Source: Blepharisma japonicum (taxonomy: Eukaryota; Ciliophora; Heterotrichea; Heterotrichida; Blepharismidae). From it: a stretch of 64,000 nt of DNA. Numbering within the stretch: position 1 is the first letter of the stretch; the number at the start of each line of letters is the position of its first letter. This document shows positions 1 through 64,000 of this stretch, one piece after another. The notes beneath the pieces are model-generated. The model was not told the DNA's origin and did not search any database. It saw only the letters and a list, made by a program, of their open reading frames with translations. The stretch is taken from positions 186,001-250,000 of the forward strand of contig CATKHK010000007.1 in the NCBI GenBank assembly GCA_949751835.1, in the 5' to 3' direction. Position numbers and translations under genes: made by a program.

Positions 1-138
1 CAAGGCCAAGAAATAGTCGACAAAAACTATTTTTCAAGTGTTGCCAGTAACTATATCAGCAACAAAAATAACTACTATCGCAAAAACTTCAATGTTGCAT
101 CAGTAGACAGCAAGCATTTAAATCAAGAACTAGAGTAA
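1..138 (+). CDS. C-terminal end of an unrecognised protein (partial)
   Basis: The window opens inside a reading frame that stays open from base 1 to a TAA at 136-138, giving 45 residues rich in Asn, Tyr and Ser. Nothing identifies a family. It is called coding because the frame is uninterrupted, its composition resembles neighbouring genes, and it ends about 90 bases before the next start on the same strand. The 5' part lies outside the window. An accidental open stretch of this length is possible, so confidence is moderate. Confidence 0.5.
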   Translation, partial: QGQEIVDKNYFSSVASNYISNKNNYYRKNFNVASVDSKHLNQELE

Positions 139-226
139 AATTCAGCTTAGAGAGCTTAGTTTTATCAGGTCAAACGTCAACCTAGAAAAACTCTTAAAGT
201 TATTATCATCCAACACCAAAATAACG

Positions 227-874
227 ATGGATGAAGATGTTGTTTTACACTCTTGGGCTGAAAATCCAAAAACAATAGGGACACTTGCAACAATTCAATT
301 AGGGATTTTTGCATCAGACAAGGATATCTCTCATGAAACATCCTTTACAGACGCAATCTTAAAAACAGGAATTGTTGATAAGTTGCTTGAATTCATAAAC
401 AGCCAGGAAAGAGACAAATTTGAAGCAGCTGTGCTTGCAATTAGTTTTCTATCTGAAAATAATGCAGACATTGTTGAAACTCTAATTAAGAAAAATGCCT
501 TGCCGGCATTGATAAGACATATGAGGGATCCAAAAGAAGGTCTTAAAGGGACAGCAGCGTTATGCTGTAGGAATTTATATGTTGCAAGGCCTAGTGTCCA
601 GCAAGAGTTCATCCAAGAGCAAGGTAGCGGCCTTTTAATCAAATTGCTACGATCAGAAGACAGTGTTACAGTTTTCGAAACGATATTAAATCTTTTAGAT
701 CTAATTTTAGACGATGAAGACACCATTCAACAAGACATCAAGCAGCACTTGCAAGGGTTTAACATCGTTGACGAGCTAGACCGAATTATTTTTGTAAATT
801 CTACACAGGACACAACTAGATACGAGCAAGACACAATAAATGAAGCTGTCAAGCTCAAAATGCTATTTAATTAA
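227..874 (+). CDS. Armadillo/HEAT-like repeat protein, 215 aa
   Basis: The product is 215 residues, almost wholly helical, with alternating hydrophobic helices spaced like ARM/HEAT repeats. The stretch from about residue 45 to 170 (motifs such as ALIRHMRD and GLLIKLLR) resembles consecutive ARM repeats, which act as protein-binding scaffolds. The layout recalls the small HSP70 nucleotide-exchange factors Fes1/HspBP1, but that assignment is only a guess. The gene ends 13 bases before the probable RRP42 start on the same strand. No in-frame TGA is present. Confidence 0.75.
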   Translation: MDEDVVLHSWAENPKTIGTLATIQLGIFASDKDISHETSFTDAILKTGIVDKLLEFINSQERDKFEAAVLAISFLSENNADIVETLIKKNALPALIRHMRDPKEGLKGTAALCCRNLYVARPSVQQEFIQEQGSGLLIKLLRSEDSVTVFETILNLLDLILDDEDTIQQDIKQHLQGFNIVDELDRIIFVNSTQDTTRYEQDTINEAVKLKMLFN

Positions 875-887
875 TAACTTTAATAAA

Positions 888-1688
888 ATGCAAAGTGAGA
901 AAAAGTTCATCACAGACGGAATCAAACAAAACTGCAGATGTGACGGCAGAGGCAACTTATCCTCCCGACGAATCAAAATAGAAAAAGGAGTCTGCACACT
1001 TTCTCCTGGAAGTGCTCAGCTTAATATTGAATTGTACTCACCACACATTATATGTGGCTGCAAGCTTGAAATTGGAATTCCTGAAGTTGAAGATGAAGGG
1101 ATTGTCAACTTAAGCATAGAGCTTGCGGGAAAATCGCTAATGACTGATAAAGAAAGGATGAATGAGGTGAAATCTCTTATTGAAATGCTGATGCTTAATT
1201 ATTTTAATAAGAAACAGCTGTGCATTATTCCAGGCCGCAAGTGCTGGAAACTCTTTATTGACGTGGAAATCCTTGACAAGGATGCAAGCAATTTGATAGA
1301 ACATATAAGCTTGACCATAATGTCAGCATTAGAAGATGTGAAAGTTCTAGCCACAGAAGGGATAGTAAATAAAAACACAAAAGAAGAGTATATTGAAATT
1401 CTGGATGGGACAGTTGGTATTAATATTGAAGAGCTGCCAATCATTACGACGGTTTCTCAAATCAATAATAGTTCAGTCCTTGATTTAACTGCTGAAGAAG
1501 AAGGGTGCACAGATAGCTTTCTTCATTTTTCTATTGGCAAGAATGGAGAAATTAAAGGAATTATTAAAGAAAACCCTGGAAGACTTACAGTAGACCAAGT
1601 TCTTTCAGCAGCAAATATCGCAAAAGAAGTTGCTGCACACATATTTAGTGACTTAGGAACAGGATCAATTAGATATAAGCTGAATTAA
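888..1688 (+). CDS. RRP42: Exosome complex component RRP42 (EXOSC7-like)
   Basis: This 266-aa protein has the RNase PH fold of the exosome ring. Near the N-terminus it carries the RRP42 signature: FITDGIKQNCRCDGR at residues 7-21, followed by a Ser/Arg-rich strand and a GSAQ motif. In eukaryotes RRP42 is a structural, non-catalytic ring subunit that supports 3'-5' RNA processing and decay in nucleus and cytoplasm. The frame is also open upstream to an ATG at 840, but that overlaps the previous gene. The ATG at 888 gives the expected family N-terminus and a 13-nt gap. Length is close to the roughly 290 aa of animal EXOSC7. It converges on the next gene, with 3 nt between the stops. Confidence 0.92.
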   Translation: MQSEKKFITDGIKQNCRCDGRGNLSSRRIKIEKGVCTLSPGSAQLNIELYSPHIICGCKLEIGIPEVEDEGIVNLSIELAGKSLMTDKERMNEVKSLIEMLMLNYFNKKQLCIIPGRKCWKLFIDVEILDKDASNLIEHISLTIMSALEDVKVLATEGIVNKNTKEEYIEILDGTVGINIEELPIITTVSQINNSSVLDLTAEEEGCTDSFLHFSIGKNGEIKGIIKENPGRLTVDQVLSAANIAKEVAAHIFSDLGTGSIRYKLN

Positions 1689-1691
1689 AAG

Positions 1692-2231
1692 TTAATTTGA
1701 ATATGTAGTATACGGATAAGGGTGGTATGGAGTTATGACCCTCAGAAAATTGTAAACCCTCGTGACTGTTGATATTTTCCAATCTTCTTCCACTACAAAA
1801 TGGCTTATTTCTGAGTTTTCGACCACACATCGAAAAGCTTTTGACCGCAATCCGAAGGAATCTGTGTAAAATGTTGTGTTTAAATACTGTGAGAGTTTTC
1901 CTTCCCAGTCACTTATAAAAGTCATCTTCTCTTCAAAGTCAACTTCTTCCGCAAAAGTTTGTAAAGTATAAGGATCATTTACAGAGAGTACACAAATTTG
2001 GCTAATTCCGCTGAGGGCTTTTATTTCTTTAAAATATCTGGAATATTCAGGCAGAAATTTCACTAATATAGTGGGAATGAATGCACCGGGGATTCCTAGA
2101 AATAAAGTTTTAGGCTTGAATAGGCGATTTAAGCTTTGTGCCTGCTTGATATCATAGTTGTCTTCAGACCTTTCATAAACAATAATAGGTAGATCCATGG
2201 CTGGGATACTTTTGGCAGCAAGCTTCAACAT
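1692..2231 (-). CDS. Peroxiredoxin-5-like (redoxin fold) protein lacking the peroxidatic cysteine
   Basis: The 179-aa protein aligns by eye with the PRDX5/AhpE-type thioredoxin fold: LFLGIPGAFIPT at residues 43-54, and an SVNDPY strand further on that matches the family SVND. In active PRDX5 proteins the motif reads P-G-A-F-T-P-x-C; here Ile55 occupies the cysteine position. A thiol peroxidase mechanism is therefore unlikely. It could be a pseudoenzyme with a structural or binding role, or use another cysteine. Residues 1-20 are weakly amphipathic but not a clear transit peptide. It lies 23 nt downstream of DIM1 on the same strand. Confidence 0.78.
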   Translation of the reverse strand: MLKLAAKSIPAMDLPIIVYERSEDNYDIKQAQSLNRLFKPKTLFLGIPGAFIPTILVKFLPEYSRYFKEIKALSGISQICVLSVNDPYTLQTFAEEVDFEEKMTFISDWEGKLSQYLNTTFYTDSFGLRSKAFRCVVENSEISHFVVEEDWKISTVTRVYNFLRVITPYHPYPYTTYSN

Positions 2232-2254
2232 AATATGATTATACGAAAATAAAA

Positions 2255-3139
<885 letters not shown>

Positions 3140-3162
3140 TTACAGGTATATTTAACTTAAAA

Positions 3163-3945
3163 ATGGAGAGTACAAGTCCTAGTAGGGATTCCTTTGAGTG
3201 TGGAGTTGTTGAACATCATGGAAGATTTGTAGAAGCCAAAAAACTAAGAAAGCAAGCAGATGATGACGCTAAAAGACTTGCTAATAGAGTAGCCCTTCTC
3301 AGAATTGAAGCTGCAAAAGCTAACAGATTGATCGAAAAGACTCGCGTTAGAGTTTTAGAAGCGAAAGAAGTAAAAATCCGAAACCTGGAAAACCAAATAA
3401 ACAAAGACGAACTTAAAAAAAAACGGCAAAATGAACAAGAAAGGAAAGCTGCCTTCAACCATGAGCTTAGAGAAGAATTTAGTTTAAAAAAGCAAATAGT
3501 TAAAGAATCAGTTTTGACCAAAAAACGAATGTCTGCATCCGCCCAGAGGCAAAGAAGAAAAGATGACTTGGACTGTATAGAGCAGCAGAAAAATGAAACT
3601 GTTTTAACTAAAAGCTTAGTCGCACAAAAAATAAAAAATGAGAAGAAATTAGCGGAAGAAAAAAGGATGAGAATAGAAGCTGAAAAAAAGGCTCAAATGC
3701 GGGCTGAGCTCGAAAAGAAAATTAAGGCAGAAGAAAATGCAAGACTGATGAGAGAGGAAGAAATCGCCAGACTTGAATTAGAAGAAACCGAGCTGATAAG
3801 ACGGCTGCAGAACTCCCAAAACATACAAAAGACCGTTTTTGAAGAACTGAGCATGGCTTTAACAAGCCCATTAGACAGCAGAGTGCTGCTTGATGAGATT
3901 TCTGTTGAGGATATACAAATGCAGAATGAAAATATTGGACAGTAA
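3163..3945 (+). CDS. Charged coiled-coil protein, 260 aa
   Basis: The product is 260 residues, dominated by Lys, Glu, Arg and Ala heptads from about residue 20 to 225, and is almost certainly one long coiled coil. No enzyme motif is visible. Such proteins are common in ciliate cytoskeleton and basal bodies, but nothing here proves that role. The start at 3163 is chosen because the in-frame ATG at 3115 lies inside DIM1. No TGA codons are used. The gene converges with the next one, whose stop begins 7 nt away. Confidence 0.8.
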   Translation: MESTSPSRDSFECGVVEHHGRFVEAKKLRKQADDDAKRLANRVALLRIEAAKANRLIEKTRVRVLEAKEVKIRNLENQINKDELKKKRQNEQERKAAFNHELREEFSLKKQIVKESVLTKKRMSASAQRQRRKDDLDCIEQQKNETVLTKSLVAQKIKNEKKLAEEKRMRIEAEKKAQMRAELEKKIKAEENARLMREEEIARLELEETELIRRLQNSQNIQKTVFEELSMALTSPLDSRVLLDEISVEDIQMQNENIGQ

Positions 3946-3952
3946 GTTAAGT

Positions 3953-5365
3953 TTAAATATAGAGTTTCTTTTTAATTTCTCCAGGGAGGTCTTCAGGAAA
4001 TATCACATTCAGCATCTTCATTATGGTGTGAAGAATCGTAGAGTGGCTTAAAACTGCTTCACACTGTTTTTTAACGTGCAGGTATTCTTCAATTAGCCTT
4101 TTAATTCACTTGTAAACCCTTTCTAAATCAGGTTTGGACTGTAAGGAGTTTGGCTGGGAGTATTTAGATAACAAATTTGTGATCTTTTTGACGAATTTAT
4201 TAGTCTCAAAAGCAGATTTTGAGTCACGAAGCAATTGTTGGCAAGCTTGAACGATGTCTCCTACATTATCTACTTTGAGGAGAAGCATTAGCTGGCCAAG
4301 GATTTTTCGTAGCATAGGATCTGTTTCTGGAAAAAATTTTCAATCTTTTGTAGGGCTTAAAATTCTACTTTTATGGCTTGTGGGAGTTATTGGAGCAGTT
4401 TTATATGCATCTGTATGTCCTTTTTTTGGTGGTTTTTTTGAAACTTCTTGCTTGATGTCTTTAAGCTTTTCAGTTTCTCCTTTTAAAGCTGATTCTTCAT
4501 GCTTTTTTATAGGAGATTTTCTGGATGGTGATTTAGGGATTGAAGTATCTTGAGCTGGGGCATTTTTAGATTGATGGTTCAGTTTGTGATGCAGGCTTTT
4601 ATTTTTGATTTTTAATTTAGAAATTTTTCTTTGATGCATCAGAATTTCTGCCTCCATTGTCAAATTTTTTTCTTTTAAAGCTTGATTTTCTTGCTCTAGT
4701 CTTGATCTTTCAGTTTCACTTTCTTGCAGCTGCCTGACTAAATCATCACTTATATCTCTTGCACGATTTTTATTTCCTTCATCAATAAGTTCTTTAAGTT
4801 TGGCAAAATAATTTATTTCTTGCTGCTTAAGCTTATTTTGCATAATTAAAAGTTCATTAGTCTGTTGATTTAGCATCAGATCTTTATATGCTAATTCCTG
4901 CTTAAGTTTTTCAAGTATTTCTTCAGAATTTATTTTGATCTCAGATTTGTCTTTTCTTTTTATTAACGGTCTTGTTTCAGCTTCTTCTGCATTTATATCT
5001 GTAGGTTCTAATGATCTTGTATATCAAACTGATGATGTAGGATCTTTTGATTTTCCAAATGTTAATTGCCTTCCTAAAGGCTCATCAAATATCTCTGAAT
5101 TTTCGTTTTCTGGGCTATAAGAAACATACACCTGCTTTTTCTCTGGATTTTCTTTATTTTTTTCTTGATTTCCAATAATATCGCTTGCTTTTTTTTTGGA
5201 TTCCTCTTGAGAACTTAAGGAATATAAAGGGGATTTGGAAATAGAATACTCTTGGCTTGAGCTTTGATTTGGGTTGTCCACAATAAAGGAATTCTGGATT
5301 TTTATTAAAGAGTCTTGTATTGACTCAATTCGTGAGCCTACATCATAATCCTTCACTTTTGACAT
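3953..5365 (-). CDS. Coiled-coil protein, 470 aa (three TGA = Trp)
   Basis: Three collinear frames join into one 470-aa protein when the TGAs at 5024, 4340 and 4106 (lowest plus-strand base) are read as Trp. The N-terminal third is Ser/Glu-rich and probably disordered. A coiled coil covers about residues 150-270, then a Lys/Pro-rich linker, then a compact helical C-terminal domain beginning near MLRKILGQLMLLLKV. The C-terminal module loosely recalls centrosomal coiled-coil proteins, but I cannot name a family. It ends with TAA at 3953-3955, convergent with the preceding gene. Confidence 0.8.
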
Positions 5366-5402
5366 TTAAAAATGATTTTATAATTATACAAATCAATTAT
5401 AG

Positions 5403-6275
5403 ATGGTGGATTTGCTGGGATGCACTTTTGTAGCACTTACTTATATGTTTTTGGCATTGGGTGAAGGGATTGTGGTTTTTCAGCTTATTCCTCTGTGATT
5501 TACAAATAATAATGAGTATACTTATGCTGGGATTTTTTGGATGATTATATATAATATATGCGAGATTTTGGCAATTATTTCTCATTTAAAAGCTCTTCTT
5601 GGTGATCCTGGGTACACTCCTTATCTTCAAGTTCCTGATAGCATTCCTCTTGAACGATTGAGATACTGTGATAGATGCAACCAATGAAAACCAGAAAGGA
5701 CTCACCATTGCAGCACATGCCAAAGATGTATACAGAAAATGGACCATCATTGCCCCTGGATAAACAATTGTGTTGGTGCTAAAAACCAAAAATCTTTTGT
5801 CTTATTCCTAATATACGTATTTTTAGTCTGCTTATTTACACTGATAATTATGAGCAGCATTACTTACTGATATTTTACGAGAGCATCAAGAAGAGTAGTA
5901 TCAGGAAGCTTATTTTTGTTTATTAGTAGCGTAATGACTTCCATATTTGCTTTAACCTTTATGCTATTTACTGCTATTATGTTCTGGGAACAGTTATGGG
6001 CAATAATCCACAACCAAACAGAAGTTGAAGAAATGAATCGAAGAATAGCTCCTCAAAAACCAATTTTTGAGAATCTAAAAAATTCTATGGGAACATCTGT
6101 TATTATGTGGTGGAATCCTTTTGTTGAGCCGCCTGAGCCAGATTATATGGAGCCACTTGAAGTTCAGCCGAAAATAGATTCCAGCACATGAATATATTGG
6201 GTTGGATACGCAGTGTGTGGCTGCGTTCTTTTGGCCGTAACATTTATAATTGTCAAAGTGCTATGGATAAAGTAA
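5403..6275 (+). CDS. DHHC-type palmitoyltransferase (zDHHC)
   Basis: The 290-aa integral membrane S-acyltransferase has two N-terminal hydrophobic segments, a Cys-rich domain, then two more membrane segments. The zinc-binding part reads [18 protein letters not shown], and the catalytic motif [12 protein letters not shown] starts at residue 114. The enzyme autoacylates the DHHC cysteine and transfers palmitate to cytosolic cysteines of target proteins. Four in-frame TGAs are read as Trp. One lies inside the conserved C-x2-C-x3-KP-x-R-x-HHC stretch, which shows that TGA is not a stop here. Several window proteins with MG-Cys N-termini are plausible acyltransferase substrates. Size fits the small members of the family. 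Confidence 0.93.
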
Positions 6276-6310
6276 TTTTATGTTATTTAATTGGGCTTAA
6301 ATTATCTAGA

Positions 6311-7630
6311 TTATATCACTCCTAGAGCTCGGTAATCTATCATAGGCTGTGCTCGAGATATTAAATCGTTGACATTGAATCCAGATTGGTAGCTAATATT
6401 TTTTACTGTTGGAGACAGACTTCTTAGGACTGGTGGTGGGCTTTGGCTTGAATATTTTGTTTTAATTTTTGGTGGTATTTTTTTGACTGCTTTAGGTATT
6501 TTTTCAATTGCTCTTAGTGACCTAAGCTTATTTGAAGATGATCTATAATGTTTTTTGTTTAAGTATATTTGGGTATAGCTCAAATTAAGTTGGCCAACTG
6601 ACATAGATCTATTTAATCCGTTTATTGAGCTCATCGAATAGTTGGTAATCATTCTAGGGCTAATTTGAGGATTAAACGTGCATCCTTCAATTTCTCTTTT
6701 TGCAAGTCTTTTTCTTTCAAGTTCTATTTTTTCATGCTTGTATTTTAGCCAAAATTTTCCTCTCTCGAGAACGTCCATTTCTAGCAAATCTGGGGGTTCT
6801 TCATGCTCAAATACTTTTGGTCTTGCTCGAACTGCTTGTCTAAGTTCTTCTATAGACATTCCATGCACTTCGTGAATTTCCTGAGTGTGGCTTTGGCGGT
6901 CTGTTTTAATTTCGTTTGTCCCTCTTGATGTTGGCATTGTTGTTTCTCTTAGAGGGGAGCTGACATCCAATGATTTTTGCAATTTCGCAAAAGATTTTGG
7001 AGAGTTTAATTGAGTTGTATCTGATGGAAACCTGAATACTTTCGTAGGAACAGCTTGCCTTGGAGTAGTGTCTTTAGAGTTTACTGATTTTTCTAATTCC
7101 TTTAACGAGATTTCAGTCTGTTTTGGTCTTGAAATGCTTGAAACTTCATCAAAGGCATTCTGTACGCATTCTTCTGGTTCCTGCTTCAATTTCATTTTTG
7201 AATATCTTGTATTCGAAAGAATTTCCTGAACTTTAGTGGTGTAATTCTTCTCATCTTTTGCCCCCTCTTCTTCCTCTCTTGATAACCTTGTGCTTCATTC
7301 AACAATTTTCCTTGATGTACTGTCAATTTGAGGAACTGGTCTCATATCTTTTACTTCTTCTGCTTGATACTTAATTTTTAACTCAGCCAATCTTGCTTGA
7401 GCTGCTTGATGCTTCTGCATAAGAATTTCCTCAATTTTATAATCAAGTTTTTGAGGTTTTGGCTTTGGCTTGACTTTTTGTGTGTATACAAGAATTTCGC
7501 TGTTCTTTTTTCTTAAGGCTGAATCCTGCAGAAGTCGATCAAAAACATTGCCTTTAGAATAAGATGTTTGGGATTGAATAAAATGAGATGAGTGATTTAG
7601 CTTGTCGTTACATATACGGAAATCATTCAT
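6311..7630 (-). CDS. Unrecognised 439-aa protein with a CTFNPQI motif
   Basis: Two frames join through one TGA at 7295-7297, read as Trp, to give 439 residues. The middle has a helical charged stretch (residues about 300-335) ending in EGCTFNPQISPRM. This TFNP-type motif after a Lys/Arg helix recurs in uncharacterised proteins of ciliates and other flagellated protists. The rest is Ser/Pro/Lys-rich and likely disordered, with short basic segments near the C-terminus. No catalytic motif is seen. It converges with the DHHC gene, 35 nt apart. Confidence 0.78.
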
Positions 7631-7789
7631 TTTCTTTTATAATTTGCTTGAAAAAATTCAAAATGAAATAAATAAAAGACGTGCAATATATATAATAGGG
7701 CAGTTTATTGGATAGTTAATCTAAATTACTCAATTTTTTATCAAGAAATCAATTTTTGATTTTTTTATAATTATTATAAATGTTAAAAT

Positions 7790-8227
7790 TTATCCAGGAG
7801 GCCAGCCTAATTGTCTTCCTCCAATTATATGAAAATGGAGGTGATAGATTGATTGGCAGGCTAATGGACCGTCGTTAATAACTAATCTCCATCCTTCTTC
7901 AAGCTTTTCGTTTCTTGCAATTTCTGCAGCAGCCCACATCATATGCCCAAGTATATCTTTATGCCTTTCTTGAATTTGGCTGAGCCTTGTTAAGCTATCT
8001 CGTACTTTTGGAATTAATAAAATATGAGTAGGAGCTGCTGGGCTTATATCTCTAAATGCTAGCACTTTATCATCTTCATAAACGATATTGGCAGGAATTT
8101 CCTTTCTTGCAATTTTGCCAAATAAAGTATCTTCATGCTCTGCAGGTGGCTTGGCTAATTTTGCTCTGTCGACTTCTGAGAGGCTTCGTGATATTAAATT
8201 GAGCCTGTTAGCTATTCTTGTTATCAT
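7790..8227 (-). CDS. HIT-family nucleotide hydrolase, HINT1/HINT2-like
   Basis: The 145-aa protein has the HINT fold: DTLFGKIARKEIPA near 33-46, the DISPAAPTHIL segment at 60-70, and the histidine triad HLHFH at 129-133 followed by GGRQLGWPPG. These features define the HINT branch, purine nucleoside phosphoramidases that cleave AMP-lysine and aminoacyl-AMP type substrates. The first 25 residues are basic and amphipathic with few acids (MITRIANRLNLISRSL), so mitochondrial targeting as in HINT2 is plausible but unproven. The length and invariant residues argue for an intact enzyme. Confidence 0.93.
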   Translation of the reverse strand: MITRIANRLNLISRSLSEVDRAKLAKPPAEHEDTLFGKIARKEIPANIVYEDDKVLAFRDISPAAPTHILLIPKVRDSLTRLSQIQERHKDILGHMMWAAAEIARNEKLEEGWRLVINDGPLACQSIYHLHFHIIGGRQLGWPPG

Positions 8228-8482
8228 ATTATTTTAAATTAGATATAATCCAATAAATAGATTTCTCATTTCTAGCATAAAATTTATGTTGCTAAATGAG
8301 TTTTAATAATCGAAGTTTAGTTGAGGTTTAACTTAATCAATATTTACGATTAGATGGTGATATAATAATTTAGCTGAATGAATTTTGCAAAATTTAAAAA
8401 TTTTAAAGAGTTTTTTCCAGTTCCATATACCGCTTTAAAAATAATTATTTTTTAACAATATTATTGCTAATAGAACTAAGTT

Positions 8483-8737
8483 TTATAATAAGGTGCAACA
8501 GCTATTTCTTCGCCTTCTTAGCTGCAAAGTATGCCCTTCTCTAATATTTTGCTTATCAAGAGTTGTATTAGGATGGAGTATTCTTCCGTTGTAGATCAAT
8601 TCCAATTCACTTGCTGATATCGTTGTTATTTTAAGCGATATTAAACACATTACATTTTCAATTGTATCATCATAATTTGGATCAACAGTTATGGCCTCAA
8701 ATCCCAAGCTTCTCTCTGGTTCAATAGTAATTCTCAT
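8483..8737 (-). CDS. Ubiquitin-like protein with C-terminal CaaX box (UBL3/MUB-like)
   Basis: This 84-aa protein has a single ubiquitin-like fold (residues 1-75; motif ELIYNGRILHPNTTLDKQNI) followed by RRRRNSCCTLL. It does not end in diglycine. The last four residues, C-T-L-L, form a CaaX box with terminal Leu, which normally directs geranylgeranylation. A basic patch and a second Cys sit just upstream. The same arrangement defines membrane-anchored ubiquitin-fold proteins (UBL3/MUB), which tether partners, including E2 enzymes in plants, to membranes. It is smaller than animal UBL3 (about 117 aa). Membrane anchoring is inferred from the motif. Confidence 0.82.
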   Translation of the reverse strand: MRITIEPERSLGFEAITVDPNYDDTIENVMCLISLKITTISASELELIYNGRILHPNTTLDKQNIREGHTLQLRRRRNSCCTLL

Positions 8738-8824
8738 ATTTTATTACCTTAATAAATTCTTATTATGAAACTATTAAAACTAAAATTAATTTACCCTTTA
8801 TTTACAATAATCATTTCTAATTAT

Positions 8825-9010
8825 TTATTTTCTTAGATTTTCTATAAGAAGCTTATTTCTCCTATTAACCCATGAATTTGTCATGTCCTGAGAGCAGAAT
8901 AAATTATAATCTTCTATCAAAACCAGACTCAATTTAGATTTCAGACTTTCATATCCCTCCCAACACAAATTTAAACAATATTTTAAATTAAAATGAGAAA
9001 GCGACTCCAA
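8825..9010 (-). CDS. Possible small ORF, 61 aa
   Basis: A 61-codon frame on the minus strand has balanced composition with two TGG Trp and several Cys. It matches no family I know. Its only early Met overlaps the first 18 bases of the RING-PHD gene on the other strand, which argues against it. A shorter start inside would leave 19 aa. It is listed because the sequence looks more protein-like than the surrounding AT-rich spacer, but it may be chance. Confidence 0.22.
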   Translation of the reverse strand: MESLSHFNLKYCLNLCWEGYESLKSKLSLVLIEDYNLFCSQDMTNSWVNRRNKLLIENLRK

Positions 9011-9640
9011 AAGAAATCTAAGTCCGAGCCTAAGTATAAAGTATGCGACGCCAATGGAAACTTATTAGTCCGTTGTCTTGTGTGTATAGAAGGCATAGAA
9101 CCCGACATTCCACGCGGTATCATCGATTGCGGTCACGATCAATTTTGCTTTACTTGTATTAAAGATTGGGCTAATGTCACTAATAAATGTCCTCTTTGCA
9201 ATTTACGGTTCTACACAATAAAAGAGCTTAATGGTCAGCAAACAGTTTCAGTCGAAGATAAAGACCAAAAGAAGCCGGAAGTAAACGATCCATTTATTAT
9301 TGAAGTGAGATGCATAAAGTGCGGGTCTGACCTTGATGAAGATATTATGCTTCTTTGTGACGAATGCGACAACGGATTTCATACAAGCTGCATTGGACTC
9401 AAGCAGATACCTGAATTAGACGAATGGTTTTGTGATGAGTGTATAATAGAAAAATCATTAGAAGTCCAAGAAATGCAAAAATTAGCAATGATTAAAGCAG
9501 GAAGAGAAGAAGAAAAAGAAGTTATTGAGCAAGAACCGAAGAAAAGGAAAAGGCTAAGAAAATTAGGAGATGAAATTAAGAAAAACCAAAAGCGTAGAAC
9601 TAGTTCATTTATGGAAAATGTGGAAATTCATTTGAATTAA
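8993..9640 (+). CDS. RING-PHD finger protein (PHRF1-like)
   Basis: The 215-aa protein has a RING finger at residues 28-69 (C-x2-C, then CGHDQFCFTC, then CPLC) and a PHD finger at 107-150 (CIKCG, LLCDECDNGFHTSC, WFCDEC). A Lys/Arg-rich tail (KKRKRLRKL) looks like a nuclear localisation signal. The RING followed closely by PHD matches the N-terminal module of animal PHRF1 and related plant and protist proteins. It is probably a nuclear E3 ubiquitin ligase whose PHD finger may read histone H3 tails. Which lysine state it would bind cannot be told from the sequence. No TGA codons are used. Confidence 0.88.
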   Translation: MRKRLQKKSKSEPKYKVCDANGNLLVRCLVCIEGIEPDIPRGIIDCGHDQFCFTCIKDWANVTNKCPLCNLRFYTIKELNGQQTVSVEDKDQKKPEVNDPFIIEVRCIKCGSDLDEDIMLLCDECDNGFHTSCIGLKQIPELDEWFCDECIIEKSLEVQEMQKLAMIKAGREEEKEVIEQEPKKRKRLRKLGDEIKKNQKRRTSSFMENVEIHLN

Positions 9641-9845
9641 ATTTGAAATTATAAATTTAACGAGAAACACATAATTAACAAATAATAGGTAGACCCTAAA
9701 GTTTTGAAGAAGAGGAGGGAATGTAAAATTATATATTTATTGCTTCATGAGAAGCTTCTAGAATCTTTTATAAAGTAGAATAAAAATTCACTATTTATCA
9801 GCAGATTGTTGATTGCAGCGTATTAATAATTAATTTAAGTGATAA

Positions 9846-10616
9846 ATGGAATCAAAAATCTTTGACTGTACCTTAGATGAATGAATCAGTATAAGACCAG
9901 CCATTATTGACCTCGGAAAATGAAATATCCAAGAAGGTGAAGTTATTGAGTTGAATTACACTTTAAGTGAAAGCAAAAAATGCCTTCTAACATATATAGC
10001 AAATCAAGCCTCTGATCAGTTTGACATAATTATTTGATTCAATATGTGTAGAACTCTAAAAGTTATTGATCTAAAAAATCCTCACAAAGTTCTAATATAC
10101 AGCAGTTTTAATCTCCAAGAATTCATAATTCAAGTTGCGTCACTTTCAAGTTTTTTAAAAGACTCCAAGCTTAGATCTTTGATTATCATTGATTCATATA
10201 ATACTTTTCTCATGCATGATTCAGTAATACATGTAGATAAGGGCAATGCTAATGAAAAGCATAGCAAAGAAGCATTACTTGAGACAGCACTCAGCAGGAA
10301 GCTTCAGCAGATATTAATAAAATTAAAACAAAAATATGGCTCGACCATTATTTTGTGCAGAAAAGAATATTTTCCTAAAAAAGTTTCGAACATTGTTACA
10401 GCTACTGCAAGTTTTACATTTTATGCTAGCATGAGTGAGCTAGAAAAAGGAAAGCTCATTGATTCTAGATACTTTCTGCTGGAGTCTTGCTTTGATGAGA
10501 TAGGAAATATGCTTCACGCTTTAGTGAAACAAGAAAAATCATCTTTTGAGCTAATTATGTTTAGGTATCCAATTGAATGGATTTTTCAAGATGATATTAG
10601 ATATGAGCCATTGTAA
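9846..10616 (+). CDS. Degenerate RecA/RAD51-like protein (XRCC2-like), 256 aa
   Basis: Three in-frame TGAs (Trp) must be read to obtain this 256-aa product. From residue 32 it follows a RecA-like pattern: strand and helix at the Walker A position, a strand with I-I-W-F-N, and a Walker B-like strand SLIIIDSYN at residues 111-119. Helices follow, then a second strand around TIILCRKEYF. The P-loop itself is not recognisable, with no G-x4-GK-S/T. The topology suggests a RAD51 paralogue of the XRCC2 type that has lost ATP binding. This is inference from pattern; a structure prediction could overturn it. Confidence 0.5.
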
Positions 10617-10927
10617 ATTATAGAGTGTGAATATTTAATTAATGTTAAGTATGCACGTAAGTTATAGCGTATGGCAGAAAGAATATGACTTTAATCAATC
10701 ATTCAAACTTCTCAAATTAATTGGCATATCTCATAAACTGCGTGTAGTGCATATCTACCTTTAATAGTTTTAAATGTTAGAAACAATATTATTTTGAAAT
10801 AATTTATTTAGCACATGCTTATTGTTATCAGACTAGAAGAATAAGAAGATCATAATCACGATTCGAACACTAAAATGCCAGGTCTCATTTCTTTAATAAA
10901 ATAATCTATTAAACAATTCTATAAAAT
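10617..10927. other. Spacer of 311 nt, no gene recognised
   Basis: AT-rich spacer between two plus-strand genes. I see no open frame of note, no tRNA and no clear repeat. A T-loop-like string at 10860-10868 was examined and rejected as a tRNA. Confidence 0.5.
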
Positions 10928-12115
10928 ATGAAAGTAGAGGTCATTGATAAACAAAAGAATCACTATGCTCTTGAAATCGATGAAAATGGTTCACTTCAAG
11001 ATTTAAAAAATCAATTCCGTCGGAAGTATAATCAAGATATTGATAATTGTAAACTAATATGAAAAGGTCGCGAAATCAAAGACGATAAAAAACTTTTAGA
11101 CTATTCAATTGTAGAAGGCAGCGAAATTAGACTTCTCGAATCAAAATTGCAGAAGCGAGAAGAAGTAAAAATCCCTGATAAGTCGATTTTTCCACCACCA
11201 ATTTCGTCTATCCCACAAAAATCTCAAATCATTGAGACTGATTTCCCAAAACCAATTTCGTCAAGCACACAAAAAACTAAGACTGCTCCACCTGATTTAA
11301 CACCCTTACAAAGGTTGAGTAGAGATTTGATGAATCCGGTTAATGATGAAATTATTTGTCAATTGAGCATGATGGGTTTTGAACCTGAACTATCAAGACA
11401 AGCATTAATGCAGGCAAATGGAAATTATGAAGATGCTGTTGAAATTCTTCTCGCTCTAAATGAAAATCCTCCTCCATCCACAATGCAGGTCAATTTAGAT
11501 AGTGTAAATAATGTAGTAGACCAATTTATGAGTAATTCACAATTCCAAAGTTTTATTGTGGAAATTGCAAACTATCCTCAAAGTTATGAAAAAATTATTT
11601 CAAAATTATCAATACAAGATCCTAATATAAAAACATGGTTTCTTATCAATAAAGAAGCCTTTATTGAGGCATGCAAGAAGAGAGTAATACCTCAAAATAA
11701 AAGCCAAAGAGCTCGAATTGAAGAAATCCAAGATCAGCCAATCAGAGGGCAGGATTTGTCTAGAATGGGAGAAGTTGGTGGAATGGGAGGAATGGAAGGA
11801 ATGGGCAGTATGAGCAGCTTAGGTAGCTTAGGTAGTATGGGAATGTTTGGAGGTGTGGGAGGTATTGGCGGCATGGGTGGTATGGGTGGTATGGGTGGCA
11901 TGGGAGGCATGGGAATGGGCGGATCTGGAATGATGAGTGGCTTAGGAGGATTCGGAGGCTTCGGAATGGGAGGAATGGACGGAATTATGAATAGAGGACC
12001 CGATAAAATCCCAGAATCAAACAAGAAGAACTCTGGTGCCCAAGAATCAGATGAAGATAGTTCAATATCTGGCGCCAGCTCATTGTCATCTGACTCAGAA
12101 GACATAGATGAATAA
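10928..12115 (+). CDS. RAD23-like UBL-UBA protein with Gly/Met-rich tail (paralogue 1)
   Basis: This 395-aa protein starts with a ubiquitin-like domain (1-73; one TGA read as Trp in KLIWKGREIKDD). A Pro-rich linker, a UBA domain at about 137-177 (motif MMGFEPELSRQALMQANGNY) and an STI1/XPC-binding-like helical domain at about 195-253 follow. The order UBL-UBA-XPCB is that of RAD23, which shuttles ubiquitylated cargo to the proteasome and stabilises XPC. RAD23 normally ends in a second UBA; here a roughly 75-residue GGM/GGF tail and an acidic Ser/Asp C-terminus take its place. A shorter paralogue lies 72 nt downstream. Confidence 0.82.
11765..11990 (+). repeat. In-frame GGM-type low-complexity repeat
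   Basis: Tandem copies of a 9-nt unit encoding Gly-Gly-Met, interspersed with GGF, SLG and SMG variants, lie inside the first UBL paralogue. Codons vary between copies (ggt/gga/ggc), so this is a protein-level repeat kept by expansion and selection. Confidence 0.9.
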
Positions 12116-12187
12116 CATATATCAAATAATAAAAATTATAAAGCTCACTTTCTTATGGAAATAGAATAATTATTAAATTCTATAAAA

Positions 12188-13060
12188 ATGAAAGTTAACA
12201 TTTTAGATTTTCAAAAGAATAGCTACCATCTAGAGATTGATGAAAATGCTACAATTCAAGATTTTAAAAATTTATTTCATGAGAAATATAATCAAAACAT
12301 TGAAAACTGCAAACTACTATACAAAGGTCGAGAATTAAAAGGAGACAAAGAACTTTCCACATATTCCATCGTAGAAGGCTCAAAAATTATGATAATGGTA
12401 TCAAAACTAAATAAGCCACATGAAGCTGGAATTATACAAGCAGCGCCAAAAGTAAATCAACCAATTAGTTCACTAGGAAAAAATCTGCCTGATGAAACTC
12501 CAAAAATTTCAAAAAATGCTCTTCAAAGCCTTCAGCAGAAAGATCAGCTCGAAATTGACCCTATCATTAGTCAAGCCTTAAATGAATTCACAAGAGACCC
12601 CAAAAATAAAAGCACTATTATTACCATAGCCAAGGACAAAAAAATGTTTGATAAAATGATCAAAAAGCTTAAAGCCAGTGATGATTTAATATGAATATTT
12701 TTTGAACAATTTAAGCCAAAAATTATTGAGGCATGCAAAAATTCAGTAAAATATTTGCCTGCAAACGACCAAGAAGAAATTAATGAATATAAAAGCAAAA
12801 AAAAAGAAGAAAAAGAAAGAATGAGAGAAAATAGTCAAAATGAAATGGGAAGAGGAGGTATGGGTGGATTTGGAATGGGAGGATTTGGAGATTTTGGGCT
12901 TGGTGGGTTTGGAGGAATGGGTGGATTTGGAGGAATGGGAGGAATGGGAGGAATGGGAGGGTTTAGTAGAATGGGAGGTCTAGGTGGAATGGGAGGAATG
13001 GGTGGAGCTAGAGAAGAAGAGAAGCATGATCTTGATTTCCATCCTAGAGATTTATCATAA
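12188..13060 (+). CDS. RAD23-like UBL protein with Gly/Met-rich tail, UBA lost (paralogue 2)
   Basis: The 290-aa product is clearly paralogous to the upstream gene: the UBL domains share the MKV start, LEIDEN, NCKL..KGRE and YSIVEGS motifs. The UBA is missing. Residues about 123-200 keep the STI1/XPC-binding-like helices (motif IIEACK, matching EAFIEACK in the first copy), with one TGA read as Trp. After a Lys/Glu helix comes a GGMGGFG tail (about 219-275) and an acidic end. Without a UBA it can offer the UBL to the proteasome or other receptors but has no visible ubiquitin-binding domain. Tandem position and similarity indicate local duplication. Confidence 0.82.
12844..13008 (+). repeat. 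In-frame GGM/GGF low-complexity repeat
   Basis: Same 9-nt Gly-Gly-Met/Phe repeat type as in the neighbouring paralogue but with its own unit order, so the tails have expanded independently. The antisense strand gives long Pro-rich open frames that are only shadows of this repeat. Confidence 0.9.
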
Positions 13061-13138
13061 ATTGGTGAAGAATTGTTTTGAAAGAAAATATAAGAATATG
13101 AATTAGTTAGTATTTTAAAATATGTATTGCAGAATATG

Positions 13139-13855
13139 CTACGAATGTATTTTCTTGATAACACTCTTCCTAATCCCCTCTTTTCCAACACTTTTAAACT
13201 GTTTTTTATCACTGAATTTCGGAGTTTCCTCAATACTTTTTTCATCGCACTCGACTATTTCTAATTTAAGTTGCTCTATCACCTCTTTTTGCTTGATCCT
13301 AATATTTTCCGATCTTTCAAACGACTGCATCAAAATATTATAATCTTCTTGCAGCCTTGCAAATTTCATTTGTAAATCTTCTTTATGATTTAATTTTTTT
13401 CTCAAAAGATCGTTTTCCTTTCTTTTTTGTATATTTCTTTGCCTTTCAGAGAACAATTCAGCTTTAAAGCTATCAGACTTTTTAGTTAATGGGATATCTT
13501 TTGAGCTGCTTGAAGTTGACATAATGCTTCTTTCCATCTCTTCAATTTCTAATTCAGATTTATGAATACTTCGGAGAATCAATTCAGATGGAGATTCAGA
13601 TCGATAACGAGAAGAACTTTTTGATCTTTTATGAGTTTGGGAATGCTGCACTTTTGATTCAAGAATAGCAATTTTATCTTGCATGCCCTCCAAATCAGAT
13701 TTAAATATTTGTTGAGCACTTTGGTCAGAAATAAAAGAGCTAGATGTAGGGATTTCTGTAAATTTTTCTGGGGATTGATTAAAAGACTCAATTCCTTTGT
13801 CGAGAATAGAGTTCAGACGTTCTTCTTGGTCAACTGAAAGTTCAAAGCTAAACAT
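13139..13855 (-). CDS. Coiled-coil protein, 238 aa
   Basis: The 238-aa product has a Ser-rich N-terminal half and a coiled coil from about residue 95 to 215 (ELFSERQRNIQKRKENDLLRKKL-type heptads), ending in a Lys-rich tail. It terminates at TAG (13139-13141), one of few genes here not ending in TAA. No family recognised. Its stop lies 78 nt from the convergent UBL paralogue. Confidence 0.72.
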   Translation of the reverse strand: MFSFELSVDQEERLNSILDKGIESFNQSPEKFTEIPTSSSFISDQSAQQIFKSDLEGMQDKIAILESKVQHSQTHKRSKSSSRYRSESPSELILRSIHKSELEIEEMERSIMSTSSSSKDIPLTKKSDSFKAELFSERQRNIQKRKENDLLRKKLNHKEDLQMKFARLQEDYNILMQSFERSENIRIKQKEVIEQLKLEIVECDEKSIEETPKFSDKKQFKSVGKEGIRKSVIKKIHS

Positions 13856-14289
13856 ATTTTTAAATATAAGAAACTATAATCAATTTTAGTAGACTTATAC
13901 AGTTTAAAGGAGTATTTTTTAATATCCTTCTTTTTTAATTGAATTTAAGAATTCCCACAAAAATTCTTAAAATTAACATTAATTATATCACTTTTTTTAC
14001 TTCCAATGATTATTCAGCTTTAAAAACTGAGTTATATTGTATGGCTTAATTCACGTAAGACTGCTATCTCAAAATTATTTTTTAAAAATATTAAAAATGT
14101 TTTTGATTCTTTAACTCAAGATAATCAGTTTATCATTGTTCTTATTTGAAAACTAATAATATTTTCTTATAAATTGAAAAATTATATAATTTTTAAAATT
14201 ATTAGCCAGTCCAAAGCATTTTACTGTCCATTATAATTCTAGCTCAATGTTTCAATATGTCTTCATAATTAATTGAATATAGTCTATAA
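13856..14289. other. AT-rich spacer of 434 nt with one hairpin
   Basis: Divergent spacer between a minus-strand coiled-coil gene and a plus-strand RING-CH gene. No coding frame is convincing. The only distinct structure is a 10-bp inverted repeat at 13944-13971. Confidence 0.5.
13944..13971. repeat. Inverted repeat, 10-bp arms, 8-nt loop
   Basis: Positions 13944-13953 and 13962-13971 are perfect inverted copies (TTTAAGAATT and its complement) around the loop CCCACAAA. It lies mid-spacer between divergent genes. It could form a hairpin or be a paired binding site, or be chance in AT-rich DNA. Confidence 0.5.
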
Positions 14290-15231
14290 ATGATAAATAG
14301 CCAGGACAATTTATCCAGATCAGAGCTATTTAGGAGATCATTGCTTCAAATATCGAAAAATAATAAAATCCTTCCCTATTGCCATAGCCCTGAATCATCC
14401 TTTCAAAGTATTAAAAGTAGCCGAAATTCAGATAAAGTATGTAAAATTTGCTTTGATTCTGAAACAGAAACTCAAACTTTAATTGCACCTTGCCAGTGCT
14501 CTGGATCTGTAAAATATATTCACCAAGAATGCCTTAAGGTATGGTTGGTGTCAAAAAATGAGGATTTAGCCCAAACTAAATGTGAACTTTGCAAAACTCC
14601 ATATATAATGACATATGATATATCAGTTAAATGTAGACCGCCTAAGCAACGCCTTGATGGCTCCAGGAATGTTTTAACAATTATTCTATTCATTTTATTT
14701 ATCCTGGTTCTGCTTATTTTGCTGCTAATAAGCGGTAATGTCGTTCATTTTAAAGGGAATTGAGAGTCTGTATATAAAAATTGCTTCTATACATTATGTG
14801 CTTTTTTTGATACAATTATACTTTTAGCAATTCTTAAGATTCAAAAAGAATCGTGTATGGAAAGCACACTTAGTAATTGGAAAATATTAGATTATGAAAA
14901 TAATAGGAAAGATACAGAAAATAAATATTTAAAGGTAGAGAATTCAAACTCTGACTTTCATGGCAATACAATTTATAAAATCCCTGAAAATATTATTGTT
15001 TCAGGCAAGAAAGTTAAAACACCTACAATTATAGCGAGAATGCAGCCAATTTTTCGTGGTAGGAATATTTTTGGATACAGCCAACAATATAATAAATCTG
15101 ATTTCTTGCAAATTGGAAGAGATAAAAATATAGTGCTTTATACAGAGCCTTCTTCAATGTATTTGAAATCCTGCCCAAGCGAAAAAAGAGAGACTGTGAA
15201 TGAGCCAGCGAATTCCCAGCCTGCAATATAA
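14290..15231 (+). CDS. RING-CH (MARCH-type) membrane E3 ubiquitin ligase
   Basis: The 313-aa protein has a RING-CH domain at residues 51-101 (CKICF, then CQCSGSVKYIHQECLKVWL, then CELC), the C4HC3 order typical of MARCH/RINGv ligases. Two hydrophobic segments follow: residues about 128-148 and another just after the single TGA (Trp) near 158-180. The C-terminal tail of about 130 residues is soluble, Asn/Lys-rich and unrecognised. MARCH ligases ubiquitylate membrane proteins and direct their trafficking. The first 45 residues are Ser-rich and probably disordered. Confidence 0.88.
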
Positions 15232-15256
15232 AAGTTATTAATTCTTAATATAAATA

Positions 15257-15859
15257 ATGGAATTATTCAATCCAAATAAATTTTTAGGGTGCCTAGGAAG
15301 TCCCTATGAAAGTGTTTGTGAATGCATGACACTTAAAACAGCTGTAATTCACTTGGCAATTATTGATGTCGTAATTGGAATTCTGCGTTTACTCTATCTT
15401 ATCATGACACTTTATGGGTATTTTGGTCACTATGTTTCTTTCATAAATATTTCATCCAGCCTGATTGATATTATCTCCATAATCTGTATAGTTTTTGCTA
15501 TTGCAGGAGGTATATCTGGAATGACGAAGATTAAATCAGAAAAAATCCATCAATACTATGTTTTCAAGATTTTTGAATTTGCTGCAATTACGATTCTTAC
15601 TTTAATCTTTTCAATCTCACAATGCTATTCAATCGACGGCAATTGCAAAGACTTCGGGTTTCTCGTGTTTGGACTTTTATTCTGTAGATTCATATATATG
15701 CTTGCTATTAAAGTTATATGAAGCGCAGACGTAAAAATGAGGTCTAATGAAGTAATACTTGTATTACACGGAAAAGATGCACCAATATACACATTGCATG
15801 CTCAGCAAGAAATGGGTACTTATCAGCCACCTGATTCATATGAAGAAATAGATTTATAA
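15257..15859 (+). CDS. Four-transmembrane protein, 200 aa
   Basis: The 200-residue product has about four hydrophobic segments: near 28-52, 58-85, 100-120 and 128-155. A Cys pair precedes the first, and a short cytosolic tail ends in acidic and aromatic residues (QPPDSYEEIDL). One TGA is read as Trp at the end of the last membrane segment. The layout resembles small tetraspan proteins, but no family motif is identifiable. It lies 25 nt after the RING-CH gene on the same strand. A link between the two is possible but unsupported. Confidence 0.72.
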
Positions 15860-15885
15860 AAATTTAAAATAATTAATTCATAAAT

Positions 15886-16563
15886 TTATGTTGAATGGCT
15901 TTGTTTGGTTAAATAATTTGCTGCGCTATCCAATTCATTTTTTAATATTTCATTATTCATTTCAAGCTCTTCTAAATGAGCTTTTAATCTCCATAAAATA
16001 AATTGGTGATATTTTATGACAGACTCATCCCCATTTTTCAGAGTTTTACTCAAATTCTCATACTCAAGTGCTAAAGGTCAGAAGTTTTCACAAACACTAT
16101 TAAGTTCTTCCTCAAGCAGCTGCTTTTGGTTGCTATCTCTGTCAAGATTATTTATTACAATTTCAATCTCATTTTCTTTATTTTCACATGAATTATTCCT
16201 GAATTTTTTACTAATCTGTTCAATTTTGTATTTAAGCTCATCAATATTTTCTTTATTTTTTCTTTTTTCCTCTTCCATCTCAAATAGTTTCATCTAAGTT
16301 AAAAATACCGAAAGTTTAGCTGATTTATTATAATGGTCATCATAGTGGCTTTTTTCATCGTTGTACTGCTGCTTTAATTGCGTGAATTCATTTGATAAAT
16401 TTTCTGATGATGGAAGTATTTCTACATTTTCTCCTTTTTTTAACATTAAACTAATAGTTCAAGTTCTTGGCTTCACGTTTATCTCATATAAATGCTGAAT
16501 TAATAGCGGGTTCTTTATTTTTAAAGGCTTTGGTATTGGAGAGCTTGAACAAATGTTTCCCAT
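15886..16563 (-). CDS. Myristoylation-signature coiled-coil protein with one 15-nt intron, 220 aa
   Basis: The coding frame starts MGNICSSS, a strong N-myristoylation pattern with an adjacent palmitoylatable Cys. It runs to an in-frame TAG that is the end of a 15-nt intron (16294-16308). After removal the frame continues through a Glu/Lys coiled coil to TAA at 15886-15888. Two TGAs are read as Trp. Nothing enzymatic is visible. It is probably a peripheral membrane protein with a coiled-coil body; partner and function unknown. Its first half would be missed or its start misplaced if the intron were ignored. Confidence 0.78.
16294..16308 (-). other. 15-nt spliceosomal intron
   Basis: On the minus strand it reads GTATTTTTAACTTAG, begins GT, ends AG, with A at position 10. 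It removes an in-frame TAG and joins two open frames in phase 0. Confidence 0.88.
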
Positions 16564-16643
16564 TTATCATTATTTTTAATGGAAATCTATAAATTGCCAT
16601 TGATTATCGAAATTAGTTTTTATTATCCCTAACATTGTATTAT

Positions 16644-18761
16644 TTATCTAATAGGGACTTCAGGGACAAAGTTGGTATTTCTAGCTGGGTTAAAAGCTTC
16701 AGAGCACTTAGCCATCGTTGGAGAAGCACGGGAAATTGCGTCTGTCATATAAAAGTTATCAATAAAATCATTTATGACTGTCTTGTTTACTTCACCTTTA
16801 ACAGGGACTGTATGCCAGCTTAAACTATAAGGTTCAACATAGTCATATTTAATCAAATGTGGAGCAAGCTCAGCAATTCTGTATCTAATTTCTTGTAAAT
16901 TGTCATAAGGCAGTGTTTGACCTAGCACCTCACTGAGAGCTCTAAGGATTTCCCAATCAGCTTTAGCTTGTCCTGGAGCAGATATTGCTTTTTTCCCTAG
17001 ACTTACTCTTCCATCAGTATTCACATAAGACCCTGATTTTTCTACATAGGAAGCTCCTGGAAGAATTAAATTTGCTCTAGATGCTCCTTCATCTCCATGG
17101 GTTCCTTGATATACTACAAAAGCGTCATCTGGGATTTCATCAGGTCTGAAATTATCTGCTCCTAATAAATACACAAACTTTGGTTTAGCTTTAGGGTCAT
17201 AATTGCTGGTGATTCCAAGCTCCAATGCAGCGACAGTGCCTACATCATTATGTAGCACATTATATCCATTCCAGTTTGACTCTGGCTTAATTACATTGTA
17301 TTTCTTTGCGATTTCTTGGACTATGGAATTCAAAGCTTCACCGTCTTCTCTTTTCAGCATATTGGACCCTACCAAAATCATTGGGAATTTTGCTTTTTCT
17401 AATGTTTTTGCAAATGGGTGGGTTCCTTTTAATAGATCAGTTAGAGCTGATGTAGAGGTTCCTAAGTGGGTGTGGTCATAAGTCAAGTAATCATCAGTTC
17501 CAATCAATCCTACATTTAAGCCATTCAAAACAGTTGCTTTTCTAACTCTTGCATTTATAACAGGAGAATCAAGCCTTAAATTGGCTCCAATTACAAGCAA
17601 TAAGTCAGCTTCTTCAATTCCAGAAATTCTGGAGTTCATCAAATAGTTATTTCTGAAATCAGGGCTCAGTTTGACTCCATTCTTTTTAGCGTCAAGATTT
17701 TCACATCCAAGCTTATACATCAAATCTCTAAATGCGACAACTGCTTCAACGTCCATAAATTCTCCAATAATTCCGACCATATCATTTCCTGACGTCTTTG
17801 AAACCTCTTGAGCTAGAATTTCAAGTGCATCTTTCCAAGTAAGTTCTTCATAGCTGCCATCAGCCTTTTTCCTCAAGCAAGCGTTTAATCTTTGTCTTTT
17901 CAAGCCATCAAAAGCATGACGTGACCTATCATGAATCCACTCCTCATTGACTTCTTCATGGAGCCTTGGGAGCACCCTTTTGACTTCTCCACCTTTGCAG
18001 CTGATTTCAATTGATGGAGTAATTGAATCTGTAGCATCAATTGACATAACATTTCTCAGTTCCCAAGGCCTAGCAGTAAAAGCATAAGGAGCATTAGTCA
18101 GAGCTCCGACTGGGCATAAATCTACCAAGTTTCCTGAAAGCTCACTGTGCACCATTTTTTCCACATAGGTCCCAACTTCAGTTTCTCTGCCTCTTCCAGT
18201 TGTTCCAAGAATTGGAATTCCTGCGACTTCTTCATAAAATCTTATGCAACGGGTGCAGTGGATACATCTTGTCATTACTGTAGCAACAAGTGGGCCGTAA
18301 TTTTTATCCTCCACAGCTCTCTTGTATTCCATGAACCTTCCAATTTTGTAGCCATAAAGCGCTGATTGGTCTTGAAGGTCGCATTCGCCTCCTTGATCGC
18401 AAATAGGACAGTCTAGAGGATGGTTTGCAAGCAAAAATTCCATAACACCTCCTCTGGCATTATACGTCTTTTCTGACTTGGTGTTAATTCTCATGCCTGG
18501 AGAAACTGGCATGGAGCAGGCTGTCATCACTTTGGGCATTTTTTCGATTTCTACAATGCACATTCTGCAGTTCCCAGAGACTGCCAGTCGTTCATGAAAG
18601 CAGAAGTGGGGAACCACGACACCAGCTTTTTGGCAAGCTTGGAGAATGGAGTAGTCGGGAGCTACTGACACTGGTGTTCCGTCGACAAAGACTTCGATAT
18701 TGTTCAGTAGCCGAGATGATGTCTTGAATTGACGAGAAATCTTCTGGCAAAGTTTAAGCAT
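16644..18761 (-). CDS. NDUFS1: NADH:ubiquinone oxidoreductase 75-kDa subunit (complex I, NDUFS1)
   Basis: The 705-aa protein is the iron-sulfur subunit of mitochondrial complex I that carries electrons from FMN toward quinone. An N-terminal basic presequence (to about residue 20) is followed by a 2Fe-2S domain with C54, C65, C68 and C82. The HxxxCxxCxxxxxC ligand set for cluster N5 is H114, C118, C121 and C127. The N4 cysteines start at C166, C169 and C172. The molybdopterin-type large domain follows without catalytic function. Length matches animal NDUFS1 (about 727 aa). The frame is uninterrupted, and every Trp uses TGG, unlike many neighbours. Confidence 0.97.
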   Translation of the reverse strand: MLKLCQKISRQFKTSSRLLNNIEVFVDGTPVSVAPDYSILQACQKAGVVVPHFCFHERLAVSGNCRMCIVEIEKMPKVMTACSMPVSPGMRINTKSEKTYNARGGVMEFLLANHPLDCPICDQGGECDLQDQSALYGYKIGRFMEYKRAVEDKNYGPLVATVMTRCIHCTRCIRFYEEVAGIPILGTTGRGRETEVGTYVEKMVHSELSGNLVDLCPVGALTNAPYAFTARPWELRNVMSIDATDSITPSIEISCKGGEVKRVLPRLHEEVNEEWIHDRSRHAFDGLKRQRLNACLRKKADGSYEELTWKDALEILAQEVSKTSGNDMVGIIGEFMDVEAVVAFRDLMYKLGCENLDAKKNGVKLSPDFRNNYLMNSRISGIEEADLLLVIGANLRLDSPVINARVRKATVLNGLNVGLIGTDDYLTYDHTHLGTSTSALTDLLKGTHPFAKTLEKAKFPMILVGSNMLKREDGEALNSIVQEIAKKYNVIKPESNWNGYNVLHNDVGTVAALELGITSNYDPKAKPKFVYLLGADNFRPDEIPDDAFVVYQGTHGDEGASRANLILPGASYVEKSGSYVNTDGRVSLGKKAISAPGQAKADWEILRALSEVLGQTLPYDNLQEIRYRIAELAPHLIKYDYVEPYSLSWHTVPVKGEVNKTVINDFIDNFYMTDAISRASPTMAKCSEAFNPARNTNFVPEVPIR

Positions 18762-18902
18762 ATTTATTAAGAATTGAGGAGTTTATTTGAATTATCGGAA
18801 TTCTTAGTGATAACGAGAGATTAGTAAATTACTGAAAATGCTTTTGGTGTGGGGATTAAGTATGCAAAGGAGTATGAGAGATTTATAAATAAATAATCCA
18901 TT

Positions 18903-21900
18903 ATGAGCATCCCTATAACAGAAGGAAGTTATTCTCTGCTTTGGGATAGAGAACACTCATTTAAATTACATAAAAAAAGACTAGATGAAATCAAAAATAA
19001 AACCTCAAGAAAAGCGAATAAATCAAGCTTTGATGCCAAGAAACATTGTTTGTTGAAAGAAAAGACAAGGGCGTTCCTTGAGCAAGAAAAAGTCGATGAA
19101 ATTAATAAGCAGAACCAGAAATTCCTTGATAAATTGAATGCGATAAAATTAGGCAAAAATAATGTAATTGTTACTTAGAAAAATTCTTCAAGTTCAAAAG
19201 ATCTTAGTGAGAGCAAGAGCCTTAATTTTACTAAAAGAAAAAGAGAATCTGAAAGAATATCATATGAAAATGAAATGTTAGTAAAACGGCTCTCTGATCA
19301 GCCTTCAAATGTTTCTCGCCAAAAACTTATTGAGGAGTATGAGCAGGTAGAAAAATATAAAAATGCAATTTCCAGAACAAAGCTTCATGAAAAACTTAAA
19401 AAGCTGGCGCATTTTGAAGGAAGATATAATCATTTGCCACCACTTGATGAAGATAAAAGTGAATCAAACAATATTGCATCTATGTCAAGGTCTCATTCAG
19501 TTCTACCAAAAGATCATCTAAAAAAGAAAGATTTTTCAATGACTGATAGAATTTCATTAAAGAGCAATAATAAAGAAAGAAAATCTTCAACTCAAACTGA
19601 TTTTCAATCTAAGGCCCAAAGAGGCAAATCTCTTAGTAAAAAAATTTCTGAGGGTTCTTTTGCTTCTTTCGAAAAGAATGAGAAAAAATTCTCTAAAAAT
19701 AATATCAAGAATAAAATTTTAAAGGCAAGTCGGGAATCAATGTATTCTAAAACTCCTGAGCCAATCTCAGGAGGTAATACTACAGAACCAATTTCACAAG
19801 GTAACAACGCTGAGTTGGTCTCACAAGGTTCCAATACTGAACCAATTTTACAAAGCTCTAATTATGAGCCTATTTTTCAAAACACTAATATTGAGCCGAT
19901 TTCACAAGTTTTTAATACTGAGCCAATTGCGGAAATCTCTAATTATCCTATTTCTCAAAACACTAATGCTGAGCTGATTTCAGAAAATTATAATACTGAA
20001 CCTGCGCTAGAAAGCACTAAATTTGAGCCTTTTTCTCAAAATACTAACGTTGGGATGATTCAAGATTCTGATATCGATTCTATTTCAGAAAGTATCAATG
20101 ATGAAGCTTTTTCTCAGAATGCAGATGCTGAGCCAATTTTGCAAAATTCTAATGCTGAGCAAGTTTTACAGACCTCTAATTCTGAGCCAATTTCTCAAAA
20201 TATTAATGCTGAGCTGATAAACAACCCTGATGTTGATATTATTTCAGAAAGTGTAGATGTTGAGCCTATTTCAGAAAGTGTAGAGGTTGATCCTTTTTCT
20301 CAATATAATAATCCTGAGCCTGTTTTCCAAAGTTCAAATGCTGAGCCTATTGCAGAAAGTTCTAATACTATTATTCAAAGTATTTCTCTTGAAGAAATAT
20401 TGTCTATAGAAAAGAATGAAGATATTTTCAGCCATAAAGAAGAATCCAAATTAGAGCCAAAAAGCAGAAGAGAATCAATTTTGGCGAGCGAAAGCGCAAA
20501 ATCAGGAATTTTCAGCAAAGAAAATTCAAAATTAAAGTTGGAAAGTCGTAAAGAGTCAATTCATGCGAACGAAAGTGCAAGATCAGAAATTTTTAGCAAA
20601 GAAAATTCCAAATTAAAGTTGGAAAGTTGAAAAGAGTCAATTCATGTGAACGAAAGCGCAAGATCAGAAATTTTCAGCAAAGAAAATTCAAAATTAGAGT
20701 TGGAAAGTCCTAGGGAATTAATCTATATGAACGAAAGTGTAAAGTCAAAAGAAATTTTCATCAGCAAAGAAAATTCCAAACTAGAGCTAAAAACATCAAA
20801 AGAATTAATTCATATGAGTGAAAGTGTAGAACCAAAAGAATATTTGAGCAGCAAAGAAAATTCCAAATTAGATATGGAAAGTCAAACACCAAGAGAATTA
20901 ATTCATATGAATGAAAGTGTAGAATCAAAAAAATATTTGAGCAGCAAAGAAAATTCCAAATTAGATATGGAAAGTCCAAGGGAATTAATTTATATGAATG
21001 AAAGTGTAGAACCAAAAGAAATTTTTAACAGTCAAGAAAGTTCGAAACTAGAAGAAAATCAAAAAGAGCCAATTTCTATGAATGAAAGTGCAAAATCAAA
21101 AGAAATTTTTAATAGCAAAGAAAACTCCAAATTAGAACTGGAAAGTCCAAGGGAATTAAGCCGCATGAAAGAAAGCGTAGAACAAAATGAACATATGAGC
21201 AGTAAAGAAAATTCAAAATTTGAGCTGGAAAGCCCAAGAGAATTAAAATATATAAATGAAAATGTTGAGCCAAAAGAAATTTTCAGCAGAGAAGAGCTGG
21301 AAACTCCAAGGGAATTAATTCATATGAACGAAAGTTCAAGATCAAAAGAAATTTTCAGCAAAGAAAATTCCAAATTAGAGCTCAGAAGTCCGAAAGAATT
21401 AATCCATATGAACGAGAGTGCAGAAATTTTTAGCAGCAAAGAAGATCCGAGATTAGAACTGGAAAGCCCAAGAGAGCTAATCCCTGCAGAGCCAAGAGAT
21501 AGTATCAGCAGCAAAGAAGACTCAAAATCTGAACTGAAAAGCCCAAGAGAACTAATCCATATAGAGCCAAAAGATATTTTCAGTAAACAAAATTCTATAT
21601 TAGAAATGGGAACTCCAAGAGAAATCCATGAAGAGCCCAAAGAAATTTTCAGCAATGAAGATTCTAAGTTAGAGCTGAAAATACCAAGAGAATTTATCCA
21701 TTTAGAGCCAAATGAAAGTTTCAGCAAAGAAGGCACTAAATTAGAGTTGGAAAATTCAATAGAATTAATCCATGCGAATGAAGATATTGAACCAAAAGAA
21801 TTCAACGAAGCTGATGTGGAGAAAGAAGAAAGCAATTTGCATGAATATAATAAAGATTATGAAATAGAAGCCCACGAAAATTCTCAAAGCAAAGCCCATA

Positions 21901-21935
21901 CTCCTGATAAAGAAATTGAAATGATTGGTATTTAA
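18903..21935 (+). CDS. Repeat-rich protein with CFAP97/Hemingway-like N-terminus, 1,005 aa
   Basis: One gene with a 15-nt intron (19164-19178) and one TGA read as Trp at 20628. The first about 190 residues are ordered: LLWDREHSFKLHKKRL followed later by MLVKRLSD and LKKLAHFEGRYNHLPP. This recalls the CFAP97/Hemingway pattern of ciliary and basal-body proteins, a tentative match. Residues about 285-490 are a nonapeptide repeat (N-x-E-P-I-S-Q-x-x). Residues about 505-970 are a 27-31-residue repeat built on SKENSKLELESPRELIHMNES. The repeats are Glu/Ser/Lys/Asn-rich and likely extended. A structural cytoskeletal role is inferred. Confidence 0.75.
19164..19178 (+). other. 15-nt spliceosomal intron
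   Basis: GTAATTGTTACTTAG, GT...AG with A at position 10. It removes an in-frame TAG and joins the N-terminal 87 codons to the long downstream frame in phase 0. Confidence 0.9.
19770..20370 (+). repeat. Tandem 27-nt coding repeat (nonapeptide N-x-E-P-I-S-Q-x-x)
   Basis: About twenty imperfect copies of a nine-residue unit lie in frame. Copies differ at several codon positions, so the array is old. Unit length is mostly 9 residues, with occasional 8. Confidence 0.82.
20434..21790 (+). repeat. Tandem 81-93-nt coding repeat (27-31 aa)
   Basis: About fifteen copies of a unit containing SKENSKLELES, PRELIHMNES and VEPKEIF lie in frame. Neighbouring units at 20830-21000 are nearly identical in sequence, pointing to recent unit duplication. 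One unit carries TGA where sister units have an Arg codon. Confidence 0.82.
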
Positions 21936-22014
21936 TAGTTATAATATTCAATTTAAAACAAAAATATAGCAATAGTGGATGCTGCATAAATAAATTATTA
22001 AATATGATGCCGCT

Positions 22015-22296
22015 TTATGAATTATATTCATTTTCGTTAGCCATTTCTATTTTCTTCTTTCGTTTTTTTTGCCGATCAGTATAAGGAGAATCTTCTAAAA
22101 ATGAATTAGCTTCCACAACCACAAATAAATAAGTTTTGTTGTGAAACTTGCTTAAATTGTGCAAAGATGAGGACATTTTAATTTTCTTTCTTGATTCTGA
22201 GCATAATTTGCTTAAAATTCTTTTTGAATGGTTAACAAGGACCTTGTCGTTTTGATAAACTGATACTTTTTTCTGGTTAGAATTGAAACATCCCAT
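22015..22296 (-). CDS. Small MG-Cys protein, 93 aa
   Basis: The 93-aa product begins MGCFNSNQKK, which fits N-myristoylation plus Cys palmitoylation. It has a Ser-rich middle, a hydrophobic strand YLFVVVEAN and a strongly basic RQKKRKKKIEM tail. The basic tail could add membrane affinity or act as a nuclear signal. No family recognised. Its start and stop fit the gene spacing seen nearby. Confidence 0.6.
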   Translation of the reverse strand: MGCFNSNQKKVSVYQNDKVLVNHSKRILSKLCSESRKKIKMSSSLHNLSKFHNKTYLFVVVEANSFLEDSPYTDRQKKRKKKIEMANENEYNS

Positions 22297-22405
22297 ATTT
22301 TTATATTCATTTTATTTATATATGGTCATAAATACGCAAGAAATATACTGTAGATATATTCAAGCTATAATAAACATAGAAAATAATATTGCATTAAAAT
22401 TTTAT

Positions 22406-23455
22406 CTATAAATAAAAACTATTTTGTGATTTTCTTCCTAGTAGTTCTTTCTTCTTAGGAATATGAGCATCTGATTCCCCTGTAAAGGAATCATTATAAG
22501 TTGTGCTATATTGTCCCATCCAAGACTGTCTAGGTATAACTTCATCCATCTTCCCTTTTTCTTTAGTTGGCCTCTTATCTATTTTATATGATCCAAAGTC
22601 TTTTTTAGTTGAGCTTTCTCCAATAAATATTGAATTCGGTGGAAAAACGTCTGAGCTCTTTCAATTATTCAAAGCCAAAGATTTTGAAAAAGCATTGGCT
22701 TCTTTATTTTCAAGCGGTAGGTTTTTTGAAAACTCTTCAATATAGCTTGATTTAATATTCATTCTAACTTCTTTAGGTCTGTATGGTAAAGATTGCTGAT
22801 ATGATTTTTCAATGAATGCAGGGCCTCAGTTCAAGTAATCAGCATCATATGTGCTTCTCCCAGCAAATTTAAGCTTTTGGTCCTTGATTGTTTCTTTTTC
22901 TAATTTTTTTTGTGGCTCTATTTGATGAGGTTTATAGTCCTGCCGTTTTATTGTGATATTTTCAAAAGGGAATTTATTCGGATTGTAAGACGGATTGCTT
23001 ACTAAATTAACAATTGGAAATCTTTTCTTTTTATAATATTCAATTTTATAGTTCGTTGAAAACTGTGCCATGGCAAATTTCGTGTTAGGCTTGTATTCTC
23101 CTGGACATTTATGCTTTCCACAAGTGCATAAATAGCAATAACATTGCCCAACTGTATGCTCCATTTCATTTACTGGGGGAAGTTTTGGGTCGTCAAGAGC
23201 ACAGCCGATCTCATTTCTATTGGAATTTCTTTTGCTATTATTTGAAGAGCCTTTACAGTTATTCGGCGTCTCGAGATTCACAAAGGAGTTATTTACTGAC
23301 AAACTTTTTAAAACAGCTGCTTTTTTCTTTGCGAAATCAACTGATTGGGGCCTTGCGTATTTTTTTTTGATTTTTACTGAATGAGGTCTGCTTAATTCAG
23401 AAGAAGTTTGAGGCTTAACAAATAATTTCAAGTTTCCATTAGCTTTCATTTGCAA
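22406..23455 (-). CDS. SAXO-like (stabiliser of axonemal microtubules) protein, 349 aa
   Basis: Two TGAs (22826 and a later one) are read as Trp, giving 349 residues that end at TAG 22406-22408. The diagnostic part is the Cys-rich block GQCYCYLCTCGKHKCPGEY, which matches the CxCxxCTCGxHxCP hallmark at the N-terminus of SAXO/FAM154 proteins. It is followed by repeated short modules of S/T-x-Y-x-x-x-Y/F type (FSTNYKIEY, SSYIEEF, STTYNDSF). SAXO proteins bind and stabilise microtubules of cilia and centrioles. Here an unusual basic, Ser/Asn-rich extension of about 95 residues precedes the Cys block. Assignment rests on the Cys motif and module spacing. Confidence 0.75.
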
Positions 23456-23563
23456 TTTTTTTATATTTTAATAGAGTAATCTATTATTTATTACAATGCT
23501 CAGGGCTAAGTGAATACCTTCACTCTATCTTGGGTAAAGCAAAGAGCTGCCTTAAGAGCTTTA

Positions 23564-24205
23564 TTAAGTTTTAACAGAGATTTTTGGCTTGAAAAAATTC
23601 GTTGAAAGCCAATTGATTTTATCAAAACAGACGTTAAGGGAGCATTTATCATTTAATTTGTTGTTGATATTAGATATTTCAAAAGATCTATTTCGCTTTA
23701 ATACAGGTTTTGAATGGATTTGTGTCAATTTCCTCGGTTTTGGCTTATTTATATCAAAGTTCCATGTTGATTTGGTCGCTAGTTTTACTGGTGGATCAAT
23801 TGGAGGAAGGCTTTTGAGCTTCACAAATTTTTTGGACTTGCGTTGAAACATAGTTGGGGAGATATTTTTAAATAATTCTTTTACGTTCTCATGATGTACA
23901 GACAAGTCTTCAGTTGTAAAGATAGGGCTGTCATTGAGAGTTTTTCTTTTTTTTGTGCTTCTTTTGATTGGAATAAGAGAAGGCTTGAATTCTGTGTTTC
24001 TGGATATGGTAGATCCTTCGATTTTAGGAGAAATATTCTGGGCCTTTGGCATGAGAGTTTGATTTTTAGACTCAGCATCTTTTATACTGTCAGTTCTTAA
24101 TATATTGATGGTTATTTGATTTTGAGAAGACATGCGCGACCTTCGACCTTTTGGAAGGATATGATCTGGTAGAAGGTAGCTTTGAAGTATGTTAAGCTTT
24201 TCCAT
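23564..24205 (-). CDS. Unrecognised basic protein, 213 aa
   Basis: The 213-residue product is rich in Lys, Ser, Asn and Pro with short motifs (IPIKRSTKKRKTL, LKSLPPIDPPVKL) but no domain I can name. It is probably mostly disordered and may bind nucleic acid or microtubules through its basic segments. No in-frame TGA. It lies 108 nt upstream of the SAXO-like gene on the same strand. Confidence 0.65.
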   Translation of the reverse strand: MEKLNILQSYLLPDHILPKGRRSRMSSQNQITINILRTDSIKDAESKNQTLMPKAQNISPKIEGSTISRNTEFKPSLIPIKRSTKKRKTLNDSPIFTTEDLSVHHENVKELFKNISPTMFQRKSKKFVKLKSLPPIDPPVKLATKSTWNFDINKPKPRKLTQIHSKPVLKRNRSFEISNINNKLNDKCSLNVCFDKINWLSTNFFKPKISVKT

Positions 24206-24714
24206 TTATCATGAATAATGATGATAATTCTTGTAAACTCGAATTAATTTTGATAAGAATATAAGTGATTTTTTAAGAAAATGCATTTTTATTATATTTA
24301 AGCTTATAGTTCTTATGAGGTATGCCTTCCAGATGTATAAAACTTGATAGAATTTGTTATTCTAGATTTGGAAGTTTCAAGAAGTAATATAAATGAATTT
24401 AAAATTTAATAAGCATATTAGAAATCTATTATGGAATTTATCCTCCGATTAATATTAGAGTTTATCTATTTATCCACAAAATAATTTCGTTAGCTCTAGA
24501 TTCATATAAAGAATTTTATCAATATAATTTTCAAATTCATAAATCTGCCTCTTTAAGGCATAAAAGAAACCCAAATTTAAAAGAAAAGAAATATAATACA
24601 TTTCGCAATGCTAAGAAATAATATTGTGAATAACATTTATACGAAATAATTTTTTTGCATCACTCTAGACGCTAAAATAAAAGACACAGTATTACCTTCT
24701 GAATAAGTCGTATG
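24206..24714. other. AT-rich spacer of 509 nt, nothing recognised
   Basis: Flanked by the 5' end of a minus-strand gene and the 3' end of SNU13. No tRNA-like fold, no long frame with TGA as Trp and no tandem repeat was seen. Confidence 0.45.
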
Positions 24715-25095
24715 TTAAATTAATAGCTGCTCCACCGTATCCTTTGCCTCATCAATGCTTGGCTTCAACGGTGAACCTTTGTTAATAGTAATCGCGCAAG
24801 AAATGACAGGCCTAGAAACTCCACAAGCCCTACCCAAAGCAGCTTTACTTTTAATAAAAACATAAGGAACGTTCTTATCCTCTGCTAACAATGGGAGATG
24901 CAGTATAATTTCCAAAGGCTCAGTGTCAGCTGTCAAAATAATCAATTCGGCTTGTCCTCTATTAAGCGACTTTGTAGTCTCATTCGCACCTTTTTTAAGC
25001 TGCGAATAGTTTTGTGCTTGCTGCACAAGCTCTAACAAAGTATTCGTAAGTTTAGCGTCAGCCAGAGGGTAAGCTCTTGATTTTGGGTCAGCCAT
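24715..25095 (-). CDS. SNU13: SNU13 / NHP2L1 (15.5K) RNA-binding protein
   Basis: The 126-aa L7Ae-family protein aligns end to end with SNU13: [67 protein letters not shown]13 binds kink-turns in U4 snRNA and in box C/D snoRNAs, so it serves both splicing and rRNA methylation. The RACGVSR-PV variant is typical of SNU13, and the 126-aa length matches the family's 128. In a genome with 15-nt introns this is one of two window genes with possible spliceosome links (see the CHHC protein). Confidence 0.96.
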
Positions 25096-25116
25096 TTATT
25101 TATCTTAATTTAAACA

Positions 25117-26394
25117 TTAAAGACTTGCATAATTCGCTATGACTTGTTCTAAGCATGGAAATGTGTACTCAAAGAAATGAGATGTTTCGATACCAAACTT
25201 ATTGTAATGATGCAAATAAGCGCCTGATTGAGACATTTGGAAAGTCTTATCAATTAGAGAATCAAGCTGCTCTAAAATAGCTTGACTGTTGTTAATCACT
25301 GTCATACGCTTTTCATAGCTTCCACAGCGAATATCAGTTCGATATTCTGCATAAGGAAAGTTTGTCCAGTTTTCTGACATCGCAGGAATTGAGGAAAGAT
25401 CAGCTGTGCTACTTTCTCGGCCTCTTAATATGGAGATTGAAGAAAGCACTTTGTTTCTTTTGGGGGATGAAATGTTCATATTTCAGTTGACACTTGGCTC
25501 AGATGTATTTGTTAGAAGCATTTGAGAGCAGCGCTTCACCAGTGTTGACCAGGTATCGTTGGAAAATTCAATGCTTTGGTCTGATTGAAGAGGAGTAGTG
25601 ATTATGTCTAAGAAAGGAAAGCCTGTATTACTGCAAAGGTTTCGATATACTGCCCGTAGTGGGTTTTCGCCGAATTGGGAATATGAAGCTATTTGCCGAG
25701 GCCTTATGATTGGGATGAATGCAGATGTAAGAACTGATGCTGAAAGCTTGTTAATGTGAGTAAAATCTGGTTTTGGAACATTTAGACAACTTATTGCTGT
25801 CTGATAAAGCCAATTATTTTCTAGTAGTAATATTCCATCTGCGGCTTCGACTAAATGAGAAAGAGTAAGAGCTGTATTGTAGTTTTGCAAAATCACTTCC
25901 CCAAATGAATAAGGCCAAACCGCAATGCTTAGTAAATTTGCATCAAATTCTTCTTGAACCATTTCTGCGATACATGTGCCAACTCCAGAGCCCGTTCCTC
26001 CAGCAAGGCTCATATAAAGAAGCATGCCTTGAAGAACATCACACATTTCGAGCTGTTTTCTTATTTTATTCAAAATTTTATCTTTGCACTTTGCTCCATG
26101 AACATTATAGCCAAATGCTCAGTTATTACCTGAGCCTTCTTGTTTGCAAAATACTGCAGAAGAATCATAAGCTCATTCCTTGTTTTGGTTAAGGCATGCA
26201 TTCACAACTTTTGGCTCCATATCAACTAATACAGCTTTTGCAGTGTGCTTTTGCCCATTGAAATTGAAGTAAGTGTTTAAAATCGCACTGGAAAGAGCTG
26301 GTGGAGATCTCAACGCCTCTTCATATAGTTCATTAAAGAATGCTGATCCTGTTTGGTTTCCGCATTGTCCCACCTGCAAAGTCAAAATTGACAT
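25117..26394 (-). CDS. TUBD1: Delta-tubulin
   Basis: Three frames join through in-frame TGAs to 425 residues. Tubulin signatures are present: VGQCGNQTG at 8-16 and the G-box AGGTGSGVG. The sequence matches delta rather than alpha, beta or gamma: GSGNNWAFGYNVHGAKC, VWPYSFGEVILQNYN, and the C-terminal YNKFGIE...LEQVIANY. The W of NNWAFGY, nearly invariant across tubulins, is encoded by TGA, strong proof of reassignment. Delta-tubulin is needed for triplet microtubules in basal bodies. It is slightly shorter than human TUBD1 (453 aa) and lacks the acidic tail of alpha and beta tubulins. SNU13 follows 21 nt downstream. Confidence 0.95.
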
Positions 26395-26670
26395 TTTTTA
26401 ATAGGAACAATTCAAAGTTCTATACGCTTGCTTTCTCTTCAATACAATGCTATTTGGCCTTATAATTTCTTTGCGTTTAAATACTAGCAAAAATATTCAG
26501 TTTTTCAACGGATTAAAAATATGAGAAAAAAGGCAGGTTCCAGATGATAATTTCTATACAATATGTCAGTCTGACAAGGAGAAACTGCTTATTTTAGATA
26601 AAAATAGATATTTTATTTCTAATAAGTAATAAAAAACACCATAATATCAAAGTTATAAATAATTAATTTT

Positions 26671-27657
26671 ATGTCCAAAACACTGAAGAAATGTCTAGAC
26701 AAAACTCAGGAAGATAATATTCGCGTGTCACCTATGATCATTCCAAAGGTGATTCGAGTCGTAAATTGCTACGCATCACTAATTGAATCAAATATATCTC
26801 CTCCATCTTTTAGCCTAGACTCTGATCAGGAATGCTCCAAGCCTAAGAAAAGCTACAAGAAAAAGATTCGTGTTGCAAAAAATTCTGTTGAAGGAACCTA
26901 CCTAAATCGTGCTCTTGATTTTTTAACCAGCATTGAGACATCCACAGCTCCAGAAAGCAAAAACCAATCTTCAGATGACAGCTCATCAGATTCTTCTGAT
27001 TCCGATGAAAATTCAAATACCCTGACAAGATCCAGTACAAAGGAAAAACGAAAATCGTTTAAATGATGCCTAAGTCCTCTTGACCAATCTAGATGATCTC
27101 AGATCGACCTGAGTGATGCCCCCACAACTATTAAGAATTCTCCTATGAAAGACAGCTTAAATCTCGAGTTTAGGGCAAAATACCCTTTCCTAGACAGTAG
27201 ACTTACACTTTGCAAAATTGTGACTGTCAGAGAAAACATCATTTTTTGGCTCTGTAAAAGTTTTGACATTGAAGTTTGCACAGTTGCAATTGCTTGGATA
27301 CTTTTTCAGAGACTGCTTGGGATGAACGTGATCACTTTTGACAATATCAAGCTGTATGGGGGAATTTGTGTATTATTAGCATACAAATTTAATGAAGAAA
27401 CCCATCTGAATGTTGCTAAAGAACAGTTGAGGTTAATAGTAAAAGCAGTTTGCAATATTGAAAAGAATCAAATTTTGCAGACAAAGGAGATTGCAAAGTG
27501 GGAATTCAAGGTCTACTCATATTTATGTTTTTCGTTGCTGTTAGACCCTGATGAATATGAAAGCAGCTTTAATTATATTTTAGGCAGGTTAAACGTAACC
27601 GCTGAAGAGTATTTATCAGAATCTCCTAAGTTTATTCCTAGAAGTCCATCAGTATAG
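26671..27657 (+). CDS. CABLES-like cyclin-fold protein, 328 aa
   Basis: Two TGAs are read as Trp, giving 328 aa. Residues 1-150 are Ser/Lys-rich and disordered (SSDSSDSDENS). The C-terminal part from about 160 is a single cyclin box. Its order is that of CABLES1/2: YPFLDSRLTLCKIVTVRE, then TVAIAWILFQRL, then GGICVLLAYKFNE, then a WEFKVYSYLCFSLLL helix. Animal CABLES links CDK5/CDK2 to tyrosine kinases. A protist homologue would more simply be a CDK-binding adaptor. Assignment rests on motif order. Confidence 0.72.
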
Positions 27658-27682
27658 ATAAAATTCTAGTTAATTTAAATTC

Positions 27683-29026
27683 TTATTGAGTATGTTTTTT
27701 ATACTGAACTACTTCAACCAGAATTCTATGCAGAACTGCTTTGGCGTCATTTTCGCCTCCGTAGCCGAATTTGAGTCTTTCAATTTGTTGGGTTATTCCA
27801 AGGAGGTCTCCACATTCTCTGATATAGTATTCAATATCTCTATCAGAGTATTTGTTGGTTAGCTGAGCCAGCTTCACAACTTCACTTGCGAATTCTTCGT
27901 CAAGATCAAACATATCCAGTGCAGGCGGATTTGGTTCCTTTAAGTTTGGAGGGAACACAGCTGGCATCAAGCCTGGCAATGGAGCTTCAAACTGTGGAGG
28001 AATCAGTGATAGCTGTTCATGTTTAACTCCTGTAGTTTCATACAGTTTGATAGCTTCTGGAATCATATCGGTGTCAAATTTGAAAAGAGACTCATCAAAA
28101 AGCTGTCTGAAATTGGCTGATATGTTATCGCTTGTTTGTAAACAAGATTTGAGTGAGTCTGATAGTGAAGCAATATCAGGGATCACAGCGTAATCTTGCA
28201 AATCGTTATCTTCTTCAAGGCCTAAGTCTATGTCGATGTCTCCTCCTAAGAGTCATCTGGTTAGGATTTCCATCAGCTTAAAGTTTTCTTCTTTTTCAAG
28301 ATAATTGTCAGAGAGCATAAGGTATGAGCCTACTACCATAAGTCTCCCTTTTCTTGTCTTTGAGGTATAAACAGCTGCTATAGGTCTGTTTAGCGGGTAT
28401 GATATCGGACCGCTTGATAAAATAGGAATTGCAGGCTTCTGGACGTTCAGAGAAGCGCCATTAGGGTACAAAAATGTTAAACCTCCATGGTCATCAGTTA
28501 ATTCTACACCTTCATTCTTCAGCATGTGAGCAACAAAATTTTGTGCAATAAGGCTTCCTGGTTTAGCCTTTTGTTTTCCTTTGGCGAAATTTGAAATTTC
28601 TCGGTTGATGATACCATTGGAAATACAGTTTTCTTTAGGGTGGAAATATTTTCTATTGTAAACTGTTCTAATTACAGAGTCATTATTCACTGAAATTCCA
28701 TAATCCTCCAATAAATAATTTAAGTTGGTTCCAAGCTTAGCTTCTCCTCCTTCATTATAAAGAATAAGGATATTGCCGCCGCCTTGAATATAGGTTTTCA
28801 TTGCTTCTACTTCTTGCTTGCTAAACATTTCTCGGGGTGCCGCCAGAATAACTAGAGTTGCTTCAGCGAGCGTTTCTAAAGAAATTTCTGATTGATTTAC
28901 AGCGACTCGATATTTCTGGCGAAAGTAGGTTGCAAGTTTACGATAAGATGAGTCAGGGAGACCAAGCTCTTTTTTGCATAAGTCGAAAATTATGAGACCA
29001 TTTTGGGAGTTTTCTTTGCCTGCCAT
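27683..29026 (-). CDS. IFT52: Intraflagellar transport protein IFT52
   Basis: The 447-aa product (one TGA read as Trp between the two domains) matches IFT52. The N-terminal GIFT domain has ATLVILAAPREMFSKQE, GGGNILILYNEGGE and YFHPKEN, and the ISYPLNRPI block is also present. The C-terminal half carries LIPPQFEAPLPGLMPAVFPP and PALDMFDLDEEFASE, conserved for IFT-B core assembly. IFT52 joins the IFT88/70 and IFT46 parts of the anterograde train, so it is essential for cilium growth. Length equals that of animal IFT52 (437 aa). It converges with the cyclin-like gene with 25 nt between stops. Confidence 0.96.
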
Positions 29027-29428
29027 GAGGAATTTAAATTATCTATGAAAAGAGGATACAATAAAATGCAATTTAAAATTGATGTGACTGTGCTTTATCA
29101 GAAATTTCGAATTTCACTCATGTAATCAAATGTAAAATATTTCAAATGTCTGCTTTTATGTAATTAATATAATAAATTAATCTAATTTTTGTTAATAGCA
29201 TCATGAATTAAGTAAAATGCTAAGTTATAAGATTTGATAAGATGGCATTTATGCAGTTTTAATTTCAAATAGCTGACTAACCCTTTTTCTTTCTATATAT
29301 TATTACACTAAATAGTAGTTGCCATACAATTTTAATTGCTACATTTTTGATTCTAGTATGTGCTAATTATCCTAAATATAAAGACGACACTATCACTCGC
29401 TTATAAATTTTATTGAAAACATTTTAAC
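29027..29428. other. AT-rich spacer of 402 nt, nothing recognised
   Basis: Lies between the start of IFT52 and the stop of the CDPK gene (both minus strand). No credible open frame, RNA fold or repeat was seen. Confidence 0.45.
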
Positions 29429-31033
29429 TTAATTTTGATTATGCAAACTTTCTTCTTTTTTCGCCATTTGGGTAGCTCTTCTTACAGTCAATCGTTTCTG
29501 CGAGAGTCTTCTCGTTGCTTTTCTTTCTTTCCCTCTCCCATCATTTGCTTCCTCAGGTAAAGCTGAGGCATCTTCTGAAAAGCATGTCATGATTTCTTTA
29601 AAGTCCCCAAAATTCATCCCATTCCCAGCTTTAAGCTGAAATTCATTTAATATCTCAACCATATCTAATTCTGATATGAAACATCCGGCTTTTTCCAATG
29701 CAAATTTTAACTCTTCTACTTGAATTGTCCCATTATTATCAACATCAAAATGCTTAAAAGTGCTTCACATGGACTCTTCGTCAAGTAGCCTTTTCCTGTC
29801 CATTGCTGCTATAAGAAATTGTGTGTAATTTAATTTTCCGTTACCTATATAGTCAATTTGTTCAATTAAAGAGGCTATCTCTTCACTTGCTAAGGAGTAG
29901 CCATTTCTTCTCATTGCGTCAGAAATATCCTCTGCTGTGATAAATCCTGTTCTGCTTTGGTCAATTTCTTGAAATGCTGCTTGTAGCTCAGCTATTTGCT
30001 CCTCTGATAAATCCCTAACGAAAACTTTCATTGCTTCTTGCCACAATTTACTAGGGGCTTTTAAGCTTTTAATTGAATTAAAAATTTCAAGCTTGATATG
30101 CTGAGCATGGTTTTTTTGTCCTAAATAGTTAAATCATGGATGAATTAAAGCATTTTTAATAGAAATTCTATGATGAGGATTCACTACAAGGAGCTTTTGG
30201 ATTAAGCTTTTTGCATGTTTTGATATGACTGTTCATCTGTCATCATCAAAGTTATATTCGCATTTAACAATTTTTTTAAATAGACCTTTAACATCATTTG
30301 CACGAAATGGATGGGTCCCTGAAAGCATAAAATACATTAAAACACCTAATGACCATACGTCGCACTCTTTTCCATAATTTCCTTTCAGCACTTCTGGAGC
30401 TACATAATAGGGAGTCCCTACCATAGTATGAAGAGTATGGTCTTCACCAAATCTATTTGACATTCCAAAATCTACAAGTTTTATATCAGCATCATGCGCT
30501 TTGCTCGCAAATAAAAAGTTTTCTGGCTTTAGATCTCTATGGACTATCTTTAAGCTATGCAAATGATTAACAGCAGAGAGCATGCACTTCATGATTTTTC
30601 CGACTTCATCTTCAGTCAGCACTTGCTTATTTAGGATATAGTCAAAAATATCTCCTCCGGTGCATAATTCCATAACTAGGTGGATATATCTGGCGTCTTC
30701 ATATATCTCATACAGTTTTATTATATTAGGATGATCAACAAGTTTTAAAATATCGAGTTCTCTTTTCATTGTCACTAGATTCTTTTTGACCTTGTCTTTG
30801 CATATAGATTTAATCGCGTATGTTTTTTCCATATGAATGTCTCTAATCTTTTTTGCTTCCCTGACAGTTCCAAATTGTCCATAACCTAGGACTTTAAGAA
30901 ATTCGTATTTTTCTCTGATACCTAATTTAAAATTACTTTCAAGCCTGACGTCATTTGATATTTCTGAGGTAGAAAGAATGCGAGCTTTACGAGGATTTTT
31001 CAATTGGGATTCTTTACATATACACACTCCCAT
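29429..31033 (-). CDS. Calcium-dependent protein kinase (CDPK)
   Basis: The 534-aa product, joined through in-frame TGAs, starts MGVCICKESQ (myristoyl plus palmitoyl signature). The Ser/Thr kinase domain has the G-loop LGYGQFGTV (49-57), AIK at about 73, HRDLKPEN (165-172), DFG (188-190) and APE at 212. After a junction helix come four EF-hand-like units. Loops near 358, 394 and 430 have Asp-rich Ca2+ ligands; the fourth (around GNGMNFGDF) lacks the first acidic ligands and is probably non-binding. CDPKs of ciliates, plants and apicomplexans couple Ca2+ to phosphorylation at membranes. Confidence 0.95.
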
Positions 31034-31313
31034 TTATTGAAGTAATTTGTTAGTAAGAGGAAAAAAGAAAACAGTTTTCGAATATTAAATTTAGAATAGG
31101 AATGTAGATGGATGTAGATTCTTTGTCAGTAATTTTATGCCGTGCATTATTATAAAAAGTAACTATATTAATTTGAAGGATTAATTAAAGAAAATGATCC
31201 ATTAAATTTAGTAGCCATTTAGCTGTTAAAAGTAAAAAATTATAAGGAAATGAAGCTTCAATCATAAAAAGTAGATCATTATAATTTTATTTGTAAATTA
31301 ATAATACGAAATA

Positions 31314-31946
31314 TTAGTTTTGAGATCCTGACTGCTTATTTTGGTATTTCTTCTGGTCTTTCTGCTTTGGCTTGTTGTGCTTCTTTTTCTTTTCATTATG
31401 CTTTTCGTTTGAAATTTCATTAATTTGCCTTTTTGGCTTATTTTTTGCTGTAATAGTAGTCCATTCTTCATTATTTGGGCTTTTCTCTTCAGCTTTGAGC
31501 TCTTTTACTTCTTCATTATAAACATTTTCAGATGGTTGAAAATTTTCAAAGCCAGGAGGAATTTCAAGACCTTGCTGAATAATAAAATCATAGGTCTTCT
31601 GAGTAATCTGAAGAGCTGGCCATTCAGGGTCTGGGATGTAAATTTCGTTTAGGTCATTGTTCAGATCTGATTTAGGCTGAGATGAGGGTTGCTGGAAAAT
31701 TCCGAAATTTTCTAGTTGAGGCAAAGACTGCAATTTCGCCTCTTCTTGCCCGTTGGAGTTACGATCAGGGCAAACCAACATATGAGAATCTAATTCATCA
31801 GTTAATACATGATGAATGCTGTTAAATGGACAAAGGACATATACATTTGGAGTGGATTTCTTGTCTGGAGTTTTTACTGTATATGAGCTTTTATCTGAGT
31901 TTCCTCTAAGATCATAATAGTTTGCACTTTCCTTAGAAGATCTCAT
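31314..31946 (-). CDS. CHHC zinc-finger protein (U11-48K/GTSF1-type), 210 aa
   Basis: The 210-aa protein has one clear CHHC finger: C39, H45, H55, C59, that is C-x5-H-x9-H-x3-C, exactly the spacing of the fingers in U11-48K, TRM13 and GTSF1. These fingers bind RNA: the U11-48K one contacts a 5' splice site, and GTSF1 works with Piwi proteins. The rest is Pro/Glu-rich with EIPPGFENFQ, and a Lys-rich C-terminus (KKKKHNKPKQKDQKK) typical of RNA-associated proteins. A single finger plus this tail does not decide between the possible roles. Confidence 0.8.
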   Translation of the reverse strand: MRSSKESANYYDLRGNSDKSSYTVKTPDKKSTPNVYVLCPFNSIHHVLTDELDSHMLVCPDRNSNGQEEAKLQSLPQLENFGIFQQPSSQPKSDLNNDLNEIYIPDPEWPALQITQKTYDFIIQQGLEIPPGFENFQPSENVYNEEVKELKAEEKSPNNEEWTTITAKNKPKRQINEISNEKHNEKKKKHNKPKQKDQKKYQNKQSGSQN

Positions 31947-32119
31947 TTATAGGACTCAATATTTTTTCATAATGGTTTATTCCAATTGAAGTTAAGCTTG
32001 GCCTGCTATAAACATAATCAATGAAAAAATTATGTCCATGCTAAATTTGTGCAAATTCTTATAATTTTATAATTCTTCTACTAAAACAAATTTTAAAATT
32101 GCTGTACTTAAATATAGTA

Positions 32120-33721
32120 TTATCTACGATTCTCATGTCTTTTCGCAATTTCGTTCTGCTCTCTATGGAACTCTGCATGTATATCTTCGATTTTCTTGAC
32201 TTCTTCTTTATTAGATTTTTGCCAATTATTTTTCCTTTCGTCCATAAGGTTCTAAATATCAATTACCATAATGAAAAATCTAAGTTTATTTGAAAGCTCT
32301 CCACTTCTATGTTCAAGTAAACTTCCAAGGTAGTCAAAAATCCTGGTTGTTTCTGGCTTTAGCATTGATCTTTCAAAGCTTATTCCACCTGTGCCTAACA
32401 ATATACATGCCCCTTCAAGCTTGTCTTCATCTATCTGGTCTGAAATTACTCTTTCAGGAGGGTCATGCTTTCCTGGCAGTCCTACTAAGTCATGGACGCA
32501 TTGCAGCACGACTCTTGCAGTGATTAATTTTACGTTAAAAAGTTCACCGATAAAACGAACATTTCCTAGGGTTTTTTTCTTTAAGAGGTTTCGCTTATTT
32601 TCTTTTTGTTCTTCGTTTAATCCTTCTAAATAATTATCCTCAGGATTATACGAAAAAGATTCCTCACATATGTGTAGCAATTTATGCTTAAAATGGTTTT
32701 TCGACTTGGACTCTTCTCCAGGATACTTAAATCCTTCAAACTGTTCCTTAAAATATCCACAAAGCTTCGCGTACATTTGTGTGTATTTCTGTTCTGATCA
32801 TGCTTTGTCAAATATTCCTTTCACTAATAGTCCAAGCTTCTCATAGCTTTCTCTCGCAATTTGTAGAAGCTGATCTTGAAGTTTTTCTAAATTATTAGGA
32901 GAAAGCTTGTTTAAGGTAACTCTTACCTGTCTTTTTACCTTTTCTTCATCTTCTACTGTAGCTTTTAACTTCTCTGTATGTACTCTGGCTCTGTGGAAAA
33001 TTTTTTCTTCTTCTTTAGTCTTTTCTCTTCTCCAGTTTAAAACCATCGGCTGCTGAGCTTGGCGTTCTTTTTCTCTTCATTCTCGGTCTTTTTGACTCAT
33101 TTTTTTGGTGTTGTGCCGATGCTCTCTTCGCTTGATTAAAATTGTTCTTTGGCTTGTGACTAATAGTTCTTGGTCTATATTCTTAAAATCACTGTGGTTT
33201 TCGAATTGATCTTTGAGGCTTCATATAATATCATAAGGATAGACATATCTCCCATTTACTTTCTCTACTTTTATATAAGAATCTGAGCTGGAGTCTGATT
33301 CTGAGGAATAATCATCCTCACTCTCCTCTTCTTCTAAAATTGGCTCTTGGATAGGGTCAGCTTCTTGAATGAAAGGCGTTGTGGAAGGAAGAGTGGAAGG
33401 CTCAAAGCTGGTTGATGAAATTGTTGGGACAAATTCTGAGGCTGACGGAGAAAAGTTGACACTTACGAATTCTTTTGCGGATGGTTGAAGGGATGAGGGC
33501 AGAGCTGTGCTGGGAGCACCAGGAACGAATTCAAAGGCTGTTGGGTTCCACTTTGTAGGTTCAGATTTTGGTATTGAAATTGCTCCAGGAACAAATTCTT
33601 CTGCAGTAGAATTAAATGCAGACTTTTTTGGAGAGTCCTTTAGATGAGGTTGACCTTGATCGGGAGGAGCAGAACTGATCCTCTTTGGTAATAGGCCTTG
33701 CCGGGAGTCAGGTCCCTGCAT
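32120..33721 (-). CDS. MIF4G protein with four PAM2-like motifs (PAIP1/eIF4G-like), 528 aa
   Basis: Frames join through in-frame TGAs, plus one 15-nt intron after residue 485. Residues 36-100 hold four spaced motifs resembling the PABP-binding PAM2 peptide: FNSTAEEFVPG, WNPTAFEFVPG, LQPSAKEFVSV and FSPSASEFVPT. An acidic Ser/Asp segment follows, then a MIF4G domain from about residue 226 (LNKLSPNNLEKL, VRFIGELFNVKLI, ACILLGTGG, KLRFFIM then NLMDERKNNW). A short charged tail ends at TAA 32120. PAM2 plus MIF4G is the plan of PAIP1; eIF4G contacts PABP differently. It most likely bridges poly(A)-binding protein to the initiation machinery. Without the intron the last MIF4G helices are lost. Confidence 0.83.
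32252..32266 (-). other. 15-nt spliceosomal intron
   Basis: Minus strand GTAATTGATATTTAG, A at position 10, phase 0. Removal restores the conserved MIF4G helix ending in NNW. Confidence 0.92.
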
Positions 33722-34783
33722 AATTAATATGGCCAGTGTACGATAATGAAGTTTTATTTACAAGATCTAGTGAAAATTCTTGTAGTGTCGCTGTTTATTA
33801 AATAGTATTAAAAAATGTAAATACTCATCAATATTAGAATCCTGTGAAAAATCAGTCTTTTTGGAATTTATTTTACTTCAATAATTTTCACCTTAAAAGA
33901 TATGTCGTACATATTTTATCCAGAATTTGCTTCAAATCAAAATGGAATTTATTTTGTTTTTTTTCTCCTTTCAAAAAACAGTTCTATTAGTTATAATCCA
34001 ATTAAATTTAAATATCAAAATATCATTGCACTGCTTAACTGCGGCATGGTAATATCCAATTCAATGGGTTGATTTTCTATTTTTAGGAAGACAAATTTAA
34101 TATAGGTAAAAAAGTTGTTAAAAATTAGCTTTTCAGTCAAGTATTTATTTTCTTAACACTATATGCATCGAAATTAAGATATTTATTAATAAAAATTGCA
34201 TAAAAATTTGTTTTAATTATGATAAGAGTAAATAATTTAAGAGCTCTCTATCAAAGCTTGAAATTATTTAGTCAAATATTTTAATGATATTTTGAAAAAT
34301 TATTATTTGCACTTATATTTCTTCTAAATTTTTGTTTCTTATATAAATCCTGGAGAGTTTTTAAGTTAAGTCTGTTATCATTTTTAAAGTCTTTATTATA
34401 TAGTTTCTTCACCCAAATTGTTAAGGACTCTACAAAATATTTTCAGACTTTAGAAAGCAATAAAGGTTTACCCTATAAGAAATTCTACGACTACAACTCA
34501 TCGATATTTTTATTATAGAAGCTTTTATTTTCTATTCTGCAATATCTAAATATTTTTTTCTAATTTCGTCAAAATTTATAAAAAAATATAAAAGTGACTC
34601 CATAATTATCTCAAAATTTTTGAATAAATCTGAGGCTAATACATTTACTTTAAATCCATATTAATATTATATTTCCAATCGATAATTTCATAAGCACTTT
34701 TGGAATGAATTTAAAATAAAAAATAGGTTATAATTTATTGGATTGCTTAATAAGTAATAGAGAGATAAAATATAGTAATAATC
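33722..34783. other. Longest spacer, 1,062 nt, AT-rich
   Basis: Divergent spacer between the MIF4G gene and the AGC kinase gene. It contains one doubtful 67-codon frame (33902-34105). No repeat array, tRNA or strong hairpin was seen; homopolymer T and A tracts are frequent. It is unusually long for this window and may hold regulatory DNA or a decayed gene. Confidence 0.45.
33902..34105 (+). CDS. Doubtful short ORF, 67 aa
   Basis: With TGA as Trp this frame stays open for 67 codons from ATG to TAG. The product is Phe/Ile/Asn/Ser-rich with no family resemblance. It could be a real small protein, a fragment of a decayed gene, or chance. It stands in the longest spacer of the window and nothing else supports it. 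Confidence 0.18.
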
Positions 34784-36547
34784 ATGGGACAAGCTGAATC
34801 ATATAACCAAATAAGGTTACAAAGAAACACCACAGAATCTAAAAAGCCTAGCCAGCGGCAGAGTACAGCTACTGCTTTTCACCCTAAAACTCTGAAAGTT
34901 CGAATTGGCTCTGATACTGTTTCAGTCCAAGTACCTGATGACTCAGTTACATGTGGATGGCTTTTATCTGAAACAATTCGATTAAATAATTCACCGAATG
35001 CAATTATTGGATTTAGAACTGCTATGAATTCAGATGTTTTGGATTTTTTATTAACAAAGTATGACAGGCCATTGTCATTCTTAAAAGATAATGAAGAATT
35101 AATTGCAATTTTTTCAGAGCCTGTGCCTTCAGAAATATCATGCGGGAATTTCACACCTATAAAGGTGATAGGAAAAGGCGGGTTTTCTACTGTTTTTCAA
35201 GTGCGGAAGAAAGATACTGGACATTTATATGCAATAAAAACAATTAGTAAAAAATTTGTAATAAAAGAAGATAAAATTTTCCAAATTGTAAGTGAAAAGG
35301 ATATTATGACAAAACTTCAGCACCCTTTTATAGTAAAATTACACTGGACTTTCCAAACTAAGGAAAACTTGCACTTGGTTATGGATTTATGCCCAGGCGG
35401 TGAACTATTTTTCCATCTGCATAATTTGGGGAGATTTACAGAGGACCAAGCCAAATTTTACTTTGGCGAAATTTTACTTGGGTTGGAGTACTTGCACGAA
35501 AATGGGATATTATATCGAGATTTGAAGCCAGAAAATATTTTATTAGATTATGATGGACATATAAAAATTACGGATTTTGGACTTTCTAAGCAAGGAATTT
35601 TACCAAATGGTTTAACATACAGCTTCTGTGGCTCACCTGAATACATGAGTCCTGAAGTTTTGAGAAGCCAAGGACATGGCCGAGCAGTCGATTACTACAG
35701 CTTAGGTGCTCTTCTGTTTGAAATGCTAACTGGTTTACCTCCATTTTATGACTCAAATAGATCCAAAATGTATTTTAAAGTACTTAACGATCCATTAATG
35801 CTTCCAAATTTCATATCGAAAAATGGGAGGTCATTATTATGAGGTTTATTACACAAAGATCCAAATGAAAGGCTTGGAAATTTAGGAGGTTTCTCAGAAA
35901 TTAAAGCTCATCCTTGGTGTAAAAAAATTAAATTCGAGAGAATGCTAAGAAAACAAATTGTGCCGCCTTTTCGACCAAATCTAAGGCTATCAAATTTTGA
36001 TCCTGAATACACAGTAATGGATATAGATCAAGATTTTTTGGCTGAAAATAGGAACTTTCATGATGAAAACTTTGCTGATTTCGAATATAACATTGAGGAT
36101 GAAATAAAAGACACTCTTACTGTGCCTAGCCATAATTTATCATCAATGTCAACTATAACTTCGAAATCAGCTGATGTAGTATCAAGAAACGGCAGCCAAT
36201 TAAAAGTTTTCGCTATTAATGAGGAAGAGGAAGAAGAAAAAGAGTCACAAATTGAATCCAAGGCTAATACTCCAAAAGCAGTTTCAGCTGAAAACACCAC
36301 TTCTTCTTTTATGTTAGCATCTACAAAAGAAGTAGGATTTTCACTGAAAGCTTTAAAAGCAAAAACACCTAGAAAAGAAATAAAAATCCATTTACCTATA
36401 AATACAGTAAAGCACGCAAAGACTATTCAAATTGGTAATATTAGTAATAAAGAGTCAAGCAGTGCGATATCTTCCAATGAAGATTATGATGAAGCCGAAA
36501 TCAATTCAATACCAGGGTTTTCGTCAAAATTTTTGCAGGAAGACTAG
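34784..36547 (+). CDS. AGC-family protein kinase with N-terminal ubiquitin-like/PB1-like region
   Basis: The 587-aa product includes one TGA read as Trp. It starts MGQAESYN (myristoylation pattern). Residues 37-112 look like a ubiquitin-superfold domain (LKVRIGSDTVSVQVPDDS). The AGC kinase domain has IGKGGFSTV (129-137), AIK at 150, YRDLKPEN (244-251), DFGLSK at 264 and GSPEYMSPEV at 283. The insert and the FDPEYT motif after the catalytic domain are AGC-tail features. The C-terminal about 140 residues are acidic and Ser-rich. A membrane-tethered kinase with an N-terminal adaptor fold is inferred; the closest named AGC subfamily is uncertain. Confidence 0.88.
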
Positions 36548-36611
36548 TATGTGTATTATAAAATGAAAATAGCAATTATCAAACATTATTATATAAATAA
36601 GCATAACCCAA

Positions 36612-38888
36612 TTAAGTTGCAGCAGGAGATTGTAATTCTTTTTGAATCCCATTTGAAGCTACGCTAATTCTTCTGGACGCTGATTCTTCAAACCCAGAGC
36701 CAGATAAAAACGGCGTTAATCTTCTTTGTCTTCCTTTTTCTTCTCACATCCTATAGTTGCTTTTCAATTGCTCTAGGCAATTAATATTTATTTCTTCTGA
36801 GTGTAGATATTTGCATCACACTTCATATAGTGGTACACATATATTTTTAAGAAACCCAGCTTGACTTTTGTACACATCTGTTGTATCTCGATCACAATAC
36901 ATAGAAACTGGCATTCCTTTAGCTTTTTCTATATCTCCCTGTTTGAAAAATTCATCCATAACAAAAGATGTCCATTTTTCATGCTGCTCTGGAATTTTCG
37001 CACTGTGACCTATATCTGCACATTTTAATCCCATTGATAAAATAATAATTTTATCATCATGATTTTCCATTGATAAATCAGATAAATTATTAGCTCGGGT
37101 ATTGAATTTCCCCAAAATTTCGAAATGCCGTCCCATATCAGTTTGCAGGATCATTTCTATTATTAATTTTCTGCATTTAACATAATCTTCGTTTGATAAA
37201 TTTTGAAAAATATTCTGGCCTGTTTTTTGCATTATGCTATATGTTTTATAAACATGCATATTTTCCAATACTCCTGCATCATTGTATTGCAAAGCGAGAT
37301 CATCTCTGTTATTTATTAAAAACCTGTTAGAAACACCAGGGTGCTCAGCATCGTGGCCTAAAGCAGCTACAATGCAAGACATAGTGTCTAAGGGCGTTAA
37401 TGTTTGAAGTAACTCACCTCGAATAATGAAATATAAAAGAGTATGTAAAACATCTGCTGCATGGCAAGCGTTGTGATAAGCATTTTGGACATGATAAGAC
37501 TATATAAATATTACTCTTTCTAGTGCTTGGAAAAATTTATCAGAGACCTCTTCTTGGATTGAAAAAGTTTCATTTAAGCTTCATTTTTGGAATAAATATT
37601 TTGCAACTATTGAAAGGCTGCTCCCAGTTGTCTGATATACAAACCATATATCAAATTTTCAATTAACCCCGATACAATATAAAACAGTTTCCAATTCTTC
37701 CATTCCATAGCTTTTGGCTAAAAATTCAGGCTTTTTTTCTTGAACGTCAAGCATTGATATTCTTCTCACAGCTCCTCTCTGTGTTTTTTCATGCTTATGA
37801 TCTAAGCAAAGCTGCAGCACAAATGCTCTATCTTGTTCATCCATTTCTTGATTTTCACTGAATTTGTCAACGTTAAACATGAACATGTCTCCATGAGCTA
37901 TTTTTCTTTTAATTTTTTCTATTTCAATAGTTGCGTTTTTTAATTTTACTTTGACGTCTTTAAACATAATAACAGTCGCTGCAGCTTTTATATTTTGTTT
38001 TATTTTATCTATAGCTCCTACAGTCACTTCAATTTCAGAATTAAATGCATTTTGGTTGTTTTTTTCTAGCTCTAAAAATGATGGATTTGGATCTAAAGCT
38101 TCTTCTTCTTTTATCTTCCTATAAAACAGTTGTTTTGCTCTCATTTCTGCTTGATGTGCTTCAATAATCTGGACAACAAAGAAAATAACTAAAACAAAAA
38201 AATCTGAGAGAACAGCAAATGGTGACAAACTTGTCAACGTCAAAAAGCAGCCCAGCATAAGTATCATCGTTACAAAAGAAATTCCAACAATAATAAAAAA
38301 ATTATCATAAGTAATTGTTCTCAGCAGTACTATAAAACAAGCCATTGCTAAAGTATGGGTCTGGGCATTAGGATTATAATCTTCACCAAACATTCCTGAT
38401 AATACATTTTCGTCACATAAAACTAAATAAAACATAATCAGCAGACCAAGAATTCCGAAAAATAAATTTGTGTAATAAGCAAAATGATGATATTTTCAGA
38501 TAAAGTATAAAACTGTGTATGACATCACTAAAATCATTGTTAAAAAAATCATTCTCACCGTAAATGGGCCAGTTTTGATTTTATCTGAGTTATAGAGTAG
38601 TGATCATGTAGCTAAGGAAATAACTAAATAGCATGTTAGAAATAAATAAAAAATCAGCAAGTTATTTTTGTATTCTCGGGATAAGTTGCTATCATTTTGC
38701 TTATGGAAACATAGAGTTTCTAAATATTTTTTGTTCAAAATCTTTTCTTTGTAACTTATAAAATTCGGATTTATTGGGAAGCAAATACTTTCATGTTCTT
38801 CATGGCCAAGAACTGAATATATAGCATGGCCAGTTTGTCTGAAATAAGGAGGGTCTCCTCTTCCACCTTCTAGATGAGATCTTCGCAT
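36612..38888 (-). CDS. Membrane-bound class I cyclic-nucleotide phosphodiesterase, 753 aa
   Basis: Several TGAs (Trp) and one 15-nt intron join this gene. The N-terminal about 240 residues hold six hydrophobic segments, then a cytosolic linker, then the PDE catalytic domain. The metal-binding motifs are HNACHAAD (467-474, directly after the intron), HDAEHPG (507-513) and CADIGH, with the AGFL helix near the end. It would hydrolyse cAMP and/or cGMP at a membrane; specificity cannot be read. The intron is certain because unspliced sequence breaks the HNxxH block with a stop. Six-TM PDEs are known from ciliates and apicomplexans, unlike the soluble mammalian forms. Confidence 0.92.
37500..37514 (-). 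other. 15-nt spliceosomal intron
   Basis: Minus strand GTAATATTTATATAG, A at position 10, phase 0. Splicing joins ALER to SYHVQNAYHNACHAAD of the PDE active site. Confidence 0.95.
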
Positions 38889-39098
38889 TTTGACTAATAA
38901 TTTACGGTTTTTGAAAAATTAAAATTTTATTAATTGAATAAACTGAGATTACTTAATATGAAATTGGGAAAATTTGTAAGAAAATTATATCAGGAAACAG
39001 ATTTTGAGGAAATACTATAACTTTGAGCTTTTAATTGTTGAAAAATGTAGAGAATGAATAATGGAAGGAATTTTAGACTAATATTAAAAAAAATGAAT

Positions 39099-39103
39099 AA
39101 AAA
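39099..39103 (-). terminator. RNA polymerase III T-run terminator of the initiator tRNA gene
   Basis: On the minus strand five T residues follow one base after the tRNA 3' end, and a longer T run follows some 10 nt later. This is the usual Pol III stop signal. Confidence 0.8.
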
Positions 39104-39104
39104 G

Positions 39105-39176
39105 TAGCGAAGAATGGTTTCGATCCATCGACCTCTGGGTTATGAGCCCAGCACGCTTCCACTGCGCCACTTCGCT
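39105..39176 (-). tRNA. Initiator tRNA-Met (CAT)
   Basis: The 72-nt gene, read on the minus strand, begins AGCGAAG and pairs with CTTCGCT before discriminator A. A-box (TGGCGCAGTGG) and B-box (GGATCGAAACC) promoters are internal. Eukaryotic initiator hallmarks are present: A1-U72 pair, three consecutive G-C pairs next to the anticodon loop (GGG...CCC), and a T-loop beginning with A (AUCGAAA) instead of TTC. The anticodon CAT is at plus 39142-39144. No intron and no encoded CCA. It differs from the human initiator at only a few positions. Confidence 0.97.
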
Positions 39177-39417
39177 TGGGATTTATATATGAATGAATAT
39201 TATATAGGTTATCAGAATTTCTTCTGTGCTGATGTGTATCTCAGAAAATTATTTAATATGTTCTTAGTATGCTAATAATCAATAATTTATTATGAAATAA
39301 TAATTGCCATTTAAATTTCTTTAATAAGTTAAATTCTACTTTATGCTCTGATCCAATTTCAATGTCATTATTTGGTAATAAAATCACCTACAAATGTTCA
39401 TCATAAATTGCTAATAA

Positions 39418-42400
39418 ATGATAGGAATAGTCAAGGAACAAATAAAAAGTTCAAACCTCAATGAATCCTTACATGCTTGCAATTTATTAATTAAATATAT
39501 CAAAAAACCTCAGACTTTATCTTATGCTTTACAGCTTTATATTGAATTATTCAGTGATGAGTTTGCTTATAAGAACCAATTCTTAGAAAAGACAGAAAAC
39601 ATCGTGCATTCTCTTATGGAGTCTTCATCAAGTCTAGAAATTTTACTAGCCCTATATAGAAACCCAAAAATAAAAAGAGGGAATAAATCATCAATTTCAG
39701 CAAAGCCCTGATTTTCCGATTTGGATGTGGCTTCTTACAAGTATTTTATGGAAAAAGCTACAGAGAGCTTTAAATGGAATTATATAGAATTAAGAGCTAG
39801 TGAATATTCTCATAGTGAAGCAGTCCCATGCGATTTGTTTATGCAAGTCAGGGAATTCCTCAAGTCGAAGCCTCAAAAGCTTTGCTTTATTATGGGTGGC
39901 TCTGGCTCAGGAAAATCGCTATTTTGCAAATTTTTGTGTTTAAGATTATTAAATAATCCTGATGCTGAATATTTACCCATATTTATTAGCTATTATTGAG
40001 CAATTCTTGATCATGAGAATTTAATTGAAGATATTATAGCAGAGTACTCAATAAATATTGACTATGACCATCTACGAAATAAAAAGGTTCTTTTCATTTT
40101 AGATGGCTTTGATTATTTCTCATTAAATTCAAATTTAATAAAATTTTATAGCATCATTGAAAAATTAGCAAATAGCAAAATAATTATTACATGAAGGCAT
40201 TTATCAGAAAACTCCCATAGAATGGTTTTTAATAGCTTTTGTGATGATATCTATGAGCTTTATATCAAACCTTTGAATAATCAACAAATCATAAATTATA
40301 TAAAAAATTACTTAAAAAAGGAGAAAGGTTATTGAATAAATTATGAAGCTGCCTTATATGAAATTCATACAATCCATAAGCTTCACAAAAATCTGAGAAA
40401 CCCTTTCTTATTAAGCGCTTTAATGTCCAAACCAAATATCATCCACACTTTAAAAAATCATAAATATCTCCTTGCCAAAAAGTCAGAAATATTTGAAGCT
40501 GTCATTGAAAATCTTATTTTTTCTTCTGATAATTTTGATCCCCAAAGCTACGATATCATTAGAGACATCTATATGAAAACTCTAATGAAATTTTCTCTAG
40601 GTACTATCAATGGAAAACCACTTGAAATTAAGAACTCTGAATGGACTCCAATATTATCAGTAATTACAAAATCCCATGGCTGCCCTTTAAACTTAATAAA
40701 AAGGACTGAGTCAACAAGATTTTATTCATTTACACAGACGTCATTTATAGATTATTTTATATCCCTTCAAATTGTTGATGATCTTCAATCTTGGAATGAT
40801 TTTGAGGTAGTTCAAGACAGTTATTTTAACCAAGTGAATTTCAATGATAAAATTGAAATCATCCAGTTTATTGGAGATATAATTAACGAAAGCCAGTTAA
40901 GTGCATTTGAAATGATTTCGAATAGCTGAAAAGATAAAGAAAACTTATTAATCGCATTTAGCAATAGCCAGGAAATCCTTGTGAGGATTAAACAAAATTT
41001 TTGTAAGTACGAGTATCTTGATAAGTTAATAAACAGAAGAGGTCAGTTGAATGAAAAATCTCAATTTGATCTATGGAAATCAAGAATTCAGTTTAAAAAG
41101 ATAAAATTTGTGAAAACTTTAAACAAGCCAATTAAAAAAACACCTGCGTATAACAGCCAAAAATATTTAGTCTTAGGCATGCTAATTTCCCCTGATGCAC
41201 AATTCTTTTGCCTACTCAGAGCTGATGGAAAAATAATAATAATTTCCTTGAAGTCATTTAAAAAAATCTGAACTATTAAAGTTTCTGACTCATTTGCATG
41301 CTTAATTTCTCCTTGCAGTAGCTATATTTGTGTTGGAAATACCAATGAAAACTTAAAATTATGAAGTATAGACAGAAAAGAGCTATTTTTAGAGATTAAA
41401 AACTCTTCATCAAGTGGAGAAACTATGTTTACGTTTTCATGCTGTGGAAAAATTTTGGCTTTTTGCAATACTATAGGATTAATAATTTTAAAAAATTTAG
41501 AATCAAGTGAAGAATTTTGTTTGGTTATAGGTCAGCAAATTATTACCTCATTTTCTTTTACAAAAACTGAAAATTTGTTTTTCGTGGGGAATTCTGAAGG
41601 TTTTTTGAGAGTTTATGAGCTAGAAAATAAAACTCTTGTTTATACACTAGTAGGACAAGATTCTGCAATTGATAGCATATTTATATATCCCAGCAATGAT
41701 CTTGCAGTAACAGTCAGTGTCAATTCTGTCGTAAAAATATGAGATCTCAATAAAAGGGTCCTTTGAAAAACAATTAGTTCTAAATCATCAACTGGGCTGC
41801 TTGGATGGGAATTCTCACAGGATGGGCGCTATTTTATTAGCTTGGATGAAAGCCGATCTATAGGTGTTACAGAGTTGCTAACAGAAAGCAATCAAAATCA
41901 TGCAGATATATTAAACACTTCTGTGACGGCTATTAAAATATGCCCAGATAATAATGGCTTTATAGCTTGCAATATTGATGGTTCAGTTATATTTTATGAC
42001 TTGACAACTTTTTTTCACTTTCGTGACAATGAAAATAATGAAGAAGAAGAAGAAGATGATGATGAGTACGAAAGTGAAACTGAACAAGAAAAATTGGTCA
42101 TTTCTGCTGTAAACTTCTCAAGATCAGGGAATTTATTAGCATCAGGAAGTCATGGAGGACAAATTAGAATTTGAAAAATAGACAAAATGGAAAAAATTAT
42201 TGATTTTGCTGGCCATAAAAAGAAGGTAAAAGCGCTATGCTTTTCAGAAGATGATAGATTTCTTGCTTCATGCTCAAGAAAAGAAAAAAGTGTGAAACTA
42301 TGAAGCTTGGAATCTTATGAATTGATATCTGAGGTAAACGATCTTAATAAATGCACTATTTATTATATTCCATTGAAAGGATTTTGGATTTTAGATATTG

Positions 42401-43971
42401 ATGACTCTGTACGGGTAATTGATTTAGGTTTTCATACTAGCATTGTAGACTTTAAAGAAGGTATTTATGGGTTTGAAGGGGGGAGCTCAGCTTTAGTTTC
42501 ACCACAAGGAAATTTTTTAGCTGTGAAGTGCAATAATACTGTTGGAGTTTGAAAAATAGGTGATGGAGACGCATGAAGATTGACTGAGCTAAACCATAAA
42601 AATGATAGCGTCGCATCAATGAATTTTTCTTATTGCGAAAAATTTCTATCGACTATAACTTATATGGGAAAAATCACTATTTGGAATATAGTTTATAGTG
42701 AAAAAATAATGCATTTTAAGTGTCCCGGCTCAAGATGCAAAAAAATATGCTTTTCACCTTGTGGTGAGTTCTTTGCTATTTTAATTGGATCAATCAGTAT
42801 AATAAGCTTAGAGACTAAAGCAGTTGTATATGAAATATCAGATGCTTCACAGGATGCAAATCTGTGATGCTTTTCTCCTTCTGGGAATTATCTGGCCACA
42901 ACTAGTGAAGACACTCTAAAATTATGGAGATTTAAAGATGCTACCAAAGTTACAACAATTTGCAAGCCTATTAAAAAGAAGCATATAAAATCTTTAGTGT
43001 TTTCAAAATTTGGGAATATTATTTCTCTATGATCAGATAATATTATTAGGATTTTTAGCTTTCCTGGAGAAGAGCTGCTACATGAGCTAAAAGGTGACAA
43101 AGATGTTGATTTTTTTTGTGTTTCGCCTAGTGGGCAAACTTTAATATCAGTTCCTGAATATCACTCTGAAATTACTATTTGGTCACTAGAAACTTATGAT
43201 CCTATAATTAAAATAAGACCTAAAGAGCAAATTCAGGCTATTGATTTTTCACCTTGTGGCAGATATTTTGCTTATGGAGGTGGAAACTCAGAGTATTTAT
43301 ATATAAATGACCTTGAAAATATTGATGATGAAGTCTCAATAGAAATGGCGCTGCAAGAAATTAGATCAATTTGTTTTTCTCATTCTGGTAAATATATAGC
43401 ATGCTCATACCTATTTATTCAATTATGAGATAAAAATTCAAAAATAACTTCAAGTTTAATAACTGACGACGCTGAATCTTTAAAAATTTGTTTTTCAAAA
43501 TGCGATAAATACCTTGCATCTGCATGCTCTGATGGAACCATAAGGATATGAAATATAGAAGCTGTTGAAATTATCAGCATTGTAAAGGCTCATGCAGAAG
43601 TGCATCAAAATCCGCTTTTTAACCTTGATATGTCGATGTTCGGGGTGAGCGATTTAATTACTAATCTAGAGTATACAAATTGTGGCCGATATTTATTAAG
43701 TGCAGGAAATGATGGCTATGTTAAAATTTTTGATGTAATAGCACAGAATACTTTCTATGAAATTAAGGCTCATATGCAAAAAGTGGTTTCTGCTGGTTTT
43801 TCACCTGATGGGGATTTAATTTTTTCGGCAGGAGGAGGAGTAGGAATCAGACTATGGGACTTTAAACAAATATTGGCTAAAAAGAAGCATGTAATAAAAA
43901 TTGAAAAATCGGAGTGTGGAAAATTAATAATGGTATCAGAAGACCATCATGAGCAGAAAGATGAGTCCTAA
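39418..43971 (+). CDS. STAND/NACHT NTPase with long WD40 array, 1,517 aa
   Basis: A single frame of 1,518 codons becomes visible once about 17 TGAs are read as Trp; no TAA or TAG interrupts it. Residues 1-100 form a helical N-terminal region of unknown fold. The NTPase module has Walker A GGSGSGKS (160-167), Walker B KKVLFILDGFD (222-232) and a sensor-like strand IIITWRH, as in NACHT/STAND ATPases. From about residue 580 to the end there are at least ten WD40 repeats; most of the W residues closing the blades are TGA. An acidic insert (EEEEEDDDEYE) sits in one blade. STAND proteins are ligand-triggered oligomerising switches in NLR-type immunity, cell death and signalling. No effector domain is recognised here. 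Confidence 0.88.
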
Positions 43972-44025
43972 ATCTATATGGATACTTAGTAAAAATAAAT
44001 AAAAATTATTATTAATTTTAGCAAA

Positions 44026-45699
44026 TTATCGATGATAGAGCTGAATAAAAATTACTAATTGTGGTGTGTTTGGAGAGTATGAGATCCTTGGCGTCATTCT
44101 ATACTTTTTTTGTAGTAAACTTGGCATACTCATCTGAGTTATTGGTCTTTGCATAGGCGTGAACCCTGGAGTAAACAATCTTTGATTGCTCAGGGGATCA
44201 GGACTTGTCCTTGGTTGGAAATCGCCCCTTGTTGTATATTCAGTTAAAAATGTTTTTCTATCAAGATTTCAACTTTTGTCAATTGATTTTTCCTTAATAG
44301 TTATTACCATCCTATTTCTAACAGAAATTGTATATAAATCTTTGAACTTCTCGATATCTCTTAAAATTTCTTGATACTCATTCTCTAGCTGCTCAAAGTT
44401 GAATTTATCAGTTTCAGAATTAATTTTGTCAGCTTGCAAATAATTGAATTTAATAGCTTTTTGGAGGTTTTGCCCCATTTCTATCACTTCTACTTGCTTT
44501 GATTGATTTAACTTTTGGTCAATTGATTTCTCTATATCTTCTAGGCTTGGTCTAGAAACTTCCGGATGATTAATAACTTTTCTTTTTTTAATTCTACTAA
44601 TTAACTTATCGATTGTTGTATTGCTCATAGATGTCTTCAAGCTCAAAGAATTTAGGCTCGACTTTACTGTTTCTGAAATTAAGCTGTCAATAGGTTGATA
44701 CGAGCTTTTTCTTTTTTTTACTATTTCAAGGATAATTCCAAAAATCCTATTTATTATTTACTTTGGAAATCTTGATACGAGCCATTGGTTTTTTTCTGAC
44801 ATCAAACTTTCATGATTTTTCCTTTCATTTTTATTTTCTAATTCTTCAAATATCGTCATCTGAGTATGAGCAAACCCAAAAAGTCCTAAAGCTTCTTCTT
44901 TCATTTCATTATATTCTCGCCTAAATATTCTTTACTCTAAATCATGGATTTCTGCTGTTTTTTCTATTTTGAGCTCCCACATTTCTTTTTCTATTGATTT
45001 AATTCTTTTTTCATATTCTTGCTCAAGTTCATTGATTTTATCCCTCATATTATGATGCTTGTCAATAAATTTTTTCCTATAGCTTGCTTCATTTTCATTT
45101 CTTCCGATTTCTCACATATTTACAGCTTCTTTAAATCCATCAGCTTGATTTATAAAAACATTTTTTATGTTGTGCAGATTTGAGTATTTTTCTTCAATTT
45201 CTATATGTTTTTGCACTAATTGCTGCTGAAGTTCTTCGTCAACATTTCTCAAAGTTTGCTCTTCTAAACTTTCATTAAATTCTCTTATAATAGTTCGGTA
45301 TTTTGAAATTTCATATTCTAATTTTTTTACTTCTTCACTGTTCTCAAAACCTGCCTTTATTTTGACTTTTGCTTCTTTAATGGATTCAGCATTAATTTTT
45401 AATCGTTCTTCTAACTCTTCATTTCTTTTAGTATAATTTTCCATTCTCTGATACACTTCTCTATATCGTGCTGCAATTTTATATTCAATTGAATTTTGAT
45501 GAGCATCAATCATTGACTCTAAATCTTCATCAATCCCTATCAGTTTTCCGAAACTTTTCAGTTTTTTCTCATGAATTGTTTGGACATCTTGTATTCATTT
45601 TTTTAAGTCTTTGATTTCTTCTTCAATCTTGTACATTCTTTCAACCTGCTCTTGCTTTTGCATTAAAGTTAAGGTTCTCTTCATAGCCCTTCTGTCCAT
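44026..45699 (-). CDS. Long coiled-coil protein with two (possibly three) 15-nt introns, 547 aa
   Basis: Starting at MDRRAMKRTL, the protein is coiled coil over most of residues 1-330 (motifs such as RNEELEERLKINAESIKEAK). A Lys-rich middle and a Pro/Thr-rich tail follow. Introns at 44921-44935 and 44747-44761 remove in-frame TAA and TAG codons, and several TGAs are read as Trp. A third GT...AG segment of 15 nt near the 3' end (44041-44055) has no stop but fits the intron pattern. If it is spliced, the protein is 542 aa. No family is recognised. It converges with the STAND gene. Confidence 0.78.
44041..44055 (-). other. Candidate ninth 15-nt intron (no stop codon inside)
   Basis: Minus strand GTAATTTTTATTCAG, GT...AG with T9-A10 as in the proven introns. 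Retention would add VIFIQ to the protein. Only the match to the consensus supports it. Confidence 0.5.
44747..44761 (-). other. 15-nt spliceosomal intron
   Basis: Minus strand GTAAATAATAAATAG, A at position 10, splitting a Lys codon. It removes two in-frame stops (TAA and TAG). Confidence 0.88.
44921..44935 (-). other. 15-nt spliceosomal intron
   Basis: Minus strand GTAAAGAATATTTAG, A at position 10, splitting a Glu codon (GA|G). It removes an in-frame TAA and joins two coiled-coil segments. Confidence 0.88.
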
Positions 45700-45871
45700 C
45701 TTTTTACAATTCTAATAAAAAAATTTATTAAAATAAAATACGAATTATACTTATATTGCAAGTTGATATAAAGTAAAATTGACATAAATTTTATTTATAT
45801 TCAATCATATCTATGCCAATACCAGATACTTATTATTGTTTAATTTTTTTACTTTTAAATATAAGATTATT

Positions 45872-47149
45872 TTAATCGCTAAATACTAAATTAAAACTCA
45901 AAGAGTTTATGAAAGTTTGGTCAGTCACAATCAATGAGTCTTCTCCATACAACCCTTGGTCAATCAATTCCTGGAAAGTCAAATCGAGCTTAAACCTGTG
46001 CTTTTCTTCAAGAGCAGGTGGCTTTGGCATGTACAAAATTCCAGCCCCGCAAGTTATAGAAGGGCTTATCATTTTATACTTTGAGCTTGTATCAGTCAAA
46101 ATGCTTATGAAATCTTTCAATTTTGAGTTTTTGCTAATATAGATCACCCCAGGTTTATTACTGCAAACTAAACAATTAGGGTCTTTTTCTATCTGCAGTG
46201 TTGCTGTATGTATCCCAGTTTGTCCCATAAACATAAAATAATTATCCACCGGCTTAGTCACATAAGTTGCTACTTTTAATGCCTCAGCGGCACAAGCAGC
46301 TGCAACAATTGCATTAGTCGATGCAATAGCTGGTATAATATTTTTAACAACTCCCATAGTTTTCATATATGTAACTCCTTCAATTCCATAAGCTTTTGCT
46401 CTTTCTAATGCAGTTTCATATATCCAATTCATGTCCTCAAAGCTATCTTTATCAACTTTTTTATTAGGAAATGTTTTTTCCCACTCAATCACATAGGCGT
46501 ATTCAATACAATGTTCAGGAATTCTTGGGGTTTCTGCAATTGTGCACATTGGGACACCTTTTTGGGGAGTCATCATAGCGAGAGTGCACTCATAACAAGC
46601 GGTTTTATAAGGAATCACAACTCTGGCTTGACCTTTAAAGCCTTCAGTGCCACCATCTATAATAGGTCTGATTGTTTCTGGTAGAGGTTCTCCATCTTTA
46701 TCAAACTTTACCATACTGTGAATCATTGAGTTTAGCCATCTGCGGGCTTCAATGTTGTCAAGACCGGCAATTATTATATGAAAGCCACTATAAAATTCTT
46801 CATCAAATTCTTGGATAGGGCAGGTGTATGCTTTTACTTTGCATTCTGGGACTCTTTCCATAATGAATTTAGCAGCAACTTCTGATTTGTAAGAGCCTAC
46901 GTCAGATTGGCGAAATAAAAATTGACGGTTGAGGTTGGTGATATCGATACGGTCAAGATCGATCACTTCAATGTCACGAAATCCACTTAGTGCTAAATCT
47001 TTAAGAATTTCACATCCAAGCCCGCCTGCACCAATAACCAGCACTCTTGCATAATCTCTAAGCACTGATTTAATTTCTTCACCTGGCTGGAACTCTGCAG
47101 GTGCTAATTCAGAGCTTTTTAATAGAACCCTATCTAAATCAGTCCACAT
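45872..47149 (-). CDS. UBA3: NEDD8-activating enzyme E1 catalytic subunit UBA3
   Basis: The 425-aa protein shows the E1 adenylation motif VIGAGGLGCEILK (GxGxxG at 40-45), NLNRQFLF and the Zn-binding CYEC pair (C185, C188), with the later NCLVC pair. The catalytic Cys is C202 in KGVPMCTIAETPR. PRIPEHCIEYA and the short C-terminal ubiquitin-fold domain place it as UBA3, not UBA1 or UBA2. With its APPBP1 partner it activates NEDD8 for cullin modification. All Trp codons are TGG. Its start lies just 20 nt from the divergent start of the next gene. Confidence 0.96.
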   Translation of the reverse strand: MWTDLDRVLLKSSELAPAEFQPGEEIKSVLRDYARVLVIGAGGLGCEILKDLALSGFRDIEVIDLDRIDITNLNRQFLFRQSDVGSYKSEVAAKFIMERVPECKVKAYTCPIQEFDEEFYSGFHIIIAGLDNIEARRWLNSMIHSMVKFDKDGEPLPETIRPIIDGGTEGFKGQARVVIPYKTACYECTLAMMTPQKGVPMCTIAETPRIPEHCIEYAYVIEWEKTFPNKKVDKDSFEDMNWIYETALERAKAYGIEGVTYMKTMGVVKNIIPAIASTNAIVAAACAAEALKVATYVTKPVDNYFMFMGQTGIHTATLQIEKDPNCLVCSNKPGVIYISKNSKLKDFISILTDTSSKYKMISPSITCGAGILYMPKPPALEEKHRFKLDLTFQELIDQGLYGEDSLIVTDQTFINSLSFNLVFSD

Positions 47150-47169
47150 TAGATTTTTATTATAAAAAC

Positions 47170-48618
47170 ATGAAAAGGCCAGAAGATACTTTTGCGTTGA
47201 CTTCTATTGATGAAAAATTGAATTCACGCTCAACAGTGAGGAATCCAAAGCAAGTCCAATTACCGAATATCAAATCTGTCCCAACGCTTTTTATGAAAAC
47301 TTCAATGACTCCATCAACAAAAGCGACGCCACGAGCGAATTATACGTCAGTCCCTTCAACAAGAAAGGCTCAAAGTCGGTCCTCAGTAACACATGATTTA
47401 CTTAGAAATATTCAACAAAGGGCAAACCAGTAACTCCTATATAGAGAAATTGAAGAACTGTTTACACTTAAAGCTGGAGACCTCACTGATACAGTGAGAA
47501 AGCTTGAAAAATCAAAATATGTAAAAGAGGTCATCAAAGATTTATATGACCATGTACTAAGGAAAAAAAAAGAATATAATTCTTTGAAGCATGACCAAAG
47601 TTTACTAAAAGCTGAATTAGACTCACTAAATCAGAAATATAACGATTTAACGCATGTTGAAAAAGAAAACACCGATAGGCAGCAATATCTGGGAAACTTG
47701 CAAGAGAAATTTGACAAGCTGCAGAACAAAATTGATCTAGAATCGATTTTTACCGATTCATTGAACCATATGGCGAATGTTAGATATTTGAATTTGTGCT
47801 CAATTAAAGACCCGACTAGGCTATTAAAATCACAAATAGTGCACACTCTAGCCCAAAATAAAATTTTAGATCGAGGAAGCGAATATCACATGACTTCTGC
47901 ATTAGCTACAAGAGGAAAATTAGGGAAAATCCAAGAAAACATTAATTCTCAACGTACAAAGATGAGGGAATTACTGAACCAAGAATTAAAAAAATATGAA
48001 GAAAGAAGTAAGGCTATTGCATTTTATAAACAAGAGCAACAGCTTTGGTATAGGCAAAAAGAAGCTGAAATAAAAGACCAAGATATCAATAATTTAGTAA
48101 AAATTGACAATGAAGTCAGAAAAGGTGACAAGCTTCGGCTAGAATTTGTAGAAGCAAGCCAAAATTTAGCATCAAGGGAAGGAGAAATTTCTGAAGCTCT
48201 TCGAATTACTAATTCCACCTCTGTGTCTAACCTCTTCAGTCAGCTTCAAAAACTTCGAGTTACTAAAGAGAGTCTCGAATCATTACGAGCTGATTTAGAA
48301 GCTACACTCCGCAGGCAGCAAAATGAAATAGAAAGACTTAATAAAGAATATGATAATTTAAGCTTGCAAAAACATCAAAAGGATGAATATGACTATCATA
48401 CTCTTTATGATTTAGAAGTTGGGCTTTCTAAAAGAGAGCATGAGTTGCAAACTCATTCAGAAGACTTGGATAAGGTTAAGGCAGATTTTTCTACCGGACT
48501 ACTTGGGCTGAACAGAATTATCCAAAAACTTGGAGAAAATAACGATATAAGAGAAATCAGGACTATAAAAGACGCAATTGAATATATTTGTGATAAAATT
48601 AATCATTTAACTGAGTAG
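47170..48618 (+). CDS. Coiled-coil protein with one 15-nt intron, 477 aa
   Basis: The ATG at 47170 opens an N-terminal basic, Ser/Thr/Pro-rich region of about 85 residues. After the intron at 47430-47444 come long coiled coils (residues about 95-160, 230-350, 380-440) to the end. The organisation, a basic disordered head then segmented coiled coil, is like IFT-B coiled-coil subunits or dynein-docking proteins, but I could not match a specific one. An upstream in-frame ATG at 47101 lies inside UBA3 and is not used. The stop is 2 nt from the convergent TMEM222 stop. Confidence 0.8.
47430..47444 (+). other. 15-nt spliceosomal intron
   Basis: GTAACTCCTATATAG, A at position 10, splitting a Gln codon (CA|A). 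It removes an in-frame TAA and a TAG and joins head and coiled-coil body. Confidence 0.9.
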
Positions 48619-48620
48619 AT

Positions 48621-49139
48621 TTAGCTTAAAACCATTCTTAAAACCATAATCAGAATGATAACCACAGCAAAGCCAGCATAAGTTTTTATAAATCCACTGA
48701 TGCCAACATAATGACTTTTTCTTATACAAAGCCACCAGATGCTGATCATATTTCAGCCGCCACCTTCAAAATTAATTTGGTTTAAAACGTAAGCGACATG
48801 ACTATGGCAATTATCGCAGCACAAATTATGCATTCTTTGGCTATATTCATTGTCGCCTTTGTCTACAGCTTCGTCCCATGATTTTTTGCTTTCACATTCT
48901 AAGGGAACATATTTAGTTGGGTTTCCAAAAGCCATCTCGTCGACTGAAACGGTATAAGGGCCTGAAAAATCATGTATTACACCTTCACTTGTACAAATCC
49001 CAGTATGGCCTATAAACGGAATCAAGGCGGTTATCAGAGGTAAAGGAGTCCATACGACAGAATATGGGAATCTTTGTCTTTTAAAATCAAATTTTTCTTT
49101 CAAATTTTCATCACTTTGCTGTAGATAAGCTGGCTTCAT
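48621..49139 (-). CDS. TMEM222: TMEM222 / RTE1-family membrane protein (DUF778)
   Basis: The 172-aa protein matches TMEM222: SVVWTPLPLITALIPFIGHTGIC, GVIHDFSGPYTVSVDEMAFG, and the Cys/His block RMHNLCCDNCHSHVAY. One TGA encodes the Trp in the conserved WNM that follows, and the C-terminal segment is a membrane helix. The plant relative RTE1 regulates ethylene-receptor function at ER/Golgi; the biochemical role of TMEM222 is unknown. Stop TAA at 48621-48623. Confidence 0.93.
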
Positions 49140-49161
49140 ATTTTTATTATCCTAAATTAAC

Positions 49162-50571
49162 TTAGTTATATTTTTTCTGGATCTCTTCAATTAAATCCAC
49201 CATCATTGCTTCGTGTTTTCTATTCATTCTCACTACATCTCCAGAATTTGTATTGAAAATAGAAATCCAGTTAGGGAAAAGATCAACAATTTCCTTGACA
49301 TCTTCTTCAATTACTTCTTTTGCCAATCCTTTGCAATTATTCTTGATCTTTTTAACTAAGCAGGAGAAAAATATACTTGGAGTCTTATGGACTGAAAATA
49401 AAGCTTTCATTAATTCGCACATATTAATTAGCCTTTGAGCTCTTAATTGTTTAGCTTTTTGCTCAGGACTTTCCATCTGTAAACTTTCTTCAATAAATGC
49501 AGCTTCTTTCGCTAATATTTGGTTAGAAATTTCTAGTGAGAGTCCTTTAATTGGTGTATTTTCACCAGTAGCTGGTGTTTCTGCAATATTAATTTCTTTA
49601 TTTTCTGAAATTCCTTCAAAGACATTTTTTAATAATTTATTTCTTGAAAATCCTAGCTCATAAATATCAGAAATGTTTGGGATTACTGGAGAGTCAGGTT
49701 TTTCTGGAAGATCTTTGAGAGGAAGGTCTGGCAAACTATGTAAATCAAAAGAAGAGTGCCATGTTTTTAGCCTTTCAGGGTCTATTTGGGGGCGACTTGG
49801 GAGCGAAGATAGGAAGGCCTCATGGTATTGTTTGATGATTTCTATTAACCCTTTTCTGAAATGAGACTTTCTAACTTCAATTAGATCTCTTGTAATTTGG
49901 TTCTCAGTTTTTTGAAGATTTTCAGGGAAATCCATGATTAAATCGAATTCTCTTGCATTCTTTTTCAGCCATGTCAGCTTATAGATGGTCGGAATTACAT
50001 AAAGCATTTGCTGAAGCTGAGTTATATCAAATTTCAGTTTATATGTTTCTGACACCGCCCTTTTTATATTTTCAAAAGATATATGATTTTTTAAACGAAT
50101 TTCACAATTTAAGCTTGTATCTGCGGCTTCTAACAGGTCTAAGAGTCTTCTGTACTTATAAGGAAGAGCAAGAGCACGCTGGGGGTCTAATAGGTCTTGG
50201 TACTTTTCTTTCGCGGTAACCGAGCTCAACACCTCATCGACCTCTTTTCTTGGACGATCTAAGTTTCTTTTTTTAAGAGTTTCTATTAAGTCTTGGGTTT
50301 TTTGAGATAGAAGAGGGACTTGGCTAGGTGGGGTTAGAAGGACTTTGAGTTTTTGTGCCTGAATGGGCTCAGATGCTGACTTTTCAAAGTCGCCATTGAG
50401 GCTTTTGCAAATGCGCGGGTCGACTCGTTGGGTTTGAGTGGGCTCAAGCTTGAGAATTTTCGAAACATGAAGAGAATCATCATCATTTTCTTTGTGCTTT
50501 CGCTTGCGTGTAGCAGAATCTAGGTCTGGTTTTACACTTGGGAAGTGGGTTGATAAGGTTGTTTGTTTCAT
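49162..50571 (-). CDS. CDT1: DNA replication licensing factor CDT1
   Basis: The start at 50571 is preferred over an ATG 42 nt upstream because it places a PCNA-binding motif at the extreme N-terminus, MKQTTLSTHF (Q-x2-L-x2-H-F), as in animal CDT1, where this PIP box triggers replication-coupled destruction by CRL4. Length is then 469 aa. The geminin/MCM-binding winged-helix domain begins at LPYKYRRLLDLLEAADTSLN, and the C-terminal winged helix covers the last about 120 residues. An NLS-like KRKHKE lies near residue 23. CDT1 loads MCM2-7 at origins. UBA3, needed to neddylate CRL4 cullins, is encoded nearby. Confidence 0.88.
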   Translation of the reverse strand: MKQTTLSTHFPSVKPDLDSATRKRKHKENDDDSLHVSKILKLEPTQTQRVDPRICKSLNGDFEKSASEPIQAQKLKVLLTPPSQVPLLSQKTQDLIETLKKRNLDRPRKEVDEVLSSVTAKEKYQDLLDPQRALALPYKYRRLLDLLEAADTSLNCEIRLKNHISFENIKRAVSETYKLKFDITQLQQMLYVIPTIYKLTWLKKNAREFDLIMDFPENLQKTENQITRDLIEVRKSHFRKGLIEIIKQYHEAFLSSLPSRPQIDPERLKTWHSSFDLHSLPDLPLKDLPEKPDSPVIPNISDIYELGFSRNKLLKNVFEGISENKEINIAETPATGENTPIKGLSLEISNQILAKEAAFIEESLQMESPEQKAKQLRAQRLINMCELMKALFSVHKTPSIFFSCLVKKIKNNCKGLAKEVIEEDVKEIVDLFPNWISIFNTNSGDVVRMNRKHEAMMVDLIEEIQKKYN

Positions 50572-50877
50572 ACCAGAGTTTATTATGAGGAAATTTAATA
50601 AGAATGCCCCCAAATAATAAATATTTTACTAAAACTATAATAATCTAAAGAGTTTACAGAGAAATAAATTATAATTATGGAATGAGTTTGCCATCTATAT
50701 TAACTCCGCATATCTCACTTTTTTATCTTAGATAAAAAAACTAAAAATAGCTTCAAATGTGCTGTTTTAGAGTTTTTAGTCTAGTTTTATTTAGCTTTGC
50801 TGATATAAGAACATTATATGGTAGATTTGAGATTAAAAAAATTCTCATCTCATTGGAAATCTTCCAAATGTTAATAA

Positions 50878-53007
50878 ATGGAAGCTCAATTAGAGTGTCC
50901 TGTCTGCTTGACAAAGTACACAACAAAATCTAATCGCCCTAAATCCTTACATTGCGGGCACAATATATGCTGCGAGTGCACTTCTGGTTTATTATTAAAG
51001 CCAAAACCTTCATGCCCATTATGTCTTAGGGAGATTATCAACATTAATTCTATTGAGGATTTAGGTGATGCCTGGTTTATTTTGGATCGTTTGAATTTTA
51101 TTGAGTTAGTATGCCAAAATCACCCTCAACAATTAGCTTCATATTTCAATACTCAAGAAATTTCTGCATTATGCTCTCAATGTTCAGTTAGTTATAACCC
51201 AAAAGATCTTATAGATCTCGAAATGACTGATATTGGGAATTATTTTATAAATTCTGCAATAGACTTACAAATACAAAACCCTCAAAAAATTCCTGCAAGC
51301 CAAAGACAAAAATTCAGAGAAATATCTACTAAGCCTAACCAAGAAAAATTAAGTCTTTTTAAAGAACTATCAGGATTAGTAAAATCTATTTGCTGTGATA
51401 TCCATACAAAAACTAATGGGATTTTGGTTAATATTGAGAATGGAGAAGTTTTATGTGAAAATTGTCCATCTCAAAGAAATCCTTCAGTTTTACCTATAGA
51501 AAATATTGATACTTTTAATCAAATGCTTAAAAATATATATTCACATGTATCTCACGTACATTATGCAAGAATTAATAGTGATTTGAAACTTATGCTAAAA
51601 GAATTTTTAAGAAAATCAACAGAAGAAAAAATATATTTACTGAAAAAAATTAAAAGCATTCATATAGAAACAAACGAAGAAAGAAGAAAGCTATTGAGCC
51701 CACTCTGCATTTTATGTGATAAGGAATTTAATTTATCTAACAAAAGACCGAAAGCATTAGCATGCCCAGCCACACATCTGATCTGCCAAGATTGTTCCCA
51801 ATTTTTAAAGTCTACCACAAATGCAGTGACTTGTCCATTGGATTCAATCACAACCCAGTCTCACATGCTACAAGATATTTTTACAGAAAATTTATCACCA
51901 GGCACTTGCTTAACATGCCAAGAATTTTTTGATGGAAATTCTAGGCTGCCTATGATTTTACCTTGTGGATCCTTATGCTGCTCTGTCTGTATCGAAAATC
52001 ATTTCCCTGGAGGTTCTGGACCTTGCTTTTTCTGTAATGAGGCGCACCAAAATGTTTTTTCTTCTCCGAGAATTAAAAGTCAGCTGATCTCACAGATTAT
52101 AGAACAATGCGTAGTTTACTGTAACACACATCAAAATAATATCGCTTATTACCTGGATACTGAAGAGCTAATAGGATTGTGCAGACAATGTGGGCAAGGA
52201 AGGGATAAACAGCAAATTATAGGAACCGATTTTAATTTAGCTGAATTTTTAGCAAAAGAATGCTTTAAACAAGGAAATGATTTGGGAAAAAAACTGACAC
52301 CGAAAATAAGCAAAGAACTTTCTGAGGTGAGAAATTTGGGGAATATAGCAAAATTGCAGTTAATAAAAGAAATAAAAAGAATTAAAGCAGGACAGCCTTT
52401 AATTTTGCCTTCTCCTATGGTTCAAGGGCCCGGGAATTTTAAAGGAAGGCCCATAGCTCCAGTGAATTTTCTAAACTTAACCGTTTTAACTAGATTTCGG
52501 TCTATTTTACCACCAGAAAATATAAAAGGGATAATTCCACCTCCTCTTAAAGCTTGGTTTATTGATAAGAAAAAAAATCAGGTTGAAGCTGTTTCATTTA
52601 AAGTTAACCGAGAAATTGAAATTTTCGGAGTAGGAATTTCAGGGCCAAGCAAACCAGATTTAATAGGGAAAATAGAATTCTTTAGTATTATCAGGGGTGA
52701 AAATTTAGGCGGTCATATCGAATGGAGAGATCTTGAAAATCGAGAATTTCACAATAACTCAGTAGTAGAAGATTTCTTTTTCTCAATGCCTATTGCAATC
52801 CACCCACACGAATCCTATTCATTTTTATTTAAAATTGACGCAGAGCAGGTGTTCCGGGGCAATCCAACTGACAGAGTTGAAGTTCAGCAAGGTCCAGACG
52901 GGACTTTATTTGATTTTTTTGAGCCACGAAACAAAGCAGGCTACTTCTTAAACGGCCAATTATTTATTTCCGGCCCATTAATTCGAATAATTTATAAGAG
53001 CTTATAG
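50878..53007 (+). CDS. Triple RING-type protein with C-terminal PHR-like domain, 709 aa
   Basis: The frame encodes 709 residues without TGA. Three Cys/His-rich RING-like segments are visible: CPVCLTKYTTKSN..CGHNICCEC..CPLC at residues 7-50; CILCDKEFNLSN..CPATHLICQDC near 277-320; and CLTCQEFFDGN..CGSLCCSVC..CFFC near 346-390. Each is followed by a short helical region with CxxC that may be a degenerate B-box. The C-terminal about 140 residues (VNREIEIFGVGISGPSKP..) look like a PHR beta-sandwich as in PAM/Highwire ubiquitin ligases. It may be an E3 built of repeated RING modules; the second RING has an incomplete ligand set. Confidence 0.75.
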   Translation: MEAQLECPVCLTKYTTKSNRPKSLHCGHNICCECTSGLLLKPKPSCPLCLREIININSIEDLGDAWFILDRLNFIELVCQNHPQQLASYFNTQEISALCSQCSVSYNPKDLIDLEMTDIGNYFINSAIDLQIQNPQKIPASQRQKFREISTKPNQEKLSLFKELSGLVKSICCDIHTKTNGILVNIENGEVLCENCPSQRNPSVLPIENIDTFNQMLKNIYSHVSHVHYARINSDLKLMLKEFLRKSTEEKIYLLKKIKSIHIETNEERRKLLSPLCILCDKEFNLSNKRPKALACPATHLICQDCSQFLKSTTNAVTCPLDSITTQSHMLQDIFTENLSPGTCLTCQEFFDGNSRLPMILPCGSLCCSVCIENHFPGGSGPCFFCNEAHQNVFSSPRIKSQLISQIIEQCVVYCNTHQNNIAYYLDTEELIGLCRQCGQGRDKQQIIGTDFNLAEFLAKECFKQGNDLGKKLTPKISKELSEVRNLGNIAKLQLIKEIKRIKAGQPLILPSPMVQGPGNFKGRPIAPVNFLNLTVLTRFRSILPPENIKGIIPPPLKAWFIDKKKNQVEAVSFKVNREIEIFGVGISGPSKPDLIGKIEFFSIIRGENLGGHIEWRDLENREFHNNSVVEDFFFSMPIAIHPHESYSFLFKIDAEQVFRGNPTDRVEVQQGPDGTLFDFFEPRNKAGYFLNGQLFISGPLIRIIYKSL

Positions 53008-53044
53008 ACTGAAAAATGTGAATGATTTTTCGAATTAATTAATT

Positions 53045-54091
53045 ATGGAATCTAAATCTGATGACTTTTCTTGCAACAAATGCAAAAAGCCTTACAATAC
53101 GACTGAGAGAGAGCCTCTAATGCTCCCATGCGGGCACACCTTTTGTTCTCAATGCATCCAGGCTCTATCAGCTAAAAAAATCATAATTTGTCCTGAAGAT
53201 CCTGCCCACACGACTGATGTCTCTTATCAAAAACTCCCCAAAAATTACTCTCTTTTGAATCTTATGTGGAAAAGTTCAACAAAAGAAGAATGCAGCGAGC
53301 ATAAAAAGCCTTTAGATTACATTTGCGTTGAAGATAAAATAAAGACTTGTGCTGATTGCGCTTTATTTGGAGTTCATAAATTCCATGATATTAGACCTAT
53401 TCAAGCTTCTACAAGTGAAATAGCTATAAAAGCTGTTTATTTAATTGGGATGTCAGAGCAGATTAATCATGGAATATCGGAATATTTTGGCGATAATAAT
53501 AAGCAAAGAATGGAACTAATCTATGAAGAATTTCAGAAAAAAAAAAGAATGCAGGAAAAAGAGATAAGAGAAGGTTTTCAAAAACTGAGGAAAAAATTGA
53601 TAGAAACTGAAAAGCAGGCGCTGAAACTGATGCAGAGAAATTTTGAATTTATTGAGTATCATTTGGTAGCTGCAAGGGATATTCCGAAGTTGATAGATTC
53701 TCAAGCTGCAATATGAAAAGAAAAAGTAGATATCAAGCTAAAAAACATCATAAACCATGCTGGAGATCCTAATTATATCCCTATTGATTTATTAGAGCAA
53801 GAGTGTACTGATTTACTAGAAACGGGAAATATGATAATTCAAGATATGGATGGCCTCAAAGACATCAATTTTGATTTTGTTGAAAATATCATTCATCAGA
53901 TTGATGTAGAATTCAAAGAAGAATTACTTTATAAAATATGTGATATCAGTCCAAATATAAACAAGTTAGGAGCAGAGACAGAAAGAAGAACTTGTAATCC
54001 AGACGACACAAGTTTGAATGTTTCTCGAGACATGAGTTTTGACTACTCAAATGTGAACAATGACAAAATCTTTCAATTTACTCACAATTAA
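53045..54091 (+). CDS. RING/B-box (TRIM-like) protein, 348 aa
   Basis: One TGA (Trp at 53714) joins two frames into 348 residues. The RING is at 10-49 (CNKCKK, CGHTFCSQC, then a single Cys), followed by a B-box near 80-117 (CSEHKKPLDYICVED, CADCALFGVHKFHDI). A Lys/Glu coiled coil (about 165-205) and a helical C-terminal region follow. The RING-B-box-coiled-coil order is that of TRIM E3 ligases, but no SPRY, NHL or other substrate domain is seen. It starts 37 nt after the preceding RING gene on the same strand and might share ancestry with it. Confidence 0.85.
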
Positions 54092-54149
54092 TTGTATAAT
54101 AAACTGTTTCTAGGCAAATATTAAATTATTTATAATTAAAAAAATTATA

Positions 54150-54743
54150 TTAAATTTCTTCAACATTGTCCCCTTTATTTTTTAGCTTCATTTTATTTGC
54201 ATCAATAGCTTCATCTAATAAAATGAGGACATCAGATCTTGAATTGTTATTCGATTCTGCATTAATCAAGGCTTGATACTGATTCGGCTTCTTCTTAAGA
54301 GGCTTAACTTGGTTAGTTATCACTTGGAAATTATACTCACATGTCTCATATTCATCGCATTTGTACCAATTGTCAATTGTATATTTCAGTAAATTTTTTG
54401 CGTTTTTTTCTGAGGGATGCATACTTGTGACATGTATGGCTATCTCTTTTTGCTGAAGGAATTTTCTATAGCAGTAAGGGCATTGTAGGGCTGGGTCGAA
54501 AGCTAGTCTTTGTGGCTGGTTTTTCATGACTTCGAGCTTTCTCTCATTTTCAGCTAAGGTGGAAACATATTTATTTATAACAAATTCTTCAGGCTCTTTT
54601 TTTGGGCATTTGTGGAGGTTCAAAAATGTTTCTTCTGTGAATTGCCTACTACACTTTTGACAGATATAAGGGAGATTTTGGTCTTCGCCTGAAAAATCTA
54701 GTCCGTCTAATCCTCAGCTTGCTAAAATATCTTTAATATCCAT
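54150..54743 (-). CDS. C2H2-type zinc-finger protein, 197 aa
   Basis: The start at 54743 gives an N-terminus with one TGA read as Trp and a first finger YICQKCSRQFTEETFLNLHKC (C2HC spacing). A second finger, CPYCYRKFLQQKEIAIHVTSMH, is a classic C2H2 unit. A later CDEYETCEY has a Cys pair but no clear finger. The rest is Lys/Asn-rich. It could be an RNA- or DNA-binding protein; the role is unknown. It converges with the TRIM-like gene, 58 nt apart. Confidence 0.78.
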
Positions 54744-55145
54744 TTTATTATTATTTTCATTATTAATTATCCCCCAATTTTTTATTAAAAATTCCAATAT
54801 GAAAAATGTAAATTGGAGATCTTAAACTTTGACATATTTTGATATTAATTTATTTTGCAGACACTAAGAAAGGTATTTAATTGCGCATACATGGCGCTAA
54901 TTAAGTTATAATATTAACAAATTAATCCTAATATCGATGATGGTGAGTTTTAAATATAAATTTCAGTAGATTGGATGGTGTCATTACTTTTCAAATATAT
55001 AAGTGTCAGAATACTTATATGAGCGTGTAAATTCCATCTCAAAAATTAATTCTTTTTGTTATAAGTAAAAGTTGAAATATTTATTGTTCTTGATCCCAAT
55101 AGTTTTATTTATGTTTTAATATGATTCAATTGCATTTTATTTAAG
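54744..55145. other. AT-rich spacer of 402 nt, nothing recognised
   Basis: Divergent spacer between the C2H2 gene and PIG-H. No open frame of note, tRNA or repeat was seen. Confidence 0.45.
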
Positions 55146-55604
55146 ATGAAATTTTCTATTGATTCCATCAATGAAACCCAAACAATTCGCACATTTACTT
55201 GCTCAAATCATGAGTGCTCTCCTTTAAAACTTGCCTTGACAATAGCTTTTCTCTCAATTTTCGGGTTTTATCTAAAACAATTCTGGACAATTCTAATAAT
55301 CGTATATCTCTGGCAAAAATACACAAATGAAATTATTGAAGAAACTCTATGTGTAATTAAAGGAGTTGGCATTCAAATCACTGAAGTAAAGAGAAACTGA
55401 GGCACGAGTCATTTGTTTATAGAATTGAGTGACATTCGTGAAATAATTATTAATGAAGGCTTAACCCCATATGATGTGATTACCTACATTGGAATAATTC
55501 TTCACAAACATACAAAATTAATACTTCCTTTCAAGAAATTTTCAATTACTCAAGATCAAGCTAAAGAGATTTACTTAGGCGCTAGAGAACTTTTATTTGA
55601 ATAA
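55146..55604 (+). CDS. PIGH: GPI-GlcNAc transferase subunit PIG-H
   Basis: The 152-aa product (one TGA read as Trp) matches PIG-H. A hydrophobic hairpin (LALTIAFLSIFGFYLKQFWTILIIVYLW) is followed by EETLCVIKGVGIQIT, FIELSDIREIIINEGL and the helix YIGIILH. The INE motif in the last strand is diagnostic. PIG-H is a small subunit of the ER complex that makes GlcNAc-PI, the first step of GPI anchor synthesis; ciliate surface antigens are GPI-anchored. It is shorter than the human protein (188 aa), mainly through a shorter C-terminus. Confidence 0.9.
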
Positions 55605-55651
55605 TTAAATTATTTTAGTTTAATAAATGTAATATAATAAGATCTGAGAGT

Positions 55652-56659
55652 TTAATCGTCATTATCTAGCTTGATAGCTAGATAATAATCATGGAGTATT
55701 TCGAAAACTCTTTCTTCAAAATTTCTGCAAGCAAAGTCCAATTCTTCAATGAGGGCCTTTAACTTTTTATTTTTTTGATTTATATAAGCATAGGTGAAGC
55801 ATCTCGATATCACTGATGGTATTTTAAAATTATGATTTGTTTTGCATAAATCATAAGATCTACTTTGTGATTCTTCATTTTGATTTTCAAGCATTCGATT
55901 ATCCTGAGAAATTTCTAATAAAAACTTTATCACACTTAGTGCTGAATCAAAATAAAATTTTGCCAATGTTTTAGTTTCTTCATCAATGCCTAATTCTTCA
56001 GGTAGGTTTTCTGCCTCGATGCTTAGTCATATAGATTCTATTGTAAAATAATCATTAGTCAAGCTCTCCATATCTAGTAGCCCTGTGTGGCCATATTTTG
56101 GTGAAAATCTATAAAGCAGATTTGTTAGATTCCCAATCTTCCACTTTATTGTTAGTTTGGATGCAAACTGCAAAAGTTTTCTTATTAAATCGTATTCGTC
56201 ACAATACTCACCAATAATTTTTTCGCCATAGTCTTTTCTTGCTCTTTTGTCTTCAAAATCGTCTATTTGATCCTCATCAATACGATAATATGGATGGCAA
56301 TATTTAATTGCTGATAAATCTAAATCTTTTTGCTTGTTGCTTCATATTTCTGAATATAATATAGCTAGTTCACTATCTAAATCGTCATATTTTATCTTCC
56401 CATAATTTTTCTAAATAATTTTTACCAGTTTTTTCTTTAAAATTCCTTTTAGATTCTTAAGATTGTATTTTGGCTTCCCATTTATTTCAGAAGGTTTATG
56501 ATTACTTACAAAGTTGGGAACTGAGGCATCTGTCATTGGCGTTAGTGGCTCTCGATTGCTGAAAATATTTTCCATATCAGAATTCTTCTCAACATGATCA
56601 CTATCAATATGAAATCTGACTCCATGCTTTTCTTCTTCAAGCGGAACTGATTCTTCCAT
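55652..56659 (-). CDS. Unrecognised protein with one 15-nt intron, 330 aa
   Basis: The intron at 56411-56425 joins an 80-residue head (acidic then Lys-rich, MEESVPLEEEKHG to KGILKKKL) to a 250-residue body. TGAs in the body are read as Trp. The body is helical, with no motif I can name; the segments LQFASKLTIKWKIGNLTNLLYRFSP and KFYFDSALSVIKFLLEIS look globular. Without the intron and TGA reading, only fragments of this gene appear. It converges with PIG-H, 47 nt apart. Confidence 0.75.
56411..56425 (-). other. 15-nt spliceosomal intron
   Basis: Minus strand GTAAAAATTATTTAG, A at position 10, phase 0. Removes an in-frame TAG and joins LKKKL to KNYGKIKYDD. Confidence 0.9.
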
Positions 56660-57102
56660 GAAGGGCAGAATTATAATTGTTCTATAAATATCATTAATTT
56701 GTCGAAAAATGTGAAATAGTATAAAAACTGTAAATAATGGGAATTCAGTGCCCTATATAAAAATATAATACATACAAAAGAAGGATTAAAATGATCTAAT
56801 AATTAATTTAACTATAAAAGATATAGCTACTCCTAAAATAGTAGAAAATGATGATTTTCTCTGAATTGAAATACCCTGACATAGGACTATTTATAAATTA
56901 AATACTATTTTTCCTTATAGTATGCTTAGTATAAATTTTTGGATAATTATAAATAATTGAGACGGTTTATATATTTATTTAAAAGCTAAAATAGTTATTT
57001 AAGACTCCAATTTGTAAATCCTTTAATAAAATACGAAATAATGATATTAATGCCTATTTAGAAAAATTAAAATAATATTTATAAAAACTTTAGAATAAAT
57101 AA
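56660..57102. other. AT-rich spacer of 443 nt, nothing recognised
   Basis: Divergent spacer upstream of the V-ATPase proteolipid gene and the unknown minus-strand gene. No frame or structured RNA seen. Confidence 0.45.
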
Positions 57103-57558
57103 ATGGCAACAGTGACTACAGAAGCCTTCTTTGGGTTCATGGGAGTATCAAGTGCATTGGTTTTCGCTAATCTCGGTGCAGCTTATGGTACTGCAAAAAG
57201 TGGAGTAGGTATTTCCTCAATGGGTGTGATTAAGCCAGAATTGATCATGAAATCAATCATCCCAGTAGTCATGGCTGGTGTCTTAGGTATTTATGGCCTT
57301 ATTGTTGCAGTTATTCTCGTCCAAAAAATTAATGACAATGACTATTCATTCTATGATGGCTACAAACACTTAGCTTCAGGCTTGTGTTGCGGACTGAGCT
57401 CATTAGCAGCTGGAATGGCTATAGGAATTGTAGGTGATGCTGGAGTTCGAGCAAATGCACAACAAGATAAAATCTTTGTCGGGATGATTCTGATCCTTAT
57501 CTTTGCTGAAGCCTTAGGTCTTTATGGACTCATTATTGCACTAATCTTATCTCAATAA
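57103..57558 (+). CDS. V-type ATPase proteolipid subunit c
   Basis: The 151-aa hydrophobic protein has four membrane helices in two homologous halves: [57 protein letters not shown] and [20 protein letters not shown]. The proton-carrying carboxylate is E136 in helix 4. The ring of c subunits turns during proton pumping into contractile vacuoles, lysosomes and other acidic organelles. Length and motifs match VMA3/ATP6V0C (about 155 aa). No Trp at all and no TGA. Confidence 0.97.
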
Positions 57559-57580
57559 TTTAGACTTAAACTAGATAAAA

Positions 57581-57805
57581 TTATTGCGTTACTTGAGAAT
57601 TTTTATCTTGTGTGTAATACTTGGAAATCAAATCATTTGTTTCGTAATACTTAGCTGCGCAGCGATCTAAACAAAGCTTTTCTCCTGAGTTCAAGTCAAT
57701 TTCAGTCTTATGAGGGATACAAATTTTCCAGCAGGCATCTTGCATTTTCTTTAAGAAAGCTGCGTTTAACTTAGCCATCTTCGTAGCAGAGATGTCTTGG
57801 CTCAT
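57581..57805 (-). CDS. TIM10: Small TIM chaperone TIM10
   Basis: The 74-aa protein has the twin CX3C motif of the mitochondrial intermembrane-space small TIMs: C25-x3-C29 and C45-x3-C49, 15 residues apart. Flanking residues CWKICIP and GEKLCLDRCAAKYYE identify TIM10 rather than TIM8, 9 or 13. With TIM9 it escorts hydrophobic precursors across the intermembrane space. The short length (human TIM10 is 90 aa) reflects a trimmed C-terminus. It converges with the V-ATPase gene with 22 nt between stops. Confidence 0.93.
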   Translation of the reverse strand: MSQDISATKMAKLNAAFLKKMQDACWKICIPHKTEIDLNSGEKLCLDRCAAKYYETNDLISKYYTQDKNSQVTQ

Positions 57806-57921
57806 TTTATAATTATTTAAATTTATAATTAAACAATTCTCTGCTTAGATGCTTATTATTTTTGTGGTTATTTATATAAGCTTTTATATATTTTATTATA
57901 ATTTACGCACAAAAATTAATT

Positions 57922-59448
57922 ATGGGTAGCTGCTGTGGAACCCAGACAAGTTATAGTAAGCTTTCTTTGAATTTGCAAGGAAAAACTACTGAAATTCCTA
58001 AGAAGATAACAAATTTTAATGAACTTCAATCTGAAGCAAGAAAAAATTATCGACAATTGACTAATAAAGAATTTACTATGAAAATCAATGAAAATCCTCT
58101 AACAAATGACAATTTTTTTCAATGCACTAAAGGAAAAGGAAAACTTACCATACATATTGATATAGAAAATGACCAAGCTATTGATTTATCTGGTGGATAC
58201 ATAAGCATAAAATCAGATGAGATAGAACATGCAGGGTTTGTTACTAATTTCAATTTAGTAATGACCACTAATAAAGTCCTCCCAAGCCCAGAAAAAGCTT
58301 TGCAAGCTAAATCCGACCTTCAGCTTGACCCAAAAGTATTTTTTTATAGAAACTCTGCCCTTTCATTTTCATTAGTCGGACTTCAAGCTGGCATAAGAGC
58401 TGAACCTTTACCTATCCTCTGCACCAAATTACACCCTGGGGATAAAGTTTCTATCAACAATACAACAGTAGCCCTAATCTCATTGGACCCTTATAAACTA
58501 GTATACAAGTATAACGCAATTCCAGGAACTCCTATTCTATATCAAGGAAAAGTTGTAGGGATGCATATATCAAATAATGTCGGAGTAAATATTTTAGGGG
58601 TGATTGAAGACTTAAAATCAGTATCCACAGTCCATTTATTTTCTTCGCAAATTAACGAGTTTTTGCATGAAGTTATATTTGAGGAAGGAATCCCTAGCTC
58701 TGAGTCTCGCTTTCATTTTATTTATTGTCCAAAAGAAAATGGATTATCAAGCTATAACATAATTTCTCAGGAATTCAAAAATGTTGATATTAAAATACCA
58801 AAAAATCCAATTGTGGCGCAAGCTGAGACTGGAGCTTATATATCAGGCGGAAAAAGCGATAACTTAATCTGCAAAAAATTTTATTTTTTTGATAGTTATA
58901 CTTTTACTCTGTTTGAAAAGCATGAAATGATCACTGCTAGAGAAAACCATGCTATGGCTGTGATGAGCACTGGAGTTTACGTAATAAGTGGATTTAATGG
59001 TAGTGAGCTGACTAATGAATGCGAATATTTCGATATTAAGAAAAATGTCTGGTATCCTATATATCCTATAAATTTACCTAGAAATGGAGCTACAGCAACC
59101 GTTTTTCTTGAAAATTTATATGTAGCAGGGGGGCTGAGGGCAAATGGAAGCTTTTGTGAAAATATTGAAAAATTTGCTAATAATAGATGAGAAAATCTGA
59201 AGATAAAAGCTCCAGAATCTATAGGAAATATCAAAATTTTTGGGGATGGGCAAAAAATGATGATATTAGGGAAAAGCTTATGGAGATCGAACAATGAGGA
59301 GTGGGAAACAATTTCTGATGAAAAGCAAGAGCTTCCAGGGAAGCATATAGCAATGATGATGAATAGGCTATATGTATTTGTAAATCCAAGAAGTTTATTG
59401 ATTTGGGAACATGAGAGTGAATGGAGAAATGTAGGAAGAGGAAAGTAA
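57922..59448 (+). CDS. Myristoyl-type protein with degenerate trypsin-like domain and kelch repeats, 508 aa
   Basis: The protein starts MGSCCGTQTS (myristoylation and double-Cys palmitoylation pattern). Residues 13-80 form a ubiquitin/PB1-like fold (LNLQGKTTEIPKK to KLTIHIDIE). Residues 92-255 resemble trypsin-like peptidases: GFVTNFNLVMTTNKVL at the His region, LSFSLVGL at the Asp region, PGTPILYQGKVVGMH at the Ser region. All three catalytic positions are replaced. Residues about 275-500 contain kelch-type blades (AVMSTGVYVISGFNG, ATVFLENLYVAGGL). One TGA is read as Trp in the kelch part. It is probably a membrane-bound scaffold. Confidence 0.75.
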
Positions 59449-60245
59449 AATTATAGAATTGTAAATGATAATCATATTTATTATTAAAAAATCTCATATT
59501 GATGGACTTATTAATAGCTCATTTAATTATTATAAATATGTTTTATCATCAGGATAAATTTTCTAAACAGAAATAAAATACATAATGAACTTTTTAAGCT
59601 AATTTTTTTATAATTAGAAGGTTTTGTAATAATTGATGAATATGATGCTTTATTTGACAATTTATTTTGTGAAGAAAATTTCAAATATTTATGATTTAAT
59701 AAAACTCTGAATAAAAGGGAACGTTAATTATTTCTAAAGGAATAGCTGCAAGATCGTTAGAAGGGATAATTTTATTGAATATTATAATTTCTAGATAAAT
59801 GCTTATACAGAAATTTATGTGAAATTCAGGAAAAGATATGGAGTCTATTAAAAAGCGAAAAATTTAATTATGCAATAAAAATAATATTGAAGGATCCTTT
59901 GACGATTATAAGTCATTTATTTTAAGCTTAATTATTATGCCTGACATTTTAAAATTAATTCTTAGAGAATGTGTTATAAAAATAATTTTAATATAATTTA
60001 AGCCTAATTAATTTATAATTGTATTTTATTCAGTTATAGCGTGAAAAATAATAGCTATAAAGTATGATTTTATGTTATTTTCTCTTTTTATTTGAATTAT
60101 AAAAAAATATAAATAGATTCAAAACTCTCTATAAAGGCTCATAATTATCATTCTTAATTTCTTACAAGCCTAAGCAAATGTCTAAACCTTTATTAATTTT
60201 AAATAAATTATTGTTATCTAAAATTGAAATTCAATAATGGCTTAA
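59449..60245. other. AT-rich spacer of 797 nt with a possible gene remnant
   Basis: The only recognisable content is the degraded reading frame at 59536-59925 reported separately. The remainder is A/T-rich without tandem repeats, tRNA or a complete frame. Confidence 0.45.
59536..59925 (+). pseudogene. Possible decayed gene remnant
   Basis: One reading frame shows three protein-like stretches, broken by a TAA at 59611 and a cluster of stops at 59725-59787. They are 59536-59610, 59614-59724 (contains FVIIDEYDALFDNLF, resembling a Walker B/DEAD strand of a P-loop NTPase) and 59788-59922 (an amphipathic helix-rich stretch of 45 codons). No GT...AG 15-mer explains the stops. Keeping the same frame across 390 nt suggests a dead gene, but chance cannot be excluded in AT-rich DNA. 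Confidence 0.35.
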
Positions 60246-62219
60246 ATGCAAAAGCAAAAAATTCTTATCCTGCTTATTCTGGCTGGATGATTTTTTTTAA
60301 CAGTTTTTTACTCCTACTTTCACGATACTCATATAAACCTATTTGAAACAACAGCTAATATTTTGAGTTCTGAATTATTTTTGGATGAAAAATCTCCTTC
60401 TCAAACTTCATATCATGCAAGCTTAAATTATTTCGATGATGAAAATTCAGTGTTTCCTCTCAATGTTTCTTGTAAACCTGATGTATTTGGCTACACTTTG
60501 CAAGAAGCCAAGAGATGGTTTGAAGATATTGATTACCCACGATGCGAGGCCCTTTACAATTCCACACCAGGTGTAATAAACATTGATATAGAAAATAATG
60601 TTTTTACTATGAACTGTTCTGGATATTTTGTATTAGGAAATCGTTATGAAGAAATAGGATCACTATCTCCTACATCTCGGCGAATTTATCATGAACCTGT
60701 AAAATTAAAATCAGAAGAGTATGCATTTGGAACCTGCAGCGAGACAAAAACTAAAGATTTTGAGCATTTTGTATATAAATTCAGACCAGAACCCTTAGCA
60801 TTAGAAAGAGCTGAAAAGTCTCTTAAAGGAAAACCATTAAATATTGTTATGCTTGTAATCGATTCATTAAGCAGAAGGAATTTTTTCAGGAAACTCCCAA
60901 AATCTGTGGAATTTTTAAAAAATTTAGACGATAATTACTCAAATTTCGACTTTAAGATGAATAATGTTATGGGAAGAGACTCACATCATTTTTATATGCC
61001 AACATTATTTGGAGACATTAAATATAAAATAAATTTGGATTACAGAGGAGATTTACACACTGAAAAATCAATTTGAAAATATTTGCATCAAAATGGATTT
61101 GTTTCATTATTAGGAACTGATATATGCGGAGATAGTGTGTCTATGTTTCTTGGGAAAAATCCTAAAGTCGATCATATAATGGGCACAATCTTTTGTGCTG
61201 CAAAAAAATACTATGGGTATCATCAAGATAAAACCTCAGAGAGATGCATTGGGAATAAGAATGTCCATGCAATAATGATGGATCATATTTTAAAATTTTC
61301 TGAAGCCTATAGAAATGTATCTAGATTTACCTATATGCATATAAATACAGGACATGAACCTACAGGCACCGTTATTTCTACACTTGACTTGGATTTAGTT
61401 GAATTTTTACAGAGCATTTTGAGTAGAAATGAAGATTTGGTTCTTTTTATTAAAGGTGATCATGGTTCAAGGCACGGAGGTTGGCTGAAAACAAGTTCTG
61501 GGGTAAACGAGCATAGAATCCCTTTAACATTCTTAATTGCTTCTAATTCGTTTTTAGCAAAAATTCCAAACAGCATAGAAACTCTTATCCAAAATTCAAA
61601 TAAATTGATCAGCAATTATGATTTTCATAGCACACTGATTGGGCTTGGGAACTTGTCTCAAGAAAATATTTCTTCAATGACATCAAGTAGATTCAAATCT
61701 TATAATCTATTTACTGAAATAATTCCTGATAACAGAACATGCATTGATGCTGGCATCAATTTAACTTGGTGCAGCTGCTTACCTGTTAAATATTTGCCCG
61801 ATTCAGAATTTAATGCTCCTTTTGCTCTAAAAATTGTATATCAAGTTATCCTGAAGCTAAATTTGATAAACAATTGCATCGGACAATCTGATGCTTGTGT
61901 ATGTAGATTTCTTAATTTTGAGACGATTTTAAAAGCTGGAGTTATTGAATATGATGGTGATGCTTTTTTTAAACTAACTTTTAAAGTTAAAGAAAGCGAA
62001 AAAGCAATATTTAGAGCTGATGTTAGACTGTCTAAAGAAGAAATGGGGGATGAGGTAACTGCTGATAATGACTTATTCAAAGTGAAGCCAATGAAAATTG
62101 ATGATTACAAGTTTTTGAAAATTTTAAATGTAAATCGACTTGACCAAAGGGAAGATGAGTGCAAATATATAGCAGAAAAATATGAAAAAGATCCTGATTA
62201 TTGTTTATGTGACTTTTAA
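60246..62219 (+). CDS. DUF229 sulfatase-fold protein, membrane-anchored, 657 aa
   Basis: The start at 60246 gives a type II signal-anchor (ILILLILAGWFFLTVFYSY; its W is TGA), then a lumenal domain. Two frames join through TGA 61074. DUF229 motifs are present: PLNIVMLVIDSLSRRNF (198-213), GRDSHHFYMPTLFGD, YMHINTGHEP and the metal-site motif KGDHGSRHGG (403-412). DUF229 proteins belong to the alkaline phosphatase/sulfatase superfamily and lack the formylglycine Cys of true sulfatases; here the position is Ser in IDSLS, which could still be a nucleophile. Substrate unknown. Many Cys in the C-terminal third suggest disulfides and secretion. Confidence 0.85.
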
Positions 62220-62364
62220 TGACGAGTAATAAATGTTAACACAAGCTAGGCTAATTTAAATTCTTTGAATATTTTCCAAGTAATATTCATACAAATAAAT
62301 CTATATTAAAAAATCTGTTCAGGAATAAAAATACCTCAAAACTTCTAAGCTTATTTTCCTATAA

Positions 62365-64000
62365 ATGTTAATTTTTGGTAAAGCATGCGGTGGCTCTCGG
62401 AAAAAAGGTCAACCTAGAAAAGATCTCGACCTCAAAATTTTAAGCCAAAGATACAGATTTACAGACCCAGAACTTATCCTCTACAAGCAGCGCTTTGAAC
62501 GCATTGCAAGAGGGCTAGGCTTCACTATAGAAGACTTTCGAGAAAATATGGGACTCCTTGGAATGAAATCGACCCGTTTAATAGCAGATAGGATTTTTGC
62601 AGTCATGAACAAATCGAAATCGGGGATTGTAACCCTTGAAGAGTATTTAAGCTACACAAATATTTTAATGAATGGAACTAAGCCAGAAAAAGCCCAACAA
62701 AGTTTCAAATTAATAAAAAATGCAGGGCTAGGGAATATTACTTACAGTGAATTTTCAAGCTGAATCATTAATGTTTGAAAAATGTATAATACTTTGACAG
62801 GAATTGAGGTATCTGCAACACAAGAGGATATTCGGTATTATTTTGACCTCCTGGATTTAAAAAAAGATAATGAAGTTGATTTAGAAGAGTATACTGAATC
62901 AATGGGGAAAAATGAAAACCTGTTTGAATGGTTCGATTTTGTAAATAAAAGAATTACTGATAAGATAAACCCACCTAATGTTGACCAAAAAAGACTCGAA
63001 AATATGAGCTATAAAGAATCAATAGAAAATATAGAAGATGATATAAAAGATTGTCTGAGTGTAATCAATGGTTTAGATAATGAAAAAACAGATACCTCAA
63101 AAATGAGAGCTTATAGCCAAAGTGGTATAAATTTTCCGCTCAGAAGAGGAAGCACTTTTTCAAATTATTCCAGCCAAAAATATGAAGTTAATGACAATAG
63201 TACATCAGAAACTGATATTAATATTGGTAATGCAAAAGTTCCAAAAATTTTATTGTCAGAATGCTCTGATGAAGAAAGTGACGAAAATGAAAAAAAGCTG
63301 GAAAAGCTGAAAGAAAAGCTGGTTAATTTATTAGAAAAATTAAAAATATTTAAAGAAAGCGATTTATCAAGCACTCATAGCAGGGTTAAAGAAGATGATT
63401 TAGCCTTATCGAGTGTAGAAATGAAAAATATGCATAGAAAAGACTCAGCAATTCACTGGGGGGATCATGACTGAAATTTAGTTCTAAATATGATGCTTGG
63501 AATACAAAAAGCAGTAAAAGCATCGGCTGTTAATTTAGACTCAACTGCTGATGTAACTAAAGAAGAGTTTAAAGAAAAATCTAAACATAATCTTCTACCA
63601 GGAAAGGAAAATCAAAACAGAAAAGTTTATAAGTTCAGAGATTATGCGCCAATGATTTTCGAACGAATAAGAAGATTTTATGGAATTTCTGCAAGTGAAT
63701 ATACAAAATCCTTAGGTGTTGAAAAAATAATGCAAAGCTTAATGATCAATGAATTTTCCTCTTTAGAAGGCCAATGCTCATCAGGAAAAAGTGGAAGCTT
63801 TTTCTACTTCAGTGATGATGGGAAATATATATTAAAAACTTTGAAACGAGAGGAATATTTATTTTTAAGAAAAATTTTACCTGACTATTACTTTCATGTT
63901 ATGAAAAATCCTCACACTCTAATCACTAGGTTCTTTGGTTTTCACAAATTAATAGTAAGTGTTGGACACATGCTTTATTTTGTGGTAATGGGAAACGTCT
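62365..64000 (+). CDS. EF-hand phosphatidylinositol-phosphate kinase (partial at 3' end)
   Basis: The frame runs from ATG 62365 through TGAs at 62761, 62776 and 63472 (Trp) and leaves the window still open. The N-terminal about 190 residues hold EF-hand-like pairs (loops NKSKSGIVTLEEY and DLKKDNEVDLEEY). A Ser/Glu-rich linker follows, then from about residue 425 the PIP kinase domain: Y-x-P-x-IFERIRRFYGI, SSGKSGSFFYFSDDGKYILKTL with the ATP-binding Lys, and DYYFHVMKNPHTLITRFFG. PIP kinases make PI(4,5)P2 or related lipids. EF-hand fusion would couple activity to Ca2+, as proposed for the Plasmodium enzyme. The subtype cannot be fixed because the activation loop is outside the window. Confidence 0.9.

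Follow-up and report, generated by a model that had tools for sequence, protein, structure and literature searches.

In-frame TAA and TAG codons interrupt otherwise continuous genes in the window, by which we mean the whole 64,000-nt stretch of Blepharisma japonicum DNA that was analyzed. The initial annotation had assigned all of these stops to eight blocks of exactly 15 nt, with GT..AG ends and an A at position 10 (A10), and had read the blocks as spliceosomal introns with A10 as a likely branch point. Here we asked whether such blocks are introns removed from RNA, or whether they are better explained as DNA that is deleted, as codons that are translated, or as errors.

Results

TGA is a sense codon in this genome and TAA and TAG are stops: a 1517-aa WD40 frame contains 17 TGA codons, and 88 long frames, which were picked with TGA read as sense, hold 200 TGA and 326 TGG. 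Searching the assembly (45.2 Mb, 224 contigs) with a 24-mer of CCCTAACA telomeric repeats gave 168 matches, compared with 0 for the reversed control, and among the 100 matches listed, those on contigs of known size sit at or close to a contig end, including that of the window's contig, C7. Both features fit the genus Blepharisma, and the genome is most likely a somatic one. In the portions of PMC9942806 drawn on here, Blepharisma stoltei likewise has CCCTAACA telomeres, with UGA encoding tryptophan, and its published assembly comprises 41 Mb in 64 contigs.

All eight proposed blocks were recovered, and each has GT..AG ends and A10. Two (19164 and 47430) read GT..AG on the plus strand, and six (16294, 32252, 37500, 44747, 44921 and 56411) read GT..AG on the minus strand, or CT..AC on the plus strand:

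16294..16308, minus strand: predicted 15-nt intron GTATTTTTAACTTAG, phase 0, gene 15886-16563 (minus)
19164..19178, plus strand: predicted 15-nt intron GTAATTGTTACTTAG, phase 0, gene 18897-21935 (plus)
32252..32266, minus strand: predicted 15-nt intron GTAATTGATATTTAG, phase 0, MIF4G/PAM2 gene 32120-33757 (minus)
37500..37514, minus strand: predicted 15-nt intron GTAATATTTATATAG, phase 0, cyclic-nucleotide phosphodiesterase gene 36612-38918 (minus)
44747..44761, minus strand: predicted 15-nt intron GTAAATAATAAATAG, phase 2, gene 44026-45711 (minus)
44921..44935, minus strand: predicted 15-nt intron GTAAAGAATATTTAG, phase 2, gene 44026-45711 (minus), shared with the 44747 intron
47430..47444, plus strand: predicted 15-nt intron GTAACTCCTATATAG, phase 2, gene 47074-48618 (plus)
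56411..56425, minus strand: predicted 15-nt intron GTAAAAATTATTTAG, phase 0, gene 55652-56752 (minus)

Since the fraction with A10 is 0.35 among all 259 GT(11)AG 15-mers of the window (introns counted in), the chance of finding it in eight of eight is about 2e-4.

We then compared where in-frame stops fall within the window and on contig C1. Under a strict filter, all seven single-stop interruptions of the window lay inside a 15-nt block with A10, in agreement with the initial annotation; block 32252 was dropped by this filter because its last exon is shorter than 150 nt. On C1, six of seven did so, again all with A10, the exception being the interruption at 3447 on the minus strand, which lies outside any 15-nt block, and four multi-stop rows (one in the window, three on C1) also fell outside blocks. 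A looser filter returned 63 rows, 12 from the window and 51 from C1. The eight single-stop rows of the window were the eight blocks, while the other four carried two to three stops each: two are antisense to an NADH dehydrogenase gene, one lies directly ahead of a gene start, and one has three stops. The looser filter gave 35 single-stop rows on C1, of which 11 fell in blocks, 10 of them with A10; most of the 24 others disappear under the strict filter. Among protein-kinase matches genome-wide, stops occurred in 10 of 134 rows, and all 11 TAA/TAG lay inside a 15-nt GT..AG block with A10; for TAA/TAG drawn at random from the window, the frequency of overlap with a block of this kind is 0.016. 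Were the stops sequencing errors or marks of pseudogenes, they would not hit a fixed 15-nt A10 motif on both strands and across contigs, and we give this explanation next to no credence.

To ask whether 15 nt is a preferred length, we scanned 264 kb (the window plus C1:1-200000) for GT..AG blocks whose excision brings two coding frames together, requiring open frames and a positive coding score on both flanks; counting rescues without the coding score was too noisy at non-multiples of three. This gave 27 rescues at 15 nt, compared with five at 12 nt and five at 18 nt, against a multiples-of-three background that rises with length, up to 14 rescues at 48 nt. Seven other dinucleotide pairs gave 2–8 rescues each at 15 nt. 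A10, which was not a selection criterion, was present in 23 of the 27; the four without it, three of which also lack GTA, are about as many as expected by chance. Two of the 27 (56314 and 58516) are letter-identical, in an apparent duplicated stretch, and two others (175980 and 175987) overlap.

Pooling the 23 A10 rescues with the 11 kinase introns, minus one duplicate, gave 33 distinct introns, with GTA in 32, T9 in 28 and T13 in 28. The commonest last exon base is G (15/33), and the 5′ splice-site consensus is AAG/GTA.

This profile bears on whether the blocks could be short germline-type IESs or TA-repeat deletions, removed from DNA and not from RNA. IESs do occur in Blepharisma (PMC9942856, in the part drawn on here), and the GTA...TAG blocks carry TA near both ends; however, removal from TA to TA takes out 11 nt and would shift the frame, and TA..TA excision rescued nine frames at a length of 11 nt and 11 at 15 nt, with no peak over neighboring lengths. 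Deletion from DNA is also at odds with the GT..AG peak at exactly 15 nt and leaves the conservation of T9 and A10 unexplained, and we consider it very improbable.

Homology across the junctions was followed in the phosphodiesterase (PDE) and MIF4G genes, two of the seven intron-bearing genes of the window. In a PDB search, PDE matched 6ezu with 226.2 bits when spliced and 217.8 bits when the block was retained, and the spliced alignment ran ungapped through the junction; by Pfam, both forms scored 261.8 bits, a comparison that cannot test the junction because the profile begins directly after it. For MIF4G, Pfam gave 104.7 bits spliced vs. 97.7 retained, and the match end moved from profile position 194 to 203/203. 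It had been claimed that splicing restores the HNxxH block of PDE and the NNW helix of MIF4G. In PDE, what is restored is the ungapped alignment ahead of HNxxH, but not the motif itself, which lies wholly in the downstream exon, from the ninth residue past the junction, and is unaffected by splicing; in MIF4G, splicing raises and lengthens the match, but NNW lies downstream of the junction. The same comparisons speak to the idea that TAA and TAG are read through or reassigned and the five codons translated. Code changes occur in ciliates, and TGA is sense here, yet retaining the five codons weakens both the PDE and the MIF4G matches, and every one of the 11 kinase-match TAA/TAG sits in a 15-nt GT..AG block; we find translation of the blocks scarcely believable.

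The initial list is biased toward introns with an in-frame stop, and some introns have none, so that "eight" is probably an undercount for the window. Three candidates were missed because stops were the search criterion:

44293..44307, minus strand: probable 15-nt intron GTAATAACTATTAAG, phase 0, stop-less, profile score 14.1; would be the third of gene 44026-45711
30922..30936, minus strand: probable 15-nt intron GTAATTTTAAATTAG, phase 1, stop-less, intron-profile score 15.0
135..150, plus strand: possible 16-nt intron GTAAAATTCAGCTTAG, A at position 10, excision joins two coding frames

A protein kinase/EF-hand gene (29429-31033, minus strand) carries the block at 30922 close to its start, and we found no homology spanning this site. 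Stop-less blocks in coding frames, compared with an antisense control, numbered 13 vs. 14 at scores of at least 7, 11 vs. 4 at 9, 8 vs. 1 at 11, and 6 vs. 1 at 13; as the excess is confined to high scores, the stop-less fraction of introns is poorly measured, at about a fifth to a third. Among 33 profile-selected introns, which take in stop-less blocks, some possibly there by chance, 22 contain a stop when read in the phase of the intron itself, compared with 22.3 expected from permuted phases, and thus no selection for in-frame stops is visible; such stops occur no more often than expected from the consensus.

Rescues at 16 nt in the 264 kb numbered six, compared with two to three at the remaining lengths between 10 and 20 nt that are not divisible by three. 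Four of the six had GTA...TAG, all with A10, which prompted the idea of a ruler that sets the position of the A relative to the 5′ splice site. In sampled 16-nt candidates, 32 of 80 were rescued (other frame classes, 0–4 of 40), with 16/40 for the A10 type and 16/40 for the A11 type, and with both types rescued equally often in samples of equal size, the ruler was dropped. For the remaining two frame classes, the number of deletions passing out of 40 was 4 and 4 with the A10 type, compared with 0 and 1 with the A11 type. By an eye count, 10 of the 16 rescued A10-type 16-mers have no A at positions 11–13, and 3 of these 10 pass another frame class too. One of the 40 sampled A10-type sites (L045) was already among the four GTA...TAG rescues.

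Finally, we looked for splicing machinery. One U1, three U2 and one U6 gene scored over the Rfam cut-offs, with the motifs ACUUACCUG, GUAGUA and ACAGAGA retained. An SF1-HH match was over its cut-off, and three long U2AF-type matches were all under that model's cut-off. A variant U1 gene (L010) has AAUUAC where the canonical one has ACUUAC and would pair with GUAAUU. By eye, the element upstream of it and the flank on its 3′ side look like those of other snRNA genes, but more of its family-structure pairs are broken. In a pairing test of introns vs. background GTA sites, canonical U1 gave 5.36 vs. 4.50 pairs and the variant 5.55 vs. 5.04; the introns thus stand out from background by more with canonical U1, which gives no support for a role of the variant, and L010 is just as likely a decaying copy.

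Discussion

The blocks very probably belong to the minimal, 15-nt class of U2-type spliceosomal introns known from heterotrich ciliates. We observe an exact length peak, GT..AG ends, T9-A10, homology across two junctions, and genes for the U1, U2 and U6 RNAs and for SF1 and U2AF-like proteins, and the reading of the blocks as spliceosomal introns with an A10 branch point agrees with the tests carried out. From these we infer that the blocks are spliced from RNA, that these factors act on them, and that branching occurs at A10. U1 would pair with the exon end and GTA, and SF1, followed by U2, would mark the T9-A10 branch site. A10 would attack G1, giving a 10-nt lariat ring with a 5-nt tail; the intron-terminal AG, five bases past the branch A, would serve as the 3′ splice site, and the exons would be joined in frame.

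The intron class is almost certainly already known and not a new discovery, and in print it reportedly goes back to the Stentor genome paper of 2017. The blocks had been called close to the smallest known; they are instead equal in size to the 15-nt introns already described in Stentor and Blepharisma, as given in excerpts of PMC9505925 and PMC9942806. The former describes, for Stentor coeruleus, A-T rich spliceosomal introns of 15/16 nt, 15 nt being dominant, with GT..AG ends and, at 15 nt, A at position 10, as here, and conserved snRNAs that include ACUUACCU, GUAGUA and ACAGAGA, also as here. In the latter, in print since 2023, B. stoltei is AT-rich, with introns predominantly of 15 and 16 bp, again as here. 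Paramecium and Nyctotherus also have ultra-short introns, but of ~25 bp and not 15, in the material taken from PMC5014332.

There are also differences from Stentor, which uses the standard code, whereas TGA is sense here. Its 5′ exon is described, in the excerpt of PMC9505925, as unlike the mammalian one with a final G, while G is the commonest last exon base here, and A lies mostly at position 11 of its 16-nt introns (442/633), in contrast to the A10/A11 parity in our equal samples of rescued candidates. We would only tentatively, and with more doubt than confidence, suggest that the distance from branch to 3′ splice site is not fixed, the extra base entering the ring (A11) or the tail (A10) about equally, unlike in Stentor, and that a divergent U1 may act at some of the U-rich 5′ splice sites, a role for which the pairing test gave no support.

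What this analysis adds is the A10/A11 parity of the sampled 16-nt candidates and the lack of an excess of in-frame stops, together with three further intron candidates in the window, of which two (15 nt, stop-less) are probable and one (16 nt) is possible. Stop-less 15-nt introns call for caution in annotation, as they escape frame-based gene finding, which would retain five extra codons because some introns are both stop-less and frame-neutral. How a megadalton spliceosome accommodates U1/U6, U2 and both reaction centers on 15 nucleotides can be tested stringently with introns of this size, and every further genome therefore helps to define the fixed distances.

Eight 15-nt blocks and a peak in excision length

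The eight GT..AG blocks of exactly 15 nt that the initial annotation had proposed as introns were all located (first bases 16294, 19164, 32252, 37500, 44747, 44921, 47430 and 56411; those at 19164 and 47430 on the + strand, the others on the -), and each carried, as it had claimed, an A at position 10 (A10). Because the A10 fraction is only 0.35 among all 259 GT..AG 15-mers of the window, 8/8 would be improbable by chance (about 2e-4), a figure qualified by the fact that a single A in A-T-rich sequence is unremarkable.

Using an in-frame dicodon score trained on 264 kb (the window plus C1:1-200000, from another contig of the assembly; 88 non-overlapping long frames, with TGA as sense), we excised GT..AG blocks measuring 9 to 60 nt in silico, and counted as rescues the cases in which two otherwise interrupted coding frames were rejoined. 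A block length of 15 nt gave 27 rescues in these 264 kb, all eight window blocks among them, and lengths of 12 and 18 nt gave 5 each. The background for multiples of three rises with block length; seven alternative pairs of end dinucleotides gave 2 to 8 rescues at 15 nt. A10 was present in 23 of the 27. At 16 nt we counted 6 rescues, versus 2 or 3 at the remaining non-multiples of three between 10 and 20 nt.

Alignments to homologous proteins across two junctions both scored higher with the 15 nt removed. The cyclic-nucleotide phosphodiesterase (PDE) encoded at 36612-38918 (-) matched the solved phosphodiesterase 6ezu at 226.2 bits with an ungapped junction, versus 217.8 bits and gaps near the junction with the 15 nt kept, while the MIF4G match of 32120-33757 (-) rose from 97.7 to 104.7 bits. 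The proposal that splicing restores the PDE block thus held for the alignment at the junction but not for HNxxH, which lies downstream and was never interrupted. A Pfam scan of one further intron-bearing gene of the window returned no match. By eye, the intron-bearing gene at 18897-21935 (+) encodes a protein with long degenerate repeat runs, SKENSKLELESPRELIHMNES-like. Also in the window, 16644-18761 (-) holds a complex I NDUFS1/NuoG-like subunit gene (Pfam Molybdopterin, Fer2_4, Fer4_NDSU1 and others).

In-frame stops across the genome

A genome-wide search for protein-kinase domains was a test independent of the window blocks. Ten of the 134 scored matches listed contained TAA or TAG, 11 stops in total (table read by eye), and every one of them fell within a GT..AG block of 15 nt that carries A10, whereas a random TAA/TAG of the window overlaps such a block at a frequency of 0.016. 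Judged by eye, the related kinases of regions L035, L036 and L040 share an intron position and differ in the letters between GTA and TAG, as do those of L037 and L044.

The sequence read comprised the 264 kb and small regions of the genome. On C1, 24/35 single-stop rows lay outside 15-nt blocks under a loose stop filter, and 1/7 under a strict one. At C1:3447 (-), a single in-frame TAA that passed the strict filter stands between coding frames, outside any 15-nt GT..AG block.

TAA and TAG are stops in this genome and TGA is a sense codon, occurring 17 times in the 1517-aa frame of a WD40-repeat protein (39418-43971, +) and 200 times in the 88 training frames, versus 326 for TGG. Repeats of CCCTAACA stand at contig ends, that of the window's contig included (among 100 of 168 matches listed). 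These features are also those of Blepharisma stoltei in PMC9942806, which gives 41 Mb in 64 contigs for that genome, versus 45.2 Mb in 224 contigs here; the present DNA may thus represent a different strain, species or assembly.

Splicing machinery and a possible mechanism

U1 and U6 each had a single gene above the Rfam cut-off and U2 had three, with the canonical pairing sequences of U1, U2 and U6 (ACUUACCUG, GUAGUA and ACAGAGA, respectively). An SF1-HH domain was present in the genome, as were three long U2AF-type matches, all below the model's cut-off. A second U1-like gene (G000:C17:419159-419319, L010:1501-1661) scored 61.8 bits, under the Rfam cut-off; its 5′ end is altered (UCAAUUACAAUGG), yet it resembles the canonical U1 gene in its 3′ flank, its TATA-like box and an TCCCATAA element upstream, and it may be either a variant or a decaying copy. 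The snRNA upstreams in L009-L014 share a TCCC[AT]TAA element, which looks like a proximal sequence element, about 55 nt before U1 and U2 and about 60 nt before U6; the U1 and U2 genes also have a TATA-like box near -28, and that of U6 is weak.

The consensus of 33 distinct introns, selected for A10 except for 11 from kinases, was AAG|GTAATT..T9 A10..TAG. We infer that the RNA is spliced, with A10 as the probable branch. The simplest mechanism would be ordinary two-step splicing, in which branching at A10 would leave a ring of 10 nt with a tail of 5 nt, the scheme that PMC9505925 proposes for Stentor. That paper reports 15 nt for 8173/8806 Stentor introns, of which 8005 have position 10 as the site of the branch A; PMC9942806 describes "predominantly 15 and 16 bp introns" in Blepharisma, and PMC10946202 attributes the conserved A as branch point to a suggestion by Slabodnick et al. 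(2017). Since tiny introns of both genera are published, the initial observation was correct yet already explained.

Candidates of 16 nt and candidates lacking a stop

Three further candidates lie in the window:

30922 (-), stop-less 15-nt intron candidate, profile score 15.0
44293 (-), stop-less 15-nt intron candidate, profile score 14.1
135 (+), possible 16-nt intron, excision of which rejoins coding frames

Genome-wide, the 16-nt patterns GTAANNNTTATNNTAG (A10) and GTAANNNNTTATNTAG (A at position 11, A11) had 119 and 131 sites. Among the first 40 listed of each, coding frames were rejoined in 16/40 for either type, while deletions in each of the remaining frame classes passed in 4 and 4 (A10) and in 0 and 1 (A11). 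Because both patterns require TTAT at the A, these counts are no census. In Stentor, A11 is found in 442/633 16-nt introns (PMC9505925), whereas A10 equals A11 in our pattern-limited samples, a quantitative and modest departure.

An intron profile run on coding frames found 33 blocks at scores of at least 9; 22 of them contain an in-frame stop and 11 do not. We saw no selection for in-frame stops (22 in the actual phase versus 22.3 with permuted phases), and the stops therefore stem from the consensus GTAA...TA...TAG. Stop-less blocks in coding frames versus the antisense control numbered 11 versus 4 at scores of at least 9, 8 versus 1 at 11 and 6 versus 1 at 13, with no excess at 7 (13 versus 14). 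Because high-scoring stop-less blocks exceed the control, some 15-nt introns are stop-less, in a fraction that is poorly measured. Such introns were undetectable to the initial annotation; one that was kept would merely add five extra codons.
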